DNA from: Buxus sempervirens
Lineage: Eukaryota > Streptophyta > Magnoliopsida > Buxales > Buxaceae
NCBI GenBank assembly: GCA_947561395.2
Contig: OX387190.1
Coordinates: 13,634,858-13,698,857 of the forward strand
Length of the DNA stretch: 64,000 nt
Direction: 5' to 3'
A program made the position numbers and the translations under genes. This document shows positions 1-64,000 of the stretch, piece by piece; position 1 is the stretch's first letter, and the number at the start of each line of letters is the position of its first letter. The notes below the pieces were generated by a model, which saw nothing but the letters and a program-made list of their open reading frames with translations, ran no database searches and was not told where the DNA came from.

Positions 1-479
1 TTTGTTTGATTTGAACTTGGGAAATTGATGTTGATTGTTTAAACGTATTGTAGTGTTGTCGATGCATAGTTTTAAAATGTGATCAACTATTTCTGCATGC
101 ATGTGCTACTCGCTGAGATATTCGTATCTCACTCTGTTGTTGTTTTGTTTTTCAGATACTCGTGGTGAGACGATTACTGGGGTAGATCCTGCTGAGGCAT
201 ATAGGGAGGAAGACTACTATTACCTTCCTTAGACTTGTAGGTTATCTGTTCCGAATTTGAGAACTTTGAATTAATTGAGATGTATTAAAGTTAATTGGGG
301 ATGAACCATATGATTCCAGTTCAGTTTAAATGTTACAATTTTGCATAAATGGAAATGTGCACTCTGTCAGGTTATAGATGTATGATTATCCAGCGATCAT
401 AAATTGATTAACGATCCTTGCCTAACCTCCGTGAGACGTGTTATATCTTTAATGAACAACACGGATCCGGGGCGTTACA
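1..479 (+). mobile_element. B0: 3' part of a B/D-family LTR, cut by window edge
   Basis: The stretch ends in GGATCCGGGGCGTTACA, the same terminus as the complete LTR B1 (49944). It shares with B1 the block around the last exon (GCATGCATGTGCT, then CGTATCTCA, then a T/G-rich tract and TTTTTCAG at about 155). The terminal ACA abuts CCTGTTCTC, which is an interior sequence of the A-type LTR at 480-1166, so B0 was inserted into that LTR. Its 5' part and left target duplication lie outside the window. No coding capacity is visible. Confidence 0.75.
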
Positions 480-1166
480 CCTGTTCTCTTTTCCCCTAGC
501 TCTCTCTTCACGTTTTACGGCTAGAGAGACTCTTAAGGTACTTAGAGACAAGTTTAGGAATACAAGTACAAAAGATGGCCTTATTCTATAGCAATAGAGA
601 TGATCCTATTATATCTAGAATTGAAAATATGAAATAAAAGGGAAAAAGGACTTACCTGGATTGAGCAAGCAGAGCAACAGGGATTCCTTTCTTCTCTTGG
701 AGCTTTTGAGTCTTCAAAATTTCGTGGCCTTTTGCTTGAGGAAAGGCCCTCTATTTATAGGCAAACACAGGGGTATGGATGGTCCAAGGTTTGGCAAGAT
801 AGAGTTTCAGTTTGAGTTAAACACAAGATCATGCCCATCCCTTATCCACAAAGATATTTCGCACGAATAAAATATGTAATTCGCTCATTTAAAGGGATAT
901 TGGACTAAAGATAAGGCTCAGAAATCGAGAGAAGGATAAAACTAGCACGAGTCTGATGTGCCCGTAAATGATTTACGGTCCAAAGGTGTCCGTATATGTA
1001 TTACGGGCGCTGCGTGCCCGTATATAAAATTCGGGCGCGCTTAGCCCGTAGATACAATACGGTCCATGCTCTAATTATTGATTTTAATGCATTTTTGGCC
1101 TGTTTTAAATCCCAATTAATATTTTCATTATTTTCTCATTTTGTAGTGCAATTTGGGGTGTCTACA
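480..1166 (-). mobile_element. A1 3' LTR (A-type, truncated by B0)
   Basis: Read on the minus strand, the LTR begins TGTAGACACCCCAAATTG at 1166, as do both LTRs of the complete element A2. It then shows the CCCGTA-type palindrome cluster (about 960-1065), a TATAAATAG box (752-760), and the splice-donor context TCAATCCAG|GTAAG (donor at 655). It follows A2 closely by eye up to the CTAGGGGAAAAGAGAACAGG block, where B0 interrupts it. Only the first 690 of about 1810 bp are present. Confidence 0.85.
960..1065 (-). repeat. A1 U3 palindrome cluster (stem word CCCGTA)
   Basis: Several short inverted repeats with arms CCGTA/TACGG or CCCGTA/TACGGG and loops of about 7 nt lie just upstream of the TATA box on the minus strand. 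The same cluster sits at the same place in both A2 LTRs (16331-16435 and about 30412-30517). Confidence 0.7.
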
Positions 1167-1180
1167 GCTACCCCCTCTTT
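1167..1180 (-). other. Polypurine tract of A1
   Basis: On the minus strand AAAGAGGGGGTAGC directly abuts the LTR start TGTAGACACC. The A2 counterpart is AAAGAGGGGGCAGC at 30297-30309. This is the expected plus-strand primer of an LTR retrotransposon. Confidence 0.85.
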
Positions 1181-4100
1181 GCTGGTGATTGGAACCAATT
1201 ACCAGCAGAGAATAAAAAGACCCACCAATTGCACTTTTTGAGATCTTTGTCTAACTAATTGCATTTTGTAAGGATTAAATAGATGATTTTGGTAAAACGA
1301 ATTCATTGCGGAAGATTTGCTAAAAAGTCCCTCAGCTTAAGGGGCAAATCCTCCTCTCTCCTCTCACTGAGCACTTGTGGCTATGAAGTGAGATTTGAGA
1401 CAAAAAATTTTAAACAAAAGTGGGTAAGGTGGTAATCCTTGCAACTTACAACTAATATAAACATTAATCTCCTAAAAAGTGTGAAGAAAATAATGAAAAA
1501 GACAATTTTCTGGGTGGCCTGCCATTGTAACACAATGAACAGTAAAGAACAGACACAACTCAAAATTACACATTTGAAAAACATCTCATTAATTGAACTT
1601 GCTTTGGTCAAACAAAGAAATGATAAAAACATGGATTCGAAGATAGCCAATGAAACCCATGCTTGAAGTCTGATGGGGTGGCGTCTCTTCCTTATCTCAG
1701 ATTTCTTGGAGCTCTCGTGGCTATGAAAAGAAATCTGAGACAAGCAAATTTTGAAAAGAATGTGGATTTAAAATTGACCACTGCAAACTCAATTGATTTT
1801 GATGTTTTTCACTTTTTTGAATTTTCCTGATTGATTTTCTTATTTGATATACCTGGGTGCCATTTGATGCCCGAACCTGTGCTTGAATATTCTGCAACTT
1901 GCTTTTGCTTCTTTATCTTTTTGCTCTCTCAATAACGATGTATGTGCCCTTACTGCCCATAACCTGTCTTCATGCTTTTTAATTGCCCAAGTGAATGCTC
2001 TCATCTTGATTGCTGGATCATGATCTGTTGATCTAACCTCATGCCTTTACAACCCATGATCTGTCTTTCATGCCTTCTTGCTGCCCTAGTAAAATCCTTC
2101 TTCATGATTGAAGAATTGGGAACCCTTGTTTAACGGAGAAAACATGCCACTGCTTCGAAGCCTTTTCTTTTCTTTTTTTTTAAATCCGAAGACTAAAGCT
2201 TGACTGCTTCTTTCAGATGTTGTAATTCATTCCAATGAAAACCCAGAGGGAAAGACGCTGAGCGTGCCCCGGTTTTGGTTGCTTGAAGAAGTATTTGCCC
2301 CTCAGCAGAGATGATCCTTTTTTTCTCTTTTCTTTCTTTTTTCTTTTTTCTTTCTTTTTCTTTTTTTTTTTTAACCTTTGCCAAAAAGAAACCCTAATAG
2401 AAGAATACAAATGCAAAAATAAGAAAATAGGTTTTATACGAGTGGCCTCAGAATTCTCTAATGCTTGCAAAACCAATGTTTTATGAAAAGATATAGATTC
2501 TCATCATAGGCCAAAAATATAGTTTTTTGTGCCTTTTTTTTTTTTTTTTTGAAAAATGATCCAATCGCTTATTAGCATATAGTCCAAAAGAATTAAAATC
2601 AAGTTGAATAATGAGAAGATTTTTTCAGAAAATGAAGAAAGACCAAAATAAGCCTTCAGAACCTTTAGAATCATTCCTATGATCATCGGCTTGTCAATTG
2701 ATGCTCCAGATATGACAACTCTTTCAATCTGACTATTTTGCCCCAGTCTAGAAAGACATTTTCCTTCATCCAATTGAAGAGCAATTGTTTCTCCATTGTA
2801 TCCATGATATGAGAATTTATGACTTCAACTTCAGCAATAATTTCCTAATGGCAATTTTGATGGCCATCAACTTATTCATAGATGATTCATATCATAGTTC
2901 TGATTATGTTGCTTCAGTCTTGAAAAGAGAATTTTCCTCAATCACTCGAAAAGTGACTGTATCTCAAAATAACCACCAACATGAGGACTTCACCTGAATC
3001 TAAGCCAATTCTGGACTTTCCTTTCTGACGATTTCCTTCTTGTAGATAGCTGATTATTTGTCATGTAGCGCCCTTCCGAGTTTTCACTACATTTTCTCCG
3101 TTTTTTCCTTTTTCTTTTTTTTTTCTTTTTTTTTATTTTTATCCTTCATCACCAACAACCATGTAGTCAAAACTACCTTAATTCAAAATTTCTTAATCAA
3201 AGAGGACTTATGAATGGGACGAAACGAAGGCTTGGTATTAGTTTAGAAAGAAAAGGAATACAAGGCTCAAATCCCCTATGATCAAATGGGTTAACTGAAA
3301 TTGTAATTTTAAGGCATTTCTTCCCTTGGAATGAATACAAAATTGCCCTCAGTAATGAAGTTCTTCCCTCAATTTGATTTCTCCATTTGAAACTTATTCT
3401 CCAGTATTGAACTTCTTTTTTCCATTCTTTTCTTCACAATTTTAAAGACATTCTCCAAATAGCATTTGATTATCTTTTTTCTTCCCTTTTTTTTTCTTTC
3501 TTTTTCTTTTTTTTTTTCATTTCTTTGCCCCATTTTCTGAAAACATATTCAAAATCCCTTTTGAACTTCAATAATTGTCCCTTCATTCTTTTTTTTTTTA
3601 TGCCTTAATAAATTTGCCCCAATGTAGGGTTACAATTCTCAGTTTAGGTTACTTAGAAAAATGTATCAAGCTCAAATGGTCTAACTAGGGATTTCAAAAT
3701 TTTTGGGGATATAAGAAAGAAAAGCCTCTTATCATTTTAAGAAAAAATTGAATTTTCAGACTTGGTAGAGTTGCACTGCATGACTGGCTCAGGATTTTTT
3801 CTTCTCTTTTTTTTTTCTTCTTAATCACCTTCTGTCAACATGAAAGCCTCTTTAAATAGAACTTCTGTTATGAACAAGTTCTTCACCTTTTGATCAATCT
3901 TATGAATTTGGATTCTTTCCATCAAATGATGCCCAATTCTATTTCCAACGAAAAGGTCAGATCTTCTCCCATATTTTCAAGTGCCAAGCCCCAATATTAT
4001 CAACTTCCCTTTGAACGAATCAGCAAGTGGTGCGATCATTTCTGTATTCTAATGAAGAAACTTCAAATCTTCTTCTATCTTTTCTATTGAAGACTGTGGG

Positions 4101-4433
4101 TCATCTTCGGTTCCAAAGGCCATAAAATTGGTCAATTCATAATTTTGCAGAATATTCTTCTCATGACACTTAAAAAAATTTGAATTTTCACATAAAATGT
4201 CTTTTTCTTCGATTTTGGTCTCAAAATTGAGCCCAATGTCGAAGTCATATTCAACTTAATAAAATTCAATAGGAGATATGACTCATAAGTAAAACAGGAC
4301 CTTATTGAAAACTTTTTTTTTCTAGAAAAATGTTAAAGGGGAAAATCTTTTTTTTTTTTTTTGGAAGAGCCTTTATTGAAATCACTTCCTGAGAACAAGG
4401 CTCCTTAGGATCCTCAGGAAATGTGCATTCTTC
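1181..4433 (-). mobile_element. A1 3' untranslated region plus relic of the acidic Pro-Pol spacer
   Basis: From 2460 down to 1181 this matches the A2 3' UTR (28900-30296). Recognisable blocks are the run reading ATAAAACATTGGTTTTGC, the oligopurine tracts (minus strand) and the repeated CATAGCCACGAGAGCTC. Around 4230-4330 a diverged copy of the acidic spacer (A2 24850-25080) can be seen, including GGAACCGAAGATGACCC. The whole RT-RNase H-integrase block of A2 (25121-28371) is missing. Small ORFs such as 3890-4090 and the lysine-rich ones over the A/G tracts are not genes. Confidence 0.7.
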
Positions 4434-6508
4434 TTATGGGAGTTTCTTTTCAAAGAACACAGGAGTTCGAAAACTGCCCCTGTTCTCAAAGGCAAAAGCT
4501 GATTTTCCTTTCTTTTTTAGAAAACTTCTTTCTCCTGCTGAGTGAGGTAAGCATCTCTTTTCATGATTTGGGATGATCTCCTTTGCTCTTAGATGAGGTA
4601 TCATCACATTATTGGGAATTTTAGCTGCCCAATCAATGAAGGGAGGTTCAACCTTGGCTTCATTCTCTTCTTTCATTGCCCCTTCTTTCTTTTCCTGGTA
4701 TCCTTCTTTCACCTTTGCCACATTTTCATTGGCTTGTAGCTTACACTGCTTTGATGCTTCTGTTTGCCACTTTTTTACCTTTTCACCCATCATTTTATTT
4801 CCTTTCAATTTTAGCTTTTCTTCTTCCTCTTCCTTCCTTTCCTTGATATTAAAATCTGCCCCTGTGTGAGTTGCTTTCTCCACATGGCCCCATTCATCTT
4901 CTTTTTCAAAATAAACCCGGACTGTGGTACCAACTGGAGCAATAAGTTGAGAAGGGTCAAATCTTTTTTTTCTTGAAAAAATTGCCCCTACTGCATTTGA
5001 GCTGCCTGCCCCATTGTTATCAGTGGGTGGGATGGGTGTAACTGAATTGAATGATAAGGAGTTATTATCTAGTAAATCCTGAATTGCATGCTTTAGGGCC
5101 AAGCAATGATCAGTGGTATGCCCTAGAGTGCTCATATGATAATCACATATTGCAGATGAATCATAACCCTTCCCTTTGCTTGCATGAGGATTTGGCAACC
5201 TCAAAGTCACATAACCCTTCTGAAGTAAGGTAGGCAAAAGTTCAGATGGTCTCATAGGCAGTTTAGAAAATTCCCTTCTCTTCCTTACTTCTGTTTCCTC
5301 CTTCACAGGCTGTGCAGAAGGGACATTAATTTGAATAGGCAGCAAAGGAAATTGATGGGTTGGCTTGATAGGAGGTGAATGGGCATTGATTTGAAAGGGT
5401 TCCCTGGGAAGTTGCACCATGTTCACTTCAGCTTCTCTCCCTTCTTCATTCTTTATTCTCCCATTACCATTCTCCTTTTTCTATGTAGAGAAAGTGGTGG
5501 AAGCTTCCTGGTTCAACACTGCAGAGTAATCAGCTATTTTCCCAGACTTGATCCCATCTTCAATTCTATCTGCCACTTGCACTAAGGCAGCAAAGTTGGT
5601 GGTAGTTTGACCCACCAAGTGACTATAAAATGGTTGCCCCAATGTCATGATGAAAGTTGAAATCATTTCTGGTTCTCCCACGGGTGGCCTGACTTGTGCA
5701 GCTAACTCCCTCCACCTTTTAGCATATTGCCTTATGGTCTCATCATTTCTCTTCGCCATCCTCATCATGTCATACCTATCTGGTATAATCTCAGAGTTGA
5801 ACCTATATTGTGCCAAAAAGGAATCTGCTAAATCCTTCCACCTTCTTATTTTTCCATGGTCTAAGGTGGCGAACCACCTCAAAGCAGTTCCAGTCAATCT
5901 CCTTTGGAAGAGCTGAATCAGTATGCCGTCATCCCGGCTAAACTGGCATAAATCCCCGCAGTATAACTTCAAATGGCTCATTGGGCAGCCAGTGCCATCA
6001 TATTTATCAAAATCCGGACACTTGAATTTGGCCGGTAAGCATACATTGGGGTATAGACACAAATCTTCGAAATTGGTGCCTCCAAAGTTATTCACCCCTT
6101 TTACCTCTCTCAGTTCATCCTGAATCATCTCCAGCCTATGCATGAACTTCTTTTCCATCTCATCCCTCATTCTTTCTTTTTCCTTTTCTTTGTCTGATTC
6201 AACGGTCTCATCCCTGATCAGTATAGGTTTAGGGGTGGGTTCATAAATGGGTTCACGAATAGGTTGAACCGGAGGTAGGATATTGATTTGGGGTGGAGGT
6301 GCTGGGTTGGAAGTGGATGCTTGATTCTGGGCTTACACTTGTTGGGCCTGCACCGATAGTATGTTCTCTAACATTCGGGCTAATCCTGCCACCTGCTCTT
6401 GAAGCAGGACAATATCTGGGTGAGGAGCATCAGCTTCATTCTCAATGGGATTCATGGCGCGAGCTCTTGATCTGATTACAGGAGCTATGATTGCAAGTGT
6501 ATTGGTAC
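4434..6508 (-). pseudogene. gag: A1 gag, fused to post-protease spacer, two in-frame stops
   Basis: This is the capsid/nucleocapsid polyprotein of a Tat/Ogre-type element. The N-terminus MNPIENEADAPHPD, then FEDLCLYPNV, GTALRWFATLDHGKIRRWKDL and the zinc knuckle CDYHMSTLGHTTDHC match the A2 gag in order. The reading frame is shifted nowhere over about 690 codons. It is broken by TAA at 6333-6335 and TAG at 5481-5483. The first replaces a CAG in A2, a double C-to-T/G-to-A change at a CHG site. After PVGTTVRVYF the protein jumps to a lysine/glutamate-rich stretch ending PPFIDWAA, which in A2 lies beyond the protease. The protease and G-patch are therefore deleted in frame. It cannot make its own enzymes; at best it was a gag-only parasite. 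Confidence 0.85.
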
Positions 6509-6641
6509 CTGGCAAAGATAAAGGAAAAAATATCAGTGCCCATTTAATCAGTTAGTGGTATAGTGATAAAAAAAAAAAGTGAGTAAAGAAGACAATTAAA
6601 TAAGCAAAATTTATTCAAATTAGAGATAATAGTATACTTAC
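6509..6641 (-). other. Putative 133-nt intron joining the C0 LTR exon to gag
   Basis: On the minus strand the donor is CATT|GTAAGT (intron from 6641) and the acceptor is TTTGCCAG|GTACC (AG at 6510-6509). A branch-point-like CACTAACTGAT lies about 40 nt upstream of the acceptor, followed by a T-rich tract. The acceptor equals that of A2 at 21051-21052, where the corresponding intron is 4.3 kb. Size and signals fit a normal plant intron. Splicing is inferred, not shown. Confidence 0.55.
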
Positions 6642-6950
6642 AATGTAATTAGTTTGTTTTGTTGGATTTGTGGTTCTCCAAAGATTTGGGCAGCGCTCTC
6701 GCGTCCTCCAAGATTTGCTGGGATGGAATGGGAAGAGTTTGGTTAAGGTGGATGGATTTAAAATCAAATTGAAGGGGATTTGGGCATGGTTTTGGGGTAA
6801 TCTTAGAGCATAGGGGTAGTTTGGGTATAAAAAGAGGTTTAGGTTTTGGAAGGGCAGCAATTGAGCAGGGTTTGGTCGTGGTAACAGCAAGGGAGAGAGG
6901 GAGTGAAGGCCTGGGAGAAGGCTTGTTCAAATGAGGGGGGGTGGCCTCTC

Positions 6951-6959
6951 TATTTATAG
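6951..6959 (-). promoter_or_regulatory. TATA box of C0
   Basis: CTATAAATA on the minus strand, about 15 bp downstream of the palindrome cluster and followed by GAGAGGCC. The arrangement is as in A1, A2, C1, C2, C3 and C5. Confidence 0.75.
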
Positions 6960-6971
6960 GCAAAAATCCCG

Positions 6972-7187
6972 TGCCCGTAATTGAAGTACGGGCGTGCCTT
7001 GCCCGTACTTCAAGTACGGGCGTGCCTTGCCCGTAATTCAAGTACGGGCGAAAAACGAATATTTGCAATTATCGCAGATTCGGCCGTACGGGACGCGTGT
7101 CCCGCCGTACAGCGACGCGTGTCTGCTTAGAGAATCTTGCCCGTATTTTAAATACGGGCATGCCCTGCCCGTAATTAAAATACGGTC
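6972..7187 (-). repeat. C0 U3 stem-loop cluster (GCCCGTA / TACGGGC)
   Basis: Five stem-loops have 6-7-bp arms and 7-nt loops. Three of them are perfect: arms 6973-6979/6987-6993 with loop ATTGAAG, 7001-7007/7015-7021 with loop CTTCAAG, and 7030-7036/7044-7050 with loop ATTCAAG. Two further ones lie at 7139-7159 and 7167-7187. Between the two groups is a non-palindromic core (GACGCGTGTC twice) that is kept in C1. Confidence 0.85.
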
Positions 7188-7749
7188 CAGCACGTTTTTA
7201 AAATGTTTGGATTTCAAACCTTTATTCAATTTGGTTTATTGCAAGATTTGTATTCGATTTTTCCGATTATTTTATTAAAAAGCGAGATTCTCTTTATTAA
7301 AATATTATTAAACACATTTATCTTATTTATTTTATTGGTTTATTCCATTTTTGCTGCCTTTTTTGCCACATGGGCAGTTTTCCTGGAACTTCAACTGCTC
7401 ATAACTTCTTCATCTGGTGTCCGATTTCAGCAAACTTAGTGTCGTTGGAACCGGTTTGGAATCACCTATCCACTGGGGTCAAGTTTGGCAGCTGAATTGG
7501 GGTTGAGCAAAAAGTCAACTTTTCGCTCCCCAAAAGTTTGACCGGCTCATAACTTTCTCATCTGGACTCTGATTCCAGCAAATTCAGTTGCGTTGGAATC
7601 GTGTCGAAATGCTATTTTTAATGAGATGAAGTTTGGTGGCCAAATTTACTTAAATCAAAAAGTCAATTTTTTGACCCCTTCAGGATTTGACTAAAAGTTT
7701 GACTTTTCATTTTTTGTCATTTTAGGGGTGCAAAAATCAGGTGTCTACA

Positions 7750-8027
7750 CACTGGGATCAATTTGGGTAGCTAAATTGGGGTAGAGCAAAAAGACAATTT
7801 CTGCTCCCCCAAAAGTTTGATCAGCTCATAACTTCCTAATCCGGACCCCGTTTCCAACAAATTCAGTTGCGTTAGAACCGTGTTGGAATACTTTCTTCAA
7901 TGAGAGGAAGTTTGATGGTCAATTTTTATTGAATCAAAAATTCAATTTTTTGACCCTCCCGGGTTTAACTTTCAATTTGAGTTTTTATTTTCCTCATTTT
8001 TAGGGATGCAAAAATCAGGTGCTAACA
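7750..8027 (-). mobile_element. C0b: 5'-terminal fragment of another family-C LTR
   Basis: It is homologous to 7471-7749 but clearly diverged, and has its own intact terminus TGTTAGCACCTGATTTTTGC (minus strand) at 8027. C0 appears to have inserted into it at CACTG, leaving only its first 278 bp in the window. A local tandem duplication is less likely given the divergence. Confidence 0.6.
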
Positions 8028-8907
8028 CTCGGCATCGGAATATGTTGGATTACCCACCATGTACTTGGTCTGGTTTTTCCCCCGTTGTGTACTCAACGTG
8101 GTTTATTTGGGGTACCACCGTACGCTTTAATGAGACATTGGCTTACATGTGCTTCTTATTGGTCATGCTTATAGTCTACCTGTGACTCGCACCTGAGAGC
8201 TATATTTTGGCCGTGCTTGTAGTACACTCATGGCTTGTACATGTACTGGTATTAGCCGTGTATTGTCATGGATCCATGAATATTTGATCAGACTGGTATT
8301 CCCATTTGTTACTTGATTTGGATTGCACGCGCTAGCCCCCTGTGTACTCAGTTGGGTGATCCGCATTGATGGTTGACGGAGGATGGGGTCCGTGTATCTC
8401 AGCTCCATATAATGTAAGTTCGTGAGGTGGCGACTTGGGCACAGGGAGTAACTCTCGAAGTAATTTTAGTTCATGAGTCTTGTGATGTCATAACATATTC
8501 GTGGTTTGGTTTGAAGAATGCTTTGAATATTATTATCGTGATTTGGTTTTATCGTTATACCTCATGACTTTATTTTTATATAAATTGGACCGTTTTATCG
8601 CATGCATCTTGCTACTTGTTGAGATTTATATCACTCTAGTTTTCACTATTTTTTCAGGTACTCTAGGTGAGATTGACAAACAATGGGGTGTTATGTAAAA
8701 GGGGTAGCCAATAGATGTGAACTAGTTATGAGTTCAAAAACAAATTGTAAATGTTAATATTTTGTTCATGAATATTATTTTATGTTCCGCATAATAACTC
8801 TGATAATGACATGAATAAAGTTTTAAATTATTCTGAATTTTAGTTGCTTTGACCACATACACTAACACTTCGGGGTTGGATAATTGATTCAAAACCAGGG
8901 CGCTACA
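8028..8907 (+). mobile_element. D1: 3' part of a B/D-family LTR, plus strand
   Basis: It ends AACCAGGGCGCTACA at 8907. It is homologous, in opposite orientation, to the start of D2 (32278 and 35130-36012): same ATCAATTATCCAACCCCGAAGTG-like block and same acceptor region (TATTTTTTCAG|GTACTC, AG at 8656-8657). The left part is cut by C0b. It carries stem-loops with the loop TGTACT (see 8058-8098). No ORF of note. Confidence 0.7.
8058..8098 (+). repeat. D1 stem-loops with constant loop TGTACT
   Basis: ACCA-TGTACT-TGGT and CGTTG-TGTACT-CAACG lie about 25 bp apart; a third, CTG-TGTACT-CAG, is near 8340. The loop is constant and the arms differ but pair. D2 carries the reverse-complement version AGATACA (for example GCCG-AGATACA-CGGC near 35948). 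Confidence 0.6.
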
Positions 8908-10889
8908 TATAAAATCTTAGTAAGTAGCAACATGCATGAAAGAAAACAATATATATATATACACACACATATCCTTTACAAACCATTCATGAGTTGCAAA
9001 ACAATATTACAAGCATCGCTAAAACAAGAAGACAAAGCCGTATAAATCAAATCTACAATTGTCTCCAAATTAATACAAACAGTTTTTCCCAAAACAATTC
9101 ATCATGTTAATCGTGTCATTTTAATATTTCCTTTCAAAACTGTTCTTTTCAAAACGTGGCTAAGCCAATCAATCAATCTCTTTCTTTTTAAAAGAAATCA
9201 AATCATTTATAATTATTAATTAAATTTCACGCTCAAATAGTAGCCTATCTTTACCGCAGGATGTAAACACATAGTATCTACACTTCCTCCGTAAGAGAAA
9301 GCAAATCTCTAGACCTCAGGCACCCCCAGCAGGAGATAGCATAACTCAACCGCAGAATATGAATACATAGCACCTACATCTCCCCGCAAAAGATAGCTTC
9401 CTCACCCTCAAGTAGTAACTCACACACCCATCTCCCATGTGGGATGCAACCACGTAGTAATCACATCCCCCCCACATGAGGTAATACATCTCTTCCACCA
9501 AGCAGGTAATACACATCTCTACCACCAAGCAGGTAAAATTAAATCTGGCCACCAAGCCACTATACAAATAATCCACATTGCCATCCATGACATATAAATC
9601 ATTTTATGGTACATGGAAGAGCATAAATCCACAATCAAATTTCGTATATAAAGTAGTTTGTTCATATTTAATCAATAATCTATAACCTCTTGTCAATACT
9701 TATTATATTACAAAACATAGGCTCAACGTACTCAAATCTGTTATAAAAGTATTTCGATAAATTTCAGGACTTGAATTATATCTAAAACAATGTTTTACAG
9801 ATGTAGAAATCAATCAAAATGATTTTAAACAAATTCTAGAACCAAAACTCTCTTTAAATTTAAAACAAGACATATTTCAGTAGAACGTACCCATAACTTT
9901 GTATAATTTTTACAAAATTAATCGACCACAGAAAAAAACTCATAAACACCCAAATCTTATTTGTACATATGTTTGATTTGTCTAAAAATCATTTTCTAAT
10001 ATAAATCTAGGTATATTTCCCAAAATTATAAAATCTGGGTTGGGCGCTTGATAGGGCGCTCAAGCGGTCTTGTCTAGCGATCTTTGAAACAAAATAGAAC
10101 AAATAGGAGCTCAACAGAGCACTCAAGCGATCGTGTTGAGCAGTCAATAATAGAAATAATACAGATGAATCGCTGACATGGTTGCTCGAGCGACCTGTCA
10201 GGAGTTCACGCAATTGCGGCAAAACCTAGAAATCTGATTTCTGTAATTTTCCTCTTTTAATCCTTTAAACCATGATTCCAACAAATCCAACCACTTCTAG
10301 CACATCTAATATTATCTATAAATCATATTAAATCATTCTAAACAAATCAAAGCACAAATTCACTACAAATCTAAATCAAAATCTTAAAAAACCAACACTA
10401 GAGAACATATTTAACAGATTTCATAAACCATATCTAAGATCATTCAAACCCACGAAATCTAATATATAGAATACATGGTTTGGTATCTCAAATCATCATA
10501 TATTAATTCCAGATTAAACTCAAACGATTAACCCTAAAATCATGCAACGATAAAACAAAACGGGGTGTTACTACTTGCATCAAAACGCAAAATCCTTCTC
10601 TTCAAGTTACCGTCGAGATTCTGCTACTATTTCACCCCTCTAGAGACCTTAGAACACTATCTCCACTGTTCAGATTGAAGCTCCATCAGTTGTAAACAAA
10701 ACCCCCAAATTTGAGGCTGATCCAACGGTTGAATCTTTTTAGATCGCACTTTGATGAACGCTGGTAAGAAATTTCTGCAGCACTTTCTCTCTCTATATCC
10801 CCCAAAAGTAAGAGCCCTCATTTCTTCTCCTTTTCCACTATATGACTTGATTAGAAGAAACCCTAACTCCTCCCTAAAGTCTCCCTTTT
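8908..10889 (-). mobile_element. D3: B/D-family LTR, minus strand, left segment
   Basis: It continues at 13518-14106 beyond the C1 insertion. The minus-strand start TGTAATACCCCGAATTTTC is at 14106; a TATA-like CTATAAAAGGGAG lies at the C1 insertion point (about 10885-10894). A GC-type donor GAT|GCAAGTAG is at about 10578 and the palindrome cluster at 10036-10210. Homology to D2 (CTTGCTACTTACT, then ACATGCATGAAAGAAAAC near 8920-8945) stops abruptly at 8908, where D1 abuts, so its 3' end is lost. A dinucleotide run (AT then AC) lies at about 8950-8970. No coding sequence seen. Confidence 0.65.
10036..10210 (-). repeat. D3 palindrome cluster (CGCTTGA / TCAAGCG)
   Basis: The clearest stem-loop has perfect 7-bp arms at 10045-10051 and 10060-10066. 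Related GCTCAAGCGAC/GTCGCTTGAGC words recur to 10210. The same word set lies at the matching place in D2 (40730-40840), D4 (63598-63780) and B3 (53695-53955). Confidence 0.7.
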
Positions 10890-11715
10890 ATAGGTGTGCG
10901 CACCCGATTTCGGGCCGCACGACGAGGTGCATGCGAAGTGATGCTCACCTCGGGACTGATTTGGAGTCGCCACTACCTGAGAGGTGCAGGCAGACACAAA
11001 AGGGGCACTTATTTGGGCCTAATTATTCTGGTCTGCGGCTTTATTAGAGATCTGAGCAAGTTCTCGGTTACGTCTAGGGAAGTCCGAAGACACCCTAGCC
11101 CGCCCCGTCGATTGACAGGTCCCATGGGTCTCCTTGGTTTTGAGTCAACTTAATTCTCACCTAATTCCTAAGCCAGCATGCACACTTATTTGGTCTGGTG
11201 GGGACCGTTGATGGTGTGGGTCCCCTTTTTTATTTGATTTTATCTTTTTATTAAATAATGAAGTGGGTCTGGTATGGGTCCCGCTGGAAGGCCCAGTGGA
11301 ATCCAAGTTGGGCTAAAGTCAAGCCCAGGCCCAATTCGGGTTATTGGGTAACCCTTACTGGATTTTGGCTATTTGGTTTAAAAGTTTATTGAGTATTCAC
11401 AAAGTTAGTGGGTTGAAGTTTTTTAGGGCCCAATGGGCTTGGATTTGGTCCATGAGCAATTAACCAAGTGGCTTTTAGCCCATTTATCAAAGCGGGCCTT
11501 GGTTGGGCCGGACAGGATGTGGGCCCTATTGAGGGGTCCACGAAGCCTTGGTGGGCCGGTTGGGCCCACAATCTCAAAATTTGGCTTGGAATTACCCAAG
11601 AAGCCCAATTGGTCGGGTCAAGTTTAAATGGGTCAGATTGGGTCCAACCGGGTCCGAAAAATTAATTCTTTAAGTTATTTACAGGCTTGACTGCATTTTA
11701 ATCACTGTCTGAACT

Positions 11716-11795
11716 GAACCGTATATTAAACACGGTTCAGGCCAGACCGTATTTCAAATGCGGTCAAGTCTAGACCGTATTTAAAATATGGTTTC
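11716..11795 (-). repeat. C1 downstream stem-loop cluster (ACCGTAT word)
   Basis: GAACCGT and ACGGTTC enclose 9 nt at 11716-11738; two further pairs of type GACCGTA...TGCGGTC and ACCGTATTTAAAATATGGT follow. The stem word is shared with the C1 cluster upstream of its TATA box (12742-12936). Confidence 0.7.
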
Positions 11796-12352
11796 GGCCC
11801 GAATCCCGAAAATGGCTGCGATTTCGATCGGATTTGACTCGCCGATTTCCTTTCGCCGTTTGCCGACTTCCACTGGTGGTTCATGGCACTTTAAAGGGGT
11901 TCAAACTCCCTGCTTTTCGGTTCAAATGTATTCTTTTTTTATGTTCCGCAGAAAGAGAGACTTCAACTCTTTGGGATTCGCTTAAACCATTCATGATCCT
12001 GCATATGTGAGGAAATCCAGAAGGGAGAGAGGGGAAGAATTACGAGGTACAATATGAGTTGAAGAGGACAGGACCCCTCTTTTAATTATAAAATAAACGT
12101 TCCTGCAAAAAAGGATCAGCTTGAAGAATGCCAAATTAGATTCCTTTCTTAGCAAGAATCCTCTCTCCTCCCGTTATTTCGCATGGGAGAACTCCCCTCT
12201 CAGGGAGCTCCGTTTGTATGCAGCAAGTAAACAGGTTAGATAAAAATAATAAAACAAAGGACAGCTTTAAAATGTTAAAATGATCACTTATTCAGAGAAC
12301 TTTGATAGCAGTGTAATACAAAGCTAATTAAAAGCTTACCGTGCTATTATTA

Positions 12353-12353
12353 C
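12353..12353 (-). other. Predicted splice donor in the C1 LTR
   Basis: CCAG|GTAATA on the minus strand, about 370 nt downstream of the TATA box. Every family-C LTR here has a donor at this place: C0 6641, C2 34073, C3 38677, C4 42888, C5 56261. Confidence 0.5.
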
Positions 12354-12721
12354 CTGGTTCTAAGATGTGGAGGTTCTCCGGATGATTTTGGCAGCGCTTC
12401 CGCACTCCCGTTGATTTCCAAAAACGGGCTTGAAAAGAGCCTCCTTATCTTAGGTTTGGAGAGAAGGAAAAGAGGAGGAATTTGGGCAGCACTTCCGCAC
12501 TCCCTTAGATTTCAAAAATGGGTTTGAAAAAGGGGTTCACTAGCTTTCAAGATTGAACGGGTGAAAGGGAAAGGATTAAGCAGGGTCTAAGGGTATTTTG
12601 GGAATAAAATTTGGGTTGAAAAGGGCAGAAGATTTTGGCAGAGTCTGGACGTGGCAAAACTCAAAGAAGGAGAGGGGGGCCATCAAGGAGGCCAGCTTAC
12701 ACAAATGGGGGGGCTGGCCCC

Positions 12722-12730
12722 CTATTTATA
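12722..12730 (-). promoter_or_regulatory. TATA box of C1
   Basis: CTATAAATA on the minus strand, 12 bp downstream of the stem-loop cluster. Confidence 0.75.
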
Positions 12731-12741
12731 GCCAAAATTTT

Positions 12742-12936
12742 CGTGCCTGTATTTGAAGTACGAGCATGCCTTGCCCGTACTTCAAATGCGGGTGAAAAAC
12801 GCACATTTTCAAATCTCGCCGAATCGACCGTACGGGACGCGTGTCTTGCCGTACAGCGACGCGTGTCTCTTCCAAAAGATGTGCCCGTATTTGAAGTACG
12901 GGCATGCCCCGCCCGTACTTCAAATACCGGCGCGCA
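12742..12936 (-). repeat. C1 U3 stem-loop cluster (CCCGTA word)
   Basis: Stem-loops of type GCCCGTA-7 nt-TACGGGC with loops such as TTTGAAG and CTTCAAA surround a conserved core (CGACCGTACGGGACGCGTG). It is the same design and core as C0 6972-7187. Some arms have single transitions. Confidence 0.75.
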
Positions 12937-13517
12937 CGTTTTAAAAGTGGCGGATTTTAAACTCTTTATTAAATTTGATTTTTAAACAGATTTTTATCCG
13001 ATTTTAATGATTATTATATTAAAATATCTTTAGATATTTATTAAAATATTATTAAAAATTAAGATATTTTCTATAAACAATTATTTTATTGATTTTATTC
13101 ATTTATTCTGCTTTTTCCTGCTGTTTTGCCACATGGGCAGCTTTCTTGAAACTTCAACTGTTTATAACTTTTCCGTCCGATGTCCGATTTCAGCAAACTT
13201 AGTGTCGTTGGAATCGGCTCAGAACCCACTATCCACTGGGATTAAATTTGGCAGCTGAATTGGGGTCGAGCAAAAAGTCAACTTTCGCTCCCCTAAAAGT
13301 TTGACCGACTCATAACTTCCTCATCCGGATCCCGATTTTAGCAATCTCAATTGCGTTGGAACCGTGTCAAAATGCTCTTTTTAATGAGAGGAAGTTTGAT
13401 GTCCAATTCTCTTTTGATCAAAAAGTCAAATTTCAGCCCCCTTAGGGTTTGACTTTTTAATTAAAATTTTCATTTTCTGCATTTTTTGGGGTGCAAAAAT
13501 CAGGTGTCTACAATAGG

Positions 13518-14106
13518 CTCACCCAAAATAAAAGTCCTAATAGGGTTTTGAAATTTTCTAACTAACCCCATTAGGATTCTTAATCTTTCACAACTCCTAA
13601 TTCTAAATAAGAGAAACTTCTATTTTTCCTAATTTCGTGCTAATTATTTCCCTTATTTTTAAATATTTCAAAAAATCTCCAAAACTCCTCTTTTCCTCAA
13701 CTGAAGGTTCCTAATCAACTGTAATTACTAATATGCCCTTTTCCCACTTATTAAGCTATAAATATCATTATTAATAATTAATTCAAACCCAACATAGATC
13801 TAACATAATTTCTCAAGTCTAATAATAATTTAATTAATCTATTTAATTATTTACCAATAATTAATAGGAATTGACCAAAATACCCTTCTCTTGATAATCT
13901 CATATCTACCCATTGGATTTCTTCTAAAATTTCCAAATGTATTCTCCTTATTATTCTTAATCAATTATACATCCTGGATAGATGGAAAGTACCCTAATTC
14001 GTATGCTATATATTTAATATCTAATTTATTTTGATACATTCATTAACATTCCAAATATTCATATTTAATTCGCTTTATTTATTTGCTGAAAATTCGGGGT
14101 ATTACA
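13518..14106 (-). mobile_element. D3: 5' segment (U3) right of C1
   Basis: AT-rich U3 of the minus-strand LTR D3, ending AATTCGGGGTATTACA at 14106 (minus-strand start TGTAATACCCCG). No genes and no repeats of note inside. Confidence 0.65.
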
Positions 14107-15236
14107 GCTATGGCAACATGTAAAATAAGTGCTAAGTGATAATCAAGTAAACCTATGATACACCTGATTTTAAAAAAAAAACAAGATTTAGACTCCTATT
14201 ACATGTAGGGGTGAATAGGTGTAGCATAGCGGATACTAAATTTTACTTAACCAAAGATAAGTCCTTAATTAAACACCATGCACAAGTCTTCAAATTAGAC
14301 CAGATTAGATAATCAATCACAATCAAGTATCAAGCCACACAAATTACAAGACAATAATCAGAGTATGTAAAGAAGACAAGCAATTTGGTGACAAGGGAAA
14401 ATTCTATGAGAAATCTCATTAGTGAAAAACCCTCCGGGCTATGCAGGAGCTACCTAAAAGATCCATTATGAAAAAAGACTTACAACCTGTAGTTTAGACG
14501 ACTCAACATCTATATGCAAGACTCTACAACTCACAGACTTGAAAGTACCTGAAGAACTCCTCAGATTTTCTCCACAGCAACACTTTAGAACTCTAAAGAT
14601 CTTTTGACATGATCACCCAAACGAACTTGTCTAGTATTGTGGGAACTCCCACGTTCAATTCTTTCCAACCTGGAACTCCAAGATTTTGAACAAAGAAGAA
14701 AAAAAAAGTGGCTTAAAGAGAGAAAGCAATGAAAGGAGATTTCTCTTAAGGAATAGGACGTCTAGGGTTTCTAAAATATCACCAATATCAATTAGAAAGG
14801 TCCCCTAGTCCTATTCATAGGTTTCCAAGAAGTTATAGATAAGGTAGAATTAAATTAGGAAACAAAAAACTGAGTTTCCAAAATTTCGGAAGCTTTCAAG
14901 CTCAAGCCTGGGTCATGCTTGAGATTGGTCTAAATGCTTATTTTTTAAATTATTCTTCGGGCTAGTCTCAGGCTCAAGCTTACGTCGGGTGTGACTCATA
15001 TCTTGAACTTTAAGGAACATATGTTGAATCAGGCGTTCCCTCAAGTTACTTTTGGGTCTAAAATTTCCTGAAAAACACCTTTGTCTTCATGCCAATGCTA
15101 GGCTCGATCTCGGGTCAGGCTTGACTCTCAAGGTCAGCTTTTTCTTTAGGCTAGAGTCAGGCTTGAGCCTCCATTTGGCCCGAAATGGAAAGTTGCTTAG
15201 TTGAACTCATTTTTCAACCCGATTTGAACTGCAACA
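14107..15236 (-). mobile_element. E1: probable LTR or LTR fragment of another retroelement
   Basis: The minus strand would start TGTTGCAGTTCAAATCGGG at 15236. A TATA-like TATGAATAGG lies near 14812, with a cluster of GGCTCAAGC/GCTTGAG words upstream of it (14900-15180), the same layout as the other LTRs. The other end and a target duplication could not be fixed. It lies next to the hAT-derived gene remnant, possibly inserted into its 3' end. Confidence 0.4.
14900..15180 (-). repeat. E1 palindrome cluster (CTCAAGC / GCTTGAG)
   Basis: CTCAAGC and GCTTGAG enclose 9 nt at about 14917-14939; related words GGCTCAAGCTTACG, GGCTTGACTC and GGCTTGAGCC recur to 15180. The position upstream of a TATA-like box matches the other clusters. 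Confidence 0.5.
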
Positions 15237-15249
15237 CCTAGAACCAATC

Positions 15250-16228
15250 CTAAACAATGTAAACCACCTTTTGGAATAGAATTAAGCCAACTAAATAGAC
15301 TAAATCTAACAATTTTTCTTGAGACCACTCTCTTAGCAAGCTCTCTAATTCCCTCCAACTCTGATTCCCTCTCTTAGCAAGCTCTCTAATTCCCTCCAAC
15401 TCTAGGAATTCATTCATTGAGTAAATATAAAAAATATCTTTCCAATTGACCTTCAAGTACCATGAGTTCCATAGGAGAAAAATCCTTGGGATGAAACGTG
15501 CAAGTTGGATTAACTTTGACTTATCAAAAGCTGGAAAAGAATGTGCTGGATTTAGGGAATTCAAGCATAATAATGATTTGGGATTTGCTTTTATAAACGA
15601 TCATTTAGCTCTTGAAGTTGGAAATCTATGACTGTATAAAAGAACTCTACATGGTAATAAAGACATGTTTTCCTTTTAAAATAGCGTGGAGACATCCCTA
15701 AAAAAATTAAAAAATAATTCATATTACGAACAATGACATTATGGTTACCACAAAATGTAGAAACTTCAGTAAGAAGATAATCTTTTCCATCGTCTCTCAT
15801 TATTTGTACCCGAATTTTATATATCTTAAAAAGGTGCATGGCGTTAACAATATCTTGGTCTATTTGTTGGGGTGCCTGTGATAATTTAATTTGTCATTGC
15901 CAAGAGAATTTTCATTAGAAATAAACTAAATGCAAGCTCAAAAGTTTGTATAAAATCTAATAGGAAAAAAGCTTCTGCTTTGAATTTTGAAGTTGAAGCA
16001 TCCTTCATAATATTTTCAAGTACCTCAACCACATAAGAGAATTATAAGATCAAGTTAAGTAGTATAGTAATGTGCAGCTCAACATGTATCACCAACTCGT
16101 TTAAGACCAACCTCTTGATTTAATCCTCTCCCCTCCCACTTTAAATTTCTTCATTTTTCAATTCTTCAAAAACTTTGGTTGCTTGTTTTTTCTCAAAGAA
16201 CGTCACTGAGTATGCATGAAGCCCCAGC
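15250..16228 (-). pseudogene. ZMYM1-like (DUF4371/hAT-dimerisation) gene, fragment 4 of 4 (C-terminal)
   Basis: Such plant proteins derive from hAT transposases: a TTF-type zinc finger, DUF4371, an RNase H-like core and a C-terminal dimerisation region; their cellular role is largely unknown. On the minus strand this piece gives GASCILSDVL, GRGLNQEVGLKRVGDTC, DIVNA in a shifted frame, then LFKIYKIRVQIMRDDGKDYL, FYTVIDFQLQELNDR, SLNPAHSFPAFDKSKLIQLA and LDLVYLVGLILF. This is the usual order of the family's C-terminal half. It carries stops and frameshifts, plus a 41-bp tandem duplication (15328-15410) that also breaks frame. The last conserved segment (usually ATVERAFSAMK) is missing. The 5' neighbour fragment is at 32122-32277, across element A2. 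Confidence 0.85.
15328..15410. repeat. 41-bp tandem duplication inside the gene remnant
   Basis: CTCTCTTAGCAAGCTCTCTA starts at 15328 and again at 15369. A period of 41 is not a multiple of 3, so it breaks the hAT-derived reading frame. Confidence 0.85.
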
Positions 16229-16330
16229 TGTAGACACCCCAAATTGCACTACAAAATGAGAAAATAATGAAAACATTAATTGGAATTTAAAACAGGCCAA
16301 AAATGCATGAAAATCAATAATTATAGCCTG

Positions 16331-16435
16331 GACCGTATTGTATCTACGGGCTAAGCGCGCCCGAATTTTATATACGGGCACGCAGCGCCCGTAATATATA
16401 TACGGACACCTTTAGACTGTGAATCATTTACGGGC
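16331..16435 (+). repeat. A2 U3 stem-loop cluster (CCGTA / TACGG word)
   Basis: Includes GCCCGTA-ATATATA-TACGGAC and imperfect pairs CCGTA...TACGGG and CCCGAA...TACGGG. Same word as the leader cluster at 19257-19387. Copy in the 3' LTR at about 30412-30517. Confidence 0.75.
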
Positions 16436-16635
16436 AAATCAGACTCATGCGAGTTCTGTTCTTCTCTCGATTTCTGAGCCTTATCTTTAGTCCAATATCC
16501 CTTTAAATGAGCAAATTATATATTTTATTCGTGCAAAATATCTTTGTGGATAAAGGATGGGCATTATCTTGTGTTTAACTCAAACTGAAACTCTATCTTG
16601 CCAAACCTTGGACCAACTATACCCCTGGGTTTGCC

Positions 16636-16644
16636 TATAAATAG
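16636..16644 (+). promoter_or_regulatory. TATA box of the A2 5' LTR
   Basis: TATAAATAG within GTTTGCCTATAAATAGAGGG; the start of R is expected about 30 bp downstream, near 16665-16675. Confidence 0.8.
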
Positions 16645-18037
16645 AGGGCCTTTCCTCAAGCAAAAGGCCACGAAAATTTGAAGTCTAAGGAGCTCCAAGA
16701 GAAGAGAGAAACCCCTACTGCTTTGCTTGCTCAATCCAGGTAAGTACCTTTTCCCTTTATTTCTGTCTTCAATTCTAGATGTAATAGGATCATCTCTATT
16801 GCTGTAGAATAAGTCCATCTTTTGTATCTAGTATTCCTAAACTTGTCTCTAAGTACCTCAAGAGTCTCTCTAGCCGTAAAACGTGAAGAGAGAGCTAGGG
16901 GAAAAGAGAACAGGTGGATCCCTAGAATAGAACCCCATATATGTTTTTCTCTTTTTTTCTAGAATAAAGCCTGTGATTGTGATTGTGTAACCAAACCTAT
17001 CTCAAAGTACCTCAAGAATCCTCTCTAGCCGTAAAACGTGAAGAGAGAGCTAGGGGAAAAGAGAACAGGTGGATCCGTAGGGTAGACCCCCATGTGCTCT
17101 AATCTGTGAGATGTGGCTACTTTTAATATCCTGATCATGTTTTAATGCTTTTTATGATATATCTGAATGAACACATGAATCTATGATGTTTATAGCATGA
17201 GATCCCCACTTTTTTTATAAAATTTGGATTTTCCACATATTTGCACCTACAACACTGTTTTCATGATTTTTTTGATTTTAGGCTAGGATCTTGGATTTAT
17301 CATGATCAATATGGTAGATCTGAATCCAAAAGCCTGAAATTAAATTTTAGGGTTTCATGATATGGTTTTTAAATTGTTTTTCATTATTGAGAGAAGACCC
17401 TACGGTCTAAGTTCTCCCCTTTTGATGTTCTTCATCAACGTGGGTATTTTTGGTTTTTATTTTTTGATTTAAGGTGAAATTTGGGCTATATCTATGTCCT
17501 GGACTATTCAAGTTCAATTTTGAAATATTTTATAAAAATCATATTTTTCTAGATTTCTAGAATTTAACTTGAAGCCAGATTTTTGGATTTTTCACTTTAA
17601 ATTGATTTTATTTGATTTTATCTCAATTTTATTTTGATCATGAAACCCTAGGAATGGTATGATCATATTTGAAAGTTCTGGATCAATCAGGCTATTCGTA
17701 TGAAAAACCATATATTTTTGTCTTTTTTGTGATTTTTCATGAATTTTATAGCAAGCTCTTTTTCTTTGTAAAACATGAACAATGCCTGGCAACCACCTTG
17801 TGTGGATGAATAGGGGTGCCTAACACCTTCCCCTGTTCATAACCTAATCCCCTTACCTATCTCTCGTTGTTTTTTTAGGAGGGTTATTTTTACCCTAAAA
17901 TTGCCTTTTGTGCTTATTTAATATTTTGGTGTCCATTCACACCTAAATTGAATGGTGGCGACTCTTTGTTTAATTTAATCCCGTGTGATGATTGAGGAAG
18001 TCAAAAGGGTTTTTGATTTTTTCCCATGTCTCACAAC

Positions 18038-18056
18038 TGGCGACTCTGCTGGGGAC
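18038..18056 (+). other. Primer binding site of A2
   Basis: TGGCGACTCTGCTGGGGAC begins 2 bp after the LTR end (18035). Tat/Ogre elements usually use the 3' end of a tRNA (tRNA-Arg in described Ogre elements); the tRNA was not checked here. Confidence 0.8.
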
Positions 18057-19256
18057 TTGAGGATTTGAGCCTTTTGGTGTTTGTTCATGTTTTTGATTTT
18101 TTGATTTGCTTGCTATTTTTTGTTCTTAAGCATGTTGAGTATGTTTTAAATCTAAATGATTGCTTAAGAATTCATGGGGGTAGAAACATGCTTAATTTTG
18201 ATTTATAGGATTGTTTCTACAAACATGCGTAGGGGAGGTCCGTTTTGCTGAACCATGTTTATTTCTTGCTATATTTTTATGATAGCATGTTTTAATTTTC
18301 AGCATGATCTCCATGATGAGTTTTGGTGTATAACATGATCAGATGTTTGCATGATTAGATGATTTTTTATGAGCATGTTTTAGGTGCTATAGGATTGCTG
18401 TATTTACTTGTTTATTTTAAATATGCTTTCCTATTATGCCTTGGTTTGTTTATGCATGGCTGCGAAAAGAGTGGCAAGGGTTTGGGACGTTGTGAATGCA
18501 CCTTATTTTTACAATGCACTGTGCACCTTCTATTTTTTACACAGCCTACCCTTAACCTATAGGAAGTTGAACCCGAATGTGTGTAGCTTGGCGCAACGAG
18601 GTCGATACTTCGGAAAGCGAAAGTGAAAACATTCACCTTAGAACTTTGAGCTAATGATGTGATGATAACGTGGATCTGGGATTCTGGTCATCACTAGGCT
18701 TGAGTGCTAAGTTGCCATTAAGCCAAAACCCAAAACCCCTACGCTTGAAGGTGGAGTTACACGTTTTTGGCTAAAATACACAATTACGTGGGAATATGGG
18801 TTTGTAATTGTGGGAAGGCCGTTTGCATGGCTTACAAACCAGGGCATAATGCGGATGCCATATTGAAGGTAAACAAGGTAACAAGGTAATTCTATTGTTT
18901 TGCATTATTTTCATGTCATATGGGTGTCGTGGTGCCCATTGGTTTGGGATAAAATTGGTCCCAAAATATGCAAGTTTGCTAAAATTGGTGCAGCCCATAG
19001 GAAGAGTTTCTAACTCTGTTTAGAATCAATCTTACCCAATGTTCATGCAAGAGTCAACAAAAGGGTACCAAATTCTTAAGTATGGTGTCAATTTGGAGGG
19101 TACATGTACCCTCCCAAGCATATGTTTTTATAAAAAGGTCAAAGTCCACTTTGGGACAGTTTAGAAGCCCTGCACTAGGTGAACCGTACGTTTGGATGAG
19201 CAATCAAAATGATCAAACCATGTAAAAACTGAGAAAACATAAAAGAGTTCCGTAGA
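18057..19256 (+). mobile_element. A2 leader, first part, no supported gene
   Basis: Non-coding leader. Short ORFs (for example 18359-18562) have no recognisable domains, so I do not see the extra ORF1 that some Ogre elements carry upstream of gag. Confidence 0.6.
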
Positions 19257-19387
19257 ACCGTATTTAATACACGGGCTGGGATCGTCTGTATTCGTTATAC
19301 TGGCGGAGCTCGCCCGTGAATGTCATACGGTCACGGCTCGCTCGTAATTTGAATACGGGCAAGGCTGGACCGTACTGTGTATACGGT
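19257..19387 (+). repeat. A2 leader stem-loop cluster (CCGTA word)
   Basis: ACCGTATTTAATACACGGG, GCCCGTGAATGTCATACGG, CTCGTAATTTGAATACGGGC and GGACCGTACTGTGTATACGG are imperfect stem-loops. They use the same word as the cluster upstream of the TATA box, 2.9 kb away. It corresponds to the downstream cluster of family-C LTRs. Confidence 0.7.
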
Positions 19388-19529
19388 TTTCGCGGAAAAT
19401 CCAATTTTAATCAGCTTTTTCCCACTAAATCTTATTCCTTTAACCTTTAAATAATGGTAAAGGGAAATAGGTTTGAATAAAATGCTTCAAAAAAAATAAA
19501 TAAAAAAAAATTGTGAAGAGAAAATCCTT

Positions 19530-20867
19530 GGGCTTCTGAAAGCCTTTGAATTTCAGACTTTTTCTCAAAAACTCCTTGGGCTTCTGAAAGCCTTTGAATT
19601 TCAGACTTTTTCTCAAAAACTCCTTGGGCTTCTGAAAGCCTTTAAATTTCAGACTTTTTCTCAAAAACTCCTTGGGCTTCTGAAAGCCTTTGAATTTCAG
19701 ACTTTTTCTCAAAAACTCCTTGGGCTTCTGAAAGCCTTTAAATTTCAGACTTTTTCTCAAAAACTCATTGGGCTTCTGAAAGCCTTTGAATTTCAGACTT
19801 TTTCTCAAAAACTCCTTGGGCTTCTGAAAGCCTTTTGAATTTCAGACTTTTTCTCAAAAATCCCCAGGCCTCTGAAAGCCTTTGAATTTCAGACCTTTTT
19901 CTTTTGGGCCTCTGAAAGCCTTTGAATTTCAGATCTTTTGGGCCTCTGAAAGCCTTTGAATTTCAGACTTTTTTCTTTTCGGGCCTCTAAAAGCCTATAA
20001 ATTTCATATCTTTTGGGCCTCTGAAAGCCTTTGAATTTCAGACTTTTTTCTTTTTGGGCCTCTAAAAGCCTTTGAATATCAGATCTTTTGGGCCTCTGAA
20101 AGCCTTTGAATTTCAGACCTTTTTCTTTTGCGCCTCTGAAAGCCTTTGAATTTCAGATCTTTTGGGCCTCTGAAAGCCTTTGAATTTCAGACTTTTTTCT
20201 TTTTGGGCCTCTGAAAGCCTATGAATTTCATATCTTTTGGGCCTCTGAAAGCCTTTGAATTTCAGACTTTTTTCTTTTTGGGCCTCTGAAAGCCTTTGAA
20301 TTTCAGATCTTTTGGGCCTCTGAAAGCCTTTGAATTTCAGACTTTTTTCTTTTGGGCCTCTGAAAGCCTTTGAATTTCAAACTTTTTTCTTTTGGGTCTC
20401 TGAAAGCCTTTGAATTTCAGACCTTTTTTCTTTTGGGCCTCTGAAAGCCTTTGAATTTCAGACCTTTTTCTTTTAGGCCTCTGAAAGCCTTTGAATTTCA
20501 GATCCTCGAGCCTCTGAAAGCCTTTGAATTTCAGACCTTTTTCTTTTGGGCCTCTGAAAGCCTTTGAATTTAAGATCTTTGGGCCTCTGAAAGCCTTTGA
20601 ATTTCAGACTTTTTCTAAAAAAAAAAAAAAAACTCTTTGGGCCTCTGAAAGCCTTTGAATTTCAGACTTTTATCAAAAATCCTCGGGCCTCTGAAAGCCT
20701 TTGAATTTCAGACCTTTTCCAAAAATATCCCTGGGCCTCTGAAAGCCTTTGAATTCCTTTGAATTTCAGACCTTTTCCAAAAATATCCCTGGGCCTCTGA
20801 AAGCCTTTGAATTTCAGACCCTTTTCAAAATTCCCCCCTGGGCCTCTGAAAGCCTTTGAATTTCAGA
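19530..20867 (+). repeat. Leader minisatellite: about 32 copies of a hairpin unit
   Basis: The core TCTGAAA-GCCTTTGAA-TTTCAGA is a stem-loop (7-bp arms, 9-nt loop). The first seven units have a long spacer with CTCAAAAACTCCTTGGGCT. From about 19870 units alternate short (ATCTTTTGGGCC) and long (ACTTTTTTCTTTTTGGGCC) spacers, giving a dimer-like higher order. Several unit variants (TCTAAAA, TTTCATA) break the stem. A 122-residue minus-strand ORF across it (KSLKFKGFQKP repeats) is only a translation of the array. It lies inside the putative intron. Confidence 0.92.
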
Positions 20868-21052
20868 TCATTTTCTCTTTATTGTGGAACCTATTGGAAG
20901 CCCTAGAATATTCCAACAATTCAAAGAAAAAAAAGAGAAAAAGAAGCAAATAAAGAAATAAAATCCAAACTTGTGTTCACCCAGCTTGCACATAGGCATT
21001 CCTAGGCATGTGAATGAGATTAATTGGGCACTGATTTTTTTATTTTTTCCAG

Positions 21053-21105
21053 GTACTAATACACTTGCAATAATAGCTCCTGTAACCAGATCAAGAGCTC
21101 GCGCC
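21053..21105 (+). other. Spliced leader end before the gag start
   Basis: 53 nt between the acceptor and the first good ATG, conserved with A1 (6508-6456). The open frame extends upstream from a TTG at 20971, but that part is intron. Confidence 0.5.
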
Positions 21106-22069
21106 ATGAATCCCATTGAAGACGAAGCTGATGCTCCTCATCCAGATGTTGTCCTGCTCCAAGAACAAGTGGCAGGATTAGCCCGAATGCTAGAGAACAT
21201 ATTGTCCGTGCAGGCCCAAAAAATGCAGGCCCAGAACCAAGCATCCACTTCCAACCCTGCACCTCCACCCCAAATCAATATTCCACCTCCAGTGCAACCA
21301 ATTCCTGAACCCGTCTATGAACCCACCCCTGAACCTATACTGATCAGGGATGAGACAGCTGAGTCAAACAAGGCTAAGGAAAAGGAAAGGATAAGGGAAG
21401 AGATTGAAAGAAAGTTCCTGCACAAACTGGAAATGATCCAAGATGAACTTAGAGAAGTAAAAGGGGTGAGCAACTTCGGGGGCACCAACTTTGAGGACTT
21501 ATGCCTGTATCCTAATGTTAACCTGCCAGCTAAGTTCAAGTGCCCAGACCTAGACAAATATGATGGCACTGGCTGCCCCATGAGCCATCTAAAGTTGTAC
21601 TGCGGTGCCCTATGGCAGTTTGGGCGGGATGAGGGTGTTCTGATCCAGCTCTTCCAAAGGAGCTTAACTGGAACCGCCTTGAGGTGGTTCGCTACTCTAG
21701 ACCATGGAAAGATTAGAAGATGGAAGGACCTAGCAGATGCCTTCCTAGCTCAGTACCGGTTCAATTCAGAGATCGTGCCAGATAGGTACGACGTAATGAG
21801 AATGAGCAAGGGAAGGGATGAATCTGTGAGACAGTATGCCAAGAGATGGAGGGAGACTGCCTCTCAGGTCAGGCCACCTATGCTAGAGCAAATAGATGAT
21901 TTCCACTTTCATCAGCACATTGGGTCAACCATTCTACAGCCATTTGGTGGGTCAGACAACCACTAATTTTGCTGCCTTAGTTCAAGTGGCTGACCGAATT
22001 GAAGACGGGATAAGGTCAGGTAAGATAATTGACCACTCTGCCATGGTTAGTCAACAAGACCTAATCTGA
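21106..22069 (+). pseudogene. gag: A2 gag (capsid part), two compensating indels
   Basis: Structural Gag of a Tat/Ogre-type element; it builds the cytoplasmic particle. It starts MNPIEDEADAPHPDV at 21106, conserved with A1. A coiled-coil-like VVLLQEQVAGLARMLENI is followed by a proline-rich stretch and the retrotransposon gag domain (FEDLCLYPNVNLPAKFKCP, GTALRWFATLDHGKIRRWKDL, AQYRFNSEIVPDRYDVM, REYAKRWRE-like segment). Compared with A1 there is one extra base near 21893, so the original frame stops at 21964-21966. The shifted frame (TLGQPFYSHLVGQTTTNFAA) runs on to TGA at 22067-22069. A second indel near 22065 returns to the frame of the next ORF. Truncated products only. Confidence 0.88.
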
Positions 22070-22122
22070 AGAAAGGAAGCGGGATTAAGAAGAATGGGAA
22101 CAAGAAAGAAGGGAAGGTAAAC

Positions 22123-24306
22123 ATGGTACAGCCACCATCAGGTCCTAACAAGCCCATACAAATCAACATACCCGCTCATTTTCCTACTCCATCTCCATCT
22201 ACCCAGGCCCATATGAGGGTTAATGTTCCAGCAGCACCTTCAGACCAAAAAAGGGTTTTTACCAAGGAGGAAAAGGATGCTTATTTTGCAGCAAGGAGAA
22301 ATAGGGTTTTCACTCCTATTCCAATGACTCCTTCTCAGTTGCTGCCCACTTTATTGCAAGCAGGGTATATCACTTTAAGAGAACCCAATCCGAATGCACC
22401 CAAGGGGAGAAATTTTGACCCCTCCACCACTTGTGATTACCACATGGGTGCACCTGGGCACCCTACTAGCAAGTGTTGGCCTTTGAAACATGCCATTCAG
22501 GATTTACTGGACCAGAATACCCTGTCTTTCAATACAGGGGCTCCCAATCCTCCTAGAACAGATATTGGACAGAACCCTCTGTCCCAGCATCATGGGCCAG
22601 GCCCATCTAATGTTATAGGTGTCGTCTCTTCTGATAAAATAACCTTTGACCCATCCCAGTTAATTGCTCCAGTAGGGACAACGGTCAAAGTTTATTTTAA
22701 CAGAATAGCTAAGGAAAAAGAAATAAATGCAAATTCAAAGGGGAATGATAGTGTTGCAAAGAACATTAGCTCATCTCTGGACCGGGTCTCGTCCCTCATG
22801 GCCCAAAAGAACATTGCAAAACCACCATTGGTCATCAATTGCAGTCCATCCACCTTTACTTCACCCATTCAGTCAAAACCACCATTGGTCATAAACTGTG
22901 ACCCTCTTAATGCATCAGTCACTTCCGTGACCCCTCAACCAAAACAACTACCACCATTGGTCGTTGATATCCCTCTCACTCAAATTTCATCATCCAAGTC
23001 TAAACTTCCTCCCTTGGTGATAAATGTCCCCAAGCCTTCCTACTCTGAATCGGCTGTACCATGGAACTACAGTGAAGCTTTTACCACTACATGCCCTGCA
23101 GCTGAAAGCAAGGCAGAAGTGAACCTCATGATGAGGTCAGGAAAATGTGTAGCGGTGGAAGAAAAACAAAAGGAAACAAAGAAGGAGAAGAAAGAAGAAA
23201 AAAATAAAGGAAAGGCCAAGATAGGGGATGATGCCCCTCATGTAACTAACAGTGAGGCAGTTGACCTCATTAAAATAATAAAAAAGAGTGAGTTCAATGT
23301 TGTCAAGCAGTTGAACAAAGTCCCTGCCCAGATCTCAATACTGGGCCTATTGTTAAATTCTGAAAAACATAGGGACTCCTTGTTAAGGATACTCCAGGGG
23401 GCCCATGTGCCTAAAAACATTGAACCAGACCAACTAGGCCGGATGGTTGGACAAATCTTATCCCACAATGTCATAACTTTTTCAGAGACTGAGATTAGCC
23501 CAGCAGGGTACCATCATGTTGACCCATTGCACATAGCTGTACTCAGTAAGGGTTGCATGATAGCCCGGGTCCTGATTGATAATGGGTCGGCTCTCAATGT
23601 CTGCCCATTAATAACCTTTGTTAAGCTCGGTCTGGAGCAAAACAAAATCAAACAGAATGGAAGAATCATAAGAGCATTTGACAGCTCTAAAACACACTCC
23701 CTAGGGGAGGTTGAACTGCCGGTCACAATTGGACCGTATATTTTCAACATCACATTTGAAGTGATGGATATACCTGCAGCCTTCAACCTACTCCTAGGAA
23801 GGCCGTGGATTCATACGGCTAGGGCTATACCATCTACCCTCCACCAAAGAGTCAAATATATCAGAGGGCAAAAGGTGATTATTGTCCTAGCCGAAAATTT
23901 GGTTCCTCCCATGTGGTCCCCTGATGTACCCTATATAAACATGGAAATGACTGCTGACAAGATGGCCTTTCACTCTTTCCAATTTGAAACTGTTAATTTC
24001 ATACCTGAGGGGTATCAAGAAAAGGAAGGAAAATTGACCTGTGCTGAGAAAATGGTCAAGAATGTGCTAGAAGAATATAACTTTCACTGTGGAAAAGGTC
24101 TGGGGTTTAACCTGCAGGGAAGGATAGAACCGATAAAGGTTAAGAAGATGGTCCACAGAGCAGGATTGGGGTCCAAGCCAAGGAAGTGGAGAAGTCAGAG
24201 GGAAATGGAAAACATGAAATTCCCTCACATCAGGGAAACTTTTCCTAAGCTTTCTCACATGATTCAGCTATCTCCTCCTGAGGATCAGTCCAAACCCATA
24301 CTATAA
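22123..24306 (+). CDS. A2 nucleocapsid-protease polyprotein with G-patch
   Basis: 727 residues as written from ATG 22123; in the intact element it would be the continuation of gag. The zinc knuckle C104-x2-H107-x5-H113-x4-C118 (CDYHMGAPGHPTSKC) binds genomic RNA. Residues about 230-310 carry four repeats of the type KPPLVINC, a short linear motif of unknown role. The aspartic protease is around D486 (VLIDNGSALNVCP), with DNG instead of DTG/DSG as usual in this branch, and the flap/LLGRPWIH segment follows. Residues about 645-700 hold a G-patch (GKGLGFNLQG, then HRAGLGSK), an RNA-binding glycine motif also seen after some retroviral proteases. It stops at TAA 24304-24306; the next ORF is in another frame. 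Identification is firm; activity is unlikely because upstream gag is broken. Confidence 0.88.
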   Translation: MVQPPSGPNKPIQINIPAHFPTPSPSTQAHMRVNVPAAPSDQKRVFTKEEKDAYFAARRNRVFTPIPMTPSQLLPTLLQAGYITLREPNPNAPKGRNFDPSTTCDYHMGAPGHPTSKCWPLKHAIQDLLDQNTLSFNTGAPNPPRTDIGQNPLSQHHGPGPSNVIGVVSSDKITFDPSQLIAPVGTTVKVYFNRIAKEKEINANSKGNDSVAKNISSSLDRVSSLMAQKNIAKPPLVINCSPSTFTSPIQSKPPLVINCDPLNASVTSVTPQPKQLPPLVVDIPLTQISSSKSKLPPLVINVPKPSYSESAVPWNYSEAFTTTCPAAESKAEVNLMMRSGKCVAVEEKQKETKKEKKEEKNKGKAKIGDDAPHVTNSEAVDLIKIIKKSEFNVVKQLNKVPAQISILGLLLNSEKHRDSLLRILQGAHVPKNIEPDQLGRMVGQILSHNVITFSETEISPAGYHHVDPLHIAVLSKGCMIARVLIDNGSALNVCPLITFVKLGLEQNKIKQNGRIIRAFDSSKTHSLGEVELPVTIGPYIFNITFEVMDIPAAFNLLLGRPWIHTARAIPSTLHQRVKYIRGQKVIIVLAENLVPPMWSPDVPYINMEMTADKMAFHSFQFETVNFIPEGYQEKEGKLTCAEKMVKNVLEEYNFHCGKGLGFNLQGRIEPIKVKKMVHRAGLGSKPRKWRSQREMENMKFPHIRETFPKLSHMIQLSPPEDQSKPIL

Positions 24307-24340
24307 CATCAATCCATTCCAAAAACCCAAATCCTCAACC

Positions 24341-25120
24341 GTGCAACCATATGTTCAACCTCCACCTCCACAAGCATTGGGTGGGCCTGGGCCACATATA
24401 GAACAGAAGCATGATTTCTCTGAGGACGTGGGAGCCTTTTTTGCCATGACAGAAGGCAACAAAGAAGAAGGAGCAGAGGAGCTACCTTTTATTGACTGGG
24501 CTGCAGTAGAAGTTCCATCTAGGACTAGCCCTACAGAAGAAACAGGCGATGCAACTCACCCAGTATTGGTGATTTTGGATGCGGACCCTGAGCTTGAGGA
24601 GCAAGCTTGTATCCCTGCCCGAGATTCTTTTATTCTGAACAATTGGGAGGAAACTCCCCTTACTTTTGAAGCCGCGTTTGTTTGGCAAACAAACATGGCT
24701 TCCAAAAAAAAAATTCCATTAGTGGAATGCCCTTTTCCTGAAGGTTTTAATGAGCCTTCATCTTCAGGGAAAGATTTTGTAGAAGGCTCTCAGAAAACAC
24801 AAAAAGATTTTCCAATTTTTTATAGAAAAAAAAAAATTTTCAAAAAGGTCCAAACCACTTATGAACCATATAAGCAAACGGAATTGGATCAGGTTGAGTA
24901 TGACTTCGATCTCGAGCTCGACTTTGACCTAATGGGGGTTGAGGAAGAGACCGAGGACGAAGAAGATGACCCTCCAAAAGAAATCACATATCAATTGGAG
25001 CGTCATGAAAAGGGGGTCCAACCCAATATTGAAGAGACCATATCAATAAATCTAGGGACCGAAGATGACCCAAAAATAGTGAAGATTGGGATGTGTCTAT
25101 CTGAGGTACAGCGGGATTAA
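24341..25120 (+). CDS. A2 acidic protease-RT spacer
   Basis: 259 residues, in the same frame as RT and separated from it only by TAA (25118-25120). It is low complexity and acidic (DFDLELDFDLMGVEEETEDE), with a proline-rich start and the segment PFIDWAA that survives in A1. It ends ISINLGTEDDPKIVKIG...LSEVQRD, the usual lead-in to RT in plant Ty3-gypsy elements. TAA is directly followed by ATG. So either this is a nonsense mutation or termination-restart is possible; I favour mutation. No enzymatic role. Confidence 0.75.
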   Translation: MQPYVQPPPPQALGGPGPHIEQKHDFSEDVGAFFAMTEGNKEEGAEELPFIDWAAVEVPSRTSPTEETGDATHPVLVILDADPELEEQACIPARDSFILNNWEETPLTFEAAFVWQTNMASKKKIPLVECPFPEGFNEPSSSGKDFVEGSQKTQKDFPIFYRKKKIFKKVQTTYEPYKQTELDQVEYDFDLELDFDLMGVEEETEDEEDDPPKEITYQLERHEKGVQPNIEETISINLGTEDDPKIVKIGMCLSEVQRD

Positions 25121-27166
25121 ATGATACGATTCTTGGCTGATTATGAAGATGTATTTGCATGGTCGTATCGGGAAATGCGAGGTTTAGACACGGACATGGT
25201 TGTGCACAGGCTACCCATTCTACCAGATGCCAAGCCAGTTAAGCAGAAACTGAGAAGGTTAAAACCTGAATGGACATTGAAGGTCAAAGATGAAGTGGTT
25301 AAGAAATTTCAAGCTGGGTTCTTAGCGGTCTCCACTTACCCTGAATGGCTTGCAAATATAGTGCCAGTACCAAAGAAGGATGGAAAAGTCAGAATGTGTG
25401 TAGACTACAGAGACTTGAATAAGGCAAGCCCAAAGGATGATTTTCCACTTCCACATATTGACATCCTGGTGGACAACACTGCTGTACATAGCCTGTTCTC
25501 ATTCATGGACGGGTTTTCTGGGTACAATCAAATTAAGATGGCTAAGGAAGACCAAGAGAAGACAGCCTTCATCACTCCTTGGGGTACCTTTCATTACACT
25601 GTCATACCATTTGGGCTTAAGAATGCCGGGGCAACCTACCAACGGGCCATGACAACCTTATTCCATGATATGATCCATAAGGAGATGGAGGTTTATGTGG
25701 ATGATATGATAGCCAAATCATGTGAAGAAGAAGACCACTTGATCAACTTGAAGAAGGTGTTTGACCGGCTCAAGAAATACAGTCTAAGGCTTAACCCTGC
25801 GAAATGTGTCTTTGGGGCTACATCAGGAAAATTATTGGGCTTTATAGTAAGTAGAAAGGGAATTGAGATAGACCCAGCTAAAGCTAAAGCAATCATCGAA
25901 ATGCCATCACCTAGAACGGAGAGGGAAGTTCGTGGTTTTCTTGGAAGGATTCAGTACATAAGCCGGTTCATAGAACAGCTCACCACTATCTGTGAACCAA
26001 TTTTCAAGCTTCTAAGAAAGAATAACCCGACAGTCTGGAATGAAGATTGCCAAGAAGCCTTTGACACAATAAAGGAATATTTGTTGAACCCACCTGTGCT
26101 AGTACCACCAACTCCAGGAAGGCCATTGATTTTATACTTGTCTGTTTTGGAGACGTCAATGGGGTGTGTCTTGGGACAGCATGATGATACAGGCAGAAAG
26201 GAAAGGGCGATTTACTACTTAAGCAAGAAATTTACAGAATATGAAGCAATGTATTCCCCTTTAGAAAAGACTTGTTGTGCTTTAGTGTGGGCAACTCAAA
26301 GACTGAGGCATTATTTCCTTAGTCATTCCACCTTATTGATATCCCGAATGGACCCTTTAAAGTATCTATTTGAGAAACCAGCTTTAACTGGCAGAACAGC
26401 AAAGTGGCAGTTGTTACTCTCTGAATTTGACCTCACCTATATCACGCATAAAGCCATTAAGGGTCAAGCCATTGCTGATCACTTAGCCGCACACCCTTTA
26501 CCAGAATACCAACCTTTGAAGACTAATTTTCCTGATGAGGCAATCCTGTTTACTGAAGAAGAAGAAGGGGAAAGCTTGTGGCAAATGTTTTTTGATGGGG
26601 CCGCCAATATGAATGGAAATGGAATAGGGGCTATTGTGATCAAGCCAGATGGGGCACACATCCCAATCGCAGTGAAGTTAAGATTCCAATGCACAAACAA
26701 TATAGCAGAGTATGAAGCATGCATAATTGGGTTGCAAGCTGCCTTAGACCATGAAGTAGAGGAACTTGACGTATATGGAGATTCGAGTCTTATAATCTTC
26801 CAAACAACTGGTGAATGGAAAACCAAGGATCACAAATTGATCCCCTATCACCAGTATTTGGAAGAAATAAGCACCAAATTTACTCGAATTTCCTTCAATT
26901 ATATGCCAAGGGCCAAAAATCAGTTTGCGGATGCTCTAGCAACATTGGCTTCAATGGTCAGTATGCCAGAAGGTGTTGATATTAGACCACTGGAAATTGA
27001 AGTCAGAGATGAACCAGCTTATTGCCTTGTTCTAGAAGAAACCCCAGAAGAAGAAGTACCATGGTTTCAAGATATTAAGAACTTCCTAAATGATCGGAGT
27101 TTGCCAAAAAAATCACTTCTACAGAGAAAAGAACAATACAGAGGCTGGCAGGGCAGTTCTTACTAA
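25121..27166 (+). CDS. pol: A2 reverse transcriptase, RNase H and second (archaeal-type) RNase H
   Basis: 681 residues. RT copies genomic RNA to DNA in the particle: VDYRDLNKASPKDDFPLP, SFMDGFSGYNQI, and the catalytic YVDD at residues 192-195 with the PFGLKNAGATYQ segment before it. The Ty3-type RNase H follows (residues about 330-470; AIYYLSKKFTEYEAMYSPLEK, IADHLA end). A second, archaeal-type RNase H begins FFDGAANMNG, with acidic residues D492, E530, D554 and D604. Dual RNase H is a hallmark of the Tat branch. Near 27107 a one-base indel in a run of seven A shifts the frame, so the last residues (KKSLLQRKEQYRG...) are wrong and integrase lies in another frame. All catalytic motifs are intact. 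Confidence 0.93.
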   Translation: MIRFLADYEDVFAWSYREMRGLDTDMVVHRLPILPDAKPVKQKLRRLKPEWTLKVKDEVVKKFQAGFLAVSTYPEWLANIVPVPKKDGKVRMCVDYRDLNKASPKDDFPLPHIDILVDNTAVHSLFSFMDGFSGYNQIKMAKEDQEKTAFITPWGTFHYTVIPFGLKNAGATYQRAMTTLFHDMIHKEMEVYVDDMIAKSCEEEDHLINLKKVFDRLKKYSLRLNPAKCVFGATSGKLLGFIVSRKGIEIDPAKAKAIIEMPSPRTEREVRGFLGRIQYISRFIEQLTTICEPIFKLLRKNNPTVWNEDCQEAFDTIKEYLLNPPVLVPPTPGRPLILYLSVLETSMGCVLGQHDDTGRKERAIYYLSKKFTEYEAMYSPLEKTCCALVWATQRLRHYFLSHSTLLISRMDPLKYLFEKPALTGRTAKWQLLLSEFDLTYITHKAIKGQAIADHLAAHPLPEYQPLKTNFPDEAILFTEEEEGESLWQMFFDGAANMNGNGIGAIVIKPDGAHIPIAVKLRFQCTNNIAEYEACIIGLQAALDHEVEELDVYGDSSLIIFQTTGEWKTKDHKLIPYHQYLEEISTKFTRISFNYMPRAKNQFADALATLASMVSMPEGVDIRPLEIEVRDEPAYCLVLEETPEEEVPWFQDIKNFLNDRSLPKKSLLQRKEQYRGWQGSSY

Positions 27167-27177
27167 GTGGTGGAAAG

Positions 27178-28371
27178 ATGTACAAAAGATCACACAATGA
27201 TATACTACTTAGATGTGTTGCCAAGACCGAGTCAGAAAGGTTAGTTGAAACTGTACATGGAGGAGTGTGTGGACCCCATATGAACGGGCACATGCTTGCC
27301 AAGAAGATTCTGCGATTAGGATATTACTGGTCGACTATGGAGCACGATTGCTATATACATGTCAAAAGGTGTCATTTATGCCAAGTGTATGCTGATAATA
27401 AAAATGCACCCCCAAGTGAATTGCACAACATGACATCTCCGTGGCCCTTCTCCATGTGGGGTATAGACGTCATTGGAATGATCTCGCCAAAGGCATCAAA
27501 TGGACACAGGTTTATACTTGTAGCAATTGATTACTTCACCAAGTGGGTAGAGGCAGCTTCATATGCAAACATTACAAGTAGCCACGTTTTGAAATTCTTG
27601 AAGCACAATATCATTTGTCGCTACGGTCTGCCAAGTGCCATAGTATCAGACAATGCTTCAAACCTTAAAAACAAGGACATGAGAAAGATGTGTGAACAAT
27701 TTCACATCACCCACCACAAGTCAGCTCCGTATAGACCAAAGATGAATGGGGCAGTAGAAGCAACAAATAAGAATATAAAGAAGATCGTTCAGAAGATGGT
27801 AGTGAGTTTTAAAGATTGGCATGAAATGTTGCCACTTGCTCTACATGCTTACAGAACCTCAATCCGGACTTCTACAGGGGCAACCCCGTATTCCTTAGTA
27901 TATGGAATGGAAGCAGTTTTACCAGTAGAAGTGGAAATACCTTCACTAAAAGTGCTAATGGAAGCTGAATGGATACAGTCAAGACATGATCAACTCAATT
28001 TAATAGAGGAAAAGCGATTAAAAGCGCTTTGTCATGGCCAATTGTATCAAAAGAGGATGGCCAGGGCTTACAATAAGAAGGTAAAGCCCAGAACTTTCCA
28101 AGAAGGAAATTTAATATTGAAGAAAATCTTACCCTTTTTGGAAGACCCTCGTGGAAAGTTCAAACCAAATTGGGAAGGACCTTATGTGGTCAAGAAGGTC
28201 CTATCGGGGGGTGCTCTCATCTTAACAGAAATGGATGGGAAGGATTTTCCTGAGGCAATTAACTCTGATGCAGTAAAGAGATATTTTCCTGAGGCAATTA
28301 ACTCTTATACTAGGGCAAGGCCAATAGGGGCAAAAAGAGGAAACAAGAAAAAAAGAAAGAAAAAAAAATAG
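27178..28371 (+). CDS. A2 integrase
   Basis: 397 residues; its natural start is inside the polyprotein upstream (the frame is open through QRLAGQFLLSGGKMYK). The zinc-binding HHCC is seen as VHGGVCGPHMNGH...KRCHLC. The catalytic triad is D97, D158 and E194 (GIDVIG; IVSDNAS; AVEATNK) with 35 residues between the last two. A GPY/F-type segment follows (GKFKPNWEGPYVVKKVLSGG). There is no chromodomain. The C-terminus holds a tandem duplication of 13 residues starting FPEAINS (direct repeat at 28244 and 28283) and ends in a lysine-rich tail. The enzyme inserts cDNA and makes the 5-bp target duplications seen here. Fused to RT in an intact copy; here separated by a frameshift. Confidence 0.93.
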   Translation: MYKRSHNDILLRCVAKTESERLVETVHGGVCGPHMNGHMLAKKILRLGYYWSTMEHDCYIHVKRCHLCQVYADNKNAPPSELHNMTSPWPFSMWGIDVIGMISPKASNGHRFILVAIDYFTKWVEAASYANITSSHVLKFLKHNIICRYGLPSAIVSDNASNLKNKDMRKMCEQFHITHHKSAPYRPKMNGAVEATNKNIKKIVQKMVVSFKDWHEMLPLALHAYRTSIRTSTGATPYSLVYGMEAVLPVEVEIPSLKVLMEAEWIQSRHDQLNLIEEKRLKALCHGQLYQKRMARAYNKKVKPRTFQEGNLILKKILPFLEDPRGKFKPNWEGPYVVKKVLSGGALILTEMDGKDFPEAINSDAVKRYFPEAINSYTRARPIGAKRGNKKKRKKKK

Positions 28372-30296
28372 GGGCAAATGAAAGCCAAATACAAAATAAG
28401 GGGAATGGGATCGAATTCATCATGACTGTAAGTCCGGTTGACCCATTTTCACACTTAGAAAATTTTGAGCCTTTAATGCCTTTTCTTTCATAAACCGAGC
28501 TTAGCCTTTGTTTCGTCCTATTATTAAGCCCTCGGTGATTTTAGTATATTCATTCAACTTTCAGAGTAAGATTGGTGATGACGGAATGCAGAAGCCGGCC
28601 CTAGTCATGAAAACCGTAATTGGCGCTAGGGGCAATAGGGGCAAAAAGATAAAAAAAAAAAAAGAAAAAAAGAAAAAAAAAAAGAAGAATCAAAGGTTGA
28701 GTTGATCATATGGTCCAAGTTTGAAGTCAGCATGAGCACTGGAAACTGAGCAGATTAGCAGGATCAGTCATGAATAAAAATCCATTTGGGGATGATTCTA
28801 AAGGTCACAAGATAGGCAGATTTGGTCTCTCCCTATTGCTTGGACTACCCTTTTCATTATTCAACCTGATTTTAATTCCTTTAATTATATGTGATTAAGT
28901 GTTTTGGATCAGCTGTTAAAAAAAAAACTATACTTTGGCCTGTGATGAGAATCTATATCTTTTCATAAAACATTGGTTTTGCAAGCATTAGAGAATTCTG
29001 AGGCCACTAGTATAAAACATATTTTCTTATGTTTGCATTTGCATTCTTCTTTTAGGGTTTCTTTTTGGCAAAGGTTAAAAAAAAAGAAAAAAGAAAAAAA
29101 AGAAGAAAAAAAAAGAAAAAAGAAAAAAAAGAGTAAAAAGAAAAAAAGAGAAAAAAGAGAAAAAGGAAAAAAGAGGATCATCTCTATTGAGGGGCAAATA
29201 CTTCTTCAAACAATCAAAACCGGGGCATGCTCAGTGTCTTTCCTTCTGGGTTTTCATTGGAATGAATTCCAACATCTAGAAGAAGTAATCAAGCTTTAGT
29301 CTTCGAATTTGAAAGAAAAAAAAAGGCTTCGAAGCAATGACATGTTTTCTTCGTTAAACAAGGGTTCCCAATTCTTCAATCATGCAGAAGGATTTTACTG
29401 GGGCAGCAAGAGGCATGAAAGACAGATCATGGGTTGTAAAGGCATGAGATTAGATCATCAGATTATGATTCTCAAATCCATCAATCAAGATGAGGGCATT
29501 CACTTGGGCAATTAAAAAGCATGAAGACAGGTTATGGGCAGTAAGGGCACATACATCGTTATTGAGAGAGCAAGAAGATAAAGAAGCAAAAGCAAGTTGC
29601 AAAATATTCAAGCACAGGTTTGAGCATCACATGGCACCTAGGTATATCAAATAAGAAAATCAATCAGGAAAATTCAAAAAGTGAAAAACATCAAAATCAA
29701 TTGAGTTTGTAGTGGTCAATCCACATCCTTTTCAAAATTTGCTTGTCTTAGATTTCTTTTCATAGCCACGAGAGCTCCAAGAAATCTGAGATAAAGAAGA
29801 GACGCCACCCCATCAGACTTCAAGCAGGGGTTTCATTGGCTATCTTCGAATCCATGTTTTTATCATTTCTTTGTTTGACCAAAGCAAGTTCAATTAATGA
29901 GATGTTTTTTAAATGTGTAATTTTGAGTAGTGTTTGTTCTTTGCTGATCATTGTGCTACAACTGCAGGCCACCCAGAAAAATTGTTTTTTTCATCATTTT
30001 CTCCACACTTTTCAGGAGATCAATGTTTATATTAGTTATAAGTTGCAAGGATTGCCATCTTACCCACTTTTGTTTAAAAATTGTCTCAAATCTCATTTCA
30101 TAGCCACGAGAGCTCAGTAAGAGAAGAGAGGAGGATTTGGCCCTTAAGCTGAGGGACTTCTAGCAAATCTTCCACAATAAATCCAAAATCATCCATTTAA
30201 TCCTTGCAAAATGCAATTAGTAAGACAAAGATCTCAAAAAGTGCAATTGGTGGGTCTTTTTTGCTCTCTGCTTGTAATTGGTTCCAATTACCAGCA
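28372..30296 (+). mobile_element. A2 3' untranslated region
   Basis: About 1.9 kb without supported genes. It has A/G-only tracts (28338-28371, 28648-28685, 29075-29176), twice near the PPT-like AGGGGCAAAAAGA. A direct repeat CATAGCCACGAGAGCTC lies at 29761 and about 30101. The A1 copy keeps the same blocks. ORFs here are by-products of the purine tracts. Confidence 0.75.
29741..29797 (+). repeat. Stem-loop in the A2 3' UTR
   Basis: AGATTTCTT (29750-29758) pairs with AAGAAATCT (29779-29787), and outward bases extend the stem with few mismatches; the loop holds CATAGCCACGAGAGCTC. It is conserved in A1 (about 1693-1750). Confidence 0.7.
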
Positions 30297-30309
30297 AAGA
30301 GGGGGCAGC
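30297..30309 (+). other. Polypurine tract of A2
   Basis: AAGAGGGGGCAGC immediately before the 3' LTR start TGTAGACACC; primer for plus-strand DNA synthesis. Confidence 0.88.
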
Positions 30310-32121
30310 TGTAGACACCCCAAATTGCCCTACAAAATGAGAAAATAATGAAAACATTAATTGGAATTTAAAACAGGCCAAAAATGCATGAAAATCAATA
30401 ATTAAAGCCTGGACCGTATTGTATCTACGGGCTAAGCGCGCCCGAATTTTATATACGGGCACGCAAGCGCCCGTAATATATATACGGACACCTTTGGATC
30501 ATGAATCATTTACGGGCAAATCAGACTCGTGCGAGTTCTGTTCTTCTCTCGATTTCTGAGCCTTATCTTTAGTCCAATATCCCTTTAAATGAGCGAATTA
30601 TATATTTTATTCGTGCGAAATATCTTTGTGGATAAAGGATGGGCATTATCTTGTGTTTAACTCAAACTGAAACTCTATCTTGCCAAACCTTAGACCAACT
30701 ATACCCCTGGGTTTGCCTATAAATAGAGGGCCTTTCCTCAAGCAAAAGGCCACGAAAATTTGAAGTCTAAGGAGCTCCAAGAGAAGAGAGAAACCCCTGC
30801 TGCTTTGCTTGCTCAATCCAGGTAAGTACCTGTTCCCTTTTATTTCTGTCTTCAATTCTAGATGTAATAGGATCATCTCTATTGCTGTAGAATAAGGCCA
30901 TATTTTGTATCTAGTATTCCTAAACTTGTTTCTAAGTACCTCAAGAGTCTCTTTAGCCGTAAAACGTGAAGAGAGAGCTAGGGGAAAAGAGAACAGGTGG
31001 ATCCCTAGAATAGAACCCCATATCTGTTTTTCTCTTTTTTTTTCTAGAATAAAGCCTGTGATTGTGATTGTGTAACCAAACCTATCTTCAAGTACCGCAA
31101 GAATCCTCTCTAGCCGTAAAACGTGAAGAGAGAGCTAGGGGAAAAGAGAACAGGTGGATCCGTAGGGTAGACCCCCTTGTGCTCTAATCTGTGAGATGTG
31201 GCTGCTTTTAATATCCTGATCATGTTTTAATGCTTTTTATAATATATCTGAATGAACACATGAATCTATGATGTTTATAGCATGAGATCCCCACTTTTTT
31301 ATAAAATTTGGATTTTCCACATATTTGCACCTACAACACTGTTTTCGTGATTTTTGTGATTTTAGGCTAGGATCTTGGATTTACCATGATCAATATGGTA
31401 GATCTGAATCGAAAAGCCTGAAAGTAAATTCTAGGGTTTCATGATATGGTTTTTAAATTGTTTTTCATTATTGAGAGAAGACCCTACGGTCTAAGTTCTC
31501 CCCTTTTGATGTTCTTCATCAACGTGGGTATTTTTGGTTTTTATTTTTTGATTTAAGGTGAAATTTGGGCTTTATCTATGTCCTGGACTATTCAAGTTCA
31601 ATTTTGAAATATTTTATAAAAATCATATTTTTCTAGATTTCTAGAATTTAACTTGAAGCCAGATTTTTGGATTTTTCACTTTAAATTGATTTTATTTGAT
31701 TTTATCTCAATTTTATTTTGATCATGAAACCCTAGGAATGGTATGATCATATTTGAAAGTTCTGGATCAATCAGGCTATTCGTATGAAAAAACCATATAT
31801 TTTTGTCTTTTTTGTGATTTTTCATGAATTTTATAGCAAGCTCTTTTTTCTTTGTAAAACATGAACAATGCCTGGCAACCACCTTGTGTGGATGAATAGG
31901 GGTGCCTAACACCTTCCCCTGTTCATAACCTAATCCCCTTACCTATCTCTAGTTGTTTTTTTAGGAGGGTTATTTTTACCCTAAAATTGCCTTTTGTGCT
32001 TATTTAATATTTTGGTGTCCATTCACACCTAAATTGAATGGTGGCGACTCTTTGTTTAATTTAATCCCGTGTGATGATTGAGGAAGTCAAAAGGATTTTT
32101 GATTTTTTCCCATGTCTCACA
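30310..32121 (+). repeat. A2 3' LTR
   Basis: 1812 bp, near-identical to the 5' LTR. TATAAATAG at 30718-30726, donor GTAAGTACC after TCAATCCAG at about 30821, stem-loop cluster about 30412-30517. It ends TGTCTCACA, then CCAAC of the target duplication. Confidence 0.92.
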
Positions 32122-32277
32122 CCAACTATATCTTATAAGTTGAAGCTACCAAGTTGAAAAAAAAAGGCAATATGAACATGATTTTTTGCCTTAGCAACAA
32201 ATGCTAGGTATAACTAGTGGGCAAAACAATGAATAAAATGTGTTGATTCATTGTTCTTCATAATAATTGTCGTATGC
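32122..32277 (-). pseudogene. ZMYM1-like gene, fragment 3 of 4
   Basis: 156 bp between A2 and D2. The minus strand gives HFIHCFAH (32217-32240), then LAFVAKAKNHVHIAFFFQLG, which fits the family's usual YYVHCFAHQLQL-type segment of the RNase H-like core. It joins fragment 2 (51784) when D2 and one TATGC are removed, and fragment 4 (16228) when A2 and one CCARC are removed. Stops interrupt the frame. Confidence 0.85.
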
Positions 32278-33077
32278 TGTAGTGCCCCGTGTGCACACCT
32301 GGTTTCGCACGACGAGGCGCACATGGGACATGCGTGCCTCGGGACATTTGGAATCGCCACTGCCTGAGAGGTGTAGGCAGACACAAAGGGTGCCTATCCG
32401 GGCCTAATTTTTCTGGTCTGCGGCTTTCTAGAGATTCTTGCTAAGTTCTTGGTTACATCCAGGGAAGTCCGAAGACAACCTGGCCCGCCCCGTCGGTTTA
32501 ACGGGTCCCTCGGGTCTCCCTGGTTCGAGTCTACTCAGTCTCACCCAATTTCCTAAACCAGCATGCTTATTTATTGAGTCTGGGTGGGGGCCACTGAAGG
32601 TGTAGGTCCCCTTTAATTGATTTTATCTTTTTAATCCTTTTGTGAAGCGGGTTGGACATGGACCCCATTGGAAGGCCCATTAGGTTCTCATGTTGGGCTT
32701 CAGTCAAGCCCAAGGCCCATTAGGGTTATTGGGTAACCCTTGTTGGGTTTGGTTATTTGGTTTAAAGATTGATTAAATATTTACAAATTAGTGGGTTAAA
32801 GCTTTTAGGGCCCAATGGGCTTGGATTGGGCCCATGGGCAATTAACCAAGTGGTCTTGGGCCCATTTATCAGAAATGGGCCTTGGTTTGGGCCAGATTGA
32901 ATGTGGGCCCCGTTGGAAGGCCCACGATACCTTATTGGGCCATAGATGGGCTCAAGTCCCAAAACGGGCTTGGATTGACCCAAAAAGCCCAGGTGGTTTG
33001 AATTAAAGCTATCCAAGTTGGATCGAGTGGTCCCGGGTCCAAAAAATGGATTTTTGAAGATTAAATGAACCTGACCA

Positions 33078-33180
33078 TATTTACAATGCGGATCGAGCTT
33101 GTCCGCAAATACTGTGGCGACAAGGCCTGCCCGCATACTAAATGCGGTCAGGCTTGGTCCGCACTGCGTATGCGGACCGA
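33078..33180 (-). repeat. C2 downstream stem-loop cluster
   Basis: A perfect stem-loop GGTCCGCA (33156-33163), 7-nt loop CTGCGTA, TGCGGACC (33171-33178); also CCCGCA...TGCGGTC just before it. Confidence 0.85.
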
Positions 33181-34345
33181 GCTTGAAAATACGCAAATGG
33201 CCAAAATGGCCATAGGGGTTGGCTGAGCTTCTCTCCAGGGGGTTTGTGAGCTGCTGCAAGTTCAAGAAAGGATTCACAGGGGTTCCAATACCTCATTCTT
33301 GACCCAATCAAGCATCTTTTCATGGGGCTTTATCAATAGAGCCTCACTGATTTTGATTCACCAATTTGGATTTCAATGTAGGGATTCTAGAGATCCCTAT
33401 TTGGCATCAAGAATGGTCTACTATCCTTCCCTCGTGAGGAGAGATGATGGGAGACCAAGCAAGCCTATATTCACATCATCCAACCAAGCTGTCTAGCATC
33501 CATTCGAATCACGTATACATGATGGAGATAAACTAAGCAAAAAGAAAGATGAAGTAAACAGCAAGTGTCCTAGTCATATCATAAACATGATACTCATATG
33601 CATGTAATACTCATTTCATGCTCTTCCTAAAAAGCATGTTAGATGATACCTAGTGATGGATGGTTAAGCAAATGCAACCTGTTCTAGTACATGTCCATGA
33701 ATATAAACATATATTATAAACAAGCAATGATCTAATGTAGTAAATAATCTATCCTGAGTGAAGGGGAAGAGGGGAAAGAAGTTAAGATTACAAGAGAGAT
33801 TTAAAGAGGACAAATCCCTCTTTGAGAAAATCAATAGATAAAGCTTATATCAAAACCTATCTAAATGACATCCTTTTGCCCTACATTAAAACCCTCCTCC
33901 CATCTTTCGCTTGAGGAGTCCCCCTTACCATGGGGACTCCCACGACATGCATAAAGAATAGAGATGGTTAGCAATGAACAATATTGAGGATTAACTCATC
34001 ATGACCAAAAGAAGAATATGCCGAAGTATTTTATGCCAACATGTATTGAATGATTTGTCACACAAATTCTTACCTTGATGTTACTTACACCTTTAGATGG
34101 GAGATGGTCCTCCAAGTGACACAAATAGCACTCGAGGAGCCTCCTTTTAGTTCCAAAAGTTTACTTTTTCTTATCTCTTTGAGTGAAGATGAAGAAAAGA
34201 GAAGGAAAAGAACTAACCAAGGGTATTTTGGGTATTGAAAAAGAGTTTGGGTGAGTGAGTGAAGCTTCACAAAGGTCACTGGTTGCTGGAAAGGCAGGGG
34301 GATGATAGGGCTGAAAGGCCTTACAAACAAGGGGCTGTGGAGGCC

Positions 34346-34354
34346 TATTTATAG
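34346..34354 (-). promoter_or_regulatory. TATA box of C2
   Basis: CTATAAATA on the minus strand inside GCCTATAAATAGGCC. Confidence 0.75.
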
Positions 34355-34367
34355 GCAAAATTTCCGT

Positions 34368-34553
34368 GTCCGCAATTCAAATGCGAACATGCCTTGTCCA
34401 CATTTTGAATGCGGACGAGTCGCCCATGTGCCAAAATCAGCGCAAATCTGCCAGCTGTCGCTAGTTGGCGACATGTGGCAGTTTCTAGAAGGCCGAAACC
34501 ACATTTGAAGTGCGGACAAGGTACGTCCGCATTCCAAATGCGGTCACGCACTT
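34368..34553 (-). repeat. C2 U3 stem-loop cluster (GTCCGCA / TGCGGAC)
   Basis: Four stem-loops with 7-nt loops: arms 34368-34374/34382-34388 (loop ATTCAAA), 34396-34402/34410-34416 (TTTTGAA), then two more near 34499-34518 and 34527-34547. The middle holds a core with GACATGTGGC and TTTCTAGAAG. Confidence 0.85.
34482..34491 (-). promoter_or_regulatory. Heat-shock-element-like TTCTAGAA in C2
   Basis: TTTCTAGAAG, a TTCnnGAA inverted pair about 130 bp upstream of the TATA box. Such elements drive heat induction of the Arabidopsis ONSEN LTR; the role here is untested. C5 has two. Confidence 0.5.
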
Positions 34554-37038
34554 TTTTTAAGAGCTGGATTTGAAATCCATTATCCAATTTGATTTTGAAA
34601 GAAGATTTTGTCTGATTTTTCCATTATTTTAATATAAAAAACGAGATTCTTTAATTAAAATATTATTTGAATAACCAAATATTTTTAATAATTACTTATT
34701 TTATTTCTAATATTCATTTATTCTGCCTTTTTCTACTGTTTCGCCACGTGGGCAGTTTTCTTAAGACTTTGACCGGCCATAACTTTTCCGTCTGATGTCC
34801 GATTTCAGCAAACTTAGTGTCGTTTGAATCAGCTCGGAATGCTCTATCCACTGAGCTAGAGTTTGGCAGCAAATTCTAATTTTTACTAGAAAGTCAATTT
34901 CTACTCCCCACAAGGTTTAACCAGCTCATAACTTCTTCATCCGAACTCCGATTTGAGCAAACTCAGTTGCGTTGGAGCTGTGTCAGAATTTCCTATCCAA
35001 CGAGAAGAAGTTTGGTGGTCAATTTGCACCTGATCAAATAGTCAAATTTTGGCCCCCCTCAGGGTTTGACTTTTTAGATTAGAATTTCATTTTCTACATT
35101 TTTTGGGGTGCAAAAATCAGGTGCTGACACCCCAATTTTGGATCAATTGTCCAACCCCAAAGTGCTAGTGAAAGTGGGCCAAAGCAACTAAAATCCAGAA
35201 TAATTTAAAACTTTTATTAATATCTTTATTGGAGTTATTATGCGGAAACATAAAATAAAATTCATTCAGAATTAATCTTAACATTTACAAATACTTTCTG
35301 AACTCATAACTGATTTACAACTATTGGCTACCCTTTTACATACTACCCCATTGCTTGTTGACCTCACAAAGAGTACTTGAAAAATAATGAAAACAAAAGT
35401 GAGATATAAATCTCAACAAATGGCAAGATGCATGAAAGAAAACAGTCCAATTTATCTATAAAAATAAAGTCATGAGGTATAACAATAAAAACCAAATCAC
35501 GATAATAATATTCAAAGCATACACCAAACCAAACCACGCATATGTGACATCACTAGACTCATGAACTGAAACCACTTTGAAAAGCTACTTCCTGTTCCTA
35601 AGTTCGCCACCTCATGAGCTTACATAATATGGAGCTGAGATACACGGCCACCATTCCCTCCACCTACAATCAATGCAGATCACCCCAGCAAGATACACGG
35701 AGGCCTGGCGCGTACAATCCAATCAACTACAATTGTCTAACAAATGAGAATACCGATCCAATCAAATATATGCATTACACAATACATGGCTAATATCCGT
35801 ACATGTGCAAACCATGTGTGAACTACAAGTATGGCCAAAATATAGCTCTCATGTGCAAGTCACAAGTAAACTAGAAGCATGACCAATAAAAAGCACATGT
35901 ATGCCAATGTTCCATTAAAGCGCACAGTGTAACCCAAAATAATCCAATGCCGAGATACACGGCTAATAACCACGTTGAGATACATGACAGAAAAGGATTA
36001 TTGGAGCACAAGTGTGCGCGCGTCGGAAACGCGGCACGGGAAAATTCGGAGTCGCCACCGCCTGATGGGGTGCAGGCGGACACCTGGGTGCCTAGTCTTG
36101 TCTATTAGTCTAGTCTGCGGCTTGAGATTCTAAGTTGATTCTCGGTTATGGTCTGGGGAAGTCCGTAGACACCCCAGTCCACCCCGTCGGATGACGGGTC
36201 CCGTGGGTTCCCTGGTTTGAGTCAGCTTTCTAGTTGGTTTTCACCCGATTCCTAATCCGATATGCCATTAGGTTAAGTCTGTCGGGACCACCTGAGTGGT
36301 GTGGGTCCCTTTAATAGATTTTATCTTGCTTAATTAGGTGATCTAAGTCTGACTGGGTGGGCCCCGTTGGAAGGCCCACGGTGTCCTTGGCGGGCTTTGA
36401 CTAAGCCCACATGCCTCTGGTAGGCCTCTGTCTAAGCCTAGGAGACCCTGTGGGCTTTGATGAGGTGAATTGATTTTACTTAGTTTGTTCAAGTTTGGAG
36501 CCTTAGGTGATTTTCATGCAATAAGTGAGTCTACATTGGTTGGCGGGCCCCCGGATGGACCCCCATAGTGGATGCCAAAGTATTTTTCAATTTATCTCAT
36601 TTAAATTGGCCCAGGTGTTCTGGACATCGGGCTTGGGGCCCCTAATCCAGCTTTGGGCTTGAAAACCCAAATTCCATGCAGTTAGGGTTTAATCCCACAC
36701 TTAGTTTGGTTAGTGGGCTTTGGCGGGCCCGATAGGCCCTTGCCCTTGGTCTCGGCCAAACCACGCAATTTCAATCATCATTCCATGCATCAAATTCGGG
36801 TGGACCGCATTGGGTTTGGCCCGCCCGGTTTGGTTGGTTTATTTATCTGGCTTACTTACATGCAAATGGATTTATTAGGCTGAGTGGGCCCCGTTGGAAG
36901 GCCCAATAATATTCTGAGTTGGACCGGCGGTCCATGTCCCAAGTTGGGTTTCCGGGTCCTGTTGGTTCATTTGGTTTTGTTGAAAATAACATGAAAATTC
37001 GGCAAGGAATAAGAAGGCACAAAAAATGACATTTCTGT

Positions 37039-37106
37039 GTGTATCCGGCCTTAGTTGCCGGATACACGCAGGCTATAGGTGATCCGCCCTGAGTTGCCGG
37101 ATCACC
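37039..37106 (-). repeat. C3 downstream hairpin pair with swapped stems
   Basis: Hairpin 1: GTGTATCCGG (37039-37048), loop CCTTAGTTG, CCGGATACAC (37058-37067), ten perfect pairs. Hairpin 2: GGTGATCCG (37078-37086), loop CCCTGAGTTGC, CGGATCACC (37098-37106), nine perfect pairs. The loop is nearly the same; the stem differs but pairs perfectly in both. Confidence 0.9.
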
Positions 37107-38958
37107 TTGAAATTGCCACTTTTTGGGGTTTGGCCATTGGGGTCGTTTCCAGGTGCTTCCTAGGGCCTTCTAAGTTTCCGTGGGCCCCTGGGGAAGACCC
37201 ACTTAGGTTCAGGTTTAGGGGAGAAGCCGTGTTTGGCTTCTCTTTTGATTTTTTCAGCAAGGCAAGAAGGCCTTGAGGGGCATGGGGCTTGCTGCCCTTC
37301 TTTAATTCCCTTTGGTCACACACCAACAGCAAGAGGAGGTCATGGCACCCCAGTTTTGATGACCCAAGTTCATCACCACCTAACATACATCATGGAGCAT
37401 GGAATAACAATCAATAAACAAGACAACGAAAAAACAAACCAGATCCTAGCATGTACAGGTAGGTAGGCCATGCGTGGAGGTTGATCTTGGGGGGTGCCTC
37501 CACACATAGGCTTTGGGGATCACCCTAAGGATGCTGGGGTATGGGCATGCATGCTGGAACAGCGGATTTAAGGTGGTTTTTGGAGACTTCAAAGTGGTTT
37601 AAAACAGTGGGCAGCAGGGGGCTGAGGAGGCATGCTTACATACATGTAAAAAGTCATATGCTACATGAAAAGAAAACAAAAGGGACTGCTGGAGACAAAG
37701 AGGACAGCAACTATGAGACTGAATTCTAACGAGGTTTGATGTGCTTCATGGTAGTGGGGGGTGTTGCTGCTACCTCCCGCAGCAGCTCACGTGAGCTGCA
37801 CCGGCAAGTTAAGGAGTGGGCATAGGGGAACATGGTGTTTATAGAAAAGAAAACAGCAGCCTTGACAAGGAAATGTAAGTATGTCAAGGCTGTCATGCAT
37901 GCCTAAAAACATGTGGACATACATAAAAAAGCAAGGATTATCCACCAATAAAAAGCCCTTTTGCAAAAGTTCAATAAGAGAACTCATGCTTATATGCATA
38001 CATGCAACCATATCAAACAACCAAGGGTCAAAGGGGGCATGCATTCTTGGGTTCACCAACAGAAAATAACCGGAGAAAGGAAGCATATATCCCAATTAAA
38101 AAATCAGAAAGTTAATATGGCATGCATGCATAAACAAACCACAGTGAAAACCATACTGTTGGTATCCGGGGCAGCAGCAAACTTGGGGGGAGGAACATCA
38201 ACCAATAGGGATTATATGCATGCTGTGACCTTATCCAAAGCAGCAAACAAAGAGAGGTGCGGCCAGCAAAAAAACAAGAAATAAAAAGGTGATAAGAGAG
38301 AAGAATAATCAAGAATGGAAATGGGGGCTTATGTCGGGATACATTGGATGGCAAAGGGAGGAACATTCTCCTCCTCTAAATGAGAAAAGACCACTGCAGG
38401 GAACCAAAATAAAAGAGGCAACAGCGGCTCCACAGTGGTCTCTACCCCATCCCAAATACACTATATGACCTCTCCTCTCTCCCACTTAAACCTCCGGGAA
38501 CTTACCCAATCTTACCATGGAAGGAACACAAACCAAAGAGGATAGGAAGAAGCAATGAGACAGGGAGAAAACCCATGCCTCATGTAAAAATATAGCACCA
38601 CCAAACATGGAGAGCTCACATGCTTCTAACCAACCAAAATTTATATATGTTAAATAGAAACTTACCAAGAAACTTACCTTGTGTATGCAACTCGTTTCTG
38701 AGGTGTGCTTCAACCTCCTTTGGGTGTGGATGGAGCTGGAGCACTCCTTTGCAACACCAACAGCAACCAAAGCTCTTCTTTTTTAGTGGAAAAATGGAGA
38801 AGGAGAAGAATGGAAGAGGTTCAATGATCTTGGGATGGAGTGGGGTGGTTATGGAGGCAAAAGGGGGTTGAAGTGGGGGGATTCGGGTGAGAAGAAGTGG
38901 GGGAAGAAAGTTGAAAAGCCACAAAAGAAGCCAACCCCGAAACTGAGCTGCTGTTTGC

Positions 38959-38967
38959 TATTTATAG
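38959..38967 (-). promoter_or_regulatory. TATA box of C3
   Basis: CTATAAATA on the minus strand, 11 bp downstream of the stem-loop cluster. Confidence 0.75.
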
Positions 38968-38977
38968 ACAAACTTAA

Positions 38978-39228
38978 TGTATCCGGCAACTCAGGCTGGA
39001 TACACTAAGGTCTCCCCTTATCCGTCCTTCATGGCCGAATACACAGGCACTCCTTTGTATCCGGTCTTCAATGCTAGATACAAAACATAATCATTTGAAA
39101 ATTAAATGCCGCCGCGAATTTTTCGGGCGATCGGCGCGAATCTCGCGTGAAAATCTTTTTGTATCCGGTATTTGAGTCCGGATATACACAAACCTATGTG
39201 TATCCGGTATATGTGACCAGATACAAAT
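38978..39228 (-). repeat. C3 U3 stem-loop cluster (TGTATCCGG word)
   Basis: TGTATCCGG (38978-38986) and CTGGATACA (38996-39004) enclose CAACTCAGG, the reverse complement of the downstream loop CCTGAGTTG. Further pairs of type GTATCCGG...CCGGATA follow to 39228, around a core with GGCGATCGGCGCGAATCTCG. Confidence 0.8.
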
Positions 39229-39257
39229 CAAAAAATTACGGATTTGCCCCTCGACTT

Positions 39258-39312
39258 GACTGATTCGAACGATTCGACCGATTTGACCGATTCGACCGAT
39301 TCGACTGATTCG
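39258..39312. repeat. Short tandem repeat GATTCGACCG
   Basis: Five to six imperfect decamers (GATTCGAACG, GATTCGACCG, ATTTGACCG, GATTCGACTG) inside C3. Confidence 0.8.
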
Positions 39313-40729
39313 ACACTTTTGGATATCTACGGATTGGTCCCTACGAATTATGGATATTTAAGATTAAGTCCTTGAGATATTTTGCTGCGTTGGCTGCCAC
39401 GTGTGCAGTTTCTACGCCGCGTGTGCAGTTTCCGGTTTTGCTATGCGGAAACTTCGACAGCTCATATCTCCTTCATCCGAACTCCGATTTGAGCAAACTT
39501 AATTGCGTTAGACTCATATCGGAGCCCTTTATCCAATGACATAGGGCTAAGCACTTGGCACGGGGTTCAAGGAAAAGTCAACTTTCGGCTCATCCTCAAG
39601 TTTGACCGGCCCACAGAACCCTCATCCGGACTCCGATTCCTGCAAACTCAGTTGCGTTGGACTCGTGTCGGGATTCTCTATCTACTGAGATAAAGCGACG
39701 TGGCCAATTTTCATTCGATCAAAAAGTCAATTTTCCACCCCTCAGGGTTTGACTTTCTGTTTAGGGTTTGCATTTCCGGCTCTTCCGGGAGCGCAAAAAT
39801 GAGGTGCTTACAACGAGCTGATACAGGAAGGCCTCATTGAGATACACGATGGGAGCATAAGTGGGAGGTAGGTTTAACTTAACAAAAGTAATTCCATTTC
39901 ACTTCCTAGCTAAACCATGGATCCATACTAAGCATTGCCCGCTAGACACAACTCATAACAAAAAACATTTAATAATAACTTGTTTCAAAAATAAGATGTG
40001 CTCAACAATATAATAAATTCTAAATCTTCAATAAATAACTCATCTCAAGATGAATGAGAGAGGAATTTAACCATTCCGAGATACATGGAGGAAAACAATG
40101 ATTCTACTATATTATCCATGAAACCATATGCAAATATCCAGAAATATAATGTTAAACGTAAGAAAAGGCTCAAATGTGGAAATAAATATAAAACACAATC
40201 CTAACCTTGAAACCATGTCATTTTTATCGAAAATATGCTCAATTCCTTGATTAAATGCCTAAATAGTAATTTATTAATGTGAACACTCTTAAATTACTTA
40301 TATTGAAGTGTCTTACTAAATCAATATATTATGTCTTACTTAATTTCATTTCCTAGTTGGTTGTTATTCTCAATAATTTACTCAATAATGTCCAAATTTC
40401 TTCTTTTAAGAACCTAAGGTATCAAAACTTATTAATATTGATATTTGATCTTTCCAGAGGTTAATTTAGGTCTGTAATGAAGTTTAGGAATAGGTTATGT
40501 TAACCAACACCAATTCTAAATAGGTTAAGTCCACATGTTTCTTCAAATACCTATTTAAAATCCATCTTTACATTCATCGTTCTAAATTAATGTTCTTTTA
40601 CTCAAATTTAATTCCGCCACTTCCTACATCTCAACTTATCCTAATTGCAAGTGTTACAACTTTATAATTCTTAGAAAAATCATTAAAAATAGATTTGGGC
40701 TCGATTTCCAAAATTTGGAAAATTCTAAC

Positions 40730-40840
40730 AGTGGTCGCTCGACATCGTGCTCGAACGGCATGTCAAGCGTTCACTGCTAAGGTTTTTTTTGTTCTTAGTT
40801 GCTCGGGACGGTGCTCGAGCTGTTTCCTGGGCGTTGGGTT
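40730..40840 (-). repeat. D2 palindrome cluster (GCTCGA / TCGAGC)
   Basis: CGCTCGACATCGTGCTCGAACG and GCTCGGGACGGTGCTCGAGC-like stem-loops; the matching words in D4 are at 63598-63700. C4 is inserted about 50 bp further on. Confidence 0.65.
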
Positions 40841-41437
40841 TTTAGGATCTATTTTTTTTGTTTTGAAAATACACAGGCGAGACACTACATGTGCGCATGT
40901 CACGCCGGCGAGGGCGCACGAAAAAGCGTGTGCGAGCCTCCTAAAGCGGTAAAACGGGAAAAGGGAGTTGCCACTGCCTGATGGGGTGCAGGTAGACACC
41001 TGGATGCCCTGAGGATACCTACTTTGGTCTGCGTCTTGAGATTCTAAGAAAGGGCTCGATTACGGTCCGGGGAAGTCCGTAGACACCCTGATCTGCCCCG
41101 TCTAGTGACGGGTCCCATTGGTTTCCCTGGTTTGAGTCAACTTGGTTTTAAACTCACCCTGCTTCTATGCCAGCATACACACTTATTTCAAGTTTAGGTG
41201 GGGACTGCCAAAGTTGTGTGGATTCCCTTCTTTTATTTGATTTTTATCTTTTTATCCAGATGATGTGGGTCTAATATGGGCCCATTGGGCCCACAGTCTC
41301 AAAATGGGCTTAGAACAATCCAAAAAAACCCAATGGGTTGGGACAAGTCAAAATGGGTTGGATCGGGTCCAACCGGGTCCCAAAAATGGATTTTTAAGGG
41401 TTTCTAGGAACTGATCGAAGGCACAACCGCAGATTGT

Positions 41438-41460
41438 GAGCGGTTTCGCCCGAACCGCTC
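41438..41460 (-). repeat. C4 downstream hairpin
   Basis: GAGCGGTT (41438-41445), loop TCGCCCG, AACCGCTC (41453-41460): eight perfect pairs, 7-nt loop. Confidence 0.85.
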
Positions 41461-43185
41461 TGAGTATGCGGTTTGGGCCCAAAAAACCAAGAAAGGCCAA
41501 AATGGCCTCGGGATTTAGCTCGGCTTCTCTCCAGGGTATTTCAGTAGTCATGTGGGCCCCTGTGTGGGCCCACAGTGGTTCAGGGAATGGGGGATCTCCC
41601 CACTTTGGTTTCTCTTGGGATTTCGCAGCAGGGAAATGAGGGGGAGCAGGGGAGATTGCTTCCTTTCCATTGAGCCACCTACAGCAGCTAAACAGGGACC
41701 AAGTAGTCCCTGTTTTTGCCGTTTAATCCACACAAACCAGCAAGCTTAAAAGTCAACGAGAATCCCTCAATTCAAGGCTTAACATCTGCTTTAGTCCTAG
41801 ACACGCACACGCATGCTTTCACACACACTATGCATGGGGCAGAAGTGTTATGAGGTTTGCTCATGCTAGGACAGCAAAGGGCATGGGGTAAGGGATCATG
41901 TTAACACTATCAAAACAGCAAACAAATAGATACAAAAAGTAACATGTTACTAACCCTATTCAAAGGCATGCCAAAGGATGGAAATAACCCAAAAGGATGT
42001 AGGGAAAAGAGTCCTTCATGCATGGCTCTATTGGGTATAAAGTGGTAAGAAAGGAGAACAAGACTGCTGCTGTCTCCTACAGCAGCTCTCGTAGGTCATC
42101 ACCCGAGGGATTACGAGGTGAGGGGGCATGCTAAGACCTTAGCACAGTAAACAAAGAGAGGAAAGGGAACATGTTAATGCACATTCAACAAAAGAGATGA
42201 CACGCCGATGAATGAATCAACAGCATGTTAACGACCTGGACAGCAACCAAGTGAGGGGGAAAGGGAGCATGCAGTAAATTAAGACAATAAAATACAAAGA
42301 AGGGGGGCGGGGCGGGGGGGGGGTGCTATTGTCACCCACAGCAGCTCCAGATTCCATGGTGAAGGGAGGTACAGGGGAGATATACATCCCAGAAAAATAA
42401 AGGAAAGAAACCTCACCCCAACTCATGCATGCCTTGCCACACACCAAATACCCAAATCTGCACATCCAAGCACGCATCCACCATGGCACACAAAGGGAAG
42501 AGGACACGACCAGCAAAGGAACACCCAGAAAAATTACGAAAAAAGTTGAGAAAAGAGAAAAATCAAGAAGGGTAATGGAGGGTTATTTCAAGGGTACATT
42601 AGATGAGTTAACTGTGGGGAACATGCTCCCTCAATAATGAAGCCAACCATACACAAACTACAACAGCAAAAGTTTAAAGATGTACATTAGAAACTTCTCA
42701 CTCTCCCTTGAAAATAAGTGTGCTTCCTCTTTTACCTTTGGACTACTTCCAGGCTATGAAATGGATAGTGAAGGCATGGAGATCCCATGGAAAAGTTGCT
42801 TAAAACCAACTAGAGACTACATCTTCAAACGTCATGCAAAGAGACCCATTTTTATATATGTAGCGTAAAAGATGGTGACGAACAATACCTGGGGGTTTTA
42901 GGACCCTCTTGAGGTGTGTAGACTCCCCTTTGAGGTAAAACAATAGCTAGACAGTCCTTTTCCAGCAACAACAGTAGATATACCTCCTCTTGTTGGGGTA
43001 AAAATGAAGAGGAAGAGGGAAAGGAAGGGTTGGAACCACCTTAAGGTGTTGTAAGGGGGTTATGGAAGCAAAAGGAAGGTTTTCGGATCAGAGGCAATGG
43101 GGGAGAAGCAGTGGAGATTAGCCAAGAGAAGCCAAACTCTGTCCCATGTTCGGATTTTGCTTTCATAAAAAACTAGGACAAAACC

Positions 43186-43350
43186 GCATACTTAGTACAG
43201 TTTGGTCGAAAATGAATAGTAACCGCACATACTGTGCGGTTTGGTCAAAACCGTAAGGTATGTGCGGTTTTGGCCCGGTCTTTTCAGCAATGATTAGGGG
43301 ACAAACTCGCGCAGGCACAGTCTGACGCACCATGCAACCGTACTGTAAGT
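43186..43350 (-). repeat. C4 U3 stem-loop cluster (AACCGCAC / GTGCGGTT)
   Basis: AACCGCAC (43221-43228), loop ATACT, GTGCGGTT (43234-43241), perfect; flanked by decayed copies AACCGCATACTTAGTACAGTT and AACCGTAAGGTATGTGCGGTT. Confidence 0.8.
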
Positions 43351-44859
43351 ACAGTTACTTTCAGATTTGCCTTTTTCTCTCCCCTTTTTTGGTTGAGTTG
43401 ACTGTTGGGGCAACTCAGCTGCCCACTCGGACGAATTAGACTTCCCCAATTTTTATTATTTCTCATTTATCTTAATTAGTTCAATTAAGATATTTCAACT
43501 TTGCCCTTGGGACTGTTTTGCTCATATCTTCTCCATTCAGGCTCCGATTCTAGCAAACTCAGTTGCGTTGGAACTGTGTCGGGATTCTCTATCCACTGGG
43601 ATGAAGCAAGGTGGTCAATTATCAGTTGATTAAAAGTCAACTTTTGCCCCCTCAGGGTTTGACCTTTCAGCTAGGGTTTTCATTTTCAGCAATTCTGGGG
43701 GTGAAAAAATGAGGTGCTGACACCGCAATTGCACTTGAGCATTTACGACCACTCATGCAAAACTTTAGCATATTTTCTGGGTTTTTTTATTTTCTGAAAT
43801 ATAAAATATTTTTTATAGTTTTAATTGTTTCTAACCATCATAACTTCATTCTAAATCACTTCTAAAACAATTCTAATCTATTCTCATCAATTATATATTG
43901 ATCTAAAATTTCGTACTTAAATAAATCTTTTATGATCATCACTTTTCTTGATTTCTATTAAAGTATATGAAAACAAAACCATCTTAGAATATTCTCAACA
44001 CTTTAAACCAAGATCTGAATTTAAACAAACCAAGATAAAACATCTAAATTGTAGCACCCCAGAACCAGGTCTGCCCTATCACGGCATTGACCCATCCTCG
44101 AGACCTACTTATGAGCCCGAAAGAACCTAATTAATACAATTAACCTGACAATTACAAGTAATCATCAGAGTGCATAAGCTAAAGAAGCGTGGAATACAAA
44201 ATTTCCATCATCACCTTTATAATAACTCCAAAAGATGATATCTATGTATACAAAAAGGCAACTAAGATGCTCACAATCTCTCTCTCACATGTATATTCAT
44301 ATACAAAGGTGATAATCTAAAGGTAGCTCTCAAGTTTATAAGTCCAAAAGGAATATTTACAATCCCATTTATAGTTTCAAAAACTAAAGACAATAACATC
44401 ACAAGGAGAATCCTACTATGGGTGGTAGTAATAGTCCTCGGGCCTGTAATCTAGATCTCCCTCAATCTCTGCTCCAATATGTGACTCACCAAGAGGATCT
44501 GAAAACAAATCCGGTAAAACAAAACATGCGTGCGATGAAAGTCCCAGTAAGCAACAAAAATGCATGTATAGAAACAGTTTATGCAGTTTTATAACATCAT
44601 GATAATATTCACATAAAGCGTAAATCTCAAGTCAAAGTATCTCAATCAGATAACACATGAAATTAGTTCAATAAAAGTAATCAAATACTGCAAGCATGTC
44701 TTGTTAGGACTCGTGGGTTAGCGTGTCTCTAAATTAGATTAATGACCACTACCCATTTGCCACCTACACGACTTATAAAGAGAGGCCTAGTTAGGGATAT
44801 CTCAGCAAGCGCATCATCTACATATGGGCTGGCAAGTTACAACCAAACTAATAATCAAG

Positions 44860-45270
44860 GCCAAGTAGAATACCCCATCCACTGCCGAACCATACCATAT
44901 GAATCACAATAGCATCCCATCCATACCCCACGGCGGGTGGTTGCCACAGCATCTCTATGCCCCAAAAGGGCCTCATTGATACCCCACAGTGGAAAGCTAT
45001 ATGGACAAAGACATTAAAGCTAAGAAGCCAACACTAACACACTAACTAGACTCACTATGGATCTACACTAAAAACAATGTCCAATTAGATGACTCACAAT
45101 TCAAAACAAACCATTCAAATCCATGAGTAAAACCAGTGCTTCAGTTCACAAACCAAAGCCAAGTTGAATTCCCCATCCACTTCCAAATCATAATATATGC
45201 CAAGTGGAATTCCCATCCACTACCAAATCAACCGAGGCCAAGTGGAATTCCCCATCCACCGCCAATAAAA
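44860..45270 (-). repeat. B2a repeated stem-loops around ATTCCCCA
   Basis: Five or more copies of AAGTGGAATTCCCCATCCAC-type units: stem GTGGA/TCCAC, loop ATTCCCCA, some with stem mismatches. A related form CCATCC...GGGTGG around ATACCCCACGGC lies near 44920-44943. This is the B2a counterpart of the hairpin arrays of B1 and D2. Confidence 0.6.
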
Positions 45271-45894
45271 CCATAGGCCAAGAGCCTTGTTAAATCACAT
45301 AAGAGTTTTTCAACCTCGCTTTCATAAAATCAAATCAAGCAAAAGAAATACCAAAAAATCCTCAAAATACATATTCGATGAGTGGGATAGTCTTAGGATT
45401 CCCAATAAAGTCACCATACCAAAAATCAAAGGATTCCGAGACAAATTTTTCGACCTTGAAAAATATTCCAAGTCTGATTAAAAATGTTGAATTTTTGGGT
45501 ATATGATATTTTCTAGACAAATCTACTAGGAGTTTCGGGCTCAAATTTGGATCGTAGTCTAATGAATGGTAAATAAAGTTTTTGAAATTTTATGGGCTTC
45601 TGAATCACTGATTTGGGTATCAAACTCAAAAAGTGGTTTTTGATGAAAATCGGGCAAAAACTGGAATTTTAAGCATGAACTGGAAATTTGACTTTTTATT
45701 GGTAAGGAATTAGGTCTTTGGAGTATTTTTAGTGATTCCAAATAGGGGGTAAAACCTTATTTACATGTAAAGACTTAAGTAAATGGAAACTTAAAATACA
45801 CATGACTTAAGGAATAAGGATGTTGTGTAGGAGGTTTAGGTTGTTTGGGAAACTGCTGGGGAAGAAAAGGGTGAAGAACTGTCAAAATAAGGTT

Positions 45895-46030
45895 CACGAT
45901 TAGCTTTCACGATTAATCGCCCCTGGCGATTAGCTCCCACGATTAGATCCGCGATTTGTCGCCGACCTAATCCTGATTCGCAATTAGCCTCACGAGACTA
46001 ATCATGTTCCTAACAGAGACTATTTTTGGG
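45895..46030 (-). repeat. B2a palindrome cluster (CGATTAATCG)
   Basis: CACGATTAATCGCCCCTGGCG and variants CGATTAGC, GCAATTAGC recur about six times. The same word is at the same place in B4 (59366-59525). Confidence 0.7.
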
Positions 46031-46689
46031 CGTTTTGGCTCAGGATTAATTGCCACCTCAGGTTTTGAAATATTTTTGGCTATTTTTTGATACCAAACCC
46101 ATATAAATCATATCTAACCTTTCTAACACCAAATGGGATGATCATAAACATCCGAACATACTTAAAAACACCTTCCAAGACAGAAATTCATCCTAAATCC
46201 TCATAAACATAAATCCAACACATGAAACACATTCAAAATACCAAACTCAAACCATAATCTAAAATATGATCAATGTAAGTTGTAAATCCATAGCAAATCA
46301 ATAGAAAACCAAAACAAGATTGTGACACAACAAAAAACCCTACGAATTTTAGAAGCAAAAACCCACATGTAAGATCATTTCCTCAAATAAATCAAACCCT
46401 AGAGAGAGAATACGAGTTTTGGTAATACATTTTGTTTTGAAGGGTTTGCTACTTGTTTAATGGAGAAGCTTACTTCTTTTTAATCTCTCCTCTTCCTCTC
46501 CTTCTTCTCCTTCTTCTTCAACCTTTCAAACAAGCTCACACACTTCTCCTTATTTTATACATTCAATACAAGAGAAAGGGTTCTCAAAACACTTAGAATA
46601 TTAGCTAGGGCATCCTTTTATATGCCCTAGTTTTGATCTTTCAAATTTGCCCCTCAACAAAGCCTTTATTCCACTAAATCCTTAGGGTG

Positions 46690-47150
46690 TACCTAAGGCA
46701 TACTAGGGGGGTATCTTAGTGTTAAGTGGGGGGGGGGGGTACCTTAGTGTTATTTGAGTGGTACCTTGGTGTTTCAAGGGCTTACCTTAGTAATTCCAAG
46801 GGGCACACTTTAGGTATGCTTGGGGGGTGTACCTTAGTTATATAAGAGGGGGTATTTTAGTTAGACAAAGGGAGGTACCTTAGTTACATAAGGGGGTACT
46901 TTAGTTATACAAAAGGGGGCACCTTAATTATATAAGGAGGGTACTTTAGTTATACAAAGGGGGTACCTTAATTATATGAGGGGGTGTACCTTAGGTATAT
47001 TAGGGGGTACCTTAAATATAATTGGGAGTGTACCTTAGTTATATTGGGGGTGTACCATAGGTATATTAGAGGGGTACCTTGGGCATACTTGAGAGGGTAC
47101 CTTAGGTATACAAAGGGGGGTACTTTAAGTATATTTGGGAGGTACCTTAT
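46690..47150 (-). repeat. Degenerate minisatellite GGGGGTACCTTAGTTATAC, left block
   Basis: About 20 units of 19-25 bp built on TACCTTAG plus a G-run and TATA-like tail. It continues at 49945-50265 after B1, which is inserted inside a CCTTA of the repeat. Confidence 0.85.
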
Positions 47151-47495
47151 GTAGAACCCCAGTTTTGTGTAGAAAAAAAATAATAATAAATAATAAAATA
47201 ATAAAATGAAATAATAATAATAGAATAAAAATAAACAAATGATAACAGTAGATAAAATAAAAGTATACGCACATATGGATGTATGTACAGGTTAAATCAA
47301 CTTTATTATTGCTAGAAATTTGTGGTCATTAGGGTTAAAGAAAATGAGGTGGAAATATTTATACGTAGGTCATATTCGGATCGGAAATAAATAAAAAATG
47401 GGTCAATGGTTAAAATCCGGGAAAACCCTACACTAAGGAGGGGTAGAAAGGGGATTCCCAGGGTAAATGGTGAATTAGGTTAAACCCTCGCGGTG

Positions 47496-47504
47496 TATAA
47501 ATAG
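47496..47504 (+). promoter_or_regulatory. TATA box of B1
   Basis: TATAAATAG in GCGGTGTATAAATAGGTAAC. Confidence 0.75.
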
Positions 47505-48067
47505 GTAACTGATATAAATTTTCGGGGTTTTTTGGGGGAATGTTGTTGCTCTGAAATTAGGGCGGCTACTGTGGCGATTAGGGTTTCGCTGGGAAGAGAT
47601 GAGAACCGCAAGAGTTGCTAGGAGTTTATTGGAGTCGGATTTCTGCGGGTTATCTCTCTCGCGAGCAGAGGAATTGTTCGGCTACCATTTCATCTTCGCG
47701 CGCACCCGGAAATCGCGATCGGCCGAATGGGGAAGAAGCTGTTTTTCTGGGATTAAGCGCATACGGTGAGTAGCACTGTTTTACAACTGGGATTGTGTTT
47801 TTCTGTTTCTCTCGAGATTATTCTGATGCATGAGTATATATAAAGTGATTGTGTGAGTTTCTGGGTTTTTTCTGGTTTTCGGAAAGTTGCATGAACAGAG
47901 TCTCCGGATTGAAATTTTAATTGAAAATGAAAGTGTTTAGATTAATTTCAAATATGGTTGGGAAGTCTTCTGGGAGTATTAGGAGTGTACTGGAGTAGTT
48001 ACAGACCTTCACAAACCGGCCAGTCATGTACATCTCAAAATAACAGAGAAATGAAAACCACAGGGGG

Positions 48068-48345
48068 TATCCGCTCACCTCGCGCTCACCGGCGTTCACC
48101 TCGGAGGTAGGCGCCCCGTTAATAATGACTTACCGCCGATCCCGCGCCCACCTCGCGCTCATCTCGCGCGAAGTAGAAAACAAGGCGCCCATCTCGCGCG
48201 AATCTCACGCCACCTCACGCCCATCTCGCGCCCATCTCGCGCTCACCTAGCGTCGGGTGAGCGGCAGGTCGATTTTACCCATTTTCTTCACCGCCGACCG
48301 GCGCTCACCTCGCGCCCACCTCGATAGGTGAGCGGCAGACCTATT
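48068..48345 (+). repeat. B1 CG-rich palindrome cluster (CTCGCGCNCACC)
   Basis: About ten words CACCTCGCGC / GCCCATCTCGCG; best stem-loop GCTCACC (48241-48247), 8 nt, GGTGAGC (48256-48262). Same position downstream of the donor as the clusters of the other B/D LTRs, different word. Confidence 0.75.
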
Positions 48346-48941
48346 TTGCTTACCGAAATGGAATTTCTGATTTGACCAAGAGTATTTGCACTTCTTAGGG
48401 GTTAAACCACTTCACTATTCACTTGGTTAGGAACCTGGGAAACCATTTTGCCTATGAAATTAATAGAGGAAAATTTGTGAACATCTTATGAGTTTTAAGT
48501 TGAGTTTAGGTTGCTTATGAGTATTGTGCCGGACACCAAACTAGTAAGAGTTACCAGTTACTTTTCCTTGTTCTATACACTGTTTTGATTGAGAAGTTCT
48601 TGTATTTCTGGTTTCACTTGTTGGAAACTTTATACGTATTAAAAGGTTTTCTTTGGTATGAATGGATTGAGTTTTACTTTCATATGACTTGTGTTATGGA
48701 AATGAGAAAATACTGAATGTACTTGAGGTACTGCTTGGTCCAGAGGGACAGGTGATGAATTGTGATGAGTAGTTACATGATGTGGAATGAATGGTTTTGT
48801 TTTGATATTGAAATCGAGATTATACGATGTTTACTGTTTTGGTCTAGCTTGTCCTGGATCCAGAGTCTAAGCTTAGTAATGTGATGTTATTGTTGGTTGT
48901 TGAAATTGCATGGCCTTGTGTGTTGCCACGACCGGTGTAGA

Positions 48942-49369
48942 GCAGCCAGAAACCCTGAGTAGGCCTGGTTGTCAATGCAGAAACCCGGGGAGTAGGCCTG
49001 CATTGGATGACGAAACCCTGAGTAGGCCGTCATTTCAGAGTTTCCGAAACCCTGAGTAGGCCGGAACTGTGTACATGGAGGTGTGGAGTGTCTACTTGGC
49101 ATGTTTAATTTATCAACTAAACGATAGTCATGACATTGACCAATGTTGGTATTTGATTGTGGTTGACGTGATATGTTTTATTCGCTGGTTGTTGGTATTT
49201 ATGGTTCATGGAATATTGTTTACCGATTATTGGGTATTGTTCTTCCCGCCGGTGTAGAGCAGCCAGAAACCCTGAGTAGGCCTGGTTGTCAATGCAGAAA
49301 CCCGGGGAGTAGGCCTGCATTGGATGACGTAGTCATTTCAATATCCGAAACCCTGAGTAGGCCGGATAT
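48942..49369 (+). repeat. B1 array of seven hairpins: constant loop, changing stems
   Basis: Loop AAACCCTGAGTAGGC (AAACCCGGGGAGTAGGC in two). Left/right arms: GCAGCCAG 48942-48949/CTGGTTGT 48965-48972; TCAATGCAG 48972-48980/CTGCATTGG 48998-49006; ATGACG 49007-49012/CGTCAT 49028-49033; TTCCG 49042-49046/CGGAA 49062-49066; then copies of the first two at 49259-49289 and 49289-49323; ATATCCG 49341-49347/CGGATAT 49363-49369. Five different stems, each self-complementary (a few G-U pairs). The block 48937-49013 is repeated at 49254-49330. Confidence 0.92.
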
Positions 49370-49944
49370 ACATTTGGAGGCGTGGGCATGGTTATGAGAA
49401 GACTTTGTGTTATATGACATTGGTGTATCTGGAATTACATCTTGAGATACGAAATTATGGTTATTCGCTATGTTGTTGTTAGTTAATCTTTATTTTATCG
49501 CATTCTTCGGGATTGGAAACGGATTGTTATTGTTTGACTTACCTGATGGTTTTCCCGCACTGATATGAATTGGATTATTGAAGTTTAGTCGGCTTATTCG
49601 GAATATGCGTATTATCGTCATTGTGCATGGTTATAATCGTGGCATGTTTTAGAACTGAAATAAATGTATTTGTGCATGCATGTGCTGCTCACTGGGATAT
49701 TCGTATCTCATTCCGTATTGTTTTGTTTTGTTTTCAGCTGCTCCTGGAAAGGACGATACTTGCGGGTAGTTACTTGGTCATGTGAGTTTTATTTCAGTTT
49801 GGGGAATATTTTAGCGCACTCTGTTATATAGTTATTGTTGCATTCGTGTTTTTCCTTCACTCTGATATTGCGATCCTGTGTTTTATAATAACCTCTGGAG
49901 ACGAGTTACGGGTTTTTCATGTGACTCGGATCCGGGGCGTTACA

Positions 49945-50265
49945 CCTTAGGTATACAAATGGGGTATTTTAAGTATATTTAAGAGGGTACCTTAGGTATA
50001 ATTGGGGGATACTTTAGGTATACAAGTGGGGTACCTTAGGCAATACAAGTGGGATACCTTAGGTAATACTTGGGGTTACTTTAGGTATTCTTGGGAGATA
50101 CTTTAGGTACACTTAAGAGGTACCTTGGGTACACTTGGGTAGTAATTTGGGTACACTTGGAAGGTACTTTAGGTATTCTTAGGAGATACTTTAAGTATTC
50201 TCAGGAGATACTTTAAGTGTACTTGGGAGGTATACATTTGGTTTACTTGGGGGGTGCCTAGGTGT
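49945..50265 (-). repeat. Degenerate minisatellite, right block
   Basis: Continuation of 46690-47150 beyond B1: units such as GGGGTACCTTAGGCAATACAA and GGGAGATACTTTAGGTAT. Confidence 0.85.
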
Positions 50266-50737
50266 ACTTGGCCCAAATTAGTGTTAATGAGGGTTTAAAA
50301 ATGATCTAGAAGTGTTGCAATTTGATTTTGGGCTCAAAACAAGAAATCTGAAAATTTTGTATTGGACGCACGAACGTTAAAGTTGGACGTACGGGTGTTA
50401 AACCTTTATCAAATGGTTTCTATAGAATTCATCTCAACGTACGATTCAAGGTTCACACGTCAAGGCTAGTTTTCACATTTGACTTCACTTTTTTAGAATT
50501 TGATTTCCAATTCATTAGAACTACTTTAAGGGTATCTTAGCCAATTGAAATTAAGACATAACATTAACTAAGCTTACCTTAATAACCTTCAATAAAGTTC
50601 AATTTGATTTCCCCAAATCCTTAAGCATGATCCACATCCACCTCACCTCCATAACACAATTACTTAATTAGTCTAATAATCCCACTTAAATTAATTAAAG
50701 TTAGTAATTAAGATATAATCTGGGTTGGGGTTTTAAA
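50266..50737 (-). mobile_element. B2a U3 segment with a second word cluster
   Basis: No gene. At 50345-50460 the words GGACGCACGAACGTTAA, GGACGTACGGGTGTTAA and AACGTACG recur, preceded by a TTTTGGGCTCAAAAC block also found before the D4 cluster (63565). Possibly a fragment of another LTR. Confidence 0.45.
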
Positions 50738-51783
50738 TAAATCATACGGAAAATATGAAATTCCTCCAGTTTTCAAAGTGTTTGCTACTTGCCTCAACAT
50801 ATGAAATCCTTCTTTCAAATAAACCCGAATGTTCATCCACTTTATAAAATTTTTGCACCACTCTAGGCATCTCCAAATTAAATCTGCACCGTTCAGATTG
50901 AAGCCCTACAAGTCACGAACATAATCTCCAAATTTAAGGTTGATCCAACGGTTGAAATTCTCCAAATCTCAGTTTGATGACTGCTAGTCAAAATTCTACA
51001 GCACTCCTCCAAAAGTATCTTGTTTTCTTCTCTCTTTCTCTCTCTATATTTTCTAATCGTGCAAGGTCTTATTTCTCCCTTCTATTCTCCATACGTTTGG
51101 GATATTGAGAAACCCAAATCCTCCTATATTTCTCTCTTTTATAGATTCACCTAATTAGAAGTTCTAATTGGATTTGGATAATACTTAACTTTCTCATTTG
51201 CATATCTTTCCTTAATTCCCTTTCTAATCCAATTTCCTAAATCCTCTAGAATTAGAAACTCCTAATTTATTAATTTTCGCAATATTTATCATCCTTATTT
51301 TTAAATATTAGCTAAACACTTTATGATCTCCCATATTACTCAAATTAAGGCCTCTAAATAATCATAATTACAATTAGGCCATTTTTCCTTCTTTTAACCC
51401 TCAAATTACCCTCAAATTTATTATTTAAATCCATCTAAACTCAAATTTGGTCTAATTAAGATTCCACTTCTAATAATTAATTATTTTATTCTTTTAGGGA
51501 TTTTTAATAATTAGAAAATGACTAAAATGCCCTTTCTTTATTTTCCACACTTATGCATTGAATTTCTCCAAAATTTCCCAAATTCTAATTTTCTTCTTAT
51601 TTCTCTTCATAATTTGAAATTTAAATCCTAAATATTAATTCTCCGAATTTGTACTTATAATATAAATTTAAATTCCTATACTTGTTCCTATTTTCCTTTT
51701 CTAGATTTATTTATTCTTCTGATTCTCTCTAATTTAATTATTGATAATTTTTTTTTTACATTATGAAAATCCAGGATTCTACA

Positions 51784-52270
51784 TATGCCCCCTGAACTTG
51801 CCATTCATGTTACTTGCTCCATCATATCCTTGCCCCTATAATTTAGATGTACTAAATCCATGGTAAAAAAGTATTGATTCAGTTGCTACTTTGAGTGATA
51901 TTCCAGTAGCGCCAAAAATACGCTTAATGCTGAGAAACCGCTCTACTATACATCCTTGTTCATTCACAAAACGCAAAACTATAACCATCTACTCTATACG
52001 TGAAACATCACATGCATGACTTATCAATTGAGGTATAAAAGATACCATCTCCAAGATTCTTAATATAGTATTTGTGGTTTGAATAGTTGTAGCATTTACG
52101 ATGTCCTTTTGGATATGGTGAAATAAATTTAATATTTTCATGACCATTTTCTCTAATAACTTTATTGATATCCTCATTATGGCTACCAAGAAATCCCAAG
52201 AGTTCAAGAAATTTCCCTTGATTCTTTGACTCTAATTATTTATCGTGATCATGAAAAGACAATCATTGTT
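51784..52270 (-). pseudogene. ZMYM1-like gene, fragment 2 of 4 (DUF4371 part)
   Basis: The minus strand gives FLGSHNEDINKVIRENGHENI, the typical start of DUF4371 (NFLELLxFLAxHNExI pattern). Then, in changing frames, come KDIVNATTIQTTNTILRIL, VIVLRFVNEQGCIVERFL-like coding, and GYDGASNMNGKFRG (51790-51831), the YDGASNM signature of the hAT-type catalytic core. Several frameshifts and stops. It joins fragment 1 across B3 and fragment 3 across D2. Identification rests on motif order remembered from the family, not on a search. Confidence 0.88.
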
Positions 52271-53694
52271 TGTAACGCCCCGAACCTAGGTCAATGCAAA
52301 AACTAGCACTCAACCCGAATCCGAAGTGCTACAAGCCCAAAACATCAAATTACCATACCAATAATAACATTCATTAAACAATTCATATCAGAGTACGGAA
52401 GTCTTATCATTAATAAAAACCAATAATCATCATGGATTAAAGTCATCCAAACCATCTCACCAAAATAATTTAAGTCTGGTAAAACAGGTTCTATCACTCT
52501 CACTCTTATAATCATCAAATCCATAAAATAACAGAAAATAATCAAATGTATCTAACATCTGAATCAACCTCAAAAGCTATATCTAATCTGGATAATAATT
52601 GTCCTCTGAAAGGAAATCAGCAAACTCACCCCCAGAAGCAAACCACACGTCTCTCTCATGCGTATCAACTGAAAACAAAACAAAACAAGTAGGAATAAGA
52701 CACGAATATCTCAGTAGGTAACAATATGCATGAATAAACAGTTTATATATAGAAGATAGTTACTCTCATGCTAGGTAAAAATAAACGAGATAAGCAGGAT
52801 ACAATACAATCTCAACAGATTAAACAGTAATCAATTCAAAATAGTTCAACAAGTATAATCATTTCCATCACATAAATTCCAACACAAGAGTGTAACAAGC
52901 AAGATCAAAACTAATCCATCATACATCATTGTAGGACTCATGAAGACAAGCAGGACTTTAAAAAGAAACTCTCCATTCACTATGCTACCATGCGACTTGT
53001 GAGCGAAGCTACTAAGACCCTCAAACCCGTATATCCACTGAGACAAGAGGCGTAGTCATCGACTTATTGCGCATGAAACTTACAAAGTTCGGCACGTGCC
53101 ACGGGCATGTAGCACCTAAATCAATACATGGAGATGGCCGCTTATCCACACATACATGCAAACCCTCCAAAGGAAACTAACTTGCAGAGGAAGCGCGAGC
53201 ACAAACTAGAAGTACCCAAACAAAGAAAAACCTCTTCACTCTCAAGCTTAACACTATGGATCCACATGCAGCTGTGCCTACTAGACACCAACCATAACAA
53301 ATAACTCAAACTAACATGGTTCAATAATAGTGCCTAGTGGCATATAGGGTTTCCCAAAACTCATACTCTTTCCAAAATTAAATCTATAAAATAGTTCATT
53401 TGTGAAAAATTTCTAAAGTTCAAAAATCAGGATACTTAAAAATATATTTTTCTGAGTAATACTTTTCCCAATCAAATCAAATCGGATAGTGAAATAACCC
53501 AAAAATCCTTTTATTTTCAAAGTAAGAAAACTCTTTTTTTAAACACCCTAAATTACCCATCAATTTGTTTAAATACCCAAGATCATAGAAAACAATTGTA
53601 AACACTCAGTATTTGTTGGTTCAGGTATTTAAAATTCATTTAAATTTATTTTGGAATTGAATAACTCTTCAAAATAGGAAAAATCAGGTCTCTG

Positions 53695-53955
53695 TTAAGG
53701 TTGCTTAGCCCTGTCTTTGAGGTGACCTGGTTGGGCGTCCTTGATATTTAAAACAAAATTTCAAATCAACGGGAGCTCAAGTGGGCGCGCAAGTGATCCC
53801 CTTGGGCGACCTACCCCAAATTCCAATTTTGAACTGTCGCTCAACCCATCACTCAGGCGACTTGGTTGGGTGACATATCTAAAATATTTCTAAACACACA
53901 AGTGAAACGCTCGTCCAGATCATTTAGGCGATCGTACCAAGCGCTCGACAAACAA
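53695..53955 (-). repeat. B3 palindrome cluster
   Basis: GTCGCTCAACCC...CAGGCGAC and GGGCGCGCAAGTGATC / GATCATTTAGGCGATCG words; same family of words as D2, D3 and D4. Confidence 0.6.
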
Positions 53956-55338
53956 CAGCAAATCCGACTTCCAAAATCGAGTTTTTATGCATCAAACTAC
54001 ATATACAAATCACTCTAATATCTTCAATACATGTATATATCATACTTCCAAATCATGCTAGACGATTAAACCTTAGTAAAACTCAGTCCTCGAATAAACA
54101 GGTATGCTACCTACCTCTGTTCGACCAAGTTTCCTTCTTCCTCCTCAAGTGTAGATGATGATCTCTCTCTTTACAACAACACGGAACTCCTTCTAGGATG
54201 AAGAATGCCTCAAAATCAATGAAGCTCTCCGTCTCCTTCTCTTCTCTCTCGGTCTCTCGTTTCCTTCAGCCGTCAGAGAATACAAGACAATACGATTAGT
54301 ATTCTCTTAAGTATTCTCTCAAGTATTGAACCCTATTTTAATCTCATGATTCCATGTATCTCATTTCCATTAAATCCTAAACTACTAACCAATCAGATTA
54401 AAAGATAACCTTAAATTAATACTTACTTCAATATCTCATGATCCAACGGTTAGATTTGCATCAAACTCCTTATCTCTTTCATCAATGTGATCACCTATAT
54501 TTATAATTACAATCCATCAGAAAAATCCCCAATAAAATTGTGTGCACCTGATTTCGCACGACGAGGCGCACGTGGGATGTGTGTCACGGGACATTTCGGA
54601 GTCGCCACTGCCTGAGAGGTGTAGGCAGACACAAAGGGTGCCTATCCGGGCTTAAAGTTTCTGGTTTGCGACTTATTAGAAATCCTGGCTAAGTTCTCGG
54701 TTACGTCCAGGGAAGTCCGAAGACACCCTGGCCCGCCCCATCGATTTGACGGGTCCTTCGGGTCTCCCTGGTTCGAGTCAACTTATTCTCACCCAACTCC
54801 TAACCCAGCATGCAACTTATTCAATCTAATTGGGGACCACTGAAAGTGTAGATCCCCTTTAATTTGATTTTATCTTTTTTTATTTCCTTTTGACTGAATG
54901 GGTAGGGTACGGGCCCCGTTTGAAGGCCCTCTGGTAGTCCAAGTTGGGCTTCAAGCAAGCCCATGGCCCATCAGGGTTATTGGGTAACCCGTATTAGATT
55001 TAGTTATTTTGTTTCAAGTTTGATTAAATATTTACAAAATTAGTGGGTTAAGGCTTTTAGGGCCCAATTGGCTTGGATTTGGCCCATGGGTAATTAATCA
55101 AGTGGCCTTGGGCCCGTCTATTGAAAACGGGCCTTGTTTAGGCCAGATTGGATGTGGGCCCCGTTGGAAGGCTTACAAAGCCTTGGTGGGCCCGAGCGGG
55201 CCCACAATCTCAAAACGGGCTTGGAATGATCCACAAAGCCCAATTGGTTCAGTTTATGTTAAAACAGGTCAGATTGGGTCCAACCAGGTCCAGGGAATTT
55301 ATTTTTTTAATTCATTCTGAAAATTTACTGCATATGAA

Positions 55339-55361
55339 ATGCGGTCTAGCCTAGACCGCAT
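55339..55361 (-). repeat. C5 downstream palindrome
   Basis: ATGCGGTCTAG (55339-55349), one base, CTAGACCGCAT (55351-55361): eleven perfect pairs. Confidence 0.88.
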
Positions 55362-56521
55362 TTAATGTGTGGTTTGGCCAATTTTCCGAAAATGGCTGGA
55401 ACGCCGGCCAGATTTGGCTCGCCGGTTTCTTCTCATTGCCCGCCAACTTCTGTAGCCACCGGTATCTTCTTAGATATGATCAAATGCTCATTTCGAGCTC
55501 AATCTCCTGTCTTCATCACACCACTCATGTTTGCTTTGATTCAATCAACATAAGAACTAAATAAACACACAACCATGTATGAAATCTCTGCAACTAGTAA
55601 ATGAGATGAACTAGTCAAGAAACCAAAACATGATTCAGGCAAAGAGTTGAAAACATTAAAAAGATAACTCCAAACAAAACATGTGCTAGTGGTTGAGAAG
55701 GAGGAGGTGATCCTCAACATTTGTTTAATTAAACACACAATAAATCTGTGACAAACAAATATAAGTGTGTGCTATGTGTTGTGTTCTTGTTAAAAATAAA
55801 GTGAATGTAAGAGAATGAAATCACATGTGCGTGCTCCTAGTGTCCCTACCACCTACATGCATGAATATGGATGTGAGTAAGACATGTTACAAACCTGCAA
55901 ACACATATGGGAATAACAAATAACTTGCTCCACTTGAAGGGAAAGAGGGGGTAAGAGTATTAGGGGTACATGAGATCAAAGAGAAAGGACAAACTCCTCT
56001 TAAAAGAACACTACTAGCGACCGGAGGGTAAGCAAAACCTGCTTTGGTAACTTCCTTAACTACATCGTTAACATGAATCTCGTCTCGCCTTTCAGGTGGG
56101 ACTTCCCCCTCGCCATGGGGGAGCCCAATATCATGAACAACAAGCACAAATAGGTGAGGAATAGGTAGCAGAATAGACAGTAAAAGAGAACTTATTTCAG
56201 AAAAAATCAGATTTAATATATATCGAATACATTGTTACCAGGAGTATTACCTTGCTATTACCTTCCCTGTAGGAGGTGTTTTGATCTCCAGGAGATGTGG
56301 GCAGCAACTCGAGAGCCTTCCCAACTCCAGAAATCAGATTTTCTGTTTGCTTTGTGTGAAAAAATGGAGAAAAGGAGCAAAGGAAAGGCTAAGAAGGGTA
56401 TTTTAGGGATCTAAAAAGAGTTTAGATGGATGGGTGAGCTTCAGGGTGGTAGCAGGTCGCCAGAGCAGCAAGGTAACGACAGGGTTCAAAGGCCTTTTTT
56501 CAAACAATGACTGCTGGGGCC

Positions 56522-56530
56522 TATTTATAG
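56522..56530 (-). promoter_or_regulatory. TATA box of C5
   Basis: CTATAAATA on the minus strand in GCCTATAAATAGGCC. Confidence 0.75.
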
Positions 56531-56696
56531 GCAAAAAAGTCTGGAACCGCATTTGAAGTGCGGTTCGGTCAAAACCGCACTTCAAGTGCGGTTGCTCTTG
56601 AATTGCACTAAAAGTGCAAAAACTGCACTTAAAGTGCAGTTGGCATTTAAAACATGCGAATCTGCCAGCTGTCACCATTGGCGACGTGTGGCTAGC

Positions 56697-56705
56697 TTCT
56701 AGAAG
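56697..56705 (-). promoter_or_regulatory. Heat-shock-element-like TTCTAGAAG, C5 copy 1
   Basis: An inverted TTC/GAA pair about 170 bp upstream of the TATA box; second copy at 56813-56821 next to a G-box CACGTG (about 56801-56807). Function not shown. Confidence 0.5.
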
Positions 56706-56812
56706 GTCAGAACCGCACTCGAAGTGCAGTTCAGACCAAACCGCACTAAAAATGCGGTCGCGTGAATCTGTGCGAATCTGCCAGCTATCGCCAGTTGGGG
56801 ACACGTGGCAAG

Positions 56813-56821
56813 CTTCTAGAA
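56813..56821 (-). promoter_or_regulatory. Heat-shock-element-like TTCTAGAAG, C5 copy 2
   Basis: Same motif as 56697-56705, in the second copy of a duplicated promoter block; adjacent G-box core CACGTG. Confidence 0.5.
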
Positions 56822-57489
56822 GATTAGAACCGCATACGAAGTGCGGTTCAGACCAAACCGCACTCAAAATTCCGTCGCGCACGTTTTTTAAATGCTGGAT
56901 TTGAAATCCTTCTCCAATTTAGTTCAATTCCGGATTTTTATCTGATTTTCTCTTTTCTTTTCCATTTATTTTAATCACAAAAATCAAATATTTATTATTT
57001 TTAATAATAAATGAAAAGAATTTTTATTTATTTTGTCCTTTTCTGCTTTTTCGCCACACGAGCAGTTTTTCTGAAACTTTGAATTGCCATAACTTTTTCA
57101 TATGATGTCTGATTTCATCAAATTTAGTGGCGTTGGAATCAGCTTGGGATTCCCTATCCACAAAGCTAAAGTTTGGCAGCAAACTTGGGTTTTGGCATAA
57201 ATCCAATTTCTGCCCCCCTCAAGTTTGACCAGTTCATAACTTCTTCATCTGGACTCCGATTTGAGCAAACTCAGTTGTGTTGGAGTCGCGTTGGAATTTC
57301 CTTTTCAATGGGAAGAAGTTTGGTGGTTACTTTGCATTTGATCAAAAAGTCAATTTTTGGCCCCCTCAGGGTTTGACTTTTTAGATTAGAATTTCATATT
57401 CTGCACTTTTGGGGCTGCAAAAATCAGGTGCTGACAAAAATAATGATTATTATTTAATTAAAATTTCTGCAAATTTTCGGGGTCTTATA

Positions 57490-58105
57490 TTTTTATAAAA
57501 GAAATTAGATGCAATCAATTGAAGCATTCAACCGAGTGCAATAGCTACTTTGCTCACGATCAGATTACTTAGAGAAAATGTTTGAACATGTTTATTCATC
57601 AAATTTAAAACCTTTTGCGTTTCGAACTTGTAAGCACTATTTTGGCCTCCAATATGAAGCCAAGATCTTTCAATAGCAATCAATCCAATTCTTGAAACCC
57701 TCTATCACAAAAGAATCCTTTCTGACTTGCTCTTGATTTTTAGGTTTAAGGAGATAAAGTATAGACAAAAGGATTCATCTTATCATATACTATATTCCAA
57801 CCATGTGGGATACATCTCAAACCATTTAAACTGAAAGACTCACCAATTATATTTTAGTAACATAATGTTGTTTAGGTTGAAAAGATCCTTTGTAAATATG
57901 CTCTTCGGATCACATATCAATCATTGGGGTGATAACTTGAATTTTGAGTCAAAACCATAGGTCTGATGGAAGATTATTAACTTCAGCTTCTATCTAGACT
58001 TTCTTTACAGAAGTTTGAGCTTTGCCAAGAGACTCATCTTTTTTATCAGAATGCGTCTCTTCTGAGTTTGATTTTTGCTTGAGATACTTGTACGTAACTT
58101 AAACT
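57490..58105 (-). pseudogene. ZMYM1-like gene, fragment 1 of 4 (N-terminal, zinc-finger part)
   Basis: Start of the broken hAT-derived gene. The minus strand reads, with frame changes: EAEVNNLPSD, SSYHPND, VIRRAYLQ, YPTWLEYSI followed by DESFCLYF, then EGFKNWIDC, and TRLNASIDCI near the B3 junction. This is the order SDPGL-YHPN-RRAYLQ-WLEYS-FCLCCYLF-GFxNW-TRLxASIDC seen in plant TTF-type/ZMYM1-like proteins. There is no usable start codon and at least ten stops or shifts. The true 5' limit is uncertain; beyond 58105 I see no homology. Confidence 0.85.
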
Positions 58106-59020
58106 AAATAGAAAAAAATGAAACCATAATCACTCTATTATTTACAAGCAATTTTATAATATCTAACTAAATTACCAAACACTATAAAAATATAATATTT
58201 ACAACAACTATGATATTTGAAATAGTAATTTTGTAAGTTGTTCATATAGGAATGAAGGACTTTATAAAAAAAAAATAGTATAAAATTGGCAAGAGTTCTT
58301 TTTATCCCTTAGGCTGTGTTCGTTTCACCGGAATTTGGTGGAAAATTTTTTTTCTAGAAGTTCAAAGTTTTTCATGCGTTTGTTGTAATAGAAAACTTAG
58401 GACAATGGAAAAAAAATTTCTTGAAAAACTAAAAAGTGGTGGAAAATAACTTCTCGACATTTGGCGGAAGTGAATTTCCTTCTGGGAAAAGTAGAGCCCA
58501 ATTATTTCGTCTTCCTCCATCTACTCCTCTATTGCATCTACTTCATTTGCATCAATATGTACCTTCTCTCTTTCCCCTATCTCCTTTTTTCCCATCCTCC
58601 CTCCCTCTGTTACTTGGTAGCAACGACACAAAGCATACTTCTGAATATATTTCTAGTCATGGTTTTCATCCTTGCAGTAGCTTTCCAGTGAGAGATTTTC
58701 AATTTTGCTCCATGACAACCTTCTCCCTCTTTGTGTCTCGAGTGAAGTTTAGTGCTAACCTCAAGTATCTACAGCTCCAATCATAGTCTTCATCATGGTA
58801 GTAACTCTTCGGCAAAGAAACTCTCTAGTTTTACTTCGTCGAACCTTTGGCCAAGTTTTGTGGGATCTTTATTCCAGTATTTTGGGCAACTATTACCATA
58901 TGGTTGTTTGGACAGGGCTTATTGGAATAATTGACAGTGACACGGTGAGAGTGAAAGAAAGAGAGAGAGAGACACACACACAAAGAGGGGGGGGGGGGGG
59001 GGGGGGAGTGAAAGACTCAA
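58106..59020. other. Intergenic, no supported gene
   Basis: AT-rich, then a moderately GC-rich stretch with short overlapping ORFs lacking domains. TTAGGCTGTGTTCGTTT at about 58309 looks like the end of a hAT-type MITE, but no partner inverted repeat was found. A compound microsatellite (GA)n-(AC)n-G-run lies at 58957-59007. Confidence 0.5.
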
Positions 59021-59021
59021 C

Positions 59022-59160
59022 CCAACGAAAAATTGTCCACTTTGGGCCTAAGCCTGCACGATTTTGTCTCAAAAAGGCGCCTCACTAGTTTAAGTTTTCT
59101 TCCTGACTCTTATACCTTATCAGGCTTTCATCTATTTCCGATGTGGGTTCAGGATGTCAT
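59022..59160 (-). repeat. Dispersed repeat with snRNA-type promoter motifs
   Basis: The minus strand holds ACCCACATCGG (59148-59138), close to the plant upstream sequence element RTCCCACATCG of U-snRNA genes. It is followed 23 nt later by TATAAG (59114-59109), then GAGGCGCC and TTAGGCCCAAAGTGGACAAT. Repeats with this arrangement are common in plant genomes. No snRNA sequence is recognised downstream. Confidence 0.5.
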
Positions 59161-59339
59161 AATCTCTCCTCCTTCAGGGCTACACATCCTTGTGTAGTGG
59201 TCCGCTAACCTAGAAGCTTGGCAGCCATCACCAAGCCTGCCCTCTTCAGTCCAACCACGTCCCATGGGTAATGCCAGGATCCACACCAGACACGGACTAC
59301 TGGATCCGAATCCATCTCCGATAGTGGAAAACAAGTCAA

Positions 59340-60365
59340 AAGCCAAAACACAGAAATCTAGGTATTCACGATTAATCGACCATAACTGGCGATTAATCGT
59401 CAAATCACTATTAGCCCTCTTGATTAATCAACAAACTTAATCCTGACTAATTCTGAGAACTAATTTCTAAGATTTACCACCAGGATTAATTGCCAAAGCC
59501 CGCGATTAATCATGGGATCGCGAACAGCAAAAATCTAGGTTATTCTTCTTGGTTTAACACTTGCACCACTAAGAACCATAGGACTCTAACATCAAGCTAC
59601 CATCTTATGCTCATCATATAACATCCAAATACATCAAAAACATTAGCTAAACATGATCCAACATGAAATAAAATAATTTTCATCAAAACTCATCTCAGAA
59701 ACATGTATTCGCTCTAACACATTTAGCCATAATCTTCATAACTTCAAAATCGATGTAGAATCATCAAAACATCATAAACATGCTTCCAGAACAATCAAAA
59801 TCTCAGGAACACCATTGATTCACGTCTAAAAATAAAACATCAAGTATTTTGGTTTTGAAAGGGTGCTATTTACCTCTTTTCACAACCAACTTCAAGCTAA
59901 AACTCTAGCAACCACTCTCCTCCCTAGCACTGATCTGAAACCTACAGAAATCCAAGCAATGCACTGCATGTATGAGGGTTTCTCCCTTCTCTTTCAATCG
60001 TCAAGAGTAAAAACAACCACTTTTTATAAAGTCTCTATAACACACACCCATACTTCTCACCCCGTTCACATCCATATATGCATCCAATAAGGGTTTAGAT
60101 AATTATTTAATTAAATCATGATTCCAATGCATGCCACACCATCATGCCTCATGCTACTAACCAATGAAATTAAGGAATATTACTAATAACTTTCTTACCT
60201 CATATCATAATATCCGACCGTTGGATTTGCCTCAAATTATGAATTTCCGTCCTCCACATGATCTCTTTACAATTCAATCCATGGATTAGCAAGGATCACT
60301 CTAAAATAATCAGTTTTTATTTAATTAAAAATCTGAAAAATTTTAGAGTCATTCGAAACGTGTTA
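59340..60365 (-). mobile_element. B4: B/D-family LTR fragment
   Basis: The minus strand starts about 60365 (TAACACGTTTCGAATGAC-like end), with TATA-like TATAAAAAG about 60021-60030, donor GAG|GTAAATAGCA (59873) and palindrome cluster 59366-59525. The 3' part with the acceptor is missing. Closest to B2a by its cluster word. Confidence 0.55.
59366..59525 (-). repeat. B4 palindrome cluster (CGATTAATCG)
   Basis: CACGATTAATCGACCATAAC, GGCGATTAATCGTC, GATTAATCAAC, GGATTAATTGCC and CGCGATTAATCATG. Same word as B2a 45895-46030. Confidence 0.7.
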
Positions 60366-62009
60366 TTAATAAATAATTCCTCTATTGTGCCAAAGGCAAA
60401 TATCTCCATAAAGAAAATCATAGATTAGTAAATGACAAAGGCTCTTTATAGCTCTTGACTTCACTAATTTTGGTGCTTGTACGAATTGCATAAAGATCAA
60501 GCAGATCAAGAAATCTAATATGGGTACCAAGAGGAATAATAATAAATCTAGAATCATATATAATATTTGTTGGCCCCTTGATACTTTTTGTGTAAATGGT
60601 TAGAGATATTTATTTCATTTATTGATAACTGTAAGAGATACATGTTTGTCTAAATCTTATAAAGAATTGTTGAAGCACTTGATACTTTCAATAATATTAG
60701 AAGTAGACAGACGATCTAGTTGGAAGGTCAACATAAGATACACATAGAGTTATGGCATTGTAGTATTATATATGATGTCAGGCACACTATAACAGTGTAG
60801 TAGAAATAAGGAACTGCATTTTGATGGAAATGCTAAGGAGTTTAATTTATAACTTATTTTCTTCTTCTAAAGTATGGACTAAAGCCTTAAAACCATGGTG
60901 TATCTTCTAAACTAGATTTCATTTAAAGTTGTTCCTATACCATCCTTTAAGTTTTTGAATAGATGAAAGCCTAAGTTTAACTAATATACATATAAATTGG
61001 TATCCAGTTAAAGTTAGGGTGTATGATCCACATGAGAATAAGATTGACCTTATAATTGTCAATGATTCTATCACTGGTTATATAGTAGATCCAAAGGATT
61101 ATATTTTTATCTTTTGCAAAATTATTAAAGAATCCTTATATGTTAAGTAAGTTTCTTTAGGATGGAAACATTAGTGGGAGTGGGCTCCCTTAGAGTATGG
61201 TATATGGGTGATGGTTCTTATACCCATATGTGAGGGTCGGCAAATTGTTTATCAGTATAAGCCACTTGTTGTGGAAAAAGAACAATTAGCTCAAAAGCCA
61301 CTTCCACATGGGGGAACAAGTTGTCAAAATATCTATCATACAGATTAAAATAGGTAGATATTATAAAGTACCCAAAAATAAGGAAGTTTACCATTTCTTG
61401 CAATTGTATTGTATACCTGCTAGATTTTGACCATGAGGTAAGACTCATTGATGATCCTATTATTTTTATAAGCTACGAGTAGAGGTAACTTTACAAATGA
61501 TATGATTGTATAAAGGATGAGTAGAAATAATTAGCATATATTAAAGTCTAGAACTTTATAAAGTTACCTTTATGGATTTTGAGCTATTAGCTGCTATTAA
61601 AACTCATCTAGCAACAATATGTTACATAAGTCCAGGCTTATTAGCTTATATTTTATTCAAAAGGTAGACATTGATGATCATGATTCCTTCTTTCTAGTTT
61701 TTTTGAAGGACTCATTAAAGATGATCAGGGCTTAGTACCTTTGCTACACTAGATGCATGTATAGACAGTCTTTGGAATAAGGATCTCATATTGGAGGCAC
61801 ACATGTATGAATATTTGCTGACTCAAATAGTCAATATACAGACTAAAAGAGACCTCCCTATGGATGGTATCTAAAGTTTCATAATGATAAAGTACTTCAC
61901 CCAATATAACGAAGGACATTATGTATACCTTGAGGTTAGTGGGAGTTAAATTACTTTCTAGTCTTAATTATTGACAAAATTATACTAGTTAGTAATGTCT
62001 TTGGTATGT
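60366..62009 (+). pseudogene. Unrecognised degraded coding relic
   Basis: The plus strand has several stretches that stay open far longer than the AT content predicts but without a common frame. Examples: 60957-61151 (IHINWYPVKVRVYDPHENK, then IDLIIVNDSITGYIVDPKDY), 61226-61325 (YQYKPLVVEKEQLAQKPLP), 61330-61425 (RYYKVPKNKEVYHFLQLYC), 61570-61665 (KVTFMDFELLAAIKTHLA) and 61748-61872 (SLWNKDLILEAHMYEYLL). This looks like one decayed protein gene. I do not recognise the family. A minus-strand 76-residue ORF at 61218-61448 overlaps and is likely a shadow. Confidence 0.4.
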
Positions 62010-64000
62010 TGTAACGCCCCAGATCCAAGTGCTGTGTTTTTTTTTTTTTTTAAATGGATCAGGGCATTACTTGAATGATAGCAAGACAATGAAGTACATG
62101 GTATAAAAAGGTTGAGATAAATTAGAGTATGCTAAGGAACTTTTTCATTATCAAACTTACAAGAGTTACAAGTGGAAACATAAACTAAGAACTAATTTAC
62201 AATATCAACTCATATTTGGGTCTCAACTAAATACTACCCTTTTCACAATCATCTCAAGCTTGTTGACCTCTCCAAGAATACCTGAAAAATGGGGAAAACT
62301 AGAGTGAGATATAAATCTCAACAAGTAGCAATACGCATGCTATAAAATAGTCCATACTTTTATAAAACAAGTAATGAGGTATGCGATTAAACCAAATCAA
62401 TGATAATAATAATAATAATACATAAATCATAACAATCAGCAAACCACACTGGTGACATCACAGGACTAATAGAATCGTAAACAGAGTACTACAGACATTT
62501 GCCAATATGCTACCTGACCAATTTACAGGTGGGCCAGCCACTACCGGTCAGGCTATTCGACACCCAACGGAAGTACTCAACCGATACCCGAGTGAGTTAG
62601 CATGTATGGTCCAACCGATCCAGGAGTGGATAACGTAGCAACCGACCAATCCAAGAGTGGTACTATCCTCGAGATGATGGAATGCCTATGACCCATAATA
62701 AGAACACCAAAAAACATTTCCATTTACTAGCTACTCTATGGATCCATTAAGAGCTAAGCCTGCTAGATACAACTTCACAATCAAAAACCTTAAATAACTT
62801 AATAATGCATCAATCAATACTATAAGTTCTAAATCTTCAATAAACAATTCATCTCAATCTCAAATATCTCATCTCAAGTACACAGGGCATCTTTGAGTAC
62901 ACGGAGGTATCAACATCCCAAGTAAATGGGGCATCCCCGAGTACACAAAGGTAAAACAATGATTCTGCCAATTTATCGATGAAACCATATGCAAATATTC
63001 AAAAATATAATATTAAATGTAAGAAATTGCTTAAATATGGAAATAAATAGAAAACACAATCCAAACCTTGAAAATATAATATTTATAGTAAAACATGACC
63101 AAACTCTTGATTAAATACCTAAACAGTAGTTTATTAATGTGAACACTCTTAAATTACTTATATTTAAGTATTAGATGACTTACTAAATTAATATATTAGG
63201 TCTTGCTTAATTTCATCTCCTAGTTGATTGTTATTCTCAATAATTTACTTAATAATGCCTAAATTTCTCCTATTAAGAACCTAAGATGTCAAAACTTATT
63301 TAACATTGATATTTAATCCTTTCATAGGTTAATTTAGGTCTGTAATGAAGTTTAGGAATATGTTACATTATCCAAAACAAATTCTAAGTAGATTAATTCC
63401 ACATATTCCTCAAAACTCTTCTATTAAATCCATCTTTACATTCAGCGTTCCAAATTACTATTCTTTTATCCAAATTTGATTCCGCTACTTCCTACATCTC
63501 AAGTTAACCTACTTACAAGTGTTACAACTTTAGAATTTCAAGAAAAATCATTAAAAATTGATTTGGGCACAAAATCCAAAATCTGAAAAATCTAACAATG
63601 GTCGCTTGACATTGCGCTCGAGCGGCCTATTAGGCGTCCATTATTGGGTGAAATTTTTCTTAGACACTCGGGATCTCGCTCAAGCATCTTCCTGGGCGTT
63701 GAGTTTCAAGGTTCTGTTATTTTGTTTTTAAAATACACAGGTGAGGTGCCTGCAATTGCGCTCGAGCGCCGACGAGCATTCGGCCAATTTCAGTGTATTT
63801 TCTGTGTTTTTCTAATTTTCCGAATTATAAAATACTTTTTATAATTTTAATTGCTTCTAATCTTCATATCTTCATCCTAAATCACTTCTAAAACAATCCT
63901 AACACGTCTCCTAGGGGTTAATTAAGGATCTCAATAATGGTGATCGCTGGATAATCACCCACATTTTATATCACATCAGAGTGCACAATTCAACATTTCT
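62010..64000 (-). mobile_element. D4: B/D-family LTR, cut by window edge
   Basis: It begins TGTAACGCCCCAGATCC at 62010 (flank TATGT). Acceptor TTTTTCAG|GTATTC on the minus strand near 62283; palindrome cluster 63598-63780. It matches D2 (39880-40900 and 43725-43900) along its length, e.g. GAACACTCTTAAATTACTTA. A short (ATA)n run lies at 62402-62422. Its 5' part with TATA and donor is outside the window. No ORF. Confidence 0.75.
63598..63780 (-). repeat. D4 palindrome cluster (GCTTGA / TCGAGC)
   Basis: CGCTTGACATTGCGCTCGAGCG, ACTCGGGATCTCGCTCAAGC and GCGCTCGAGCGCC; aligned with D2 40730-40840. Confidence 0.7.

Follow-up and report, generated by a model that had tools for sequence, protein, structure and literature searches.

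The window analysed here is a 64,000-nt stretch of the Buxus sempervirens genome (GCA_947561395.2, OX387190.1) that contains the retrotransposon A2, an A1 LTR and several C-type LTRs, all with clusters of short inverted sites (Table 1). In A1, A2 and the C-type elements, the cluster unit is a pair of inverted CCG/CGG half-sites at a fixed 14 bp, CCG-N11-CGG, and the neighbours of the CCG core are family-specific (GCCCGTA, AACCGCA, GTCCGCA, TATCCGG and ATCCGA). The two LTRs of A2, about 1.8 kb each, are 97.9% alike, and no relatives of the A2 RT were found in virus and prokaryote collections. No plant-mobile-domain (PMD) gene was seen in the A2 and C elements of the window, and the antisense PMD gene pieces described below have no match in A2 (16229..32121).

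Table 1. Elements of the window and their half-site arrays
Feature	Position	Strand	Half-sites and surroundings	Basis
A1 LTR array	962..1064	-	8 phased half-sites, GCCCGTA/GTCCGTA/GACCGTA, ~205 bp before TATA	
C1b (partial C-type LTR) upstream arrays	6975..7185	-	GCCCGTA; nearest CGG 19 bp before TATAAATA	
C1 LTR, solo	10895..13511	-		5-bp target-site duplication ATAGG
C1 downstream array	11719..11779	-	GACCGTA/AACCGTA	
C1 upstream array	12775..12917	-	Mainly GCCCGTA	
A2 element	16229..32121	+	Ty3/gypsy order gag, protease, RT, RNase H, integrase	
A2 5' LTR array	16333..16433	+	GCCCGTA/GACCGTA/GTCCGTA, 205 bp before TATA	
A2 leader array	19258..19386	+	Mixed GACCGTA/GCCCGTG/AACCGTA	
A2 3' LTR array	30414..30515	+	One 15-bp step in place of 14	
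C2 LTR	32289..35131	-		
C2 downstream array	33089..33177	-	GTCCGCA	
C2 upstream array	34368..34553	-	GTCCGCA; last CGG 19 bp before TATAAATA	
C3 LTR	36013..39813	-		Target-site duplication 4/5, ACAAG/ACGAG
C3 downstream array	37039..37106	-	TATCCGG and GATCCGG; distance between dyads 25 bp (14+11)	
C3 upstream array	38978..39228	-	TATCCGG; last CGG 19 bp before TATAAATA	
C4 LTR	40928..43723	-	No TATAAATA found	
C4 downstream array	41427..41473	-	AACCGCA/AACCGCT	
C4 upstream array	43221..43272	-	AACCGCA, one AACCGTA	
C5 LTR, solo	54539..57436	-		Target-site duplication AAAAT
C5 downstream dyad	55337..55363	-	GACCGCA	
C5 upstream arrays	56544..56864	-	AACCGCA; last CGG 20 bp before TATAAATA	

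An earlier, sequence-only reading of this DNA described the clusters as stem-loops. The clusters are present and exceed chance, but the stem-loop was the wrong unit: the 14-bp CCG/CGG register is what stays fixed, whereas stem and loop vary. In the window, CCG>CGG pairs number 40 at 14 bp and at most eight at each other spacing from 3 to 44 bp, except for a harmonic of 27 at 42 bp; CGG>CCG pairs number 25 at 14 bp and at most nine at any other spacing. The CCG>CGG count at 14 bp was above the maximum of 200 dinucleotide shuffles in all nine element stretches, and the corresponding CGG>CCG count was zero in C3 and merely equalled the shuffle maximum in C1 and the A2 3' LTR. The remaining 40.6 kb of the window has no 14-bp excess (1 and 2 observed, 0.6 and 0.6 expected). 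Genome-wide, dyads of four words occur 20,506, 11,284, 3,733 and 487 times (per strand, at any allowed spacing), compared with 0, 61, 3 and 1 when the pattern is reversed, and among the matches listed the 14-bp register is kept at 197 of 200 dyad places. The GTATCCGG dyad, longer by one base, occurs 12 times.

Counted by eye, the last CGG lies 19–20 bp from the TATA box in C1b, C2, C3 and C5. The distance is 162–205 bp, not 19 bp, in the ATCCGG-family and A LTRs, and no obvious promoter follows the second array within the C LTRs. The claim of a cluster just upstream of the TATA box does not hold for C4, which is without TATAAATA, nor for A2, with its ~205 bp.

The two clusters of one element share their word, as the sequence-only reading had proposed. 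In the six window elements, the permutation test gave p=0.0028 for core clusters (720 permutations) and p=0.0083 for all phased sites; in four of the six, a cluster's best match was the other cluster of the same element, C1 and C5 being the exceptions. In a sample of 20 LTRs (five from the window and 15 fetched), word agreement was 0.69 within an LTR versus 0.35 between LTRs (p=5e-5). The value was again 5e-5 for 17 LTRs, without three that had been picked for showing both arrays; it was 0.00055 for 13 C1-like LTRs and 0.00175 for ten of these, without the same three. The upstream window of C4, which has no TATAAATA, was placed by hand. L018, which has no downstream sites, was left out, as were downstream sites past or near a conserved GGACC(C/T)GG block, and the GTCCGCA loci L039–L044, which by the criteria used gave no match to C-type LTR ends, fell outside the sample.

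On trees built from the LTR flanks, 380 bp on the 5' side and 560 bp on the 3' side, the words interleave. Differences between elements are less regular than was claimed, with C4 and C5 both using AACCGCA despite their distant LTRs, and the single word ascribed to C1 is common to its clusters as CCGTA, but mostly in the form GCCCGTA upstream and GACCGTA/AACCGTA downstream. Sharing at -2 and -1 is loose in GCCCGTA LTRs, whose downstream array reads GA, AA or GC. The surrounding LTR is better conserved than the words over about 600 bp at each end (61–92% per 100-column window in C1, C2 and C5), whereas its middle hardly aligns. Excess sharing within LTRs is concentrated in the half-site: it is 0.49–0.54 at positions -2, -1 and +1, weaker at +2 and +3, merely 0.08 and 0.05 at +4 and +6, and -0.02 to 0.05, not significant in the per-position test, at -5, -4, -3, +5 and +7. 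Because sharing is concentrated at -2, -1 and +1, whole hairpins were not simply copied, and this candidate explanation is disfavoured. Within one element the words of the arrays tend to change jointly, which would be expected if each family had a DNA-binding regulator of its own.

Relatives of about 20 kb carry a PMD extra ORF that was not found in A2, and in them arrays of the family's own word also lie upstream of antisense PMD genes. Antisense gene A matches DUF7745 (5e-17) and PMD (6e-13), and gene B matches PMD (1e-13). At the antisense promoters of loci L012 and L016 the last CGG is likewise 19–20 bp from the TATA box, counted by eye; in L048 and L049 the promoter of gene A lacks a TATAAAT at 19 bp. 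In the AACCGC family, an exact AACCGCA dyad lies 211–214 bp upstream of gene A in all six scored copies within the listed range, or in five of five without L049, which had been picked earlier by its word; on all five fetched LTR sides of this family, the sites in clusters of at least four read AACCG (71/76) or GACCG (5/76). Of six pieces chosen for having two same-word dyads 4.7–7.1 kb apart, two (L048 and L049) contain gene A and four do not. Choosing pieces by same-word dyad pairs favours equal words, so the six-of-six (or five-of-five) count is the cleaner one.

The dN/dS ratios of the antisense genes are 0.06–0.30 (each gene part compared in a single pair of copies, ATCCGG family), and judged by these substitutions the genes are under purifying selection. 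The comparison of rates was confined to the ATCCGG and AACCGC families, because L048 has a stop codon in its gene A piece and its neighbour L057 yielded no integrase. Between the two families the integrase is 93% identical, gene A 62–74% and gene B 51–55%. Genes A and B could be diverging fast, although this is one family pair with dS saturated or undefined, and relaxed constraint also fits. A protein database search with gene A gave 1525 candidates, none at E<=0.001, and an AlphaFold model of gene A exon 1, from five alignment rows, had a pLDDT of 42.

The arrays might instead be read by one family of host transcription factors that recognizes 14-bp CCG dyads, with flanks drifting and units copied between arrays by slippage, template switching or gene conversion. 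CGG-CCG cores occur also in the unrelated Ty1/copia Sireviruses, which a shared host factor would explain, and in C3 an upstream dyad has most of its loop in common with a downstream one, as unit copying would give. Such copying should, however, also spread the spacer letters, where the excess is small or not significant, and a fixed host factor gives no reason to expect the recognition letters of separate promoters to change jointly; we regard this account as unlikely, though the strongest of the alternatives. Rather less probable is cassette exchange, in which the block from upstream to downstream array recombines between elements and the words travel together without co-adaptation. It would accommodate the interleaving of words on both flank trees and the fact that the part of the middle held in common averages 37% among AACCGC LTRs and 16% between AACCGC and GCCCGT LTRs. 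The middle between the arrays is nevertheless a patchwork: L032 (AACCGC) and L025 (GCCCGT) have 5' flanks that are 86% alike, 3' ends that each resemble C1 at 86–88%, and a middle of which 65% is shared, at 74%; even so, their upstream word differs and their downstream word largely differs. The word match also reaches antisense-gene arrays kilobases away.

RNA stem-loops in the genomic RNA, serving dimerization, packaging or, as proposed for Sirevirus palindromes, the production of small RNAs from hairpins, seem very improbable. The dyads would fold, maize Sireviruses have palindromic regions to which small RNAs are drawn, according to the reports available in part (PMC10760457, PMC5311732), and the outer letters (-5 to -1) of adjacent CCG>CGG arms match slightly more often than those of other pairs in a cluster (0.58 versus 0.46), as a hairpin would also give. 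Against this, 25 of the 65 14-bp steps in the window run CGG>CCG (although in C3 and the ATCCGG family that step is 25 bp), stem and loop vary under a constant register, and the arrays precede TATA boxes of opposite promoters. RNA helices are further disfavoured by a rough count of core changes, with 81 on a single arm (an upper bound that includes array ends) and, among eight double changes, one compensated and seven uncompensated. Base-pairing between the two sites, which the sequence-only reading had offered beside a common binding partner, is disfavoured on similar grounds: sharing stops near the half-site edges, core changes are rarely matched on the other arm by the same rough count, and in several cases the arrays stand 19–20 bp before LTR and antisense TATA boxes. 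What fits these sequences best is a common binding partner whose recognition is element-specific, and this interpretation withstood the refuting conditions that the sequence-only reading had set.

The clusters are thus probably double-stranded DNA operator arrays, read by a family-specific and likely element-encoded regulator for which PMD proteins are the leading candidates. The half-site would be about 7 bp, nn-CCG-n(A); all families would have the CCG core, while the letters at positions -2, -1 and +1 would be specific to each. Half-sites would face each other over 14 bp, the next dyad following 14 bp on or, in some families, after 25 bp, a step longer by roughly one turn of the helix. We infer a regulator that binds as a dimer array and occupies the dyads at the LTR promoter and, in the ~20-kb relatives, at the antisense gene promoters as well, so that each element would form one regulon. 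Since the recognition letters change jointly at a family's arrays, this regulator must be family-specific and would most likely be element-encoded. The antisense PMD proteins may regulate the LTR as well as their own genes, by activation or anti-silencing, and solo LTRs and PMD-less copies such as A2 may be controlled by them in trans. More tentatively, the antisense PMD proteins of Ogre-type retrotransposons could be sequence-specific regulators whose family code consists of CCG and three variable letters, set in an inverted register of 14 bp, each family controlling only its own LTRs and antisense genes; switching of the code might then allow escape from cross-regulation or host silencing.

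Giant plant retrotransposons retain conserved antisense genes whose function is a puzzle, and the reason for their retention becomes directly testable by asking whether each PMD protein binds the word of its own family. The code can be read from sequence, and thousands of copies are present. If the PMD-regulator reading is true, retrotransposon-encoded PMDs gain a function, and Sirevirus palindromes, VANC motifs and PMD proteins would be linked as self-recognition codes of mobile elements.

The Ty3/gypsy carrier, the fixed register, the tested joint change of words and the antisense-gene arrays are new relative to the Sirevirus and VANC systems, the closest known. VANDALs are DNA transposons, and VANC is, to our knowledge, not a PMD protein. 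VANC motifs, as far as the available part of the source describes them, are short, family-specific and repeated in the non-coding regions of several genes per element, their binding was seen by ChIP-seq and EMSA, and the VANC protein has highly variable regions (PMC5735166). The Buxus word is likewise family-specific and common to several non-coding regions of an element, but VANC motifs have a single orientation whereas Buxus half-sites alternate and are inverted, and VANC binds its motif whereas the Buxus antisense proteins match PMD/DUF7745 and are candidate binders. The sequence-only reading, which took VANC as the nearest idea, was mistaken in calling its motifs neither paired nor word-swapping, since they occupy several non-coding regions of one element and are not the same in the targets of VANC21 and of VANC6 (PMC5735166, in the part available), and it missed the closest precedent, the CGG-CCG repeats of Sireviruses.

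Sirevirus RM boxes are reported to be palindromic, with a CGG-CCG core in 12 of 13 listed elements and element-specific flanks; one cluster precedes the TATA box of the LTR, nine elements have a second cluster of the same motif upstream of ENV, and classic retrotransposons are said to lack them (PMC2829016, Bousios et al. 2010, in the part available). The Buxus arrays have the same palindromic form, core and element-specific flanks, and stand shortly before the LTR TATA box in C1b, C2, C3 and C5, at 162–205 bp elsewhere. However, Sireviruses are Ty1/copia elements whereas A2 is Ty3/gypsy by its pol order (RT, RNase H, integrase); their RM consensuses are compact with a varying CGG-CCG distance, and the accessible text of PMC2829016 describes no 14-bp alternating register. 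Their second cluster precedes ENV, whereas the Buxus one is part of the LTR or leader or accompanies antisense PMD genes. The host PMD proteins MAIN and MAIL1 are required for expression of genes with the promoter motif 'DOWN' and so, as in our reading, are tied to promoter-motif genes; in the accessible parts of these sources DOWN is a single motif (CATGCAGTTT for MORC1), direct binding to it is putative, and no CCG arrays are described (PMC7156037, PMC9899485). In Retand, non-chromovirus gypsy elements, antisense genes between pol and the 3' LTR are proposed DNA-binding regulators, as in the Buxus relatives, but have another domain, Transposase_28, and no promoter arrays in the text available (PMC11963269). 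PMD genes within Ty3/gypsy elements are common to the Buxus relatives, the Gypsy-encoded PMD clades (PMC5418596) and Ogre, in which 57% of elements have a PMD extra ORF (PMC6317226); the available portions of these two sources describe no promoter arrays or binding words, which in the Buxus relatives accompany the antisense PMD genes.

The unit that defines the clusters in the window is CCG and CGG facing each other at 14 bp; the sequence-only reading had described them as stem-loops, and stem or loop length is not their defining trait. In the window, CCG is followed by CGG at 14 bp 40 times and CGG by CCG 25 times. Repeats of one triplet on the same strand at 28 bp number 20 and 22, the 42-bp harmonic occurs 27 times, and with few exceptions the remaining spacings to 44 bp have single-digit counts. 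Shuffled sequence gives a mean of 0.02–0.41 14-bp pairs per element, the window outside the elements has no excess of such pairs over shuffles, and LTR C3 contains no CGG-to-CCG pair at 14 bp.

The 64-kb window belongs to a genome of 676.5 Mb in 247 contigs. This was searched with patterns for four words (letters flanking the CCG core) that permit many spacings, and the first 50 places per word, all on genome contig C1, were taken; the 14-bp register is present in 50/50, 50/50, 49/50 and 48/50 of the matches listed. An 18-bp register, with four extra bases, is rare (3/200 of the matches listed) and is possibly an alternative spacing. Dyads of GTATCCGG with one extra base number 12 in the whole genome, and in the young GTATCCGG family the dyad period is 39 bp (14+25), the 25-bp step being 14 bp plus about one helical turn.

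Long-LTR Ty3/gypsy elements are abundant in the window. The two LTRs of A2 are 97.9% alike, and C1 and C5 are solo LTRs, because perfect 5-bp target-site duplications stand at the LTR ends. The middle of the C1, C2 and C5 LTRs, between the two arrays (about 0.8–2.0 kb from the LTR start), is hardly alignable, both ends being about 61–92% alike; among C1-like relatives it is a patchwork.

Features in the window (positions without prefix) and in pieces from elsewhere in the same genome (L-prefixed; G000, genome)
Feature	Position	Strand	Remarks
A2	16229-32121	+	gag, protease, RT, RNase H, integrase, gypsy order
Family C		minus	LTRs 2.6-3.8 kb
A2 leader tandem repeats	19503-20879		units of ~75 bp; leader array on one side, gag on the other
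G-patch-like stretch	22051-24303		21.7 bits, cut-off 22; same ORF holds A2 protease region
Apparent chimera of families C and A, or a deletion that fused them	478-8032	minus	C-type LTR start, TATA, ~400 bp, A-like gag (84.6% aa to A2), A-type pol-3'LTR region, A-type LTR
18-bp register	G000 C1:7015674, C1:20498695, C1:20565732
Array preceding gene A	L012:3441-3572		counterparts in L006, L009, L016
Array upstream of gene B	L007:1081-1211
Mixed-word array	L021:5587-5739		ATCCGG, GCCCGT, GACCGT, GACCGG, others

The element-dependent letters lie at −2, −1 and +1 around CCG (GC..T, AA..C, GT..C, AT..G and AT..A). The claim that both clusters of an element carry the same word holds in the window, where they agree above random pairs (p=0.0028 for core clusters, 0.0083 for all phased sites), C1 and C5 each having their best match in a cluster other than their own partner. 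It was borne out in the larger sample that the sequence-only reading had called for: in 20 LTRs, five of the window and 15 fetched from the genome, the latter nearly all picked by an upstream-array dyad (137 upstream and 86 downstream sites in total), word agreement is 0.692 within and 0.351 between LTRs (p=5e-5). Leaving out three LTRs whose selection rested on both arrays showing among the matches gives 0.699 and 0.356 (p=5e-5). For the 13 C1-like LTRs alone the values are 0.595 and 0.401 (p=0.00055); with the three picked LTRs removed, the remaining 10 give p=0.00175 (+1 alone, p=0.016; +2 and +3, p=0.073).

Nor do the words simply track phylogeny. GCCCGT and AACCGC LTRs are intermixed on the 5'-flank and 3'-flank trees, the former pairing L033 (AACCGC) with C1 (GCCCGT) and L036 (AACCGC) with L030 (GCCCGT), and L032 and L025 differ in word despite similar flanks and a largely similar middle. 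The C3-like LTRs C3 and L019 have ATCCGG at both arrays (with one ATCCGC in C3), L024 has ATCCGA at both, and L021 has ATCCGA at 3/4 and 2/2 sites. Beside the latter LTR lies a mixed-word array, possibly a transition state.

Simple copying of one array from the other is unlikely to be the source of this sharing, because copied arrays would have matching spacers too: the within-LTR excess sits mainly at −2 (0.49), −1 (0.54) and +1 (0.54), falling to 0.27 at +2 and 0.14 at +3, with small residues at +4 (0.08, p=0.024) and +6 (0.05, p=0.012), and is not significant at the other five positions tested. Restricted to C1-like LTRs, the excess is 0.43, 0.28 and 0.26 at −2, −1 and +1, and 0.15 at +3, with none at +2. 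The clusters probably do not act as RNA either: adjacent CCG-to-CGG partners agree more often at their five outer letters (0.58) than other pairs do (0.46), as pairing arms might, but core changes are, by a rough count, mostly uncompensated between arms.

In C1b, C2, C3 and C5, 19–20 bp separate the last CGG from TATAAATA. Among the 13 C1-like LTRs this distance is equal within 2 bp in eight and 14 or 28 bp greater in three, which fits a degenerate last site; in 2/13, TATAAATA was not found by the pattern used. The array lies 162–205 bp from the TATA in ATCCGG-family and A LTRs.

Among the GTATCCGG matches listed on contig C1, LTR arrays about 20 kb apart have one internal array between them, directly preceding antisense gene A, a DUF7745/plant-mobile-domain (PMD) gene; at the two loci inspected (L012 and L016), TATAAAT follows the last CGG at 19 bp. 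Gene B, another antisense PMD gene, has a further array some 1 kb upstream of it, with no TATAAAT at 19 bp. The AACCGC family (L049) has the same layout with its own word, and the GTCCGC family (L048) has an array of its own word ahead of gene A, both without TATAAAT at 19 bp. The AACCGC family has 5551 candidate places for gene A, of which 150 were scored; all 6 of the scored copies that fall on contig C1 inside the stretch spanned by the word matches listed have an exact dyad 211–214 bp upstream. Five of these elements were also read on their LTR side: of the 76 sites grouped in clusters of at least four, 71 are AACCG and five are GACCG, two isolated two-site matches having other words; 4/5 have two arrays of four or more sites there, the inner being assigned by position to gene B. 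Both antisense genes evolve under purifying selection (dN/dS 0.06–0.30, from one copy pair per gene part in the ATCCGG family), and between the ATCCGG and AACCGC families they outpace integrase (dN 0.22–0.42 vs 0.04, dS being saturated or undefined).

Judged from sequence, in one genome and from the first places listed on one contig, the arrays are most likely family-specific DNA operators of an element-encoded regulator. The PMD proteins are the leading candidates for the binder, given their presence, their conservation, their rapid divergence between word families and the arrays ahead of their genes; we infer the identity of the binder and the sign of regulation alike. LTR and antisense-gene arrays of one word may then constitute a candidate regulon.

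A recent preprint reportedly describes modules of PMD proteins and DNA motifs. The combination of Ty3/gypsy elements, a strict 14-bp register, word change that a test shows to be coordinated, and promoters of antisense PMD genes was not found in the literature searched, which excludes most subscription journals and preprints; the novelty would lie in that combination, Sirevirus RM boxes and VANC motifs being known precedents. The host PMD proteins MAIN and MAIL1 tie PMD proteins to a promoter motif, according to PMC7156037 and PMC9899485. VANC motifs resemble the Buxus arrays in being family-specific with a multi-site logic, and Sirevirus RM boxes resemble them in having the same core, element-dependent flanks, a position at the TATA and one more cluster, ahead of a different gene.
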